Below are positions 1 through 64,000 of a DNA stretch of 64,000 bases, piece after piece. Source of the DNA: Sinonovacula constricta (Eukaryota > Mollusca > Bivalvia > Cardiida > Solecurtidae); the NCBI GenBank assembly GCA_007844125.1, contig CM017567.1, positions 862,604-926,603 on the forward strand, read 5' to 3'. A program made the position numbers and the translations under genes. The notes beneath the pieces are model-generated. The model was not told the origin of the DNA. It saw only the letters and a program-made list of their open reading frames with translations, and did not search any database. How positions within the stretch are numbered: the stretch's first letter is position 1; every line of letters starts with the position of its first letter.

Positions 1-190
1 CAATATTAAACATGCCTTAAGCAACTATTGTAAGCTCACCTAGAGCAATTATATAAAGCTAGCCTAGAGCTATCATATTAAACTAGCCTATGGCTGCAAT
101 ATTAAACATGCCTTAAGCAACTATTGTAAGCTCACCTAGAGCAATTATATAAAGCTAGCCTATAGCATACATGTGAAGGTTGCATAGATC
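1..190. repeat. Tandem repeat, ~96-bp unit, about two copies
   Basis: The stretch starting at base 1 recurs from base 97 (both begin caatattaaacatgcc), giving a 96-bp period and nearly two copies that share the phrases gccttaagcaactattg and agagcaattatataaagc. The array probably continues left of the window. No coding potential is seen. Confidence 0.85.
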
Positions 191-1170
191 AAATATATGA
201 AGCAAGCCTTAGCAAGGGAGAATGCTCCAGTACTACTGAACTTTATAAATATATTTGGGTCTGGGGTCAACGTTTTCACCAAAGTAAATATGGATGCAGG
301 TTTACTTACTTTTACACTACAGTTTGGTAAACTATCAAGTAAATTGGCACAGCCGAAATATTTTTATCACTGTTTTTTGAAATTTTTTAAGTACATCATA
401 AATGGGTCAGTCAACATACAATAATACCAGAAGAAAACAATAGGCCCTTATTCGTGAATCTATTATCCTGTTGACAACAATTAACCCAATTCAATTGTCA
501 AGTACATATAAGAAACTAGTACTTGAAAACAATTGAATGTTTGGTTTGCTTCTCTGAAACACTGCAGTGACACATTTATGGTCCTTTACGTCCAGCAATT
601 ATTTACAGAGGAATACTCCGGGAAAGGACACTGAGTTGGATGTCCTATTAGCTGGAAGACTCCACTTGTCCCTAATAAAGTTCTTGACTGGGGTACGAAC
701 AAATGATGTGACATGTTACAATCATTAACCTGGGCGATCTTATATCTTGAGACCGACATGGGACTGTGCCGTAGCTTAACCTTGTAGTGTTTTTTAGTTG
801 GTTATGATACTTGGGCAGATGCAACAGCTGTCTATATTCTGTTTATGTGCTGCATGTAAGTCAAAGGAGTGACATACCCCAGATGATTATTTGACATTTT
901 CCTTAATATCGGTGAAGTGACACTAAATTGTCAGTCACTCCCTTCACTAAGGGTAGCAGAGCAAGGGATGATTGTATCAAGCGTTCTGGCAATTTTCACT
1001 TACTGTAGGTCACTTTAATTATGGAATATAAAGTAAAGTTTTTTAAACAATATCCAGATTAATACACTTGGACAAAGATTTCAAAGTAGTGAAATGAAAA
1101 TTAATTATTTAACATCTACATTTAAATACCATGTTGATATAAAACAGTATAGGCGAACTAGGACTGATTT
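191..1170. other. No gene recognised
   Basis: Unique-looking AT-rich sequence with only short open frames. It should lie in or downstream of the FAAH-like gene that reads leftward out of the window, but I found no further amidase exon here. Confidence 0.5.
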
Positions 1171-1178
1171 TAAGGAAT

Positions 1179-1180
<2 letters not shown>

Positions 1181-1226
<46 letters not shown>

Positions 1227-1550
1227 GCAGGCAGGCATATGTATATATATGTATATATATATATATACACATGTATATATATATAGGAAGATAGATAGAT
1301 AGAGAGATACTGTGCAGCGACATTTCTATCATTAAAGCACAGGGGTACTTATGAGTTGCACAGGGACTGAACCCGGCCGGTACATTATACTGACCCCGAC
1401 GAGTCAGGCATAATGCTGTCCCCTTAGCCCTGAGCATTAGGAGCACCACTACTACCAACTTTAAAGTCTTTGGTTTGATCTGGCCGGGTTTCAAATATGC
1501 GACCTCCCAATATGCAAGCCATCGCTCTACCACTTGAGCTATAGGGCCGG
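1181..1550 (-). mobile_element. tRNA-derived SINE (family 1) with ATCT/TA tail
   Basis: Read on the minus strand from 1550, the copy begins with a tRNA-like head (TAGCTCAAGTGGTAGAGC as A box, a worn TTGAAACCCGGCC as B box). It then carries a body that matches the plus-strand copy at 31099-31355, including the phrases AAACCAAAGACTTTAAA, TGGTAGTAGTGG and ACTGTGCAG. It ends in TA-rich sequence and a GATA/ATCT microsatellite (1181-1225), which looks like its simple-repeat tail. The open frame through it is fortuitous. Confidence 0.8.
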
Positions 1551-2388
1551 TGTAATTATGCTTATGATAACAAGCTACAAATACTTTATAGCATTAAAAC
1601 AATACAGGTTTGATAGCATTCATAAACTACAAACAATACAAATGATAAATAACAGTGACACCTATAGTGATAATGGTTGTGATAATACTGATAATGGGGA
1701 TGATTTAAAGTGTGCAATGTTAACAATTTGAAAAACTAAAAATTGAAGTAAAATAAGAATGTGACACAGTGCTCCAGATTAGCATCATTTTATCATTTTT
1801 ACAAATTGATTTTGATGTAAAACGAATTGAAATTAAAATCTTATCCTACTAAAAAAATTGGGGAAAGTGGACAACGACTGACAATTGATTTCCTCATCGT
1901 CTGTTTACAGTAAAAATAATCAAAGCAGAAATGTATATACACACCGGTTGGGCAAAACTTATAGAGTAAAAAATATGGGTACACTGTTTAATCGATAAAA
2001 TATGACTTTAGCAGTCAAATCAGATGTATGCCACATGATGTGCTTGGGTAAAAATCACCCTGTATGACAAGTGCAATGGCTGCTTCAAGGAAACTGGTTG
2101 GATAAATCTTGTAGTGAAAACTAATTGACCAAAAAATTATCTGTAGCACTGAATGTGTGAATGAAATGATGGTGCTATTATAATGATGATAAAGGTGATG
2201 GTGACTTAAGTTATGGTGACTAGAAGAGTGCATTTTAAATGCAAACTTGTGTTTTTCCCCTTTTCTATGTCATTCTTTGACAGTCAAAGAAGTGAAATCA
2301 ACACAATATTGATTTGACTTCCTTGGCTGTCAAGTACTCACAGCCAGGAACAGTCATTTAAGATTGAAATAAAACAACAACAGCCTAC

Positions 2389-5300
2389 CTGGATATAGTA
2401 ATTCTCCTTGAGGCTAACTGGTATCCCATACAAAGGTTTGTCGGAGTGAGTGGATCTCAAGGATTTGGCAATGGTCTTTAAAGAGAAATGTGTGAGCCTC
2501 CTTTAAACATTAAATACAGTTACAATTTGTAATGGTATATCAATAGAAACATCAGCACCTCCATTATATACAGTAACAGGGACTATCTGTAATGGTATAT
2601 CAATAGAAACATCAGCACCTCCATTATATACAGTTACAGGGACTATCTGTAATGGTATATCAATAGAAACATCAGCACCTCCATTATATACAGTAACAGG
2701 GACTATCTGTAATGGTATATCAATAGAAACATCAGCACCTCCATTACATACAGTTACAGGGACTTTCTGTAATGGTATATCAATAGAAACATCAGCACCT
2801 CCATTATATACAGTTACAGGGACTATCTGTAATGGTAAATCAATACAAACATCAGCACCTCCATTATATACAGTTACAGGGACTTTCTGTATATATACAG
2901 TAACAGGGACTATCTGTAATGGTATATCAGTACAAACATCAGCACCTCAATTATATACAGTTACAGGGACTATATGTAATGGTATATCAATAGAAACATC
3001 AGCACCTCCATCATATACAGTTACAGGGACTTTCTGTATATATACAGTAACAGGGTCTATCTGTAATGGTATATCAGTACAAACATCAGCACCTCCATTA
3101 TATACAGTTACAGGGCTATCTGTAATGGTATATCAATAGAAACATCGGCACCTCCATTATATACAGTTACAGGGTCTATCTGTAATGGTATATCAATAGA
3201 AACATCGGCACCTCCATTATATACAGTAACAGGGTCTATCTGTAATGGTATATCAATAGAAACATCAGCACCTCCATTATATACAGTAACAGGGTCTATC
3301 TGTAATGGTATATAAATAGAAACATGGGCACCTCCATTATATACAGTAACAGGGTCTATCTGTAATGGTATATCAATAGAAACATCGGCACCTCCATTAT
3401 ATACAGTAACAGGGTCTATCTGTAATGGTATATCAATAGAAACATCGGCACCTCCATCATATACAGTTACAGGGACTATCTGTAATGGTATATAAATAGA
3501 AACATCAGCACCTCCATCATATACAGTAACAGGGTCTATCTGTAATGGTATATAAATAAAAACATCAGCACCTCCATCATATACAGTAACAGGGTCTATC
3601 TGTAATGGTATATAAATAGAAACATCAGCACCTCCATCATATACAGTAACAGGGTCTATCTGTAATGGTATATCAATAGAAACATCGGCACCTCCATTAT
3701 ATACAGTAACAGGGTCTATCTGTAATGGTATATCAATAGAAACATCAGCACCTCCATTATATACAGTAACAGGGACTTTCTGTAATGGTATATAAATTGA
3801 AACATCAGCACCTCCATCATATACAGTAACAGGGTCTATCTGTAATGGTATATCAATAGAAACATCGGCACCTCCATTATATACAGTTACAGGGACTATC
3901 TGTAATGGTATATCAATAGAAACATCGGCACCTCCATTATATACAGTAACAGGGTCTATCTGTAATGGTATATCAATAGAAACATCAGCACCTCCATTAT
4001 ATACAGTAACAGGGACTTTCTGTAATGGTATATAAATTGAAACATCAGCACCTCCATCATATACAGTAACAGGGTCTATCTGTAATGGTATATCAATAGA
4101 AACATCGGCACCTCCATTATATACAGTTACAGGGACTATCTGTAATGGTATATCAATAGAAACATCGGCACCTCCATTATATACAGTAACAGGGTCTATC
4201 TGTAATGGTATATCAATAGAAACATCAGCACCTCCATTATATACAGTAACAGGGACTTTCTGTAATGGTATATAAATTGAAACATCAGCACCTCCATCAT
4301 ATACAGTAACAGGGTCTATCTGTAATGGTATATCAATAGAAACATTGGCACCTCCATTATATACAGTTACAGGGACTATCTGTAATGGTATATCAGTACA
4401 AACATCAGCACCTCCATTATATACAGTAACAGGGTCTATCTGTAATGGTATATCAATAGAAACATCGGCACCTCCATAACATACAGTTACAGGGACTATC
4501 TGTAATGGTATATCAATAGAAACATCAGCACCTCCATCATATACAGTAACAGGGTCTATCTGTAATGGTATATCAATAGAAACATCAGCACCTCCATAAC
4601 ATACAGTTACAGGGACTATCTGTAATGGTATATCAATAGAAACATCGGCACCTCCATTACATACAGTTGTAGGGACTATCTGTAAAGGTATATCAATAGA
4701 AACATCAGCACCTCCATTATATACAGTAACAGGGTCTATCTGTAATGGTATATCAATAGAATAAGAATATATGACAAAGTCCTATGAGTATTGCAACATA
4801 TACCAAACTCCGAAAAGGCGCAGAACAAAGGTATTTCACATGCAAGCCAAGCGAAAAGTAAGAACAAAACATCTATCTGTAATGGTATATCAATAGAAAC
4901 ACCAGCACCTCCATTACATAGTACAGTAACAGGGATGGTCTGTAAGCCTGACCCTTAAGACTTATGGAGAAAAATACAAATACATTGATGAGACTTATTT
5001 AACCCACAAGAGGGTTGTTACCTAAGTAGAAAGAAGCATGTATTGAATAAAGTGATAATGTCCAGTTCACCATAACTGGTTAACAGATGAAAGTGCTTTT
5101 GTAAACCTTGCTATCCCTGGTCAAAAGGAAAATATTTTCTACATACCTCTGCCTCCTTAACAGGTTCCACCATGAAGTTAAGTCTGTTGTTTTGCTCTAG
5201 AGCCTGAAAAAGTAATACTTTTTTTTTCAAATAAAGTTCACGTCATTAAATGAAAATGACAAATAATATTAGTTTAAAAAATTAAATGACGGTAAATGTA

Positions 5301-8300
5301 TATATACATAGCAATATAATTGTCTTTAAAAATATGCTAATGGGATTTCTTGATACTTGTTTTTGAAAATGCATTTAATTAAAAACTAATTAAAGCCTTA
5401 ACCAAAAAATATCTGTCTATACTGTTTACAAACATATACGAGGGGTGTTCAATAAATACGAGGAAAAGTGCTGCCATACTTTTAATACTCATGGGAAATT
5501 TACATTTTGTAAATAAATAAAGTTAACATATACACAAAATTTCAGTAAAATTGGATGAAAATTAATTATAAAATTACATGTATTTCTATGGTAATCGCAG
5601 TAAAACCGGCTCAACATTGTAACGACGACACGCTCAACACATGTGCAAATGTCACCTACAACACACACCTAGTCCTTCTCAAAATACTCCCCATGACAAT
5701 ATTTGCTGTATATTTTCAAGATATGTCTGTCCTTAATATTGTGTAAGTTTATTTCAGTTAACTTAACAAGTAGGGAAATGGTGACTCTTTTCCGCATATT
5801 TATTGAACACTCCTCCTATAGTACATACAGTTTACAGGAGACACAATGCAGTCTTCCCTGTTATAGCACAAGGACTGACATGAAATCACCAAAGTTTGAA
5901 CAAAACTCACTTCAGGGGTCAAGTGGTTTTGATTGGCTTCTTAATTAGATACAGAATTAACACCATTTCCAGCTGTCATAAGTGAAGAATACCCTTGACA
6001 CGTCTTTTTAGAACCAACGGTCAGCTGAAAGACCTCCCCATAGGAAAAATTTGTTCCACGCTAGAACTTGAACCCATGCAGTGAGATTTCGTTTTTTTGT
6101 TTTTGTTGCATAGCACCGACACAATTATGGTGATATTGGTGACATCCAGTTAATTATTGGTGGAGGAAGACTTATGTCTGGGTAGAACCACGGGCACACT
6201 GCAGGTTACCTAGAAAACCTTCCAATATGAAAATTCGTGTCTCGATTGGGACTACAAATGTCATGGTAAGGGGCTGAGGAGTTAAAGGTTTGCAACTAAC
6301 CACCCGGCCACGGGTACCTCCTGCAGTTAAGATACTGAAAATCTATAATCCAAGACTAGATGTATTTTCTTTGCAATTATGAAAAGGAACTACAAACCTA
6401 TATATGTATATATTTAAAAACGATACTGACCATGACCTGGTATTTATGTAACACGTCTACCGGCATTAGTGAGCCGTTTCTCATTTCATTGCGTAACTCA
6501 CTAAATGGAAGACGTAATATTTTCTGCTCAAGTCTTGTGCTTTTTTTCTGTATAAAAAAACAACAAACCATTATTGCCACAGGTATATCTTTTCTTTCTT
6601 TTTTTAATAAATGAGAAGCATAGTTTAAGTATTTCTAAAAAGAAATAAAGATTATTGTTTTGTTCTTTTGATGCATGACAAACATAATTATAGTAATAAA
6701 CTACTGGAGACATCCAGTGCCAATTATCAGTGTATGACGACCTTTACAAATGTAGGGATAGAAGCACTGCTGCAATAAGCAGTTTATGGTTTACAGCATC
6801 ATGTGGTAGATTATAGAGTAAATACCCTTTATCTATAAAAGAATATGTTTGTTTACTATGACTTATTGATCACACTGTCAAAATTATGCCATTTTATAAA
6901 TGTATTAAGATTTAGACATTCTTAGATTAATTTAAAGCTGCTACTCAATTTAGTTATAACCACTGGGCTCGACATGAACGATCGTCCAACTGCCTGGGGC
7001 AACAAAAAACCTCGAGGGTGCAACATGTTTTTGTCACACATTGTCCAACTAAAAAACAACACTAAATTATTTATCCATTAATTAAATCCAATGTTTGGCT
7101 AATTTTAATCAGTGTAATTAACGCTTGGTCTCCATATTGCATTATGACAGTTAAGCAAAAAACGGATTGAGCGATGTGCATACATGTATAACATAGTCTG
7201 TTTCACCATTTGATTTCCACATTACTCATGTCACATTTGAAAAACGGATTGAGCAATGTGCATATATCATAGTCTGTTACACCATTTGATTTTCACATTA
7301 CTCAGGTCACATTTGAAAAACCGATTGAGCAATGTGCATATAACATAGTCTGTTACACCATTTGATTTCCACATTACTCAGGTCACATTTGAAAATCGGA
7401 TTGAGCAATGTGCATATAACATAGTCTGTTACACCATTTGATTTTCACATTACTCAGGTCACATTTGAAAAACGGATTGAGCAATGTGCATATAACATAT
7501 ACTCAGCCAAAAAAGAAACCTTACAGTGTATGTTTTTTCTTTTTTTTCAGTAACCAGATATCCGAATCTGGAAATGATTGTTGGACATGTTAAAGACATG
7601 CATATCCAACACAGATAGCATTTTGTTTATTGGTTATGTTTTAAATTTGTTTAAATACTGTTTTTTCATTCATAGGGGTCAAAATTAAATTTATCAGTTT
7701 TTAATTGGTGACATTGAAACATTTTATGACGGATGCCGACCATTTCATTTGCATTTGAATCATGTTTGAGTATTCTGTTTTTGAAATCAATATCTGTTAT
7801 GTCCACCGTTTGCTCTAATCAGTTTATCTACCCGTCGACGCATCGAATTGACGTAACGTTGAACGAGCCTATTGGAAAGGTTGTCCCTTTCAATGATCAA
7901 GGCATTTGTCAACTGCTGGATATTTTGTGGAGCATGTATACTGCGAACGTTTCTGCCAAGCACGACCCAGATATGCTCAATCGGATTCATATCTGGAGAC
8001 ATTGCTGGCCATTGCATGACGTTGACGTTGGATGCAGCAAAGTGAGCGCGTGTAATTCTTGCAGTGTGAGGACGGGCATTGTCATGTTGAAAAACAGCTG
8101 GAGCATTTCTCAAGAAAGGAATAGCTTCTGCGTTTAGGACATTGTTGATGTATCTCTGGGTGTTTAAGTTGCCACGCAGAACAATAAGCCTGGTTTTCTG
8201 TCCCCCCATTATCCCGCCCCAAACCATTACACCCCCGCCGCCAAAACGGTCATGTTGTCTTACACAGACTGGAGCGAACCGTTCACCTTTACGACGATAA

Positions 8301-9784
8301 ACGTGTACACGGCCGTCGGCATGGCTTAGATTAAACCGTGACTCGTCCGCAAGACAGTGTTCCAGTCACGTCAACGCCAGTTGCGGTGCGCACGTGCCCA
8401 TCCAAGGCGGGCGCGGCGATGGCGTAACGTAAGTATACCACCAGTATATGGACGTCGCGCTCTAATTGGGCGCCTTTGTGTGCGCAACCGATTGCGAATT
8501 GTCTGAGCACAGACGTTATACGCCGGTGCCGTCAACGTCGCGGGTGTGAACCTGTTACGTAAGTGCAATAGGACAATGGCGCGATCGTCCCTTTGGCTAG
8601 TTGCTCTTGGTCTACCCGACATTGGACGATCGTGAACATCACCTGTATGCCTAAAACGCCTAACAAGATCATGAATTGTGGTACGGCTGCAATTAAACGT
8701 CCTACTAACGTCAACAACGGAAACTCCACCCTGGATCATTCCAATAGCCCGATTTCTCTCGGCCTCTGACAATCGCGGCATTGTAAAACCTGTCAATTTG
8801 AGATGTGAATTTATCTGTGCGCTTACTGAAGACATGTACAGTGTTTTGTAACAATGACTATCGGTTACCATACCGCGTGCACGAGGTTCACGTGCAAAAA
8901 CTGAATTTTTACGCTCGCTTGAATACCACTGATACCATGAGTGCAATATGGTTAACGTGTAGAGTGAATCGATAGTAAAATGTTCTGACACATACATGTT
9001 TTGATTTAAATAAGATATATTGAAAATATCTTAATATTAAAAGTGTAAGGTTTCTTTTTTGGCTGAGTATAGTCTGTTACACCATTTGATTTTCACATTA
9101 ATCAGGTCACATTTGAAAAACGGATTGAGCAATGTGCATATAACATAGTCTGTTACACCATTTGATTTTCACATTACTCAGGTCACATTAACCAATATTC
9201 ACCAAGCTAATGCAAACCAGTCAAAAATCCAATGAAGTTATGCATTTGTCTTAATTTTCAAATTTGGTTTGAATTTATCACCATGTAATTTTAAATATGT
9301 TGTTCAATTAATACAATGAAAAATATAACATTAAGATTATTTAAAAAAAAGTAAATATTAGAAATAATAAATAAAATGTGAATACAACGTTGCAGTGGCT
9401 CTGCTATGATGATGAAAAAGAGGTACATACTTTTTATACATAATTTAGGCAAGTCAAAGTCTTTGATGGGCAACTTAAATTTCAGGAAGGTTGCCAGACT
9501 GGGCAACCACATACAAAAGTTAAGCCCTTATCCATGAAATGATAAAATAAATTGAAACATGAATATGTTATGGCTTATTTTGGCCTTTTTCTTTTTTGAA
9601 GGAGGAAAGCAACATGAAATTATCTGCAGAGAAACAAGAGGCAGGAGGATGTCCAAAGCTGAAACAAATGTAATATGATTATATTTTTATTCCAGGTTGT
9701 TTTGTTTTTTTTGTTGGTTGTTTTTGGTTGTGGTGGGAAAAATACATGTTAAATAAATGCATTGAAATAGAAGGAACTAGAAAT

Positions 9785-9821
<37 letters not shown>

Positions 9822-11008
9822 AGTGAGCAAGTAGGATTAGTATAGCAACATCCAGCTATTTTGCTGGAGGAAGACCCCAGACAAATGTCTTGGTAGAACC
9901 ACTAACTCACTGCAGGTCAGCTGGAAGACCTTCCAACATTAAGCCCTGCAACCTAAACTGGGCTTGAACCCACATGTCGAAAAGCTAAGCAGTCAGGAGT
10001 TACCATCGTAGGATACCCACGGTTGATTCTATTACGTTACTCTCCATTCATCACCCGTGGGCAAATTGCTACTCATTTCGTCGCTTTGTTTACTATGAAA
10101 TGCCGCAATCCGATTGGTTCGCTGAGACCATCCAGCGAATCTGCCAACCAATCAAGTTTACGCTTTCATACCACTTGGATAGCATTGTCGTAAGTTTATT
10201 TACACACAAATTACAAGCAAGGTCACTGTCTTCATGGGCAAGGATACCAATTTCGTTAAAAACCGACATGTATTTTTCAATACTTGCTGGAGTGCCCAAA
10301 GATCTGTAAGAACATTTGCCGGAGATCGCTGACAGACATATTTTACACTTGCGATGCTCTGTACCGGTCGCCATGTTTACGTTCTCAGGTCACCATATTG
10401 ATCTTCCGATTGAAGAGTATTTAATTTTGTAACCTATCATCTGATTTGATAATGTCTGTTCTGTTCTATTCAAACAGAATGACGAAATGAGTAGCAATTT
10501 GCCCACGGGTGATGAATGGAGAGTAACGTTACAGAATCAACCGTGGGTATCTGACGATGAGGAGTTACAAGTTGGCAACACTTCCACTACAACGCCATGA
10601 AATTTCCAAGCTCATAGATACATAATGTAAACAAAGGTACTTTGATTACAAAAATAATCAATATACAACTTTTAAACAACATCAAAAGATGGGAATTCCA
10701 CATGCTTAGGGAAGAATGGGCTCTTTATTATGGAAAACAAGATGCCTTTATTCGACATATTATAGTTACATTTGAAGAAAAGCCCTGCTTACCTCTTCTA
10801 TGTTGAGTTTATTTTCCAGTTGCTTGATAGAGTCTTGACATTCTTTTTGTTTCTTATTTATCCTCCTTTGAATCGCTTTCGTTTTCCATATGTATGATAT
10901 CACCAGGTAAGTAGAACCTACTACTAGAGTAGATACTGCAATTTTCCTCAGTGTTTGTTGGAGATCGTTCATTTCCATCATAGCTCAATATTCATGGAAC
11001 TTGAGAGT
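2389..11008 (-). CDS. Fatty-acid amide hydrolase-like enzyme, 5' part (4 exons, continues left)
   Basis: Four minus-strand exons join in phase 0. Exon 1 is 11008-10793 (acceptor ttttttccag at its 5' edge, ATG at 10981, donor GAG|GTAAGC). Exon 2 is 6547-6437, exon 3 5203-5147 and exon 4 2475-2389. Exon 1 encodes 63 residues with one N-terminal membrane helix (about 14-31) and a basic coiled stretch. Exon 2 carries LRLPFSELRNEM and VLHKYQ, exon 3 ALEQNNRLNF and exon 4 LYGIPVSLKEN. The order and spacing match the N-terminal third of FAAH, a membrane-anchored amidase-signature enzyme that hydrolyses fatty-acid amides. The lysine of VSLKE falls at residue 142, the position of the catalytic Lys of mammalian FAAH. 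The Ser residues of the Ser-Ser-Lys triad and the Gly/Ser-rich amidase signature lie outside the window. The acceptor before the ATG implies an upstream 5'UTR exon. The 60-bp minisatellite, SINEs and DNA elements between 2.5 and 10.6 kb are intronic. Confidence 0.8.
2500..4765. repeat. 60-bp minisatellite, ~37 copies, with a 240-bp higher-order unit
   Basis: Units of 60 bp (tctgtaatggtatatcaata, then aaacatcagcacctccatta, then tatacagtaacagggtctat) run head to tail, differing by a few bases; a few 5' units have short indels. A four-unit pattern of 240 bp repeats three times (3721-3960, 3961-4200, 4201-4440), which indicates recent block duplication. A single further unit stands apart at 4871-4935. 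The array lies in the intron between exons 3 and 4 of the FAAH-like gene. Confidence 0.95.
5439..5816. mobile_element. Non-autonomous mariner/Tc1-type MITE, 378 bp
   Basis: The ends are inverted repeats of about 32 bp: cgaggggtgttcaataaata at 5439, and the reverse complement of aatatttattgaacactcc-type sequence ending at 5816. TA lies directly outside both ends, as expected for a mariner/Tc1 insertion. The interior has no usable transposase frame, so it is a deletion derivative mobilised in trans. It sits in an intron of the FAAH-like gene. Confidence 0.75.
5970..6090 (-). mobile_element. Partial SINE (family 3)
   Basis: The phrase gaaccaacggtcagctgaaa followed by gacctcc and a worn gaacttgaaccc resembles the tRNA-proximal half of the family 3 SINEs at 6093, 9835 and 23527. 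It is truncated and directly abuts the next copy. Confidence 0.45.
6093..6325 (-). mobile_element. tRNA-derived SINE (family 3)
   Basis: It shares a body with the copies at 9835, 19015 and 23527: gacatccagt, ggaggaagac, gaaccac, ctgcaggttacct and aaccttccaa. A T/G-rich stretch (gtttttttgtttttgttgca) at the left end corresponds to the A-rich tail on the minus strand. The tRNA-like head at the right is worn. Confidence 0.7.
7500..9069 (-). mobile_element. Tc1-like DNA transposon, 1570 bp, TA target duplication
   Basis: The 26-bp terminal inverted repeats (tactcagccaaaaaagaaac, then cttaca) are identical at both ends. TA flanks them at 7498-7499 and 9070-9071. Removing the element and one TA restores the 76-bp satellite unit (aacatagtctgtt), which is direct proof of insertion. 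It contains one transposase gene on the minus strand. Confidence 0.97.
7787..8781 (-). pseudogene. Tc1-like DD34E transposase, disrupted
   Basis: The likely start is the ATG at 8781 (MPRLSEAERNRAIG), inside a longer open frame. The N-terminal half has helix-turn-helix DNA-binding segments (MIQGGVSVVDVSRTFNCS and RRFRHTGDVHDRP). The C-terminal half, after 8370, holds the DDE core: DESRF with the first Asp, HDNARPHTA with the second, and MNPIEHIW with the Glu, separated from the second Asp by 34 residues (DD34E). Between the halves (about 8345-8370) the frame breaks with an in-frame TGA and a small deletion, so this copy cannot make a full enzyme. The intact terminal repeats suggest a fairly recent copy that could still be moved in trans. 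Confidence 0.93.
9786..9818. repeat. (TA)n microsatellite
   Basis: About 33 bases of alternating T and A next to the tail side of the family 3 SINE that follows. Confidence 0.9.
10004..10560 (-). mobile_element. 557-bp inverted-repeat DNA element, 8-bp TSD, carrying a zinc-finger exon
   Basis: GGAGTTAC stands directly outside both ends (9996-10003 and 10561-10568). The ends are near-perfect inverted repeats of about 75 bp (ggatacccacggttgatt, ccattcatcacccgtgggca and ctactcatttcgtc on the left; the reverse complement at 10481-10560). An 8-bp TSD is typical of hAT and P-like elements; no transposase is present, so the superfamily is not settled. The interior holds one minus-strand reading frame. 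Confidence 0.9.
10093..10374 (-). CDS. ZAD-like C2C2 zinc-finger exon inside the DNA element
   Basis: A 93-codon frame starts at the ATG at 10374 (MATGTEHRKCKICL). It has two CxxC pairs, CKIC near residue 10 and CNLC near residue 54, with hydrophobic spacing resembling the zinc-associated (ZAD) fold. A plausible splice donor (AAGTG|GTATGA) follows the domain, after LSKW, so the last 25 or so codons may be intron. The simplest reading is the first exon of a transposon gene kept in an internally deleted copy; a captured host exon is the alternative. No function is assigned beyond probable zinc binding. Confidence 0.5.
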   Translation of the reverse strand: MATGTEHRKCKICLSAISGKCSYRSLGTPASIEKYMSVFNEIGILAHEDSDLACNLCVNKLTTMLSKWYESVNLIGWQIRWMVSANQSDCGIS

Positions 11009-11740
11009 CTGGAAAAAAATCAGTGGAAAATGAAACGAAGGGCTAAAAGTTATTATTCTTTATTAACTACAGTCCATGTAACTGCTAATTTTTAGTAAAT
11101 CTATGCTGGTGATGTTGTTGGGCAGGGTTTGACATATAGAGGATCTAACACAAGTTGTCATTTAATGCAACAATTTATTACACAAGTTCAGGATGTGAAA
11201 GTGAAAGTAAGCAAGCCTATACAACTTTATGAAATTTTAACAACAATACTGAAATAGGTAAAATAGTGGCATGAAACTATCTAAATTATGATGACATTGA
11301 TGATGTTATCAATCAAAACGCTGTTTTACACTAGTGTTATATAACAAAATATGTAATGGGTGTATTGAATGGAAAGCAAGGGGAATCATGTGATAAAAGT
11401 AGAAGATAGATTAATTTAAATATGAAAAAAGTAAAATGCATCAAGGAAGTACACATGATATGATTTATATCCAACAAAATAGGCAAAATATACACATATA
11501 ATGAAAAACAATATAACAACAAACATTTCAATCCTGCTTATTTATAGATTCGGAAGGAATGAACATTTAAATTTCATGATTTTACTGCCTGACATTTTAG
11601 GTAGTGCTCCAAGCCATCTTTATTTTAGACTTAAGCAAGTGTTTAAGCAGAAATAGCCAAAATTCCCTATTTATTATTCCCTTATTTGCTAATTATAACA
11701 GATTTATGCAGTAGTTTCAAGATGAACTGCTAGAGTCATA
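11009..11740. other. Upstream region / 5'UTR intron of the FAAH-like gene
   Basis: AT-rich sequence without a convincing exon. Because exon 1 of the FAAH-like gene begins at a splice acceptor, this is probably intron between it and an unplaced 5'UTR exon. Confidence 0.5.
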
Positions 11741-12600
11741 ACAGGAAATAGCCTTGTGGAGACAGCAAATAGCCTTGTGCATATCCTGATCAGACAACTT
11801 TTAGCACTATCTTACATTGCTGTAAACAGCCTTGTGCATATCCTGATCAGACAGCTTTCAGTACTAACTAACATAGCAGGAAATAGCCTTGGGTAGACAG
11901 CAAATAGCCTTGTGCATATCCTGATCAGACAGCTTTCAGCACTAACTACCATAGCAGAAAATAGCCTTGTGCAGACAGCAAATAGCCTTGTGCATATCCT
12001 GATCAGACAGCTTTCAGCACTAACTAACATAGCAGAAAATAGCCTTGGGTAGACAGCAAACAGCCTTGTGCATATCCTGATCAGACAGCTTTCAGCACTA
12101 ACTAACATAGCAGAAAATAGCATTGGGTAGACAGCAAATAGCCTTGTGCATATCCTGATCAGACAGCTTTCAGCACTAACTAACATAGCAGGAAATAGCC
12201 TTGGGTAGACAGCAAATAGCCTTGTGTATATCCTGATCAGACAGCTTTCAGCACTAACTACCATAGCAGGAAATAGCCTTGTGCAGACAGCAAATAGCCT
12301 TGTGCATATCCCTGATCAGACAGCTTTCAGCACTATCTAACATTGCAGGAAACAGCCTTGTGCAGATAGCAAATAGCCTTGTGCATATCCTGATCAGACA
12401 ACTTTCAGCACTATCTACCATTGCTGTAGACAGCCTTGTGCATATCCTGATCAGACAGCTTTCAGCACTATCTACCATTGCTGTAGACAGCCTTGTGCAT
12501 ATCCTGATCAGACAGCTTTCAGCACTATCTACCATTGCTGTAAACAGCCTTGTGCATATCCTGATCAGACAGCTTTCAGCACTATCCACATCCCCATTGT
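11740..12600. repeat. Minisatellite with 57-bp and 78-bp units
   Basis: The phrase tgtgcatatcctgatcagac plus agctttcagcacta recurs throughout. On the right the period is 57 bp (12421, 12478, 12535); on the left it is 78 bp (11852, 11930, 12008), the longer unit having an extra 21 bp (cttgggtagacagcaaatag type). Both lengths are multiples of three, which is why open frames run through the array on both strands. Confidence 0.92.
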
Positions 12601-12609
12601 TATAGGTAG

Positions 12610-15240
12610 TATAAGTATCCAACAGTTTGCCCGTATCAAATACATGTGACAATAACAGACTATAGATAGTTTCCACACCAGTGAAAATTCCTTATCTTGG
12701 CCGACATCTTTGTTGGTAACTTCAAGGGATTTTCATATGCATTGTATAGAAAGGTAAATTTTATTTACTTGTAATTTCTTCATTTGTGGTCTGAAAATTA
12801 AAAGTTATACACCATTAGAAAGCGCTTGAAATTTATATTTTTAGAATACAATATTTTTACAATTGATAAATGCACACAGAATTAATACACAGAAATAAAT
12901 AAAACTATTGGCTCATACTTAAAACAAAATGAACAGTGTATCATTTTCGGTTGTATTTCTTTAACCTTTTAAACTATCAAAATATCGTTTTGATATTTAA
13001 AATACTTTATAAAAGCTGTTAAATTTGATATAAAATTCAGTAAAATAGACTGAAAAAGAAAAACACAGTGGTGAGTTTAATACAGCACATATTTCCCGAT
13101 TTCGGCCTGCATTAGCTTCTGCTCACAAAGATGGCTGCCTTAAACTGTCTTATCAGTGTCGATGACATCACATGGAAACTATCAATAGATTTGGAAAATT
13201 TTGACATTATTTCCATATAAACCAATACTTTAGTCATAGATAACACGATTTTGAACACTACTTTAACATCTACATACATGTAAACTGTTCTGCTTTGGAG
13301 GGAGACTCCATCTTTTAATGTTAAAATTATTTGAAACTGAGGGGTATTTTACACATTTTTGAGAAATCTCCCTACTTGGAAATAGCTAACTTCCTTCATT
13401 GTTTATATGAAAATAACAAATCTCTTACTTTGCAATTGAAAATGTCCCACTTTGGCCTCAGAAAAAGTTCACATGTATGCTTTTAATGACTAAAAATCTC
13501 GCAAAAATCACTCTTAGTGTTAATTCTTTCCAAATCTAAACAAACATCAAAGATTTCTGCTAAAAACATTTAACAATATCAGAGCCGATAACATGGATAT
13601 CGATAAAACATCTCTAAAAAAAAAAGCATCACATAGTTTACATAGTTCAAAATCTGCAGCGTGGCATGAATGGGAAATATTAATACATGTTGGTAATGAT
13701 GAGTTGTGTGTTGTGATTCAAATTTCTTGCTGTACGTTTTTTTAAATAACAACAATTAATTATATGGTTTGCGGATTCTTTTTTAATCCAAACTGTCGGT
13801 TAGGATACCACCTTTAATTTGTGATAAGCAGTCTATGTGTATACAGTGTTAACAGTAACATTAAATTAAAAAACAAAATGTACTTTACCTACATATAATA
13901 ATCAATACACTATGATATTTCCATCAAGAGTCTGATTACAATTTTTTACTAACATAACACGAGTAGAACAATTAACTTCCTTGAACATCATACAATGAGA
14001 AAGGAAAAAAAAGATTTCCTCAAAAAAAATTCATATTGATTACTTCTTCATATCTTCCTCCTTCCGGTATCGGATAAGGTCTAAGTACTGATGGATAATT
14101 AATAATCATTGGACTCTTCATTAATGCTACATGGCAGATCATGTGCCACTTACAAATGACACACAACTAGACACACACCATTTTTAAAGCAATAATAACA
14201 TGGCATACACAATTGTTTTACCTTCTGAATAATGGACTTAAATGGTGTTTGCTTTAAAAGTTAATAAGACAACTTTTTTGTTGATAAAATTAAAGAGTGC
14301 AAATATAATCTTTCTTTTTCTGCATTGAACAGATTTATCTTGCAGAACAGTTCAAAGTCCTACTGAAAGTGACAATGAGTATTGGTACATGTATTGAAAA
14401 TATTAAATAAGTTGGATGAAATGATACAAAATGTGTTTCTGCCGAGTTTAATATCGTTTTAGACGACAACGAGTTTAATATTTTCAGAATCTAATGAAAC
14501 CGAATATAAGATTCTATTTGTAACATAACCAAAACATCAGCTGTTTTTTGTTTACAATGCATCATCTTTGTAATTCGGTTTGGAAGAATCCGTTCAAAAA
14601 ATAGTTCCACTCTTTACTCGACCATTTCCCATAAAATGGGATCTGATTCTTTTATAACATGACTAAAATGTTATTAATTGAAATGAAATTGTCCAACAAA
14701 ATGCATAAAACGGCCACATGAAAGTGATCAGAAAATGGCATATACACTATATATACCTAATGATGTCACACTACGCTAATGACATCACACTACGATAACT
14801 AACTAGTGTGTTACCAAAAATAACGTCTTACCTCACGCTCACGTAGTAGCTTATGTGAAAAAATTACATTTTACAGTGTGACAGCACAATGGTTACAAAC
14901 AACTTTCAACAGTTATAACAATGTTACCGTTTTGAAGGGTTTCGAGAGGCATTTTTATCAGTTTATTTGAATTTAAGTCTGGACCTACAAGTAGAGCCTA
15001 GAGGTGTTGATCCATTATTTTGGGTTAGACTGCTGATTCATGTACTTCTTGTCTACATTATATTTTGTCAGTATGGCTTCAAGGTTGCACAAAAATAACC
15101 CTAATTCACCTAAGTTTATGTGTACTTGAAAAAAAAGGATATTTTGCAGATGATTAAATAAATAATGAAAATGACATGTATGCATATATTTGTTACAAAA
15201 GTCATAAATAAATATTATTTATTGTTATGATTAAACCTTA
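12610..15240. other. Gene-poor AT-rich stretch
   Basis: No supported gene. Near 14755-14800 a short phrase (taatgatgtcacactacg, with one variant copy) is repeated in tandem. A 29-codon frame starts at the ATG near 13130 (aagatggctgcc context) but has no other support. Confidence 0.5.
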
Positions 15241-15258
15241 AATAACATATAACAATAT

Positions 15259-15261
<3 letters not shown>

Positions 15262-15314
<53 letters not shown>

Positions 15315-15315
15315 T
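15262..15315. repeat. (TA)n microsatellite
   Basis: About 50 bases of alternating A/T with one tac interruption, followed by an ATT/ATC-rich stretch. Confidence 0.9.
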
Positions 15316-15498
15316 TGTTACCCAGGCTTTATTATTATCATTATTATTATCATTACTATCTTAATCATGTATCTGTTTGTCCTAGTAAGTAACCCTTTAG
15401 TGTGAGTGGTCAGTTATGTTTTGTCCAGTAATGTGTGTCCAGTCTCTGTCCACTTGTCTTGTCTGTACTGTCTTAAGTAAGTAGTGTGGTATGGAAAT

Positions 15499-15645
15499 GG
15501 TTTGGTAACTTATCTTTCTTAACAGATCATAACAATCTAAAAATACTAACCAATCAGCATGCATACTTCTTTTCAGTCTCAGAACTAACATCTCAATTGA
15601 ATTTCTCATTTGGGCTAGGTCTTCTACCATTAAGCATATGTTTGG
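15499..15645 (-). pseudogene. Possible MED8-like exon or fragment
   Basis: The minus-strand frame reads MVEDLAQMRNSIEMLVLRL and then DWLVFLDCYDLL. This resembles the segment of Mediator subunit 8 with a DLK-NSI-L-KL helix followed by W-FLD-ALL. Usual identities such as the Pro after the Trp are missing. A splice-acceptor-like tctctag lies 5' of it. No neighbouring exons were found, so it could be a lone fragment or a chance match. Confidence 0.25.
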
Positions 15646-16384
15646 CTAGAGATTTAAATTATTAAAGTTTGTATACTTTAATAACTGCAGGGTTCGACAT
15701 TAAGGACCGACCGAACGACATTCACTAGTAGATCGGTGGTTCGGTCTAGCTAAGTCCTAGGCTAGCTGGACCGACTGGTCGTGTTCTAAATCGGACAAGC
15801 TTCGCTAAAAATCTACATATGAATGAATCAAGTCAAAAAATATTTATAATGTTTAAACTCGGTCGCTATTGACGCTTGTCGATACAGTTTCTTGGGAAAC
15901 CCGTGTGCTTTATTTAGCAGTATATAAACATAGTAACAACCTTGACATGTGTTCACTCATTGGCTGGTGTTTTCAGAACGAGGCTTTGTCCCCTACGCAC
16001 TTGTCAAATATCCAATGTCGTAATACTAATTGTGAAACGGATACAAATGCTTTTTTCTTCATTTATCGTCTTATTTCCTAATGTTTACGGAACTGTCCTA
16101 TTATTATTTATACAATTTAAATAAAAATGCGAGGGGTACAAAAGCACGAATTCAATCTGTAATGTTGAGATCTCAAGTATTACGACAACAACGACTATAA
16201 TACGGTTTGTTTCTAATGCACTATATGCGCAGACGACACAAAAATGTCGAGCAATGTACTTAAGTTTGATTTTTCGTCCGACAAAAAAAGAAAAAAAAGA
16301 CGAACGACAGTACAAAACGAAAGAGCAAGGATGCTTCAATGAAACTGTGTGACAAAACAAAGCGGAAAGGATCGTTTTGTCCAA

Positions 16385-16525
16385 AATGAACAGATGAGTT
16401 TAGTTGGCTAGATTTTGAAGAAAAAGAACCATCTTATGTTTTGTAAGACATGCAGATTTGTTGTCTGTACGGACGATTTCAAAATCGACAATATAAAGGG
16501 GCATTCTAAATCTGAATCCCATATA
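16385..16525 (+). pseudogene. TTF/BED-like zinc-finger fragment of the hAT-like element
   Basis: In plus frames I read SWLDFEEKEPSYV and, after a one-base frame break, MFCKTCRFVVC...IKGHSKSESH. This fits the WL...FC-C....K-H--S--H pattern of the TTF-type zinc finger that begins many hAT transposases. It is cut on the right by the SINE at 16526-16788. No catalytic part remains. Confidence 0.45.
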
Positions 16526-16788
16526 GACGGTGTCCACTTGAAGCAGTTATAGTGCTGTCTTCACTGTGTATGGCATGCTGTGACCACCTGGCATGATACC
16601 ACACCCAGTCACATTATCCTGACACCGGGCCAACCAGTCTTGGAACTACCCTTATATTTGCTTGAACGTTAGCAAGGGGGCTATCCCACTACCTTTTTTA
16701 ACGACTTTGGTATGTCGCGGCCCGGGATCGAACCCGTGGCCTTCCGTACCGGAGCCAACGCTCTACCGATTGCGCTACCAGGTCCGGT
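16526..16788 (-). mobile_element. tRNA-derived SINE (family 2)
   Basis: Read from 16788 on the minus strand: tRNA-like head (GGTAGCGCAATCGGTAGAGC as A box, GGGTTCGATCCCGGG as B box), then ACATACCAAAGTCGTTAAAA, GTGACTGGGTGTGGTATCAT and GAAGACAGCACT. The plus-strand copy at 39649-39945 has the same body. It is nested in the hAT-like element. Confidence 0.88.
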
Positions 16789-17728
16789 AGAAATTAAGTA
16801 TAATCATACCTAAGTTGCATTAATAGAATGTTAAGTTTCATTCTTATTTTCTAGTCAAAATTGTCGCATACTTAGTTATATTGGTGTGTTATTGCAAGAC
16901 GATGCTTGAACTCATATAACAATTTAATTTAAGTATGTCTTGTATGTGTATTATGCGTTTTACATTTTGGTCTAGTCCAGTTTAGGTCAGGTCTAGTAAG
17001 TTTTCTAAGTTACTGGACCACTGGTCCAGCTCTCAAAAAAGTTAACGTCGAACCCTGAACTGCTACCCAGTTTGGTTTGGTTTACGCGTTATTTCAAGTG
17101 AGCTTTATCGTAAATTTGAAGTGTCTTTATATGACCTACATTAATAATAACTATTGACTTGTGATGATATATATATATATATGTCGTTAAAACCAATCTT
17201 GATGTGGAAAAAAACCCACACAACTGGACCTGCACCGGGACTGTTATTTTTACAAGCCCCGGTTAACATATATATTTATGTATATGATTGATCCTTCATT
17301 TGCCATTGGCGTGACTAACGAGTAACGTCCTAAATCCTGACACGTGTTATTAGAGAAGGCAGAACCATGTACAAATCAATACAAGAATGATAATTAGACA
17401 AAAAGAAAATGAAAACTTCATTACTTAATAAAACATTTCATTTTAAGTAAAATTATTAGATAAGACATCTGTACATTGTTCTACTTTCGTTTTGTAGATA
17501 CCAAGTTAGTCATTGCAATTTGGGCACAATAAAATATGAGTTATACTACTAATCTGGCATTCAGTATTTTTACATACTCACATTGCAAAATGCTGTATTT
17601 TATTCACAGTGTATCCACTACTGCACCGACGAATCAGCCATTATACATAGAAGAGAATTTGCGCCAACCGTTCAAGATTTCTAACATTCAAATGTTATTT
17701 CCCCTGTTATCGCTTTACGTTACCGGTA

Positions 17729-18121
17729 GTCTGGTTCCCAGCTTCTATTGTAAACAAGAATCTCATTCTCTCACCAGAGGGCGTGCTACACAAGTTTCGC
17801 TTACACCTCTGTCAACGCCGGGAAAAGTAGTTCTCATACACGTGATATTCTATCGTCACATGTCGCAAAATAGTTCCCCGAAAATTTGGGTTAAAATATA
17901 TCTTAAACATTGTTCTAAAAAAATAAAAATACCCATTTTCATTTTAAGTAAAATATACAGAGATCAAAATAATCTCACGAGCATTTTATTCATTATTTAT
18001 ATTTTGTACAAGAATCTTGTACACCGGGCGTTGACAGAGGTGTAAGCGAAACTTGTGTAGCACGCCCTCTGGTGAGAGAATGCAAGAATCTTTGTTTAGA
18101 CAAAGGGCAGGTAATCCAGAC
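17729..18121. mobile_element. 393-bp foldback/MITE with a 13-bp flanking direct repeat
   Basis: The arms are long inverted repeats of about 95 bp. The core ctctcaccagagggcgtgct plus acacaagtttcgcttacacc appears at 17774-17815 and inverted at 18030-18082. The termini are GTCTGG and CCAGAC. Directly outside, TACGTTACCGGTA occurs at 17716-17728 and again at 18122-18134, a 13-bp direct repeat. No transposase is inside, and the plus-strand frame 17536-18045 only reads through it. The superfamily is not recognised. Confidence 0.85.
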
Positions 18122-18134
18122 TACGTTACCGGTA

Positions 18135-19010
18135 GCTTCAAGGCCCAATCGGAACACCTCGGATAATTCATGATTGTCCCGACGACGGAATTACCAGAGG
18201 AGTTCCTCGGATAACACAAGGACGGAATTACCCAAGGAGTTCCGATTGCTTCACGGTCGCCACGCAATCGGTTCCGATTGGGTCGCCACGCGCAATCGGA
18301 ACACAACCGTGTTGACATAGACGATGTTCGCCCTAGGATTTTTTGTACCACTTTCAACACTTTGCCCCTGAATCCCCAAATACCCTGACTTGTACTTAAA
18401 CAAATAAAGCAAATTACTAAAAATTTTAAAAATGAGTGTTTGCTGATGCTGATAATTACGCACTCAAACATTCAGCCTCAGTCTGTCTGTTTGTCTGTCT
18501 CTCACACACGCACGCACACACACATATCAAAAGGGTGTAAAAAGTTTAGACCATTTTTGTTTCCTCAAACAACAAAATGAATTATTGTAACCTGAAAAAG
18601 ATCCTGCAAATGCTGGTTACTCAAGATATGCGAAAAGTGAAGTTCAACACCAGACTCGTCATTACAAACATGCATTTCCTACCTGAGAGACTGTATTTAC
18701 TAATAATTAAGGTAGTGTTCAAAATTGTCCTTACCTGGAGTGAGTTGAACAGATATTTGCTATAGGTGTGCGCAGAAAGTAGAGGAGTGAAACAGAAGAC
18801 TGTGAAGGCTACAACTATAATAATAAAGAACAAATATGAATTAATTACATTATCTTACCCAATTTTCCTTTCATACTTCTTTTTTTTTGCGTGCCGAGAT
18901 TGAAAATAATGCTTATATTTGGTGTCAGATATTAATATGCAAAAGCGTTAGAGACACAGCACATGACATCAAAATACATGCACACTGTACTGTGCTTTAA
19001 ATAAACCATA
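18135..19010. other. Non-coding; short GC-richer internal repeats
   Basis: 18135-18310 contains repeated phrases (ggacggaattacc, ggagttcc, gtcgccacgc, caatcgg). A TGTC/CACA microsatellite lies at 18480-18525. No gene is supported. Confidence 0.5.
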
Positions 19011-19014
19011 AAAA

Positions 19015-19205
19015 ATGACTTGCAACTCCTTAGCCCCTCAATGAATGGGTTCGAGTCCCGGCCAGGACAAGAACAAGTGGGAAGGTTTTCCAGCTAACCT
19101 GCGGTGCGCCAGTGTTTCTGACCAGATAAAAATCTATGGTGCTCCTCCACATATAATAAGCTGGATGTCGCCAATATGACCATACTTGTGTTGGTGCGAT
19201 GTAAC
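19015..19205 (+). mobile_element. tRNA-derived SINE (family 3) with CAA-rich tail
   Basis: The plus-oriented copy has a B-box-like gggttcgagtcccggcc near 19050, then the family body in reverse relation to the other copies (ggttttccagctaacctgc, ctggatgtcgccaatatgac). It is followed by an AAC/CAA tail region. Confidence 0.75.
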
Positions 19206-19350
19206 AAAACAACAACAAAAACAACAACAAAACACACGCACACGGACCCACTCTTACAAAAACACGCACGCACACAAACAAAACAAAAACAACAACAACA
19301 AACAAAACATCAACAACAAAAACACCCCCAAAACAACAACAACAACAACA
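19198..19350. repeat. CAA/AAC-rich simple sequence
   Basis: Repeated caaaacaacaacaaaaacaa stretches with a short ACAC part (19230-19280). Probably expanded from the tail of the adjacent SINE. Confidence 0.9.
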
Positions 19351-19399
19351 GGGTTCATTTAAATAATGATTAGCTGTCTCAAAATACATTTTAGCATGT

Positions 19400-20995
19400 A
19401 AAATATTTTAAGATATAGATTTGTCAGAATTACCTTTCATCGCATTCCTTTATAGGTCTGCGTGGACAGAAATATCTCCCCTAGCCTGTTTTAATTGTTC
19501 TAAATGCCTCGAGTTGCAAGACACCCTCTAACCATGAGCTCAAGTATTGAAGAAAGTCATTTTGTAGAAACTGTAAAAAATGGCATATTATGTAAAAAAA
19601 CACAAAAACAACAACAACAACAAAAAACAACAACACATAAATGAGGAACATATACTACCATTAAAACCACAGGTTGAATGTTTTGGTGAGTAAATCAAGG
19701 AAAGCATTGCTTTATTTGTGTCTAGCGCATCCACCCCAGATGGAGAGCGCTCAAAGTTTAAAGCTTGATCCTAAGACGCGATAATAAACTTTGGTATATA
19801 CGTTTGGTATTTCAATCTTTTGAAACACTCAAACTGAAAGTTATACAGCACTGGTATGGAAATACAATAACTGGGTTAATTGATGTGTCAGGTGTTCATG
19901 TCATGAAATCACAGAAAAGGCAGCACTATATTTGTTTCAAATTATTTATTAATAACAATAGCAACAAAAGTGTGTGTTTGATTCATGCGCGTTTCTGTCA
20001 TTACGTACTTTACGCACGTGCGTAACTTGCGTTCGAAAAAACGAAATTCTGAAAGTACCAAAAACACTAAGAAAGTCGATGCCTACACCGGGTTAGGAAT
20101 GATATATCTTATTTCCGTAGTTTCTATGTTATAAAATCTTATTACCACACCATTAAAGTTGAAAAGGTTTTAAAATGATTAAACTTATACACGTCAGGAT
20201 TTTAGTCGTTCATATTTTTCTTCGCATGTCCGCATTTTATCTGTTATTCATTGGAAAAGAACCGAATATAATCAAAAGTATTACTACAAAGGTTATTTCT
20301 CTTGTAATTGTGCGTAACTTCAAAAACGGCCCAGATACGCGCCTGGTTTGATTCTTTAAATGGTTCTATTGAATAAATGATAGTAACATTTCTTTGGAGT
20401 CAAACATTTGTCATAATTTCCAAAGGGAAGCAACTCAAACATTATATAATTAGCCCGTGTGCATTACCTCCCTTGCGTCATGGTTGTTGCACAAACAGAA
20501 AAGCCCAAACACGATCAGGTCGACATGAATGTATGTCAACAATACAATAAGCCTGCCTAGGAAGTAATAAACATGTAAAAGACGTGAGGACTTTTAAAAG
20601 CGGTTATAATTGATTGAGCATTTCCTTCGGGTTACAGCAGAATTTCGTTACCTTGGAATGGAAAGGGGTTTAATTAGATGCACAAACAGCCGTTATTAAA
20701 GGTATGTTCCTATTTAATTTCTACCTGTCTATAAATGGAAGTCAGACACACGAGTTTTCACGTTATGTAAGAGGAATTCGTGAAAATCGTTAAGATCAAA
20801 ATAGAGAACATTTGGTTAAGCACGTACGTATTTAAGTACATGTATATAGGTTCTTTTTTGATATTTTTATGTGTCTACGTGCTCTAATAAGATATTTCTT
20901 TCTTCTTTAAAAATGTAATAAGTATAAGAGTGAGTTTGATGATTGAATGTACACTGTAATAAAATTAGTAGTCCTAGTTGTTGTAGTAGTAATGT
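19400..20995. other. No gene recognised
   Basis: AT-rich intergenic sequence with a second CAA stretch at about 19605-19640. Short open frames show no domain or splice support. Confidence 0.5.
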
Positions 20996-21465
20996 ATAAG
21001 TAGCAGTAGGCAGGGGCGTGCCTAGGCGACTTTTGAGTATACGCACGATTTCTAGTGTGTGTGTGTGTGTGTGCGTGCGTCCGTGCGTGCGTGCGTGTGT
21101 GATCCGAGGGCTTCCCCACTCCCAGCGGAATCTTTATTTCATAGAACGCTATAGATGCATTCTGCGGTGGGTGAGTAGGTTACTGCGGGGTGGGGGAAGG
21201 GGGTGAAGGGGGTTAACACGTAATTCCTACCAATAACTATAACTTTGAAATAGTAAAGATCGCATTTTGTTTCTTGTCTTTATAGCTTTTATTCGCTTTT
21301 TACGTGTTTTGTCCCCTCACTTTTTGGAAGCAACTGTACGCACGTGCGTTAGTGCGTAAGCCCAGGCACGCCCCTGGTAGTAGTAGTAGTAGCAGCAGTA
21401 GTAGTAGTAGTCCTAGTTGTTGTAGTAGTAGTGATGGCAGAAGTAGTAGCAGCGGAAGTAGCGCA

Positions 21466-21501
<36 letters not shown>

Positions 21502-21651
21502 GAGTAGTAGTAGTAGGAGCGATAGTAGTAGTAACGGTAGTAGTAGTAGTAGTAGTGGTAGTAGTAGTAGTAAGTAGTAGTAGTAGTGGTACTAGTAGTA
21601 GTAGAAATTGTAGAAGCGGTAGTAGTAGTACTTATAATAATAATAGTAGTA

Positions 21652-21689
<38 letters not shown>

Positions 21690-21760
21690 TGTAGTAGTAC
21701 TTAGTAGTAATAGTAGATGTTTAATTAATAGAAGTTAAGGTAGTGGTGGTAGTGGTAATA
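20960..21760. repeat. (TAG)n microsatellite-rich tract
   Basis: Long imperfect runs of tag/gta with cag and tgg variants, mainly 21376-21720. A (GT)n/(GCGT)n block lies at 21055-21100 inside the embedded MITE. Translation gives only polyserine or polyvaline. Confidence 0.95.
21011..21376. mobile_element. hAT-type MITE within the TAG tract
   Basis: The termini are inverted: caggggcgtgcctaggc at 21011 and gcccaggcacgcccctg ending at 21376. The 8-bp flanks (gcagtagg and gtagtagt) are similar but imperfect, as expected in a diverging TAG microsatellite. No transposase is inside. Confidence 0.7.
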
Positions 21761-21769
21761 GTCGTATTA

Positions 21770-23520
21770 GTAGTGAAAAGAGTAGGAGTAGTAGTAATGC
21801 CGTTGAAGAGGCAGGAGTAGGCCGAGTAAAAAAGTGGGTTGGGGGAGTGGGGGGGGGGGGGTCGAATGAGTGGTTGTATCCGCGAAAACAAGCCATGAAT
21901 TTAGCCAGATCTTATTTACTGCACCAGTACATTTAATTTAAATATGTAAACTCTTTAGTAAGCTGTACAAGAAGTTTGACATTTGCTTAGTTATTTATTA
22001 CCGGTACACGATGCATATATTTCCTTGATCGACTGTGTACACAGTGCTTTCTCTTTTGATAAGACGTTTCTTAAATCTTACCCAACCAAAAATGTTTTGC
22101 TTAAAGAAAACATTGTAGATCTAGATCAGAGAGTTTTCTGCTGGAGCAAGCTGATCACGATCTTCACTATTTGTTGCAGAGTCTGTAGATACCTTTGCAT
22201 GTCGATGTAAGAAGCTGACTATAGAAAATCTAGCGTTATAAGGGTTAAGTAAACAGCTACCTACACAACATAGTCTCCTTCACTTCGCCCTATCATGAAA
22301 CAGCTTTATGTCTGTTAGCAGTGATGATGTGGTTGTTTACAAGTGTCTTTACAAGCGTCAAAAACGTCTCAGCGTGTACTGCGGTTTTAAATGGAAAATA
22401 AAATCCTTTAAGCATACGATGAGTCACCGATAATGATGAAATGTATATCCCATTTAAGGTTTTACAATGGATAAGCCCTAATGGCCTTATAGCATGTCAT
22501 GGTTATTATTATGGGCGGCTGCCCAAATACACACCTGTCCGATTTTATGTGACTTACACTTCCTTTACGAAACAAGGAATTTAACGAATGAAGAAGACGC
22601 CACTTATTTTTTAATTATATTCTACGAGGCAGTTTATTAATTTGAATATTGTATATTGTGTGTGTGTGTTTTTAAAAGCCTATCACCCTGGCATTTGTAT
22701 GGCAATCATTTGAATATACATTATTCTAAACCGAACTTGATATAACGAAATAAGAGAAATATTGTTGGTGAGACGCTATAAACTAAAACAACATCAACAA
22801 TAATAACCACAACAACAAACAGATGGACTTTTGAGTTGCTTTTTATATAAATATTCCCTTTTACCTACACCAATTTCAATAACAAGGTATGATTGACAAG
22901 ACATTGTGGATATTTGTTTTATACTTTGACACAGATATTATTGATTGACATGAGCAGTTAGGCTGATTGATTCAGCGTGTTGGCAGAACGCCAAAATAAA
23001 GGGGAATAAATCTTGTTTTATCTTCAGATATCACATAAGTCTACAAATAGCTCTGTGGTATAAGCGCGTGAGAAGAAAAACGAATACGTTCAGTATATAT
23101 TAGATTTACCGCAAGACATAATATATAGAGAATGTAGTTTTCCCTCTTCCGCGTTTATATGATTAAATGTTTACTGAAACTATTATATAAAATATTAAGT
23201 AATTTTTGACGAGCGAAGAAAACAGAATGTACAGGACAAGGAGCATAATCAAGCGCAAGTTCATTAAACCAAAATAAAAAGACAAATCCACGAAGAGCAC
23301 AAATGATATGTTTTTGAAATTATTTTTAAATGATTGTTTTTATTATTTGCGAGATTATTATTATGTTATGCAAGTTGGAGTGACAATATTTTGATAGTCA
23401 GCGTTCAACAATTATCGGCCAAGAAGACGCCAAACGAGTTATAAGGTAGAATAAATGACTCTTTTCCGGTCACATGAAATTTTTAACCGATTATTTTTAG
23501 TTATTTATATAAAATATATA
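21770..23520. other. No gene recognised
   Basis: A G-run occurs near 21841-21862. The rest is AT-rich intergenic sequence without a supported gene. Confidence 0.5.
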
Positions 23521-23526
23521 TTGTAG

Positions 23527-23756
23527 CGGCACAATAACGGTCATGATAGCAACGTCCAGTTGTTTAGGCGGAGGAAGACCCCACCCAAAACTGCTGGGAA
23601 GAACCACCGACGCATCGCAGCCACGCAGCCACGCAGCCACGCATGTCAACTGGGAGACCATCCCTCATTATGTCCTTCGCACCGGGCGATACTCTAATCT
23701 AAGCGGGTCAGAGGTGTTATAAGTCGGCGACTCTACCAACAGCCACAGGCACCCAA
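23527..23756 (-). mobile_element. SINE (family 3)
   Basis: It matches the family body: gcaacgtccagttg, ggaggaagaccccac, gaagaaccacc and ctgggagaccatccc. A small internal triplication of cagccacg (about 23618-23645) is specific to this copy. Confidence 0.7.
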
Positions 23757-24425
23757 ATGTTGATGTAATTTACAATTACATTGTTTGTTTGTTTATTAGG
23801 TTTATCGCAATTACATTGTATTGTTTTGACGATAGTACATATAGTTAAATTAGCCACTCAAACCAAGAGCATCATAACCGATTAGGGCGTCCATAAAGAG
23901 CCAAAGTGAATTTGACGTAGCCTTGGTTGATTAAATGTCCTGTACTATTTTTCTCTTCGAATTCCAGTGACGTCATCCACCTTGTTATATCAGCCACCGA
24001 CATCGAGGGGCGTGGCGGAAGATTCCGAGAGTCCAACGATTACGGAAGATAAATTTCCTGCAACATGTGGAGAACTGTTCAAAGTAGTCCACAGTGAAAC
24101 AACATTAAGTACTTAAGGCGACGTATTACAATATTAACCGATTGGCTTTTTAACTGTCTTGGCCTAGAAATAAACATAAACAAAAGCATGTGCGATTAAA
24201 TAGGATGTGATTTAGTACTAGTTCATACTGAATCAAAAACTGCCAGAGTCTAGATTAACTAATGCTGTCATAATCGATACACATGATAAATGAATACATA
24301 TAACATGCTTCGACCTAATTCTAATATGGAACGCCCCTGATCATAGAAGATTTCTAAATCACGCGTACGTCCATCTGACACTTTTATTCACTCTCTTGGG
24401 AAAACAACTACTATATACCAGCACA

Positions 24426-27020
24426 ATGGATTCTTTAATAAATCGCTTTAAGTCAAAGAAGACAAGACATTTGTATGACATCAGCCCGTTCTACTACCAG
24501 TGTTCCTCTCATGCCAACAGCGACTGTATCAGCGCATGTGTGACTTGTGTTGAACTTCTTTGTCAGTCGTGTTTACAAACGCACTGTGAGACAACCGGCA
24601 CCTGTAAGATTATCGATTTTAACAAAGATCGTGTCCACGATGCTTGCGATGTTCTGAAATCATCCATTATTGAAAAAATGAAATGTATGAATCATTCGGT
24701 AAAGAATATATACACAGAAATGGTGAATAAGAAGAAACGAATGCTTCGCAAGAAACACGAAACTGCCCTGGAGATAGAGCTGTTTTTCAACAGGCTGCGA
24801 AGCAGGATTGACCAAAAACTCAAAACCGAGGAACAAACATTATTGGACCGTTTAGAAACAAAGGTTTCAGAGGAAGACGCAACATTGGATGGATGTGTTC
24901 GTCAGTGTAACAACATACTGCAGTCACTGACGCAAAAGAACACTGCCATCGCCATATCTGAAGTGAGAAAACTCGACACTACTCTAGTAAGTCGGTATTT
25001 AAAGTTTGTTCTTCAGACTGGGGAAGATCTAAACCAGATTGAAACCCATCGATCGGACCTTTTGTTGACATTGAACGCCCTTCTTGTCATTCGCTTAAGC
25101 ATCGATTCTGAGACCCAAGAATCTATGTTACATAAACCAGTAGCGGAAGTTGAAGTGATTCATTCATGCTTTGATGATACCAGCATGCTCGATGGACAAA
25201 CCGAACCGTTATTGGTTGACATTGGTGCGCCACCAATTACACCAAACTATGATATACAACAAAAGTCGACAAATACAACCGTGGATCCTGTGTTTGAATA
25301 TCCGTTGAGAGTGCAACTTAGTAACACTGAATGCAGAGCAACTTCACTCTTAGATGAACCGTTGATTGATTTTACAGACATATCACCAGCTCAAGACTGT
25401 CAAGGGCAGCAGAATGGCACGACTGCCCGCAGTTCTCAAACTGCAATTGATAATATGTATGGACATGGTTTGTCACTTATTCTTAACACTGATCAAAACA
25501 CAGTTTCAGGCGAAACAGCCCCAATTCGCAGGGAAGATACAGACACTACAATCGTGCATGGGAATGACACAAATACAAGTGGTAGTATTAGGCTTGATGT
25601 ACATGGCTCCAACGATGCTGCTCTGAATGTAAGTTCTGTAGATACGTTAGAAATTCAGCGAATCGAAAGTACAAACAATCCAGGAGAGCCAATCTATACA
25701 AATATTGACTCTGTTGCTCGACCCATTAGTTCTGCATTTTCGACTAATACACAAGAAGACATAGTACCCACAACCTTTGCATCCCTAGAAGTAACACCAA
25801 CAAACCCCACACAGACACCTGTAGACAATCCCGCATCCCACGCCCATACAAACGATACTTCGGCGCCCGAACATTGTAACGTAGCCTCTTTATATCCAGA
25901 TGAGCCCCCACCGCCATATGCTGCTCACGCTCCCATGAGTCCACTTCCAAGCCCTGAAGAACTACCACCGCCATATTCTGGCCTAGCTCCACCTCCTTAC
26001 TCCCAAACCCCACCGACCGAACACAGACATAGACAAGGAAGACGCCGACTCAGAACGGAGCATAGTCCACCTACATACCGACACATCGAAGGCTCTCGGT
26101 CGTTATCGCCGAATCTTGATTCCAGGCATAGCAGTGGAACACAATCGCTTTTCTCGGATGTTATACAACCAAAAGGTCCATTGGTTGTTTTCTCAAATAG
26201 TGAAATGAACGACCACCGTGCTCCTGGGATAATATCCATGACCGCTCATAATGGCAATTCATTTCTCTTCATTGATCGCTGGAATAAAAAACTTAAATAT
26301 TTCAGTGGAATGGGTATATCAATCGGGGGCCTAATCTTCCGAGAAGAGCCATGGGACATTGCAAAAATACATGACGACATGTATGCCGTTACCGTTCCTA
26401 AATTGAAAACTGTATATAAGATCAGAGCTGAACCTCAAAGTGTATTGACCATAGGAACAATAAACACTTTTCGTCAGTACGCATGTCTGGCTTTTGACAA
26501 AACGAATACACAGCTCATTTGTGGACAAGTTCCGCAATTCGGTGAACCGTTGGTTGAAGGTGTGAGCTTAGATACTGGGTGCATCATGTTCAGCCTGAGA
26601 AAAGACAGTTCCGGACTGGACTTCCTGTCGTATCCGCGGTATGTTAAAGTAATCAACAACGGAAATTGCGTTGTCTGTGATTGGAACCAGAAGTGCCTGA
26701 TTTTCTTTAAGCTGGATGGCACGATGATTTGCTACTATAAGGGAACACGCGATCATCCGCTAAATGAGCCAACTGGCATTGAAGTGGATTCAGAGACTAA
26801 CACTGTGTATGTGATAGATGCAAAGTTTACTGAAGACGGAGGCGCCATCCACGCAGTCACTATGGACGGTGAATGTTCGGCCATTTACGGCGGGCCTGCT
26901 GACTTCCGGGACGCAAGAGCCTTGGCACTGGTCAAGAACAAACTGGCTGTTGGAAGCAAGAATGGAGTGCTAAGTGTGTATATGCCTCGACGTAGGTACA
27001 GAACAAGGCACGAAATATAG
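24426..27020 (+). CDS. RING-less TRIM-like protein: B-box, coiled coil, PPxY region, NHL-like propeller
   Basis: A single open frame of 864 codons. I start it at the ATG at 24426 (acaATGg context); the open frame extends 10 codons upstream only from a TTG. Residues 26-60 form a B-box-like cluster (CSSH, C34, C38, C41, C46, C49, H53). About 85-195 is a Lys/Glu-rich coiled coil. About 225-585 is Ser/Thr/Pro-rich and probably disordered, with four PPxY motifs (tyrosines near 498, 517, 525 and 551). From about 585 to the end, repeated hydrophobic strand patterns (PWDIAKIHDDMYAV, PTGIEVDSETNTVYVIDA) resemble the NHL propeller of TRIM2/3/32-type proteins. There is no RING, so ubiquitin ligase activity would need a partner; PPxY motifs bind WW domains such as those of NEDD4-family ligases. 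A splice-acceptor-like ataccag just before the ATG suggests a 5'UTR intron. Intronless TRIM-like genes are common in bivalves. Confidence 0.9.
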   Translation: MDSLINRFKSKKTRHLYDISPFYYQCSSHANSDCISACVTCVELLCQSCLQTHCETTGTCKIIDFNKDRVHDACDVLKSSIIEKMKCMNHSVKNIYTEMVNKKKRMLRKKHETALEIELFFNRLRSRIDQKLKTEEQTLLDRLETKVSEEDATLDGCVRQCNNILQSLTQKNTAIAISEVRKLDTTLVSRYLKFVLQTGEDLNQIETHRSDLLLTLNALLVIRLSIDSETQESMLHKPVAEVEVIHSCFDDTSMLDGQTEPLLVDIGAPPITPNYDIQQKSTNTTVDPVFEYPLRVQLSNTECRATSLLDEPLIDFTDISPAQDCQGQQNGTTARSSQTAIDNMYGHGLSLILNTDQNTVSGETAPIRREDTDTTIVHGNDTNTSGSIRLDVHGSNDAALNVSSVDTLEIQRIESTNNPGEPIYTNIDSVARPISSAFSTNTQEDIVPTTFASLEVTPTNPTQTPVDNPASHAHTNDTSAPEHCNVASLYPDEPPPPYAAHAPMSPLPSPEELPPPYSGLAPPPYSQTPPTEHRHRQGRRRLRTEHSPPTYRHIEGSRSLSPNLDSRHSSGTQSLFSDVIQPKGPLVVFSNSEMNDHRAPGIISMTAHNGNSFLFIDRWNKKLKYFSGMGISIGGLIFREEPWDIAKIHDDMYAVTVPKLKTVYKIRAEPQSVLTIGTINTFRQYACLAFDKTNTQLICGQVPQFGEPLVEGVSLDTGCIMFSLRKDSSGLDFLSYPRYVKVINNGNCVVCDWNQKCLIFFKLDGTMICYYKGTRDHPLNEPTGIEVDSETNTVYVIDAKFTEDGGAIHAVTMDGECSAIYGGPADFRDARALALVKNKLAVGSKNGVLSVYMPRRRYRTRHEI

Positions 27021-27514
27021 ATTCTGTATAACTGTTTTCTTTGCGGTGATGCATTGGAACTCTTTGTATTTGTAGGTCTGTTGTGTTGACCTATACTATG
27101 TTATATTATCGCATCTATATCAAATAATCGCCAAAAAAAATGTATCTTAGCTCATTGTCTTCGAAACATAATTAACTGTATAGTGCATAAACAAACGAAG
27201 AACAAAGAAAACCAAAAGAGTATTCGCTTCTGTCGTGTTAAAATCTTTTTAGAATGCTAAACATCTGGGTTATCGACCTATATAAAATGTATATTGCCAT
27301 GTTTATAACCCTTAGATCACACGCATACTTCTGCTTTATCGTTTCTTAGTTTGTCGATGCATGGCAACTCAAAAGGAAAAAAAGGACGGTAACTAGCTTT
27401 TATAAGAGAAACAGAATACCAAATGAATACTAAATGTGCATGCCGCTATGGACTAATATGTTCTATATGTGTAGTTTAAAGTTAAAAAAAGGTAATGTCA
27501 ATATTATTTAAGAT

Positions 27515-27530
27515 ATTAAAATAAAGTGGT
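27515..27530 (+). promoter_or_regulatory. Candidate poly(A) signal of the TRIM-like gene
   Basis: AATAAA at about 27520-27525, some 500 bases after the stop codon. Confidence 0.4.
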
Positions 27531-30500
27531 TATAATACATGATTAGCGAACACTAAATGATTTTAATATTTTTCTGTTTACATAATATACTATTTTTTAT
27601 GGAAACCTAATTTTGACATAAAAATTCCGTTACGCTCGTTTAAATCATTTAATTTTATTAATTAAATGAATTATAAAATAAAATTAAAAAATAAGTTAAA
27701 TGTTAATTATTGACGTCCATGTAAACAATGACGTATATTCGAGCGATTAGGTGTACTTTTAGATAAATTAGTTGAATAATGGTGAAATTTAAAAATTCCT
27801 ACAATGCTTTTCATTTCCACAAATTATATTAAATAAAAAAGGTATAATTAACATAATCTTCAATCTGTCTTTCTGTTTCTTTAAAATAATAAGTGATTGA
27901 AAGATTTATAATAAAGTCGCAATGATCTCAAAAACAGTTTTAAATGGTGTGTGGATTAGAAATAATAACACAAAAAAACCTTCTTGGTCGATAAATTTGG
28001 AAGCTGTTAATGTGCTTGCAACTACAAGCAGAAAGAGATATAACACAAAATAAATAAAATACAAACAACCTTCAAAATAACTTATGCTATGATTTCGGCA
28101 GATTTAAACCTGAGCTTATCATTTTTATTTAAGTACGACCTAAAAGCGTATAAATTACTTGTATTTCGGTCAGTACTCTGTGCCATATAATTGTTGTTTT
28201 GAGTTGTTAAAAATTACTTTGTCTAGATTCTTCATAGATATAACACAGGCAGTTATTCTTTTTAATTTGTCCTTGTATCTCCCATTTGATTTCTAAGTAA
28301 ATAATAACAGCTGTTGATGTACATCTTCACACTATCTTTCTTTACCATTTATTGTCTAGCGTTTGATATGTTTTAATGATACTGTTTCATGAGTTTATGA
28401 TACATGTTTAGTAATTACACTTCCTGCACATATTGAAGATGCAAAGCGCAATTTAGTGTTCTTGTGTTTTGATATTTTTATAAAATCATGTTGATTTATT
28501 TTAGATAAACACGTAATCTTAGTATCTGTCTTTCATACACACATTCAAGATGTGATATACCATTAAGTATGGTGTTTTTGATGTTTTAATAGAATAATGC
28601 TTGATGTGTATTTGATGCATACGGATATTCAATACTAGCAATTGTCTTTCATGCACATATTTAAGATGCTATTCATGTTTGTTTTTCATAATCCCATTCT
28701 AATACAATATAGAATGTGTTGCCTAATATGATTGACGTCTTAACATAAATCATTTAACCGATTTTTTTACCGATTTCTTTTTTTACAGAGTGACTATGTC
28801 TTTGAATGAAATAAACCCCAAGAATTATTATTATCATTAGTTATTATTAGTTATATTTATGTTCTAATGATGGATAAATATATTGAAGTTATAAAGTCTT
28901 GCAATATTACTTGTTTTCCCAATATTCTTTACATATACAAGCCACATAACCAAATATATCAATTAATAAATGTTAATAAAATATATAACAAATAGGTAAT
29001 AATTGGTGAAATACAATTAAATACATAAGTTCGTACGTAATAACCAAAGTGAGGAAATTAAATTGTAAAACATTTAGCAGTGCAATTGTTATCAATTAAT
29101 TAAAGCAAGACATACTTTCGAAGATTATGAATTACATGTATACTGCTTCGTCATATAAAATTACATTTGAATATTGAAGAATTGAAAGTCACTGCAAAAT
29201 TTATTAAAAAAAGACAAATAGTCCGGTTCGCAAGAAATAAAGCAAAGCCACTTTAAATGAATATACAAAAGTGTAATAATAATTCACATTAATCAGGCCA
29301 TAATGTGCCCGCGTTGGTACTAATAAGTCATGACAAATAGTTTCCGAGAAACAGAAAAGTAGAAAGATGATAAGCTGCAAAAACTGAACATGAAAGCAAA
29401 CATGACACACACACAGTATGCTCTGGTAGGCCTGGTTCTTTGAATTGTTTTGAAAACTGAATAAAAATCCAAGAAATATCAAAGAAATTTATCATTGGAC
29501 AAGACCATTTGTTCGCATTGTTTGCTTGATTCCAGGCTGTAAAGATTCATTTATAATCAATCAACGGTAGCCGAGAACTAGAGCGGAAAAACTTTGGCTG
29601 CATAGAAACCGACGGACGTGTCTCCAATAAAGCCCCCACATACAAAGTATATACGGTATTATATACAAAGTATTTGGGGTTATTGAACAATTTTTAATAA
29701 AAGTTTATCATATTTACACATAGAACTACAAAACCCTACTTATTTAAACTATTACGCCACTATCAAGCCCAATTAGTATTAGCATTCACATTAAAAGATA
29801 TTAGCAACACTATCCCGCACAAGCAATAACAAAAGCAGTGACTTTGATTTCAGTAACTCTATTGTTTGTAGTCATGTCCATGTATTCATCACAGTTGATT
29901 TGCTTCCTTCTTAGAAAAATGTATAGTGTCATATTCTCCCCACCACTTAACATTTTTCATTAAAATTCTATCTGACGGTCTTGTTACTTTAAGACAGTGA
30001 AACTTGTTTGCTTCTTGAACGAGATTGGTATTCTTAGTAAGTTATACATTTTTAAACTGTTTATTTACTAATCGTCATACTTTTTTAAACCGTTTTATGT
30101 GTTGACCTGTTTTCAATTATAATTTATTTTTTTACCTGATAGTTTTTATATTTTTCTATATTTTACATGCGTTGTTTGGTTTTAACATGATTACGCTCTA
30201 TTCACATTTAACTTTGTATTCGGCGCCGTATGACCTGTTAAGTGTCGGTGTGCAGTAAAACCCAAATAAATAAATAAATAAATATCTGGTGACGTTATGG
30301 TGCATTATGTTTCACGTTTCAGATAAAAGTACGTAACATACAAACAACATGTTACTGCTTAAAATAGCCAACGCGTACCTTGTTTTATAGTATCACAATA
30401 TCTTAATGTTTAATGAGAACAGTTATGACCAAGAAAAGATTCAAATTAAATTTTATACTTGGATACCTTTGGACGAAGAAATGACAGAAACATGCAAAGT

Positions 30501-31095
30501 TTTACGCTCTTAAAAAAGACATCGTGATAAACAAATAGTTTTAGTGGTACGAAAAAAAATATCACCAAAAACCATGAATCTTTTCGTGAAAATTTAAATA
30601 CATGTTCACGAAAACTGGTCATTATCTAGTGGCAAAACTTTGCCACCATAACAGACAATGTGACACCATAACAGACAATGTGACACTAATTTGTTTCCTG
30701 TTTAGTACGAGGCTGTTTCAACATCGCTAAACAAGCTCATTGTTAAGGTCTCTTGTAGATGACAAGGTGTTTCAAGGATAAGGAAATCAGGATAGTTTGT
30801 AAGCAATTTTCTTTTTAAATTTGTTTTCTTATAAGATATTTAATAGCCGTATTAAACAATTATATGTCAAATGGGTGCATACTCGTAAAATCAGTTGCAG
30901 TTTTTATACTTGTATTTCTATTACGTAAGACTGATCGACTGATTAATCCTAACAAGGATTATAAATACATACTGCAAAACTGACCCAACAAAAGTAAACA
31001 ATAATTGAATATTATTATATATGTATTATTTATTTATTAACGTAAACTATATTATATTAACAATATATATTTTACATTTTACATTTACCGCAGCA
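27530..31095. other. AT-rich gene-poor stretch
   Basis: No supported gene. Near 30225-30285 a phrase ending in cagtaaaacccaaataaata with further aaat units looks like the tail of another SINE. At 30635-30685 a short phrase (caccataacagacaatgtga) is duplicated in tandem. Confidence 0.5.
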
Positions 31096-31098
31096 AAA

Positions 31099-31355
31099 CC
31101 GGCCGCAATAGCTCAAGTGGTCGAGCGTTGGCGGCTTGTGGTTCGGGAGTTTGCGGGTTCAAACCCTGGCCGGGTCAAACCAAAGACTTTAAAATTGGTA
31201 GTAGTGGCTTCCCTCCTAACGCTCGGGGCTAAGGGAACAGCATTTCACTTACCTCGTCGGTGTTAGTGTAATGGACCGGCCTTGTTCAGTCCCTGGGCTA
31301 CTCATAAGTGCCCATGTGCTTTAAGGACAGAAATGGCGCTGCACAGTATCGGCAA
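31099..31355 (+). mobile_element. tRNA-derived SINE (family 1)
   Basis: The head has a good A box (ATAGCTCAAGTGGTCGAGCG) and B box (GGGTTCAAACCC), followed by GGCCGGGTCAAACCAAAGAC, TGGTAGTAGTGGC and ACAGAAATGGCGCTGCAC. It matches the inverted copy at 1181-1550. The head is tRNA-like, but no mature tRNA cloverleaf is supported. Confidence 0.88.
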
Positions 31356-31529
31356 AAATGCTGGCAAATCCCAAATCCCGAAACCCCACATCAAAATTCG
31401 CGGGATGCATTAACACAAACTGCATGAACTGAATAATTTACCATTTATAGATCCAAGATCGTGACCAACATGAAAAAAACCCACACTTCATGGTCTTTAT
31501 AATTTAATACCATATACACGAGGTATCTA

Positions 31530-32070
31530 CCTCCTGAAGCTTCGTGGAATATATGGCTACATTTATGGCCCGTAACATGGCATACATTTGAATTTAACAT
31601 TTATATTCATAAGCTCGTGAAATGCATAATCACAAGCTGCATGAGCTGTATAATCTGACGTGGTATATATTTACCATCAACATTTATTACATTATACCTT
31701 GTGGAATGCATAAAAACACAAGCAGCACGATCTGTATTATCTGACGTTGTATATATTTACCATCAACATTTATTTCCTTATACCTTGTGGAATGCATAAA
31801 AACACAAGCAGCACGATCTGTATAACCTGACGTGGTATATATTTACCACCAACATCTACTTCCTTATACCTCGTGGAATGCATAAACACAAGCTACATGA
31901 TCTGTATAATCTAAGGTGGTTTATATTTACTATCAACATTTATATACTTATACTTCGTGGAATGCATAAACAAAACCTCCATGATCTTTATAATCTGATT
32001 TGGAATATATTCAAATTTCAATAGTCATTCAGCTGTCAACATTTATTTCCTTAAACGTGGAAAGCATTAA
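31530..32070. repeat. 84-86-bp tandem repeat upstream of receptor gene A
   Basis: The marker gtggaatgcataaa recurs at 31617 (variant), 31701, 31787, 31873 and 31957. Each unit continues with acaagcagcacgatctgtat, gacgtggtatatatttacca and ccaacatttattt. About six diverged copies end some 120 bases before the start codon of receptor gene A. Confidence 0.88.
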
Positions 32071-32189
32071 TATAAACTGTATAATCTGTATAATTTGATG
32101 TCATATTTTTTAGCATTTACAGAACAATCAACGTATGCATAGAGCTGGTCGCAGGATGATAAATCTAAAGATATAAACAAGGATTAAAC

Positions 32190-32507
32190 ATGTGGTTTAC
32201 CTTTATTTGTCTGGTGGCTTTTCTAGGTATGTAATTCTTTTATATATGTTTTTCTTCGAATCAGATGATCGATGTGGTACATAGGTACATATGATACGAG
32301 TACACTAAACAATTATTTTAACTTAAAGAAACTTTTGTGAAACTTTGTCATAAAATGTCCGGGCCGTATTCGAATCGTTTTTGTGAATAATTTCCTTAAT
32401 CATCTCCATTGCACATAACAAATGAACATATTGAGTTAAAAAATAAACATATTAAGTTAACATAACTAAACAGGGGTCTAACTGTAGAGGCAAATTATCA
32501 TACCTAT

Positions 32508-32594
<87 letters not shown>

Positions 32595-35500
32595 TATCAT
32601 ATCATATCATACCATATCATAACTATCTATCTACCTGTCTGTCTGTCTGTCTGTCTATCTGCTGTCTGTCTGTCTGTCTATCTGCTGTCTGTCTGTCTGT
32701 CTGCATGCCTGCCTGCCTGCCTGCCTGTCTGTCTGTCTGTCTATCTCTGATATATACCTATAATAGCTATAACTATAGCTATATATAACTATATAACTAG
32801 CTATAACTATATAACTATAACTTTGACTATATGTTTTATTTATTTATTCTTATATTTCTATTTCTATTTGTATTTAGTTATGGTTATAGTTATAATTATA
32901 GTTATAATAATTATTGTTTAAAACAGATACTATCACAAATAAACCATACCGGCAAAACATGGTTATATGTATGTACTTTAAAACCATAAAAAGGCACCTG
33001 ATTTTAAATGTTTTATCTTTGATATGTTATTTTCCTTGCCGGGATGGTATCTCACTGCCAGCAAACATCCTCTGTCTTTATAAACATACTTCATGTCCTC
33101 GTACATTTTCAAGTAGTTTTCTATCATTTTGAAAAAAACACACGTTTGATGGAAAAATACACAGTAGCACTAAATATTTGATCGGATAAAGGACTATACT
33201 CTTTAATTGAAATATTTTGTTTCAATCTTTATTTATGTTTGATAAATAGCAGAATCAAATAAGATTTTCTTTTTAATTTTAAAATGTAGCTATATCCTTA
33301 TCTGTGAATTGCAATTGATAAAGTATTTTACATCTTTATGTATATGTTTGATTTGTTATATTTGCATTTTTACGACGAGCTATGAAAAAATTATGTTCCA
33401 TTCTGTTGTTTGTATTCGGACCTCTTTCCTCGCAACCAAAGACACGTCGTTAGTGGTAGTTCTTGATCATATTGTCAAAGTTGTCATCTTAAAAAGTATT
33501 CGTATAAAAAATATATTCTTGCTGGAATAAAAAAAAGTGTTTATATGTTTTGTGGTTTCGTTCCATATATAGGTGATGGATTGCAGACCACTTTTAAAGT
33601 TGTGAGGATTACCTGTCTGTTGTCAGGCTTTACACTTATGAAAGCTGGGATTTTTAACGTCACGTTCTGTTGATTGTCAGTCGTTATTGGCGACGCGCTG
33701 GAGCGCGACGCCTACATTATGGAATGTTCACTAAAATGTGCACATGGGGAATGTTTGCTTTTCGGATTTTCTAAACCTGATCAATAATTCGGTAAACGGT
33801 GCTCTATTTTATGTTTTTATATTTATTTTTGTATGTTTGTGACTTTCATAATAAAAATAAGAAACTGAAAAAACCCATACTACGTTCGAGAAAAATACTA
33901 TCGGAACAATACTTATTTGTGTAATGTGAGGCTGCTGCACATGTGCATTTTCTGCTAGTACACTTTAGTTTTATAGTTAATTATAATATTTTTGCATTTT
34001 TTCTACATATGTAGTATCTTTGAAACCTATTAAATGGTGTCGGGTTTTGCCTTTCTTTGTTTTAAACCATTCTGCGGTCTCAGGAATATAAGTTATACAG
34101 GCTTTTACAAAATATAGTATACTGAAAACATTCAAATAAAAACCGTAACGTTTCAAGCGTCTTTGTTACTTGCTCTCATATTGCTTAAATCTCTTTACAT
34201 CTCCAACCTTTTGCGTCTCCTTTGATGCTTCGCATCAACGACTTTTCTTGTCTTTATTCTTCTTTTCTATATGACTTGTGGTAAGTTGCAGGCTGGAAGA
34301 CTTAAAAGAAAGAAGAGTACTTGACTCCTTATATCATTCCGAAAATAATTTCATCATAAACGGGGCCTGTTACATGTCAAGTCGTTCAGACGTGTGTAGA
34401 TGTATTTATAAATGAGACCAATCGCGGGGTTAGTAGTTCGAACGAACTGAAACTGGATCATGACGAGTAAATGATATACTACTGTGTATCACGTTCAAAC
34501 ATCAGATTGCACTTACTTACTTTCACGGCATTCTAAAATTCAATGTGCAAGGATTTTCTTTTCTTCGGATGGTTTGTTATTAGACAAACATGTACCTTTC
34601 ACTTGAATAGACGTTAGACGGTAACGATTGCTGCTTCGCATCAATGATTTTATGTAAATGCAAACAACCACATTAATCGACTGCTTCATGTTTAACCTTA
34701 TGCTATAAACAAAACAAACATGATAATAAATGTTCACTTAAAAAAACAACTGTAAAAACGAAACAACGCTGTGATCGGTTATTTTCACCACTTCATCTAG
34801 CAGCAAGACGAAATGTTAGAAAAACGTAATAATCCCCAGACGGAATGTCGCCAAATGTGGATTTTCGTCTTGCCACTAAGACGACTCAACGAATAGTAGA
34901 AATCAATAATATGTGTAAGTCATCGACGTTGGCGAATTGTTTCTGTCGTCTGTCAGTTGTGGCCACTTTCGTATCCTCATCTCCCTACTTATCATTTTGT
35001 TTTGTCACATTACGGTTACGCAATGCGTTTTTTTCCGGAGATAAGGCTTATGCTAACTAAAACTTTTAACTATATATAATTGCAAATACAAATCTTTACG
35101 CCGCTGTCGAAAATATTTAAGAACTATTTAAAGTTCTGCACAAGCCCGTACTGGAACGTGACAAGATGAAAAAAAACACAAACGAAAGCATGCAGCAAAA
35201 CAAGAGTTTACCAGAACAAACAGGAGACAGTTGCACTATTCCGATTTTTCAAATTTCAGCATTAAGTATTGTCGACTTCTACTTTCAGTTGTGTTGGCCT
35301 GGTGATGGCGCCATACAAAAGAGACGAAATGGCCTTGAAAGTTAAAAACCAAACAACCCATTTATTACAACCACCATAACCACAAATTGCTACCATATTA
35401 CACCTAACAATGTTATATTCATTTGCATGTTACATTATGCTGTAATTACCAGTGCCTTCATCGAAAACTGACGATGTACTTATTGGCAAATCGGCCACTT

Positions 35501-37282
35501 CTGAGGAATCCTTGACTGGAGTCGTCGCCGGAATAGCCGTAGGTGGTTTCTTCCTAGGCATGGTTATCGGCATAGTATCTACATGTATCATTAAAAGACT
35601 GATTCAAAAAAGGTAGGTAACTAAGAATCTTTTTAACATAAAATTAATTCGTTTTCTTAGAAACACTGTTAAAAATACTAGATTTGTTTTGTTGAATGAC
35701 CGGCTGGTGGTAACTGTTTTTTTTCTTTCGTGCGTAATGTATTGTCTAATTGAATTTGTAACTTGTTCATTAATTTGTCATGTGAGTTTATAAAGCGGTA
35801 GTTCAAGTTTTAACATATGTGGTAATTCTCATAGTGTTGTTTTTATATTTTTCCTTTTCATGTCACAAATAGGCAGCTTACTGTAACATTGAAATTGGCA
35901 TGAGATTAACCATTTTATTATATCACACATGGACGTTAAATTTTCATATTCTTGCCTGTTGAAAATTTACAATATCTCAAGCGACTTTATCGCATCGACA
36001 TAAAAAGAAAAAAGAAAGTTGGTGTAATTATGTTAATTAGTGCTTATTTCGGTAGTTACATCTTTTTACCAATTCTTATTTGCTGGAATTTGTTTAAAAC
36101 TTTGTTTAATATAATAAAACTAATGAAGGTAGCCTGTGTTATCACCCTGTACTGGATGTGATATTTTTATAGTGTCAATTGATGTGGTTTTTACATTATA
36201 CGAGTAAAGTGTTTGTTTTTCAGTCTGTGCATAGTGTTTTGTTTTTTAGACTGTGCCTATGCTGTATGGAAAATATTACTGATACGAGATATTTGGGGAA
36301 CAAAAGCCCGCAGGACTGCGTCACAACGGTCAAGTTTGTGAACACGCCAAACCTGGACAATGGTTAAATTTTAACATTCATTATTTGTTTACCCTGTAAA
36401 ATAACATAATATAACTGTTTGAATTTTGAAGTTTATTAAAAAAAATCGCATATATCATAAGTTTTACCGTTTGAACTATGTTTATGTGGCCTTCAAATGC
36501 AATACAAAGTTAAATAGAATCGATGTTATAAAGTCGAATATTTCGTCGCTTAATTTAAAAGGATTACGGTTTGTTTCATAGACATAAGTAAATGTACTTT
36601 CTTCGAGGTAGTATCCAATGGTTTGGACCTAAGTTTTTTTCTCAAACAACGAATTAAATCGTTGTTACCCGGAAAGGTCCCGCGAAGTGCTGTTCATTGA
36701 TGCCATACATCTAAAAGTGTTAAAAGTTTACCATAACACCCTAGTCGGTTGTCATCACAAATATGTATTTCTAATATGGGAAACGCTGCATAAGTGCCTT
36801 TTTTACACTAAGAAAACCACGTGACTACTTATCTTTGAGGTTCACGTTATATTACCATCCGGTTTATATGCTCTGGCGTATGTGTCTATTTTAGTAGAAG
36901 TCCCCATCTGGCTTATTTATAGATTTAGTAAGAATGAACATTTAAAGAGATGTGTACTGTCTAACAATTGCGGTAGTGTTTACATTCTTTGTGCAACATA
37001 AAACACAAGTTTATGCAGCAATAGTGCAAAAACACCTTAACACGGGTCCGGTTTTGTTGCTCTTACTACAGAGAAACCGTCGAACACCACCTTTATACAC
37101 CAATTTAAGTAGTTAAATGCCATTGATGATCTGCCATAATCAACTCATTTTGGATTTTGGTACACAATTTTTACTGATATAGTATTTTCTAAATGTTCGC
37201 AGAACCTCAATGCTCTTCAACAACGTACGAAATTCTTTCAAGAAGGGAAGGAGACAACAACACCTATTCAGAGCTAACCTAG
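32190..37282 (+). CDS. Receptor family member A: short ITAM-bearing membrane protein without a Cys-rich ectodomain
   Basis: Four exons with exactly compatible phases: 32190-32226 (37 nt, MWFTFICLVAFL signal peptide), 35453-35612, 36250-36362 and 37203-37282 (stop TAG). The product is 129 residues. A signal peptide is followed by an outer stub of only about 22 residues, a TM helix at about 36-59 (AGIAVGGFFLGMVIGI), a basic border (IIKRLIQKR) and a tail. The last exon has TTYEIL and TYSEL, giving Y112xxL-x9-Y125xxL, an ITAM-like pair. Exon 1 has the same length and phase as exon 1 of member B, the TM and tail exons align with B, and no Cys-rich exon lies in the 3.2-kb first intron. The last donor (AATG|GTTAAA) is weak; reading through it stops within two codons (exon 36250-36367), which would lose the ITAM. 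It may be an adaptor-like protein or a member that lost its ectodomain. Confidence 0.7.
32506..32760. repeat. (TA)n, ATC and CTGT/CTGC microsatellites
   Basis: About 85 bases of pure TA, then atcat units, then long gtct/gcct/atct runs to about 32745. All lie within intron 1 of receptor gene A. Confidence 0.95.
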
Positions 37283-37591
37283 ACACTATAAAACGCATCT
37301 GTGTTCAACAGTACATATGGCTTGAGGACCATTTATCAACAGCTTTATTGCTTAAATATTTAATTGATAAACTAAGTTGTATATAACATATTGCCATTAT
37401 TAATCAATCGTTTAAAGCATGTATGAGCCAATAACCAGTAACAGGGAAGAGGTCATGGGTTCAATTCATAAAATACCAAATATATTTTTATTTACATTTT
37501 TGCTTTTTACTACGAACATTCTCTATTGTATTAATGTTTAACCTTTAGGTCATAACAACATTAAACTAGGAATAATTCGTACAATAATTAT

Positions 37592-37756
37592 AGGTTATTA
37601 TACATTTTACTGTACAATACGGGAATATATTTGGACGAGTACACAGCTTGAAAAGTCATATTGGACAAGCCGATAAAGGCGAGTCCAATATGACTTTTCA
37701 AGCTGTGTACGAGTCCAAATATATTCCGTATTGTACAGTTAAATGTATAATAACCT
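37592..37756. repeat. Long hairpin (74-bp arms, 17-bp loop)
   Basis: The left arm (aggttattatacattttact, gtacaatacgggaatatatt, ttgaaaagtcatattggac) is nearly a perfect reverse complement of 37683-37756; I see only about a three-position difference plus one single-base indel. It resembles a foldback MITE. A shorter inverted pair (ccgtccaatat / atattggacgg) at 38040-38099 shares the gggaatatattggacg phrase. It lies between the 3' ends of receptor genes A and B. Confidence 0.93.
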
Positions 37757-37759
37757 TTT

Positions 37760-39255
37760 TATTACATATCGTTCGTTTACTTTGAAATATGCATCATCAT
37801 CATCCCCAACAAAGTGTTTTTCGCCTTTTGTCCGTCGATAAAATCAGAAATTTCTTCATCTGTCAACATTTTGACTTCTGTCAAAACAAAACAACGCTTC
37901 CTGGTCAGCTAGACGCTTTACAAGCAGTTTTAAACTTATACTAACAAGCGTCTTTATGCACGCATGGTTCCCGGTCTTTAATTCGTTAGAGACGGAAATC
38001 GGAAACCAGACTAGCATCGTTTAGTACACATGTACCCAACCGTCCAATATGAAATTAATATATATTTTTTTGGATCCAATATGGGAATATATTGGACGGT
38101 CACGTGGTACAAATGCAGATTGTCGATTGGTTGGATTTATTAAATATATAATAATGATTCGTATGGTTTCGTAAAGCGTACTGGAAATAAATAAGGATTA
38201 ACATAAGCGTCATAAGAAAACTTACCTGGTCTTATTCTTTATACAAGCCATAGATAGCGCAGTTGTATTGTGTGCAACTTGCATATATTAGATCGCTGTC
38301 GGCTCAAATCACAATGCTGTTGCTATACTCGCCTTTATGAAACTTTTAATGAATTAATCCATTTTATGAATCTTATTACTTTGTTATCATATTTCATAAT
38401 TTATATTTCCAAATAAAAATATATGTGCGATCGGCTGATGAAAGCTGCAATTTAACATAATGTAGATACTAGAAACAAAAAAAAATGTACAAACAATAAA
38501 GAACAGTACTTTTGTAATCCTATCAAATATAAAATAAATCGACGATTTTTGTTTCGTTAGATGTGGAAAGCGATCAATGCACCGCTGAACCTCTTTATAT
38601 CTGTAATAACACACAATATAGAAGAATTTTTCAAACAGATAACAATCTTACGATTTATGTTTATTGTTAAAAATATGTGTATATTAATGTAAAACCACCA
38701 CTTTTAGTTTAATATCTTCGAACATTGACCGATGTATTTAAGATTTACATCACAGTTTTAGTTGCAACTATAAGCTGTACATGTAACAATTGCAGGATCT
38801 ACATATATTGAAGATGGACGCTACGAATAGACAAAATGTTACCAACCTAGTTTTAATTTTATTTTTTGAAAATTCTGTACCAGTATTTACATGCACATAC
38901 TAATTAGAACCTTATTTGTCAAAATTAGATTATTTAAATATCAGGAAACAGGCTCCGTTTTTATTTTATAATATCTTTTACTAATTTGACTTTATATGCT
39001 ATTATCATGTTTTTGCACATACACTATGTAACACGTCTTTTGATATTATTTTTATCTATAAATACATTTCTTTTTTCTTTCTGTCAGAGTACATTTACTA
39101 TGACAACTTTACAGAAACTTGTATTGTTTGGAATAATAATGTTGTAAACGCTTCCAGTCGTTAGAGACTTGAAATAGTTATCACACTAAGTATGAGATTG
39201 TTAGAAACAAAAGCACAATTTTCAACACTTTTTAATGACAGATGACTAGATGACT
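37760..39255. other. Intergenic, no gene recognised
   Basis: The AT-rich spacer between the convergent receptor genes, including the small inverted repeat at 38040-38099. Confidence 0.5.
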
Positions 39256-39258
39256 AGA

Positions 39259-39264
39259 TTTATT
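39259..39264 (-). promoter_or_regulatory. Candidate poly(A) signal of receptor gene B
   Basis: AATAAA on the minus strand, about 255 bases after the stop codon of gene B. Confidence 0.4.
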
Positions 39265-39517
39265 ACCTCTGTTCATTTCATATGTTTGAAGTAAAAACTA
39301 ATAATTTTTGTATTTTTCTTCCTTTTCCATACTACCAGATAATAAAACGACACAAACACGAAATACACATACAACCTTAACAGCAAGGTGTCTAAGAAAT
39401 GAAATCTTTTCCTTGTCATTGCGATTCACAAATGTCTAATAAAGCACTTTAACAAAATAATACATATTGTCAATAATTGCAATTGATGCAATACTTCTTT
39501 GTTCTTAAAGATAAACT

Positions 39518-42500
39518 CTAGGCAGCCACTTTACAAAATGTTTCCCCTCCTTCTATGGTGGCATATGGTCTGTCTTCAATGTCTACAATACTGACGTATG
39601 ACGCGTGAACTCTACAAGCATCTTCTGAAATATTTATAGACATATTAACCATACAGCGCCAGGTACAGGAGGCCCCGGGTTCGACCCCAGGCTGCGACAT
39701 ACCAAAGTCGTTAAAAATGGTAGTGCTATAATTCCCATTCTAACGCTCAAGCAAATATGAGGGTAGTTCCACGACTGTTTTGCCCGGTGTCAGAATAATG
39801 TGACTGGGTGTGGTATCATGCCAGGTGTTCACAGCATGCTGTACACATTGAAGACAGCACTTTATATGCTATCAAGTTGACACCGTCTCCAGATAATTGA
39901 AATAATGTTGGTGGGACGATAAACCCAATAAACAAACATTAACAATACATGAAGCGTTTTCAGTAAATGTGTTCGTAACGCTCAATTTTCCACGAAGTTA
40001 GTTGTATGCACTTTGAAATGATATTGAATTACACGACATTTAAAATACGACAGGATAAGAATCCTATTTGTTTTTCTGACACTTTCTAAATTCTAAAATA
40101 TTTCTTTACATATAAAATGAGTTCTCATATTTCATTAATAATACCAATTAACCTAAGAAACGTTATACTATGTTTTAAAGAATAAGGAATTGTCTTGATC
40201 TAAGTCAAAATAAGTAAGATTCTTTATGGATATCGCCTCTGGTGATAATAAATCAAAATAAATGTTGATATTTACTTTAGGAATCGTACAGAGCGTTCGT
40301 ATTTTTTAAAAAAAGTACAAAACAAAACGAGAAACAAATGAAAAACGTCTTGCTAACCCAGCAAAATTCATGCAAGCACAAACTGATTCTAGACAGAGAC
40401 TATGGAATGGTATTACCATTAGTGTTGTTCGTATGCGAAGAGTTCGTAAATTGCACAGTTGGGACGGAGACGTCTGAGTTTGCATTGGGATTCTGTCTCA
40501 CTGTCGGTGTCTCCTTTCTGTACCAATGACAATGTAACAAATCAAAAAGATGGCTATCAATTATTATCTGCTTAAAGTCTGAACTTTTCGCTGTTAGAAA
40601 AAAAAATAGATAAAGAATTATAAAGCCCTTAACTGGCTAAGACTTTGGAACAAGGAACTTTTATGCATAATGTATTCACTAGATGAGTTTATAACTTCGT
40701 AGAAAGAATACACTGTTGCATTTTAATTAGTCACGTTAAGTTTTACCAACCTTTTATAGATGATAAATAAGATGGTAATACCGAAGCCAAGGCCAATAAA
40801 GAAGGTTCCAACCGCTATTCCGGCAGTTTTGGCTTGGTTGTAAATTATTTTAACATCAGGCGACTTCGTTGGTGCTGTAAGCAAAAATGCACTAGATACC
40901 AACCAATTGCTTGTAATAGGGCTCATGTAGGTAATTTGAATATAAACATATTTCATTATATATATATCGGTACTTAGTTTACTTATATTTTGATTCCTCT
41001 TTTACTTGGACAATGTATCGTCTATACCTGTTTGGCCACATAGCATGACACATGTTAGAAAGTTATTATGTTTTTTAGAGTAACTTTAAATTGGGTTTCT
41101 AATGATTTTAATGCGTGAACGTCAGCAAGATATTTCTTTTAAATCTAACACTTATGTCCGTAATAATATCTTCCATCTAATTAAGCGTATATATTGCAAT
41201 TTGTATGACCATTTTCCAATTTAAGATGACTTTTGTTGAATTTTATAGGATATTCTCAGAATATACATGTATGTACTGCTTAAATTAAAACTATAAATTT
41301 AGTAGCACGTGCAACATTAACATTTTGGTATTTAATATTGGTTTATATGTTTGACACAGTGAAGAAGTTCTTCTTTTATAGACGTTAATGGGGAACGTTA
41401 ATATTGCACGTGAAGGAATATTTGCATGCTGATCAATGCGAGTTTATGTGTATTTTCATATTTTCCGAATTTTCCTAAAGAACATATTCAAATGGAAAAA
41501 ATATTTGCAAAACATATCAATTTCATTGCGGTTTCGAGAAAAGCTGCGTGGAAATATGGCAATATGACAAGAAGATGTAGATTAAACTTCTGTCCTTCAA
41601 ATGAAATATTATTTTCCATGACAATAATTTACTAGTCATCTTAACATGTCATATCATTTTTAATATTTATCGAACGATACTGTTCTCTAGCTCTAGTTTC
41701 ATCAAACTTATTTACTTAATTTAAAATTCATTTCCTAAGACTCTACGTGTAATAAGCTAATATTGATTGCTATTCATGGTTATGTCTGAATTTAAACTAA
41801 ACATTAAAAGATTTCTATCATATACAATATCAGTTATATACAACTAATATATCTAAATAAAATAAGACGACAAACCGAGATTACATTCAGTTAAACAGAA
41901 ATATGTGTATATGAAATTGTAACGCAGTGATATTTTAAACAAGCAATGAATCAGCCAGTGTCTATGGGATCCAGATTATACATGTCTTGTATTCATTTCC
42001 TATAAATATATAATTATTCTTATAACGTAATTCGTGACTATTAAGCAGACCTACCGAGTCTGATACACTGAGATTGAACACACAACGAGCACGTGTCATC
42101 ACACTGGGAACACACGACAGTACTATCATCTAGGATCTTCAAGTAGTAACCATCATTACAACTTGTGCAAGTAGTTCCGTTTATACAAGAGGAGCAGTGG
42201 TTAGGGCAATAGACGCATTTGTTACCTATTTGGTAAAAGCCAACGTCGCATCCGCCAATACAGTTACCGGAGAGATGTTCACATACGCTTCCAAAACAGT
42301 GTCTGTCACATGGATATAAGCAAGTATCCCCATAATACCCTTGTTTACATTCTTCGCAGCTTCCAGATGGGTCAGTGCATGATACACAGTTGTATCCACA
42401 AGGGACGCAAGTTCCTCGTGTTAAATAAAACTTCGGGGGACATGTTGTGCAGTTTCCATCCGTGTTGGAACCGGTAGTGTTACATTTTATACACAAGTCA

Positions 42501-45500
42501 TTGTCCAGAAAATAACCGGACGTACACGATGTACAGGATGCTGCTGAGGAACATTCAAAACATCCTTCGTGACACTGGTAACATTTGTAATTAGATGTCA
42601 GGTAATATCCAGACGTACATGATGTACAGGTCGAAGAAGAGTTACACTCTAGACACCCGGCGTTGCATTCGTAGCAATTGTTGTCAGATGTCAGGTAATA
42701 TCCAGACGTACACGACGAGTAACAGAAAGATGACGATTGGCATTCTAGACATCCGGCACTACATCGGTAACAGCTAAAGTTCGATGTTAGGTAATATCCA
42801 GACGTACACGATGTACATATTGACGATGAGTTACAATCTAAACATCCGTCGTGACATTGATAACAATTGTTGTAAGATGTCCGGTAATATCCGGACATAC
42901 AAGTGTTACAGTATGTTGATATGTTACAATCGAAACATCCGGTGAGACATCGGTCGCATCTATCGCTTGCTGGTGCAATAAAGTACCCATTGTCACATAG
43001 TTCACATGTGTTGTTATTGCTATTGCACTGAATGCAATTCAGAGGACACGAGGAACAGCCCCCTATAAAACAGGATTCTCAATCAACTGTATTTACAACA
43101 CCTTAAATAAAAGGACTATTTAAATAACAAAGCAAAAAAAAGAACATTGTTAAAGTGTTAAAATGATGAAGATCGTTCTGGGTTTCGCATCGAAAGCAAG
43201 CTTGACTAAAAAGACCTACCTACATCGCACATATCAAAGTCTATTGAAGACAATCAATAAAAACCAACAAACATGAAACCAATCGGAAAGCGCACATATT
43301 ATGACATATACTGCTAAGTAAGTATTTGATAAAGTAACAATAATGAAACATTACAAACTAGTTTATATTTTGTTTAGATGAGTTACAATATATATATAGT
43401 TATAATAATATATAATAAATATTAGAAGAGGAATGTCGCATGTTAACAGCATATATAAGATTAGCGTGGATATTATAACGACCACCACACGTGATTTGTA
43501 ACATGTTTGCGATCATGAATATCAAAATATGACAAGGTCTTATGCATATTTCAACATATATAAAGTTTCGAAAAATAGACACAAAGGTATATTCCTGTTC
43601 AATAACCCTTGTTATTTCCCTTTGAAGAGTTATTGTTCGTTTTGCGTACTACTTCCGGTGAGCAAAAAACAAACAAGATGGCGTCTGAAAACAATGAAAT
43701 CGGTGATCTGTGCAAATTTTCAAAATTATCAGTGCGCGAACTGAAAGACTTTCTTAGATAAAGAGGAGCGTTTGTATCAGGGAATAGCCCGGAACTTATT
43801 TACGCGATAAAAAGGCTTGGTACACGGACATTAAGTGACATTAAATTGGACGACGAAGAAGACCGCATCAAACGCGAAGGAGAGTTGTTTGTAACGCCAT
43901 TCGGGGAGAATCTTCCAAAACCTAGCCTGCTTAAAGGATGTTGGGACGAAAATCTATCTAAAGTTCTATTTTTTCGGCAAGATTAGTGACATAATTGCTG
44001 CCAGGCATTGCATCTATCGCACTGGATAGCGTGCATTCTTGCTGTAACAAAACGGTTGCAATTTACGCATTAGAAAGCCATTACAGTTTGGCTTGTTTGG
44101 AGAAACTGAATTGTCATCAGAATCGGATTCTATATATATATATATATATATATATCTTATTTGACAAACTGTTGATATAAGACACAACTGCGAAGTGTTC
44201 GTTACATACAAGTTCCCTCGTATCTATGATTGACTAAAATTAATCGTAATTAACTTTGTTCTTTAATTGTCGTCCAATCAGCGGTCATCTTAAACTGACA
44301 ATTCTTTCATTAATTAACATGTAATAAGCGGCCAATCAAGTAATTATACAATGCCTACAGTCGTCCTTAATTGCTTCCGATGCATCGGGATGCTATAGAC
44401 TTGTTTTACGAGTAAACAGATGCCGATCAATTAAGGTTTATTACATTTCTACACTTCTGTCAAAATGCCATAATTAAATTAGCCACGCACACGAACAAAT
44501 GTGTCGATTGGCAGAATTAGAGCACCTGTTTCTAATTTATGATGCAGGCTCTGCCTACTGTTTTGTTTTTTCTCCTAGCAGAAGGTAATCGATGAGTGTG
44601 AGAAACTTTTCTCATTAATTTGCAGACTCCGCCCATTATCGTCTTTTCTCGCTTCTTACGAAGCTGTAGGCGATTTTGACCGACGCACGGGTAGAAATTG
44701 TCATGGGTCAAAATAACCCCCGCCGCTTTATTGATGTGTGTCAGTAAGGGTATTTCCGAATTTTCGTGCGTCAAAACCCGGCAGCTCGGGTCAACCGAAC
44801 GCCCTGCTGTTAATGACCATAGTGCAAATTCGCTGCTGTTAACGTCACGTGATGGTCTTTGTTTCGATTTGCTCGCGTAACCTATTAATCGCAGCCAGTG
44901 TTTATACTTGAATAATAATAAATGCATCGATTATTCTTTTATCTTTCGACATTGTCATAGATTATAAATTTTCTGTAAACAATTAAATCTTTGAGACGCT
45001 TTGGAGTTTTGATTATGCCGTGAATGATGCACACACAATTCCCCACCCACTTTTGAAACTTTGTTGTCTACGACGAATCTGCGCGGTATAGGATTCTCCT
45101 CGGTGTATATACCATCTAGAAAATGCTCTGAACAAAGTCGATCATTCTTCAGATTGCAAGTGGAAATTTGGCTCATTGTTTTAAGTCGACTTATCTACAG
45201 TTTTCTCAATTTATCGTCAACTCTCCCCCTGTAATTGCTACACACACAACAATAATGTCTCTTTTTTCAGTCGAGTTTAAAACCTTTCTGCCATCGTTGA
45301 CATTTTTGATTTGCTCTCCACCTGAAATGAAATGCGAACCTCCACGCTAAAGAGCGTTTAAAGGAGGCAATTATTCAGGGGAGATAACAGAGGTTATTAA
45401 ACAGGACTATACACGTGACTTTCGAAGGTAAAAAGAACGTAAATTTAGACGAGACTTCGCAAAGACAGAAAAAAAACCAAAGTTTCCGCACTAAAAACGG

Positions 45501-46032
45501 AAATTCAGCAAAAGGGTCAAATGGGGAGCTCAAACCTGTTTACAGAGCTCTAACCTGTCACTTCTTGGGTGTTTTGAAAAAAAAATCAACAAGAAATACA
45601 CTTGAAACACATCGACCTGAAGCAAAACAGCGAAATTAATAACGTAAACAATGGTTACTAGTTTGTATTCAGGCAATGTGAGTACTATAACTGATAATAG
45701 AAATAATTTGTCTAATAGTTGAATTAGAAATTACAAAGATACTTGAGGACGATTATAATGGCTTAAAGTAGTCTGTAAATGATTTGATGGATCAAAAGAA
45801 ACCAAGGACAATGAACGTCAGGAAATTTCAGTAAGAGTTAATCGCCAACATATATCTCATATGTTATATTTTGATATCATGAGCTGTAACATGACTGGGT
45901 ACTTAATCAGATTCTCTAGTGACCAAGAAGCAATTTCATTTCAAATAATGTGCCGTTCCATTATTCATTAGTTTGTTAGAGAAATGGTCACTTACCTAAA
46001 AATGTCAATAAACAAGTCAAGAAAATCCACAT
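39518..46032 (-). CDS. Receptor family member B: furin-like Cys-rich repeats, TM and ITAM tail
   Basis: Five minus-strand exons join in frame: 46032-45996 (MWIFLTCLLTFL signal peptide), 43062-42055, 40874-40751, 40517-40417 and 39624-39518. Phases are 1, 1, 2, 1, with GT/AG at every junction, giving 458 residues. The 1008-nt second exon encodes about ten furin-like repeats (pattern CxxC..GCLxCxSSSxCTSCTSGYYLTS) with many N-glycosylation sequons. Residues about 366-388 are a TM helix rich in small residues (AGIAVGTFFIGLGFGI), followed by YKR. The tail ends with Y433VSI-x7-Y444ATI, a consensus ITAM spacing, in its own exon. Type I topology plus an ITAM recalls phagocytic receptors of the Draper/CED-1/MEGF10 type, which signal through Src and Syk-family kinases, but the repeats here are furin-like and the ligand is unknown. 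Intron 1 holds SAP and THAP-like fragments; intron 4 holds a SINE 25 bases from the last acceptor. Confidence 0.85.
39649..39945 (+). mobile_element. tRNA-derived SINE (family 2)
   Basis: B box CGGGTTCGACCCC near 39676, then ACATACCAAAGTCGTTAAAA, ATGTGACTGGGTGTGGTATC, GAAGACAGCACTTTATATGC and a tail ending ataaacccaataaacaaaca. It matches the inverted copy at 16526-16788. It lies antisense in intron 4 of receptor gene B. Confidence 0.88.
42595..42900 (-). repeat. 93-96-bp coding repeats inside receptor gene B
   Basis: The phrase ggtaatatccagacgtaca with neighbours recurs at spacings of 93, 96 and 93 bases. It corresponds to four consecutive, nearly identical Cys-rich modules (each beginning CYxC..GC). 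One module has an extra residue (CYSSC). The similarity at DNA level suggests recent duplication within the exon. Confidence 0.85.
43678..43986 (+). pseudogene. SAP-domain protein fragment with premature stop
   Basis: From the ATG at 43678 (aagATGGCG context) the frame reads MASENNEIGD, FSKLSVRELKDFLR, stop (TAA 43759-43761), then RGAFVSGNSPELI, and it stays open to a TAG at 43986. The segment around the stop is a SAP-like DNA-binding helix-extended-loop-helix (L-kLxVxELKxFLxxRGxxxSGxxxELI). The clean frame on both sides of the single nonsense codon suggests recent loss. It lies antisense in intron 1 of receptor gene B; I saw no downstream domain. Confidence 0.6.
44123..44158. repeat. (TA)n microsatellite
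   Basis: About 34 bases of alternating T/A. Confidence 0.9.
44955..45176 (-). pseudogene. THAP-like fragment
   Basis: A minus-strand frame contains NLKNDRLCSEHFLDG followed by a basic stretch with IPRRFVVDN. The C-S-E-H-F element is the zinc-binding half of the THAP DNA-binding domain found in host factors and P-like transposases. The N-terminal CxxxxC part and the Trp are not visible, so this is a fragment. Confidence 0.4.
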
Positions 46033-46373
46033 GTTTAGTATATCTTCTTGCATCACAGTGTACTAACTGGAAAAGAGTTTACAATTAGGATTTATGCAAA
46101 GATTTTGTATGTAAAAGAAAACTGTCAATGGTGTTGAATTGTTAAAAGAGGACGTTCAAATAACATGTAATATTTCAGTTCAATGCATAGATGGTTATCA
46201 TGTAAAATAATCGCAATTATTGCTTTTACGGGATAAATGTTAACCGAATCGTTATTTCCAAATATATACTGTGGAAGTTAGTTTTGCTTTAACTGTTTAA
46301 GTTTTAAATAGCAACAATATAAATTACGAATTTAAACAAATGGCGTTATTGACAGCGATGCTACGAGAAAAGA

Positions 46374-47690
46374 AAGGAATATTTAAGGATATTGAAAGCA
46401 AACACATGACTCTTTCTGTTGCTGTTAAGTAACCACGTGTATGTTCACAGACAGTAGTGTAAATAGGTTTAGAATGAAGTTGTGTATTTATTGGTTTAAA
46501 CAACGAAAACATAGTTCAAAGGTTAATGGATCTAAAAATCTTTTTGCATTTGTATAGCCTGTAGGTGAACTGAAAGACCTGCAGAATCATCGTCCTGCAC
46601 CAATAAATAAAAAGCTGAACATTATATATTCATACTTGAGTAAGATCTAGTTTAGGCAGTTGGATTCATAATGACAAATAGAATTCAGTTATTCTTGATT
46701 TAGTGTAGATTCTGAGACAGACCCTATGCCACACAAAATGATACGTCTTGTAAAGTAGTCGTCTAGAGTAGATCTTTAAGAATAACTTGAAACAATGAAA
46801 GCAGGTATTATTTTTAGTATAGGGGTAAGTGTGTTGTAATGTCATCAGACAGAAATTACAGAACATTAATTAGACTAGAAGTGTATAATGCAAATACATG
46901 TAAGAGTAAACATCGGTTCCCTTTTCTCTAGGTTTTGTCTTTTTAACACATAAGCGAAAACCATTAAGTGAATACAAAGAATAAAGATGAACTTTAAAAA
47001 GAAAGCTGATAAAAAGCTGATACAAATATTGACCGAGTACTCGAATTCTGGACCGAAAAATTCCTTTATTTCTTAAGTACCATTTTTTGTTCAACTTGAC
47101 ATTCTCGACTAGTTTCGTTTTTGTTTATACACTCATGTGAAACGTACAACAGAAATTCGACAGGCATAATTCACACATTTCAATAGACAAATAAGAAAGG
47201 GTCCTATCAAAATTTCCACAGATATTTAAATTTAATCTGTCAAGACAAAGGCAAACAGGATAAATATAAATGTGACAAAAACACAGAGATCAGACAAAAC
47301 ACACAAAAAGAAAAAACATCAGTTACCGATTTTGAACGGTCAGTCGGCAAAAGGACCTACTGGGGTGCTTAAACCTGGTTTGTGGAGCGCTCCAACCTCG
47401 CACTTCCTGAAGGTTTTTCTATCAAAGAAACAGTGAATATTTAAGGATATTGAAAGCAAACCTATGACTCTTTCGTTTGTATTAATGAATCACATGTATG
47501 TTCACAGACAGCAGTGTGAATAGATTTGAATAAAGCTGTGTATGTATTGGTTTAAACAACGCATACATAGTTCAAAGGTTATTCGATGTATAAATATATT
47601 TGTATTTGTACTTGAGTAAGATCTAGTGTAGGAAGTTGGATTCATAATGACAAATAAAATACAATTATTCTTGATTTAGTGTAGATTCTG
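46374..47690. repeat. Direct-repeat arrangement X-Y-X' (related to the 59.7-60.3 kb repeat)
   Basis: X (46374-46720, starting atatttaaggatattgaaag and ending tcttgatttagtgtagattc) recurs as X' (47431-47690), shortened by an internal deletion of about 80 bases. Between them, Y (46725-47430, starting tatgccacacaaaatgatac) matches 59705-60335 over more than 600 bases in the same orientation. A third, weaker relative of the end of Y lies at 45480-45600 (gcaaaagg, ggagctcaaacctgttt). Confidence 0.8.
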
Positions 47691-47694
47691 CGGC

Positions 47695-48590
47695 TAGAAG
47701 CATCACATATGTACTCGTTCAGACCTTGTGTGTATGTATATATTTGTGAGTGTGTGTATACACATATACACACATATGAACACACAATGTTTTATCGAGT
47801 TACATTTATTCTACTAATAGCAACGTTATATGTATACAGATCAATTATGTAGACTGTTGTATTTCAATTGTATTTTCAATTGTTGCATCATAAACTATGA
47901 ATGTAACACTGAGCTGTCAATATTATGACTTTACTTTTAAACAGTTATCCGAATACTTTCCAAAGTTGTAATTTGTGTTATCAATAATTTCAATTAAAGA
48001 GGACGATTGAAATAACTAACATGTGTTCTTTAGCACGTTATTATTTCCTTGATATATCTTACAAAGAAAATAGATGTTAACAATTTGGCAGGTATTATTA
48101 GTAATATTAGTGCAATCTAATGAAAGCTTTACATTATAAACCAATGTTTGCCTTACCCTTAGCTACAACATCGACTCACAAATGTTCCTGAATGAGTCTT
48201 CTCATTCCTTCCATTCGCCAATATGTCCAGGATGATGTAGGATTCAACAAGACACCCTCACTTTCATATTTAACGGACGACGAACTAAAATGTATAATTG
48301 GTTTCTTAACAAGGAAGTTAAATGATCTGTGCTTTTGTACCGGTTTTGACATTACTTCCTCGATCATCGAAAGAAAGGGCTATTAATATACACTTTACAC
48401 AGGAAACTTTGTTCCATTCATTAAAACAGCGATTAGATTATATCTGATCAACTGAAATAATTATATCTGCTCTGCTTGAATTAATCACTGATCCTGTAGC
48501 TACTACGCCGTCGTATTCGATTCGGGTTTAAATTGTGTATTAACAAACAATAAGGACTTTGAAGACAGGGTCTTTTTATTGAATACACAT
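47695..48590. other. No gene recognised
   Basis: AT-rich sequence with a short TATACACA-type microsatellite (about 47730-47790). No coding support. Confidence 0.5.
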
Positions 48591-48597
48591 TTTGTTT

Positions 48598-48845
48598 GTA
48601 CAGTACTGAAAATTACGAAATTGACAATTTTCTCGTTTTCACTCCGTTTCGTTTCCGTTTCAGTTGGAAGCGTTTGCCGCTCCGTTTCCATTCCGCTTCC
48701 GTTGCGTTTCCATTTCGTTATATTCGTTTCCAGCGCTGCATTTCAAAACGCTTCCAGCGTTTCTATCGTTTCTTCCGTTTCTATCGTTTCTTCCGTTTCT
48801 ATCGTTTCAATCGTTCCATTTCTCTCCGTTGCGATTTTGATTAAA
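48598..48845 (+). repeat. CGTTTCC-rich repeat segment, copy 1
   Basis: It opens with cagtactgaaaattacgaaa and ttgacaa, then about 220 bases of irregular ccgtttc/cgtttctat units. The open frames (Phe/Arg/Tyr/Ser-rich) follow from the repeat. The related segment at 59145-59370 has the same cagtactgaaaat motif at its opposite end. Confidence 0.75.
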
Positions 48846-48849
48846 AAAA

Positions 48850-49790
48850 ATCGTTTAATAAATTTCTTAATGTAAAGTACTTCCGGTGTGTTTGTAAAAT
48901 GACGAAAGAAGTAAACATTCTGGGGAGAGGCAAAAGTCTTCCATTACATATAAAGGGATCGGCAATAGATTGTTTGCGACGAGGCTATTCAGTGTCAGCC
49001 ACCCGGAGGAAAATTGCAGACACATAACTACCCTCCTGAATCAGCCGAAACAACAGGAAACTGCGCTTTAGTTAATATTAGGCTAATCACGATAAAATGT
49101 TTCACTACTAACCTGTTTTATGCAGAAAAACTCAAATTTCAATTATAAAACACCAGGTAAAGATTCAGTGAGTGCATACATTTCCCATCTAGACTGACCA
49201 ACAAAAACGTTGAACACGCTTTGTATTGTTGTCATTCATTTTCGCGATATTTATCCAAACACTGATGCTAAAAAACGAAAATAGTTCACAAACACAATTG
49301 CAGCTCTGTCACAATTGTGTTGTCCAAACACTGAATCACCGAAGATAGTCAAATAAAACACAAAGTAAAATTACAGCCCTCTAAACCGTTTAAGAAGAAA
49401 TATTACTTTTTGATTCAAACATAGAACGAAATAAATATTGTGGCAATTTAATAATTTCGCACGACATTTTCGAAGTTTTAATTGTTTAAAGAGAAATCTC
49501 GCGTTGATTATTTTTATTGGATATAAGTTAATTTGACGATTTTTTTTATTTATCTTTTATGTACACTGCATTTACAGACATCTACATGTAACATTATAGA
49601 CATGTCAAAATACTATGAAAAATGGCGATTGATATCAAAAGTAGACAGTCATGAAAAAACACATTTTCAACGTCAGTAAACACAAGTACGATTTTCTGGA
49701 TATTTAAAAAGAAAGAAAATGACATCGTCACGAACGTATCTTGTGACAGAGCAAAGTAAGTGTGTCTTAAACATGTACTGTATCTGGAAT
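48850..49790. other. No gene recognised
   Basis: AT-rich sequence between the CGTTTCC segment and the 3' end of the LINE. Confidence 0.5.
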
Positions 49791-49819
49791 GTTGCATATG
49801 ATTTTTTTTATCAAAATAG

Positions 49820-52800
49820 TTAACTCAAGCGTATAAAATCCCGCCATACCTTCGTAAATGTATCTAGCTTAACCGACTGGATAGCGACAAATTTTTCAGT
49901 AACAATCAATGATTTAACATGGTTCTGAAATGCATTTAAATTCAGAAAAACTCCCTTCATTTTACACCTATAAATATAGTATTTTAACAAAAGAATGATG
50001 TTGTTACAAGGTATGGTTAGTTGCGGACAGCCGAAGAGGAAGGTCTTTTTGGAGAGCTCAAAATTTAATTTAGGTATACTGCTCATTAACCATCGATGAA
50101 CTTCCATTACAAAATGCTTAACAATATTACAGTCCCAATACAAGTGACATAATGTTTCCGGAGAATTATTACAGAATGAGCAATTTTCGTTATCTCGTAT
50201 TTTCATTTTCTTTAGTAGAATATTAGTTCCAAGAATTCGGTGATTAATTCTATATTGTAACCACCTCAATTTAGGGTCCTTTGTTACTTTAAAAGGTAGA
50301 GAGTGCATGGTTTTCCAATTAAAATAGACCCCTGGGAAATTGTTTTGCCACTTCAATTGAGATTTTGGTTGAAGTTTTGTTATCACCATAACATCATATA
50401 TAGAACGGCTACCTTTTCGGTCTTTAGTCAGGATATTTAGTGATGTCTGCATTAGTGGGTTTTGAATTTTGTAGCCTTTGTAGCCCAGATTGAATGAAAA
50501 TCTTTTTAATTGAATGTATTATACCTTCAAATTGTAGGAAGTTTGTATTAACATCGAAATTTCTTTGAAATTCTGCAAAGGTGAAAAACACTCCTAAATC
50601 ATTTATGAAATCATTGACAAATAAAATACCATTTCTTAGGTATTGTTTGTATTTAAATGACCTCCCTGCTACTTTTAACAAAGGGTTAAGCCACACAGGT
50701 TGCATTAAAATCTGCTCCCAGTTATTTACAGGGATACTATTAACATAGGCACAATAACCATCCCAGACATCTGTCCAAAAAACATTTTTTACATTCTTCT
50801 TTTCACGTGCAATATATTCCACACCGTATTTGCTACAGTTATGGAGAAATGGGCAGATCTCACTAACAAGATATGAGTATTTACTATTGGACTGCATAAA
50901 TCTCCTGATCTATGTAACTTTAAGAGCCTGTATAAACTTTCTCACATCAACAGCTCTAAGACCTCCATTGCAAACATCTTGTGTTATAGTACCTCTACTA
51001 ATTTTATCTGGTCCATCATTCCAGATGAATTTGAAAAACATTTTTTGCAGGTCTTTTATTAAATTTGTACTAGGATTTGGTATCGTAAGAAAAAGACTGG
51101 TTAATTTTGATAGTGCCAGTGTCTTAACAACTGTTATTCGGCCCAAAGGTGATAGTAGCCGTTTGGACCATATAGTTAATAACCTTTTAATGTCATTACT
51201 CTTTGGTGCAAAATTGAGTTCACAAACCGTTTCTAAGTTTACCGACAGTGTCACACCTAATAATTTAAATGGACCATTATTCCACTTGACATTAAACACT
51301 GGGCACATAACTAGACCACTATTTTTCATAGACCCTATCCATACTGCTCTGGTTTTATCTACATTCATACATAGACCAGAAACATCTGCATAGAATTTTA
51401 AGACATTCATTGTGTTTAAAAAAGACTGTTCTGAGCCGTCAAGTATTAAACAGGTATCATCTGCGTACTGACTTACCAAGTATTCAATATCACCAACTTT
51501 AATTCCTTTAATATTCTTATTATTCTTGATTAACAAAGCTAAGATTTCTGCACACAGGACAAAAATATACGAAGATAAGGGGTCCCCTTGCCGGCAGCCT
51601 CTGTATAAGTGGAACCAGTCGGACAGGTGGCCATTAACCACAACAGCAGATTGGATATTGGTGTAGAACAGTTTAACCCAGGAAAGAATAGAGTCACCGA
51701 AGTTAAAAAAACCTCATAACATCAAGCATAAACTCCCAAGACACTGAATCGTACGCAGCAGCAAAATCTACTAGCAACAGCATACCTGAAATGTTGAATT
51801 TCTTAGTATAAAACAGTAAATCATAAATTAAGCGGATATTAATACCAATGAACCTTCCAGAGATAAAACCACTTTGGTCCTCGCTTATCAAATTGGCCAA
51901 AAGGGATTTGATTCTATTAGCAATACAAGCAGATGCTATCTTATATGTAATATTAAGTAATGAAATGGGACGCCAGTTTTTTAAATATTTTTTTTTCTTT
52001 ATCCCCTTTTGGAATACATGTGATTACACCCAACTTATCAGACCCTGACAGTTCACCTGTTTCATATGCACAGTTTAATGCACGTAACACAAAATCGCCT
52101 ATGTCCAGCCAGAAAAATTTAAAAAAGCTGCTGTAAATCCATTAATTCCCGGCGAAGTATCATTTGACATTCTTTTTAGGCTAAATAGTGCTTCTTCTTT
52201 GGATATAGGGCCTTCTAATTTTACTTTTTCTGATTCCGATATCTTTTTAATATCAATGTTTTCAAATATGTTATTCAGATCTATTGACCTGGTTTCTTTA
52301 TAGGAGTATAGGTGCTTATAGTGGTTTTTAGTTTCGTTCAGGATAGAATTCTGATCAATAATAAGGTTTCCCGTGTTTGTGTACAGACTTGCCATATGCT
52401 TCGAAACGAAATGTCTATTTTCTAAGTTACAGAAATATTTAGATGGTTTTTCCCCGTCCAGTACCCATTTAGCACGAGATCTTACCAGCGAACCCTCTAA
52501 ACGTTTTTTCCTAATTTCTAATAGCTCTTGTTGTTTTAAAACTAGCAAGGTTTGGTCATCCGTGTTAGTGCTCTGTTGTAATGATTCTAATTCCTGTATT
52601 AGCTTAGCCTCTTTTGCACACTCCTGGCGCTTTTTAAAAGTTGCAAATAAAATTGTTTGCCCTCGTATTTCCATTAGTAGTGTTTCAAGAAAATTTTTAT
52701 CATCAATAGAGAAAACAATATTTGCATTGTTTGTCTCATTTACCGGCCCATCCCTGTTCTGCGGTTCTGTAGCATACTGAATTTTAATACGCTGGATTAA

Positions 52801-53598
52801 TGACTTTGTTTGTTGGACATATTCTGCATCTTTTAACAATGAATTGTTAAATTTCCAGTAGGATTTCCCAGCCTTAAAACTGCCTAATTTTAAGCAGATA
52901 ACTATTATTGAATGATCAGAACAGTAACCTGGGACAATTAATGCTTCAGCAATGTCTGTGAACAACGTGTTCGAAATAAGAAAATAATCGAGGCGTGATT
53001 TTTTAAGAGGATTGCCTTTAAACCATGTATACTGTTTTTTTTCCAGGTTCTGTTCCCGCCAGCAGTCTATCAGGTCAAGTTCACTTATAAGATTAAAAAC
53101 TGCTTCCCGTGCCCTTGGGTTGTTAATGTTTACATAATTAAAGCAATCCATCTCAGGGTTAAGGATAATGTTAAAGTCACCAGCTATAATATATTCATTT
53201 TGAAGCATTTTCAATCTATTACACAAGTTGTTATAAAAATTAGACTCATCCTTATTTGGACCGTAAATGCAAACCAAAGATATTCTTTTGTTTGATATAG
53301 TGCAATGTACAATAATAAGGTTCCCACAATCATCTTTTTCAAATGATTGAAATTTAAAATCAAAGTTATTATCTATCAAAATAGCAACCCCTCTTGACTG
53401 ACTGCCAAAGTTGCTTAAATAACATTCATAACCCCATTGGCTCCGTATAATACTATAGTCCCTATCAGTGAAATGAGTGTCTTGTAAAAAATAAATGTTA
53501 TATTTTTTGTTGCGGATATAACTAAATACATCCTTTCTCTTTCGGCTATCCCCTAAACCCTGCACGTTCAAAGACGCAATTTTAACGCTTTCTGACAT
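49820..53598 (-). pseudogene. LINE ORF2: APE endonuclease plus reverse transcriptase, frame-disrupted
   Basis: The ATG at 53598 opens a 499-codon frame with APE motifs (ASLNVQGLG, LQDTHF, AGDFN, SRLDYF, CSDHSII). Downstream frames carry RT blocks: SEDQSGFISGRF and DFAAAYDSVSW (51703-51900), RGCRQGDPLSSYIF and QYADDTCL (50910-51641, YADD catalytic Asp pair intact), thumb and connection sequence (50424-50897), and the Cys/His motif CSFCNNSPETLCHLYWDC (49820-50452). I count four frame changes (near 52110, 51985, 51705 and 50450) and one TAG (50910-50912). At least three of the frame changes coincide with T or A homopolymer runs. The YADD and endonuclease residues are preserved, so decay is slight or some breaks are sequencing errors. 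Confidence 0.9.
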
Positions 53599-54362
53599 CT
53601 ACTAAAAGTGCAAAAATACACACAAAATCTAAGTATGAGTCTTCAACCTTTGTACAATAATTCAGATACAGTATTGTCTTAACTACCGTCACAAACACAG
53701 ATGATAGACATAACAGCTTTGGTAAAAGCATTATTATAAGCGTTTCCAACATGTATGGAGCTTAAGATTGGCAAATACTTTTAATGGACGTCATAAAACT
53801 CTATTGTTTTACTGAACCCCTATAAAACAATTTACAAAAAAGATCAGCATAATCCTAGTAAATTCTAGCATCGTTCTGTTAGATATACATTTGCTTTTAT
53901 GTGCGAAACAAATTATTTTATGTAGAGTGTTCTTTAAAAAATAATTTAAAAAAATCGAGATTTTACGTTACAAACAGCTTTATGCACGAATCATATTGCC
54001 CATCTGCGATACACTCACAATTTCAAATAGTGTTATATGTATACTTAGGAATAATCCATACTCAGTTAAAGCTAAATATCTGACATTTTCGCCACAAAAA
54101 TTTAAAGTTGGACCATAATAGATCTACAGTTTATATAGCTGTTCACATGACTTGTATGCAAAAAGACACATAAGCTAGTAATTAAAGGAACTTCTAAAAA
54201 AATAATGTTTATTAAATACACAAATAGTTTTACAACTCATAGCTATAACTTTTCACAAAACTTGTATTTAGACTATTACATTAACTATTACTTACCGGAA
54301 CTTGTTAAACAAACACTGTATTATCTAATAGTGAAAATATCAAGTTACTGGTGCAAATGCTG

Positions 54363-55469
54363 TTACCAGAAGTAGATTCTAATAACTAAAGTAATGCTAA
54401 CTGAAATATACCAACTACATGTTTTGTAGTAGAATCCTACAGGTTTTGACAGGTCCGTGTTAATGTCGACCTTGACTTTAATGCCGTTCCTCAGGAGAAC
54501 CAGGATCACGCCGTCGTCCGTCCAGACCGATTTGACGTCCTCACGTGTCGATAATAGTTGAACAAGTTTAACGTTTTTCACCGTCAAATCCTCACGGATA
54601 ACGATTGGTGTCCCTTTGAGTTGTCGACGTGCCCGGATAACCATCTTCTTAGTAGATCGGCGGACAAACTTGCAGATAATCGCCCGGTTTCCGTCGGTAG
54701 AAAAACGCCCGATCCTATGCGCCACACATATATCTTTGTCCCCAATTTGCAGGTCTAGCTTTTCATGAAACATGGCACATATAAGTGATGTCGTTTCCTC
54801 GGCGGTTTCGTTCCTTTTTTTGTCGTCAACTCCGAAAATTCGAACGTTGTTTATTCTACTATACTGCTCCTGCTCGTTGAGCCTGTGTTCATTCCACTGA
54901 AAAGCTTGTTCCTTTTCAGCTACAAGTCCCTTGAGCTTTTTGTTCGATTCTTTTGTTTGCTGCAGGTCTTTCTTCAAATTCTCAATTTCCAGTTTCATAC
55001 CTTCGGTGTCTGATTTTAAGTCTTCGATATTATTGACTGCTTCTAACGTTGTAGACTTTATGTTCCGCAACTGTTCGTACACCATGTCGAAGTCTTTTTT
55101 GATATCCGCTGCTAGTTCAGATTTAAAGGCTGACAACTTATCCGAAATGAACTCTTCCGTGGTGAGATTTTCTAAGCTTTTGTTGATATACTCCTTTGAA
55201 GCAAGAGTGTTTAATTTCTGAGTAAAGGATTCCATCATTTCAACAATCCTGCCCACCATGGGCTCACATTGTGTCTCACCCCTGAGCATATCGTCAATGC
55301 GCACTTGTTTATCTACCTTAGGGTCCTTGCTGCTAGCTCTGGCTGACTCTTTCGTATTCCTGTCGCAGCTTTCGTCTTTCTTCTTCCCCCCACTTCTGGT
55401 CTTGGACTTTTCTCTGGGCGTTGCTAGGAGAGCTATTTCCTTAGTCGAGCCTTTTTCGGTGTCCCCCAT
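54363..55469 (-). CDS. LINE ORF1 protein: coiled coil and L1-type RNA-binding core
   Basis: I start at the ATG at 55469 (MGDTEKGSTKE); the frame upstream opens only with TTG. The 368 residues comprise a basic Lys/Ser-rich N-terminus, a long coiled coil (about 95-200, with LKSDTEGMKLEIENLKKDL), then an RRM-like core (NNVRIFGVDD, VAHRIGR, RAIICKFVRR) and a C-terminal domain (GTPIVIREDLT). This order is that of L1 ORF1p, a trimeric nucleic-acid chaperone that coats the element RNA. The frame is intact. The 764-base spacer to ORF2 is long and AT-rich and may contain an insertion that I do not recognise. Confidence 0.85.
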   Translation of the reverse strand: MGDTEKGSTKEIALLATPREKSKTRSGGKKKDESCDRNTKESARASSKDPKVDKQVRIDDMLRGETQCEPMVGRIVEMMESFTQKLNTLASKEYINKSLENLTTEEFISDKLSAFKSELAADIKKDFDMVYEQLRNIKSTTLEAVNNIEDLKSDTEGMKLEIENLKKDLQQTKESNKKLKGLVAEKEQAFQWNEHRLNEQEQYSRINNVRIFGVDDKKRNETAEETTSLICAMFHEKLDLQIGDKDICVAHRIGRFSTDGNRAIICKFVRRSTKKMVIRARRQLKGTPIVIREDLTVKNVKLVQLLSTREDVKSVWTDDGVILVLLRNGIKVKVDINTDLSKPVGFYYKTCSWYISVSITLVIRIYFW

Positions 55470-55540
55470 TGTGAGCAAGAATTATACTGACAATAAAGAT
55501 CTATGTCGTCGTTTAGGTTTTAACAGTTTATAAAGTTATT

Positions 55541-58500
55541 TTAACATTTGATTCACACAAACGCCAGCCAACGATAAAAAACTCGCTACGAAAAATCCTG
55601 TGTCAATGTTACACTCCGTGCACATGTACATATGTATACATGAAACTAATTGAGCCAATCCCACGCCGCAGTGTCCGAGTTACACCGTCACGCTTTCTGC
55701 ACCCGGTCGGCCAAGTAAAATGTGTAATCAAGCTAGCAGCCTGGCCCTCATGTATATCCGTTTTATGGAAAACTGTCCATAAGATCAATTTCTACTTCAA
55801 AATTTGTTTAATAAGACCGCACACATGTTAGGAAAAAGGTTTACTCCATGTTTGCAACAGATTTTTTTCCCCTTCCCACCAGTTAGCTTCTAGAAACAAA
55901 GAAAAACTTCCTCTAAAATCCCCCTGTCACAAAAACACGTCTTGCCGTGGCGAGCGACCTTCACCTTTTTAATTTGACGAATTTGTCAATATGACGTATT
56001 TTAACACCTTTACCCATAGCCCTAACCTGACCTACTTGTCTTCGCCAGACGTCATATCCCGGAATAAACAAACTGTCAAATGTGGTCCACACACATCCAG
56101 TATCCTAAAAAGTAACTTCTCTGTGATGTGTTAATCCGCAAAAAAGCGTAATGGAGATACGACCCACCAACCCGGAGTTTGCCCCCCCCCCCATCTGTAA
56201 GTGCAGACCGGACGTTTGCCCCCCACCCCCACTGCCGAAATGAAAAGGCGAACCCCCCCTCCCATATTTGTTACATGGCGGACTTTAGTTTTTACGTTTC
56301 GCTGACAGTTACGTGTAATATCCAAGAATTTAAGGAAAGTATTACTCACTAGAGTCGCATTTCATCGTTAACATTATTTTCTCATATAAACATAAACAAA
56401 AGCTGTTTTTTCCGAAAATAGGCACATAAAAAGTCGCATAAAATACAACTTTCTAAGAAAACAAGCGTGTGTTATTTTTGCTTTCGGTTTGCTCATATAA
56501 GCGCTAATTAACGGCTATTCAATACATTGTTAACGCACTTAAAACATGGAGTCGCTAATTAAATCACTGTGATTTTAATTTATCCAACAAAATAAATGCG
56601 GTGTTGTTTTTTTTTGGCGCGGCGGGCTCTCTGGCCAACACTGCACCATCAAAGAAAATTCTGGGAAACAATCACCAGTCACAACCATTTGAAGTCTACG
56701 AAAAGAAAAAAATCGTTTCAAATTGACCGACCCATTATTTCTCTCAGTACTGTTTAACATGATATCGATCGATAATTGTCTTCAAGCTGCCATAATGATA
56801 AGTTCTTAAGTAGTGAGAGGGGAGGGAGGGGGGACTGTACTATGTAGTAATGATTCAGAACGCATATCCTTTTACTTATATAAATGTCCTAACAAACTTC
56901 TTTTGTCCATCGAATGATCATAAACTTTTTTTATAAAGGAACTATTTATATTTAAGGTATGGATTAACTATAAAATAATAGGCGAGCCATTGAATATATT
57001 TGGACTAAACACGAGATGAAAATATATATTAGACTGTTCCTTTAAGTGTCTTGTCTTCTTAACAATATTTACAAAAAATAAACGACAAGTTATGTAGTAT
57101 TTACTATAAGAAATCCCCCATCCACGTTTCCTCTTCCTCTACGAAAAAAGAGTGGGGTAGGGAAAGGGTACATCATTGTGGGTACTGCTAGATATAGCGT
57201 TAGGTGCTTTTATGAGCCAAAAAAGATTTTGTAGACCTAAGTGTTTTTTTAATTGTTGTTGTCCTTGCATAAGTCAATGCATATTGCTCTTTAAAAGGTG
57301 AAGGTCATAAACCACACGACTGCCACATGGTGACATTTTCAAACACAGCTGCATAGCGGATGCATGTGTTCTTACAAAGGGGAAAAGGCGCCAAAACACG
57401 GTCACACTTCCTGTCCACTAGACAAACAAGGTGTCATAAATCTGCCAATTAGCTTTATTAGTTGGGTGTCCGCTCATGTATTAAAATTGGGGATTGAGTT
57501 AGAGTAATACTTTATGAAGGTATGAAATGGACCAATGCGCATGAAGAAACATAATATGAATTTAGAAAAAGATATACTTTAAATTAATACATTTCCATCC
57601 TTAAATGGGTACACAAATTAAGTTCCCGGTAGGGCCCACTTTAGACCACCAATTGGCTTAGAACATTTAAGCCATGAATGGGAAAATGGCGGGGTCATGA
57701 AATAAGCCATAGCCAGGCGTGTAGCCCTTCATTCAAATAGTTGCAAGTCAAATAAAGTCAACAGTTTTATGCAGATTTTTAATCGCGGTTCCGATTAATC
57801 ATATATACATAATAGCGCATTATGGGAACTATGCATTGAGAAATGGGAATTTTGACACCAATGTCCAAATGTACACCATTCTTCATTATAAGATGTATAA
57901 CAATTAAGATTAGAAGCATAAGAAACTTTGCTTGACAAAAAGGCAAGATAAAATAAACTACATATCCATACCTCTGTAACTAAAGAAATGATGATGCTGA
58001 TGATGGTGATGCTGCTACTGCTGCTTCTGCCGATAATGATGACGGTGATACCGATGTTGTTTATGATTATGATGAAAATGGTAATAACGGTTACGGTGAT
58101 GTTGATGCTAATTACAATTATGATGTAGATCGTGACGGCGGTGCTGCTGCTGCTGCTGATGATGATGATTAGTGGCGATTATACAGGTAATATGGGATCA
58201 TAATGATGATTATGTGAATTTAATGGCGGTAATGATGATTATTTCTTTGATATTTATCATGTAAATGGACGTGATATAAGTTCGTTTTAACGATTGTTTT
58301 TCATTTAACTGTCATCGATGATTGTATACGTGCACTATTTGGAAATCTATCGTTATTCAGACGTGGCACATTAGGATTATACCAGTCGTTGGCTCTGAGT
58401 GCCGGGGAGGATGTAATTGGTTCTAGATTGGGTTACACCTTGCAATTATGCATAGCATTGTTTGTTTTATGTTTAGTTGTTTTATGTTTTTGTGTTATAT

Positions 58501-58980
58501 GAGATATTTACATTCTTTTGGTTAACGTTTAATTTTATTAAGTAGCTTTAATTTGTATCACGCAATGCATTCTTTGTAAATGACAAATACTTTAAACATT
58601 ATTCTCGCAAAAAATGATAGGCGAAGTTAATCCGGGAACGGACCATGCAGCTATCAAGTAATTAGCGAAAATTCAAACTCAGGCTGCGACATTGCGCGCG
58701 CATACGTGTAAAGTCAGCTGTGTAGACACTATCTTCATATGCAAAACGATGAAGACTAAGAATGTCGATCCAATGCGGATGTTAAGCTTTTCATTGGAAT
58801 TAAAATATCAGTTTCGACAGAAAGCAATTTTATAGTTAAATTGTGTGTTTTATCGTGCGGAGTGATTTTTAGTGCAGTTTCTGTTTTGACGATACCCGAT
58901 GACTTGGACAACTTGTGCGGTTTCGGAACTGTAATGTACGAGTTTGATTAATACGATTTTTTGATAATAATTAAGATTTG
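55541..58980. other. Gene-poor stretch with low-complexity parts
   Basis: 55541-56100 may include the LINE 5'UTR. 56175-56265 has C-runs with a repeated phrase (accggacgtttgcccccc). 57985-58180 is a GAT/GCT-rich simple sequence. Several ATGGG/GGAGG runs lie around 56815-56835. No exon of receptor gene C was found here. Confidence 0.5.
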
Positions 58981-59144
58981 TTTGTTATTTCTTTCTGCAG
59001 ATAACACAAAGTAGCGCGTTTATGATGATAAATTGAAACCATTTATTGTATTCGTTTAAATTTATTTCGTACAAAGAAACGGTTGGAATGTTACTATAAA
59101 TAAACAGGTGACCTAGAAACGTTTGAAGCGGTAGTGAAAATAAC

Positions 59145-59370
59145 TCTTCCGTTACTAGCATTCCGATTTTTGCGTTTCTACCGTTTCTAGCGATCCAAGC
59201 ACTCCGGTTATAGCGTTTATACCGTTTACACCGTTTCAAGCGTTTGTAGCGCTCCGTTGCATTTCCATTTCCACTCCGTTCCGTTTCCGTTTCAACAGGA
59301 AACGAAAAACGTTTCATTTCCATTTCCACTCTGTTCCGTTTGTCAATTTTATGATTTTCAGTACTGTATA
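59145..59370 (-). repeat. CGTTTCC-rich repeat segment, copy 2
   Basis: On the plus strand, irregular cgtttctaccgtttc/ccgtttcc units end at gtcaattttatgattttcag plus tactg. This is the reverse complement of the motif that opens copy 1 at 48602, so the flanking motif is on the opposite side relative to the repeat polarity. Confidence 0.75.
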
Positions 59371-59704
59371 TACATGCAGCAATTAGCTATGTTTACATAT
59401 ACATATCTTTGTTATTTCTTAAAATAGAAATTTAGTTAGATGAAATTTGCATGTGCCTGTTACCACTGGAACCTAGTGTTATTACATAATTGTCGATTAG
59501 TAGCAAAGTTTGGTACAGGTTGATATTGTTAGGTTCTGAAAAGAAACATAGTGTCCATTGTTCAGGAAGCACTTGACAAAGATCATTCAACGTTTTTCAA
59601 TTTTCATTATTAAACTACTTCATTTTAACACCATTTATTAGTTTGAGGGTATTGACATTCCCCACATGTACGAAAGCCATTCAGACAGAACTGACGACTG
59701 ACCG

Positions 59705-60340
59705 TATGCCACACAAAATGATACGCCTCGTAAAGTGGTCGTCTAGATTAGATTTTTAAAAATAAGCAATGAAAGCATTTATCAATTTTAGATTAGGGGT
59801 AAGTGTGTTGTTATGTCCTCAGACAGAAATTACAGAACTTTAAGTAGTCTAGAAGTGTATAATGCAGGTAAGAGTAAACATCGGTTCCCTTTTTTCTAGG
59901 TTTTGTCTTTTTTAACACATAATCGAAAACCATTACGTGAATACAAAAGATAAAGATGAACTTTAAAAAGAAAGCTGATAAAAATATTGACCGACTACTC
60001 GAATCCTTGACCGAAAAATTCCTTTATTTCTTAAGTACCTTCTTTGTTCACCTTGACATTCCCGACTAGTTTCGTGATTGTTTAGACACTCATGTGAAAC
60101 TTACAATAGAAATTCGACAGGCATAATTCACACGTTTCAATAGATAAATAAGAAAAAGGTCCTATCAACATTTCCACAGATATTTAAATTTAATCTACCT
60201 CAAGACAAAGGCAAACAGAGTAAATGTAAATGTGACAAAACACAGAGACGAGACAAAACACACAAAAAACAACAACATAAGTTACCGATTTTAAACGGTC
60301 AGACGGCAAAAGGACCGACCGGGGTGATTAAACCTGGTTT
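59705..60340 (-). repeat. Interspersed repeat directly downstream of the Penelope-like ORF (probable 3' region)
   Basis: It matches 46725-47390 (tatgccacacaaaatgatac, cagacagaaattacagaact, aaaattcctttatttcttaa, cagatatttaaatttaatct). It directly abuts the end of the Penelope-like coding region on the minus strand, so it probably represents its 3' untranslated part. Confidence 0.65.
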
Positions 60341-62485
60341 TCATTTCCAAAATGTAGGATGGCTTATGTCTTTCTGTATAAGTGTTTTCATACTGCTATT
60401 ATACTTAGAAACAATAAAAGCTTTGCGGTGAAAGAATTTTGAAAACACCTTTCTTAATTTGTGAAAACGAAAGCCTTGCTGTAACAGTTTAGAAGAAATA
60501 AACCGGTTTCTAGCATTGGAATCTTCTATTTTAGTGCAAACTTGTGCAAACCTTATAAGTTGTGATATGTAAATAAAATAGGAGGTAGCACGAGGTGAAT
60601 CAACATCAAGGTATGGATAATTCACAATACTAATGTTGAAATCATCTCTCTTGACATAGATTTTAGTAGAGACGTTGTCATTGGAAAGAGCGATCTCAAT
60701 GTCCAGAAATGCTACATTTAAATTTCAGTTATTTGCTTTATTAAGGGTGAGTTCTGGAGGAGTGTAATTCAGATGGATCATTTGAGAAAAGAAAGGATTA
60801 TCTATAGTAAGAATATCGTCAAGACAGCGTGACGTTAAATTGAAAGCCTCTATATTGTGGCTTTGGTTAGAAGGGGAAATAGTTAACATGAAATCACGTT
60901 CAAAGCAGTTTAAAAACAAATCTGCAATTAATGGTGCACAGTTGGTTCCCAAAGGAATACCAATTACTTGTCTAAATAAAGTGCCACCGCTTCTTATGTA
61001 GATATCGTCTAATAGGAAACACAGAGCGTAACAAACATCCGTGAAAGTCCACATGATAAACTTTTCTAAGAAAGTGTTGGTAAAAATATGCATTACTTTC
61101 ATGACATGCAATGTATAGACGTTGCTCTCGAGCAAATGTTTATTCAATAAGAGCAATCAAGTTGGTCTTAATTAAATCATGAGGTAAAGAAGTGTACAAC
61201 GTAGAGAAATCGAAATTATTAACTGCAGATCAATGAAAGTTTAAAGTACGAAACTTGTGTAAGAGTTCCGAAGAATTTTTAGTAGACCAAATATGTTAAT
61301 TCCTGAATTTTCATACACTTTTTCACATTATTTAACAACGTGATTACGAACCACTGTAAGGCAAGACGTAGGCAGTTTAGATATGTCAGTGGTGGTGCTA
61401 GAGCTGGCATTAGCTATGAATCGTGACTTGTATGGTGTTTTGTGAAGCTTATCTGAAATTTATCGTGAATTCTCTGAAAAGATTGTTTTATGTGTTTTAA
61501 GTGATAAAAAGGTTTCTTAGGTAAACTAGAAGGATGGGAGCGGTAGAATTTAACGTGATTTTTTTAGTATTTTAAAAATGTATTTCTTCCAAGTATTCAG
61601 TACAACTGTATCCGTGTGTTCTCTCTTACACCAGCGATCGGCAATCAGATTAATTGCATCAACAATTTCTTTGCGACAAAGGTCAAAATCTATTTCATCT
61701 GGCAGGCGACATTTCGTACCCTTAAAGAGTTATTTTCTTAATTTATAGTCATGAATGATGTTTAAATCCCCAGTAATGATAATATCATATTATGGCCAGA
61801 AGGTAAATAACAGAAAGGTGAAGTTGAACAGTTACAAAAATGAAAAGCATCATTCAGGTTAAGGTCCTCTTCAGTTTGATTGTAATTAAAAGTAAGACTT
61901 CTAATGGGGTTTTTGTCCTTATAACAAATCATTGGGTTTTCTTTGTTTTCGAAGTAACTGGGAAGTTTTTGATGATATTTTTGTCCCGGAAGATACTAGG
62001 TAAGTCGATAAAATCAATCTCTTTTTAATGTACTTGATTTTAATGAATTGTCGTTTGTGCTGGAACTGTTTATCAATATGAGGTCTTAAAGCATGGGTAG
62101 TATACTTTTGAATGATGAAAGCCACCTAATATTTAAAGAATGTCCAGTAGAAATAAATTGATTGAAAAGGTAGTTCTTAAAACGACAAGCGTTACGGATT
62201 TGATATGAATGTTCTCGAAAACTTATTGTAAGCACCCGTCCCGTATGTCCAACATACTACAGTTTACAGTTATAATGGTTTCATGTTATTACATAAATTA
62301 AGTTGTTACTTTGTCAATCAACATCACAATGTAAAGAAATGTTAAATGTTCGGCCATTTACAGTAGACATTACAGCGGAGTTACACTTAAGAAATCTACA
62401 TGTACTACATCTTTTATAATCACACTTATAGATACTAAAGTACACACTTTGTCCACTCTGTATTTGTGCGGGGGAATTCTTTTCA
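60341..62485 (-). pseudogene. Penelope-like retroelement with N-terminal (permuted) GIY-YIG, decayed
   Basis: Minus-strand order from 62485: a Cys-rich segment (YKCDYKRCSTCRFLKC), then a GIY-YIG-like block (NNLIYVIT, YVGHTGRVL, SFREHSYQIRN) to about 62150. Next come linker sequence (FCYLPSGH; DLCRKEIVDAINL; RWCKREH) around 61600-61860, RT blocks (FRQVIGIPLGTNCAPLIADL and CLDDILTIDNPF, 61156-60725) and a thumb region (ISQLIRFAQVC, KLLQQGFRFHKLRKVF) ending at 60341. The nuclease precedes the RT, whereas canonical Penelope elements have it at the C-terminus. This matches the described permuted clade (Chlamys/Naiad type) abundant in invertebrates. Many stops and frameshifts disrupt the gene. The catalytic Asp pair (LDD) is still visible. 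Confidence 0.8.
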
Positions 62486-62489
62486 TTAT

Positions 62490-63540
62490 TACTAGAAACT
62501 GCACGTAAAATATATGACTGCCGAAAGATAAATTACTCGAATTAGAAATACACCTTGCTTCAAACCATTGAGAAGGAAGTAAATTTAGCGCATACAGCCC
62601 AAGCACACATACTTAAGTCAAACAAGGAAATAAATAGTATAATAATAGTTTCAAAAGGAAGATATAAACGAGAGCACACAATGTAATCGTTTATTGACGG
62701 ATCTAAGTGTGTCAAATGGTAGAATAACATTTTAATTGACAAGCTGTGTTACTGAGTTCAGTAAGTATGTTTAAGTTTATATTACATGACTTTCATGTCT
62801 ATCTTGAGAAGTTTTTATTTTATTTTGTGTTACGTTCTATTCTATGAAGTAATGTTTGCTAGAAATAATGTAATTTGCAGTATATTCACGATGATCTTGG
62901 TAAACATGTTTATGGCATTTAATGCCGCTAGCTACTTCAGTTTGATCTAAATAAGTGTGGTTATTTTATGATATGCCTCTAATAATTAATTCAAATAGCG
63001 TTTGATTTTTATGATTATTTAAATTATGTCATGTGGTAAATGCGCTTTTTGCATTATGTGGCCTGTGTTATCAATTTATTTTCGTAAAGCCATAAAATAT
63101 GATAAATACAGATAAAGATACTTGTTCGTCTGTAAGCGAGTACACTTCTGTGTATACATTTTTTTGTAAATTAAGCATAAGATCGAACTTTGTACACGCA
63201 GTTTGATTAATTTGCATTTTCAAAACATATTTCCTAACAACACGTATATCAACATATGTTATTAGAATGCATTAAAGGTTTTATTCTTTCGTGCAATTAC
63301 ATATTGTATATAATACATGTGAATATATAAAGATAACTAAACTAACTAAATAACAGTAATATTCTCGTTCTGGTGACATATATACACAAACGATAACATT
63401 ATTGCTTTTTGCAAAGGCATTAACTGAACGATGGTCTGGTTATGATTTAAATGCATGTTTGCATACATTCCTCAGTACATTTAACTGATAAATTAACTTC
63501 CACGACCCATTAAAGAGAACTATTTGTGACCATATGTTGT
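62490..63540. other. No gene recognised; region upstream of the receptor C TM exon
   Basis: AT-rich. I looked for a signal-peptide exon or Cys-rich exon of receptor gene C and saw no convincing one. An ATGTGG at 63056 opens nine hydrophobic codons followed by C|GTAAAG, which is weak. Confidence 0.45.
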
Positions 63541-63542
63541 AG

Positions 63543-64000
63543 CAACTACTCTTGTTAAAGTAGGAAGGATGGAACTTGGAATAGTTGCAGGAATTGCTCT
63601 CGAGACATTCTTGATTGGACTAGGTCTTGGAGCCTGTGCTGTTCTTGTTGTAGACATTCTATTCCGAAAGAGGTAAAGACGTATTAAAATATACGTGTAT
63701 ATTTTTTTTTAAAAGTTTGAGTAAGATTATTTATTACAAACAAAACTGACAAATATACATATGTACTATCATATTATTATAAACGCTCTACACAATACAC
63801 AGTGAATATTTTATTAATATTTTTAAGCAAAGATAAATAATCAGGTTGGTTTTAAAAAATAGAATTTCAAATTAATCAGAGATGAAAAAAGTAAAGGTTG
63901 TATAAATTGTATAAATATATTTACAGGCGTGTTAACATAAAAGAAGACACTAAAAAGGACCAGAACAACACCATAAACCCTTCAATGCAATACGTAAATC
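63543..64000 (+). CDS. Receptor family member C: TM exon and start of the cytoplasmic exon (partial)
   Basis: Exon 63543-63672 (acceptor gttgtag, donor AAAGAG|GTAAAG, 130 nt) starts in phase 1 and ends in phase 2, exactly as the TM exons of members A and B. It encodes GIVAGIALETFLIGLGLG and then LFRKR. The next exon starts at 63927 (acceptor tttacag) and reads RVNIKEDTKKDQNN...MQYVN to the window edge, comparable with the exon-4 segments of A and B (KFVN, QFTN). Unlike A and B, the TM segment contains Glu and, near its inner end, Asp. The ectodomain and the presumed ITAM exon are not in view. Confidence 0.7.

Follow-up and report, generated by a model that had tools for sequence, protein, structure and literature searches.

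A cluster of predicted ITAM-tailed membrane receptor genes in Sinonovacula constricta

Three genes with a common exon plan

The window, which is the whole stretch of 64,000 nucleotides analyzed here, contains three related genes, A, B, and C, with predicted transmembrane (TM) segments and paired-tyrosine tails of the ITAM type (Table 1). All three have exon phases 1-2-1, and a script check of splice sites, phases, and motifs agrees with the initial annotation, which had described a related trio built on one exon plan. The 37-nt signal-peptide exons that it reported for A and B are present. The TM pattern A-G-I-A-x3-F-x2-G, with further glycines, is also as described: the three genes do not vary at columns A-G-I-A, F, G, and G. 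The linker carries Y/F-x-N in the family, with YVNT in five of ten aligned linkers. A and B end in an exon with two YxxL/I motifs as proposed, while the restriction of this exon to A and B has to be given up, since the tail exon of C was found past the end of the window.

Table 1. Exons of genes A, B, and C (window positions except for the last row)
Gene	Exon	Position	Strand	Features	Evidence
A	1, signal peptide	32190..32226	+	37 nt, MWFTFICLVAFL	donor GTATGT
A	TM	35453..35612	+	phase 1 in, 2 out	acceptor CAG, donor GTAGGT; held-out TM profile E 5.8e-14
A	linker	36250..36362	+	phase 2 in, 1 out; FVNT	weak donor GTTAAA
A	tail	37203..37282	+	YEIL-x9-YSEL, stop	held-out tail profile E 1.2e-6
B	1, signal peptide	45996..46032	-	37 nt, MWIFLTCLLTFL	donor GTAAGT
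B	ectodomain	42055..43062	-	1008 nt, 336 aa, 27 CxxC, VSP/furin-like repeats	Pfam PF03302 6e-13; model pLDDT 86.9
B	TM	40751..40874	-	phase 1 in, 2 out	held-out TM profile E 1e-4
B	linker	40417..40517	-	101 nt, FTNS	script check
B	tail	39518..39624	-	YVSI-x7-YATI, stop	script check; missed by held-out tail profile
C	TM	63543..63672	+	phase 1 in, 2 out; E and D in or at membrane segment	held-out TM profile E 1.5e-5
C	linker	63927..64000, continuing 21 bases past window	+	YVNL	script check
C	tail	L001:230-318 = C13:926833-926921, 230-318 bases beyond window	+	YETL-x9-YSVL, stop	genome search with C

The genes differ in their outer parts. Gene B is a complete five-exon model of 458 aa in which all introns are GT/AG and there is no internal stop. 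The four exons of gene A are likewise bounded by GT/AG, and when joined in a sequence-only model they give a predicted product of 128 aa plus a stop, with no Pfam match. No ectodomain exon was found for gene A. Strict criteria gave no candidates for a hidden ectodomain within an intron, and loose criteria gave 24, none of them cysteine-repeat-like among the 8 matches listed; the loose scan ranks the true ectodomain exon of gene B first. For gene C neither a signal-peptide exon nor a detectable ectodomain was found. The initial annotation had proposed a cluster of such paralogues with variable ectodomains. The cluster of predicted single-pass, ITAM-tailed paralogues stands, and the variable ectodomains are not borne out within the window, where an ectodomain is found only in B.

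A TM profile made from paralogues outside the window, with no rows from A, B, or C, recovers the TM exons of all three genes in a 314-kb contiguous stretch (Table 1). The next open frame in this search has an E value of 0.21, and the best reversed open frame has an E value of 1. The corresponding tail profile found the tail of A in the same stretch and missed those of B and C; its best reversed open frame has an E value of 0.15. The paired motif occurs by chance in 860 of 200000 random composition-matched 27-mers. The best 21-residue TM segment is uncharged in 13 of 15 TMs, the exceptions being those of C (E) and of the paralogue M3335 (R). A Pfam search for ITAMs gave no match in any genome, controls included. 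A transposon origin was rejected, in line with the initial annotation: the frames recognized as transposons in the window lie apart from the exons of the family, and searches with A, B, and C gave no match to any of the Pfam families concerned.

The cysteine-repeat ectodomain of gene B

The ectodomain of gene B resembles VSP proteins in sequence and, weakly, furin-like repeats in predicted fold. It scores 48.9 bits against the Pfam VSP (PF03302) gathering cut-off of 31.4, and this is the sole Pfam match of the gene. The structure model, which was built from a 29-row alignment, weakly matches the Fu1-Fu2 furin repeats of R-spondins (4c9r_D, E 9.1e-4, probability 0.99), with low TM-scores (0.14 and 0.38). 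Modeled without an alignment, the ectodomain has a pLDDT of 67.5 and no structure match at 0.001. Gene B differs from R-spondins in that its product is predicted to be membrane-bound, has many more repeats, and shows no sequence match in the PDB. ErbB and TNF receptor ectodomains rank below the R-spondins among the solved-structure matches. Matches of this kind would fit proteins whose furin-like repeats bind a matrix ligand or growth factor and whose role is developmental or adhesive, not immune. Such a role appears unlikely, as a family that is clustered, present in many copies, and locally diverged, and that includes a broken copy, would be unlike a conserved developmental receptor.

The CxxC-repeat ectodomain is a feature that B has in common with the VSPs of Giardia and the CxxC-rich proteins of Tetrahymena and Entamoeba. 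Giardia VSPs end in CRGKA. The tail of B differs in that it has an ITAM and ends in KVAA. A database search with the ectodomain returned 58 rows, and the seven that name an organism are all from Tetrahymena or Entamoeba. Protist ancestry was dropped as an explanation because animal relatives may be missing from the database searched: for another gene of the window, of 864 aa, 7992 candidates were scored and no relative was found. No ancestry is therefore claimed for the VSP-like ectodomain, as few relatives of this animal seem to be in the database. The TM-to-tail part of B gave 55 candidates in the protein database, none at E 10. Further VSP-like stretches that contain stops are found in L034 and L037.

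Paralogues and conservation of the tails

The family is spread along C13, the contig that holds A, B, and C. Genome searches, which the initial annotation had proposed as a way of counting paralogues, found TM and tail exons at 15 loci on this contig. Gene D, about 195 kb away, is a complete model with the five-exon plan and phases of gene B and a longer ectodomain containing 61 CxxC. CxxC-repeat ectodomains are present in B, D, E, F, and G.

Conservation of the tail exons across the genome, on which the initial annotation had staked its reading, held up. The strict motif YxxL/I-x6-12-YxxL/I is found in 17 of the 18 collected tails without a stop, a count that leaves out one B copy with a stop inside the motif; the exception is H (YSTF). 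The two motifs are spaced by 7-9 residues in all 18, and L or I stands at both ends in 17. In five pairs computed among D, F, G, and H (24 codons each), tail dN is 0-0.095 and dS is 0.13-1.02. Other comparisons are less clear. The tails of A and its copy A' differ by two nonsynonymous and no synonymous changes, the linkers of C and C' by four and none, and the tails of A and M3383 have a dN of 0.35 and a dS of 0.353, so constraint is not demonstrated for every pair.

An inverted copy of the A-B-C block, A'B'C', lies 300 kb away and has a broken B. In this B copy (C13:1225908-1228035) the ectodomain exon is missing and the tail motif is interrupted by a stop. The inverted block may be the other haplotype. 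A recent segmental duplication is not asserted, since many of the genome matches are mirrored pairs on the same contig, like unpurged haplotypes. The broken copy, the interrupted VSP-like stretches, and the missing signal-peptide exon of gene C would also fit a reading in which A and C are decayed members and only the B-type genes (B, D, E, F, and G) are working receptors. Decay is quite improbable as an account of A and C, given that the TM, linker, and tail exons of A and A' stay open (TM dS 0.167, dN 0.027) and that five A-like loci at 3.27-7.10 Mb retain TM and tail exons, the exons examined there.

Relation to known receptors and predicted signaling

A Syk-like locus is predicted on C8 (55.80-55.82 Mb), where sequence matches to tandem SH2 domains and then to a kinase lie on one strand, the arrangement of the Syk family within one gene. 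Four SH2 matches occur in query order at C8:55820200-55813029 (-), with E values of 1.7e-7, 1.8e-6, 0.0017, and 4.7; the last two are weak, and the one at 0.0017 contains a stop. The kinase matches (55% and 63% identical) follow at C8:55807155-55802991 (-). This locus bears on the function of the tails. YxxL also fits sorting signals, and the spacing in the collected tails varies from 7 to 9, as might be expected of inhibitory sites such as ITIM-like pairs, or of endocytic ones such as AP-2 sorting signals, in proteins that dampen signaling or drive uptake. In one splice form of Draper the ITAM is reported to be replaced by an ITIM (PMC4503800). An inhibitory or endocytic function is nevertheless rather unlikely, because a fixed pair in every collected tail suits tandem SH2 domains, where sorting needs only one site, and because the genome has a Syk-like locus.

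Receptors similar in part are known from other animals. Draper, CED-1, and MEGF10 have a cysteine-rich ectodomain and a single TM. The family resembles them in both features and in the ITAM, and that of Draper is reported to act through Shark, a relative of Syk (PMC4503800). The EMI and EGF repeats and the NPxY that mark this group were not found: B has no Pfam match to EMI or EGF, and NPxY is absent from the models of A, B, and D. In joining a short outer part to an ITAM tail, gene A is like the vertebrate adaptors FcR-gamma, CD3-zeta, and DAP12, which have an acidic residue in the TM; it differs from them in its uncharged TM and in having no Pfam match. In gene C both E and D lie near the TM, and no signal peptide was found.

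The closest molluscan examples are the oyster lectins CgCLec-TM1 and CgCLec-HTM. They are membrane C-type lectins with a cytoplasmic YxxL-type motif and are reported (PMC13027682) to act in association with Syk, which leads to ERK, IL-17, and TNF responses. They share with the present family a YxxL-type motif in the tail of a molluscan membrane receptor, and since Syk signaling is already described for them there, the receptor type of A, B, and C is known in kind. The oyster receptors combine a lectin domain with an ITAM that is half or non-classical, whereas here the tail has both YxxL motifs and the ectodomain of B is a VSP match; A, B, and C have no Pfam match to a C-type lectin domain, and the paired motif sets them apart from hemITAM lectins.

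Overall, A, B, and C probably form one family of single-pass, ITAM-tailed proteins, predicted from sequence, that are likely to be at the cell surface and would signal through a Syk-type kinase. The complete B and D models, the 15 loci, the motif in 17 of 18 tails, and the low dN in D, F, G, and H count for this reading, as do the mostly uncharged TMs, the VSP match, the furin-repeat fold, and the Syk-like locus on C8. Counted against it are the missed tails of B and C, the lack of an ectodomain in A and C and of a signal peptide in C, the uneven constraint, the x9 spacing, and the weak SH2 matches. Classical ITAMs have a spacing of 6-8, which x9 exceeds. In the proposed mechanism, the small-xxx-small TM pattern would favor pairing or clustering. 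A ligand on a B-type cysteine-repeat ectodomain would cluster the tails, and A and C would be clustered through association with partner receptors. A Src-family kinase would then phosphorylate both tail tyrosines, the tandem SH2 domains of a Syk-like kinase would dock on them, and a YVNT linker could recruit a Grb2-type adaptor. Recognition by haemocytes would be the most likely role.

A chain of Syk, CARD-CC, Bcl10, and paracaspase is reported in molluscs, and the upstream ITAM receptors are only inferred (PMC5978004). No description of a multi-gene family with complete ITAMs was found among the matches listed from the open-licence literature. Such a family would provide concrete candidates for what feeds invertebrate Syk, making the question directly testable, and would join a protist-like CxxC surface scaffold to immune-type signaling in an animal. 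Tentatively, the genes could make up a clustered, copy-number-variable ITAM repertoire on a VSP/furin-like scaffold, coupled to Syk and with an arrangement resembling that of the vertebrate leukocyte receptor complex. In it, recognizing B-type members, whose ectodomains differ in length, and ectodomain-less A- and C-type partners would be kept as convergent pairs, and B would segregate as functional and null alleles. Partial copies of the family were also found by genome searches on C13, C3, and C10.

Gene structures and family members

The best-supported reading of the sequence is that predicted ITAM receptors with a furin/VSP-like scaffold form an expanded family. Gene A consists of four exons, for the signal peptide (37 nt), the membrane segment (TM), the linker and the tail, and scanning its signal peptide-TM intron gave no convincing ectodomain exon. 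Gene B follows this plan with one addition, an ectodomain exon of 1008 nt that separates signal peptide and TM. For gene C, the TM and linker exons lie at the edge of the window and the tail exon (YETL-x9-YSVL) beyond it. A and B are arranged tail to tail, 2.2 kb apart. These exon models and motifs agree with the exon plan and motifs of the initial annotation, which recorded the tail motif in A and B and missed that of C because the window ends before the exon. Its proposals of variable ectodomains and an immune role exceed the evidence.

The genome (1.22 Gb, 177 contigs), in which the window occupies C13:862604-926603, was searched with A, B, C, D and one member at 3.38 Mb. TM and tail matches were found together at at least 15 loci, all on contig C13 (CM017567.1), or 12 if A', B' and C' are the other haplotype; such counts are lower bounds, since the search scores best candidates only. 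In E a single open frame holds ectodomain and TM, unlike in B and D. Convergent arrangements recur at two places, with about 11.6 kb between the partners at each: the gene at 3265 kb (+) lies opposite the 3277.8-kb tail (-), and that at 7099 kb (-) opposite the 7087-kb tail (+).

The TM signal rises above chance. A-G-I-A, F, G and G are invariant across the aligned TM segments. A TM profile made from paralogues that all lie outside the window, searched against a contiguous 314-kb stretch (including 100 N), recovered the TM exons of A (E 5.8e-14), C (1.5e-5) and B (1e-4); the next open frame followed at E 0.21, and reversed open frames reached E 1 at best. The corresponding tail profile found the tail of A in this stretch (E 1.2e-6) and missed those of B and C, so the case for these two is position, phase and the motif itself. 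With all members in the profile, the loci of the same stretch at which TM and tail both reach E < 1e-5 are A, B, C and D.

Family members and other features (kb positions are on C13)
Feature	Position	Strand	Content
A	window	+	TM, tail
B	window	-	TM, tail
C	window, past edge	+	TM, tail
A', B', C'	1219-1233 kb		inverted copies; TM, tail
B' site	C13:1225202-1228339		
D	1119-1124 kb		TM, tail
F	262 kb		TM, tail
H	287 kb		TM, tail
G	385 kb		TM, tail
Five A-like loci	3265, 3335, 3383, 3432, 7099 kb		TM, tail
E	342.8 kb		TM only
Tail-only loci	3175, 3277.8, 7087 kb		tail
Linker-only locus	240.9 kb		linker
Partial members	C3 17.77-17.81 Mb; C10 10.45-10.46 Mb		
Weak tail-like frame	C13:1005417-1005545	-	fits paired YxxL motif; no TM partner in scans; left out of family counts
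VSP matches, C16 (twelve)	3.6, 13.1, 13.3, 19.2-21.2 Mb		
VSP match, C17 (one)	52.5 Mb		
VSP-like stretch near D	L034:2256-3838		in-frame stops
VSP-like stretch near D, two copies	L037:2540-3033 and 5497-5990		in-frame stops
SYK tandem-SH2 matches	C8:55820200-55813029	-	in query order
SYK kinase matches	C8:55807155-55802991	-	55% and 63% identity
Second SH2/kinase group	C5:50.66-50.68 Mb		
Copy of 864-aa gene, first 2 kb	C13:1242224-1244224		99% identical, inverted
864-aa gene	window 24426-27017	+	single exon; start is first long-frame ATG by eye
Minisatellites	window 2528-4761; 11824-12586		about 37 copies of a 60-base unit; 78-/57-base unit arrays
Transposase	window 7790-9030	-	DDE_3 frame, adjoining HTH (Tc3-like) frame
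LINE-type element between B and C	window 49820-55481	-	endonuclease, reverse transcriptase, zf-RVT frames; upstream 372-aa frame, no Pfam match
Reverse-transcriptase-like frames	window 60341-61156	-	by eye, Penelope-like?; no Pfam match for 60728-61156, the one piece tested
Palindrome just 3' of A	window ~37620-37740		longest exact inverted match 28 bases at 37683

Ectodomains, tails and linkers

The ectodomain of B (336 residues, 27 CxxC) matches only VSP in Pfam (6e-13, above the Pfam cut-off), and a PDB sequence search with it gave no match. Its structural model, based on a 29-row alignment (pLDDT 86.9, pTM 0.59), gave R-spondin Fu1-Fu2 in Foldseek at E 9.1e-4 and probability 0.99 with low TM-scores (0.14, 0.38); the top match was a mastigoneme protein at E 7.6e-4 with a probability of just 0.33. 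This ectodomain type is also present in D (61 CxxC) and E, and F and G have VSP matches upstream of the TM exon on the same strand. None of 14 control genomes had a VSP match.

A VSP search of the whole genome lists 24 matches, ten on C13, twelve on C16 and one each on C3 and C17. B and D themselves are absent from this list, so the lack of entries beside A and the five A-like loci argues only weakly against such an ectodomain there. The (+) genes at 3265, 3335 and 3383 kb have VSP matches on the (-) strand 18-40 kb downstream. The C16 and C17 matches, with open frames of up to 794 aa, gave no TM or tail match in the family genome searches; they possibly represent a second cluster of predicted VSP-type surface proteins. 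The stop-bearing stretches near D are probably decayed copies.

The tails carry a common motif, YxxL/I-x6-12-YxxL/I, in 17 of the 18 collected without an in-frame stop, the exception being H (YSTF). The 18 exclude B' (stop within the motif), the weak frame near 1005 kb, and two stop-bearing second copies near 3266.4 and 3384.4 kb. For the six tails tested, the motif arose 61 to 233 times per 50000 shuffles of the tail's residues. Tail comparisons over 24 codons in five pairs drawn from D, F, G and H gave dN of 0 to 0.095 and dS of 0.13 to 1.02. Contrary to constraint, the A/A' tail comparison shows two nonsynonymous changes and no synonymous one, the C/C' linker comparison four and none, and A and the 3383-kb tail have dN 0.35 and dS 0.353. 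All ten aligned linkers have Y/F-x-N, and five have YVNT, which resembles a Grb2 SH2 site; an eleventh linker outside the alignment, at 240.9 kb, has YLN. The weak frame near 1005 kb scores E 0.0045 with the all-member tail profile (reversed control 0.094) and E 3.9 with the held-out profile.

Inverted copies and possible haplotypes

Inverted copies of A, B and C lie about 300 kb away on C13. The first 2 kb of the 864-aa gene has one other match, at about the place predicted by the A/B mirror. Identity is 98.4% over 2.0 kb for C/C', 96% over 301 bases for A/A' and 88-91% for B/B', so that B shows the greatest divergence among the four parts compared. B' has no ectodomain exon, a stop in its tail motif, and a signal-peptide exon without a donor. 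If the copies are the other haplotype, as they perhaps are, B' would be a null allele of a receptor gene. Mirrored, equal-scoring match pairs on one contig were common in the kinase search (C3, C9, C11, C12 and C19; one such case on C9 is at 19.38-19.40 and 20.03-20.04 Mb), suggesting that the assembly retains unpurged haplotypes.

Proposed signalling and other features of the window

The ITAM-type family probably feeds a Syk-like kinase; its parts can be read from the DNA, and from them we infer signalling. The C8 locus is a predicted Syk-like gene, with SH2 matches at E 1.7e-7, 1.8e-6, 0.0017 (stop inside) and 4.7. A MALT1_Ig search reached E 0.12 at best. The glycine-rich TM would mediate pairing, and tail phosphorylation would allow Syk docking; the receptors may have a ligand and an immune use. 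Known neighbours are the oyster hemITAM lectins (PMC13027682) and Draper (PMC4503800), and the family belongs to neither.

The 864-aa gene has no Pfam match at 0.001 and no relative in the protein database; a B-box/TRIM-type identity, suggested by eye, is unsupported by Pfam. Long repeat frames are open on both strands of the 60-base minisatellite unit. The palindrome beside gene A is perhaps a small mobile element.
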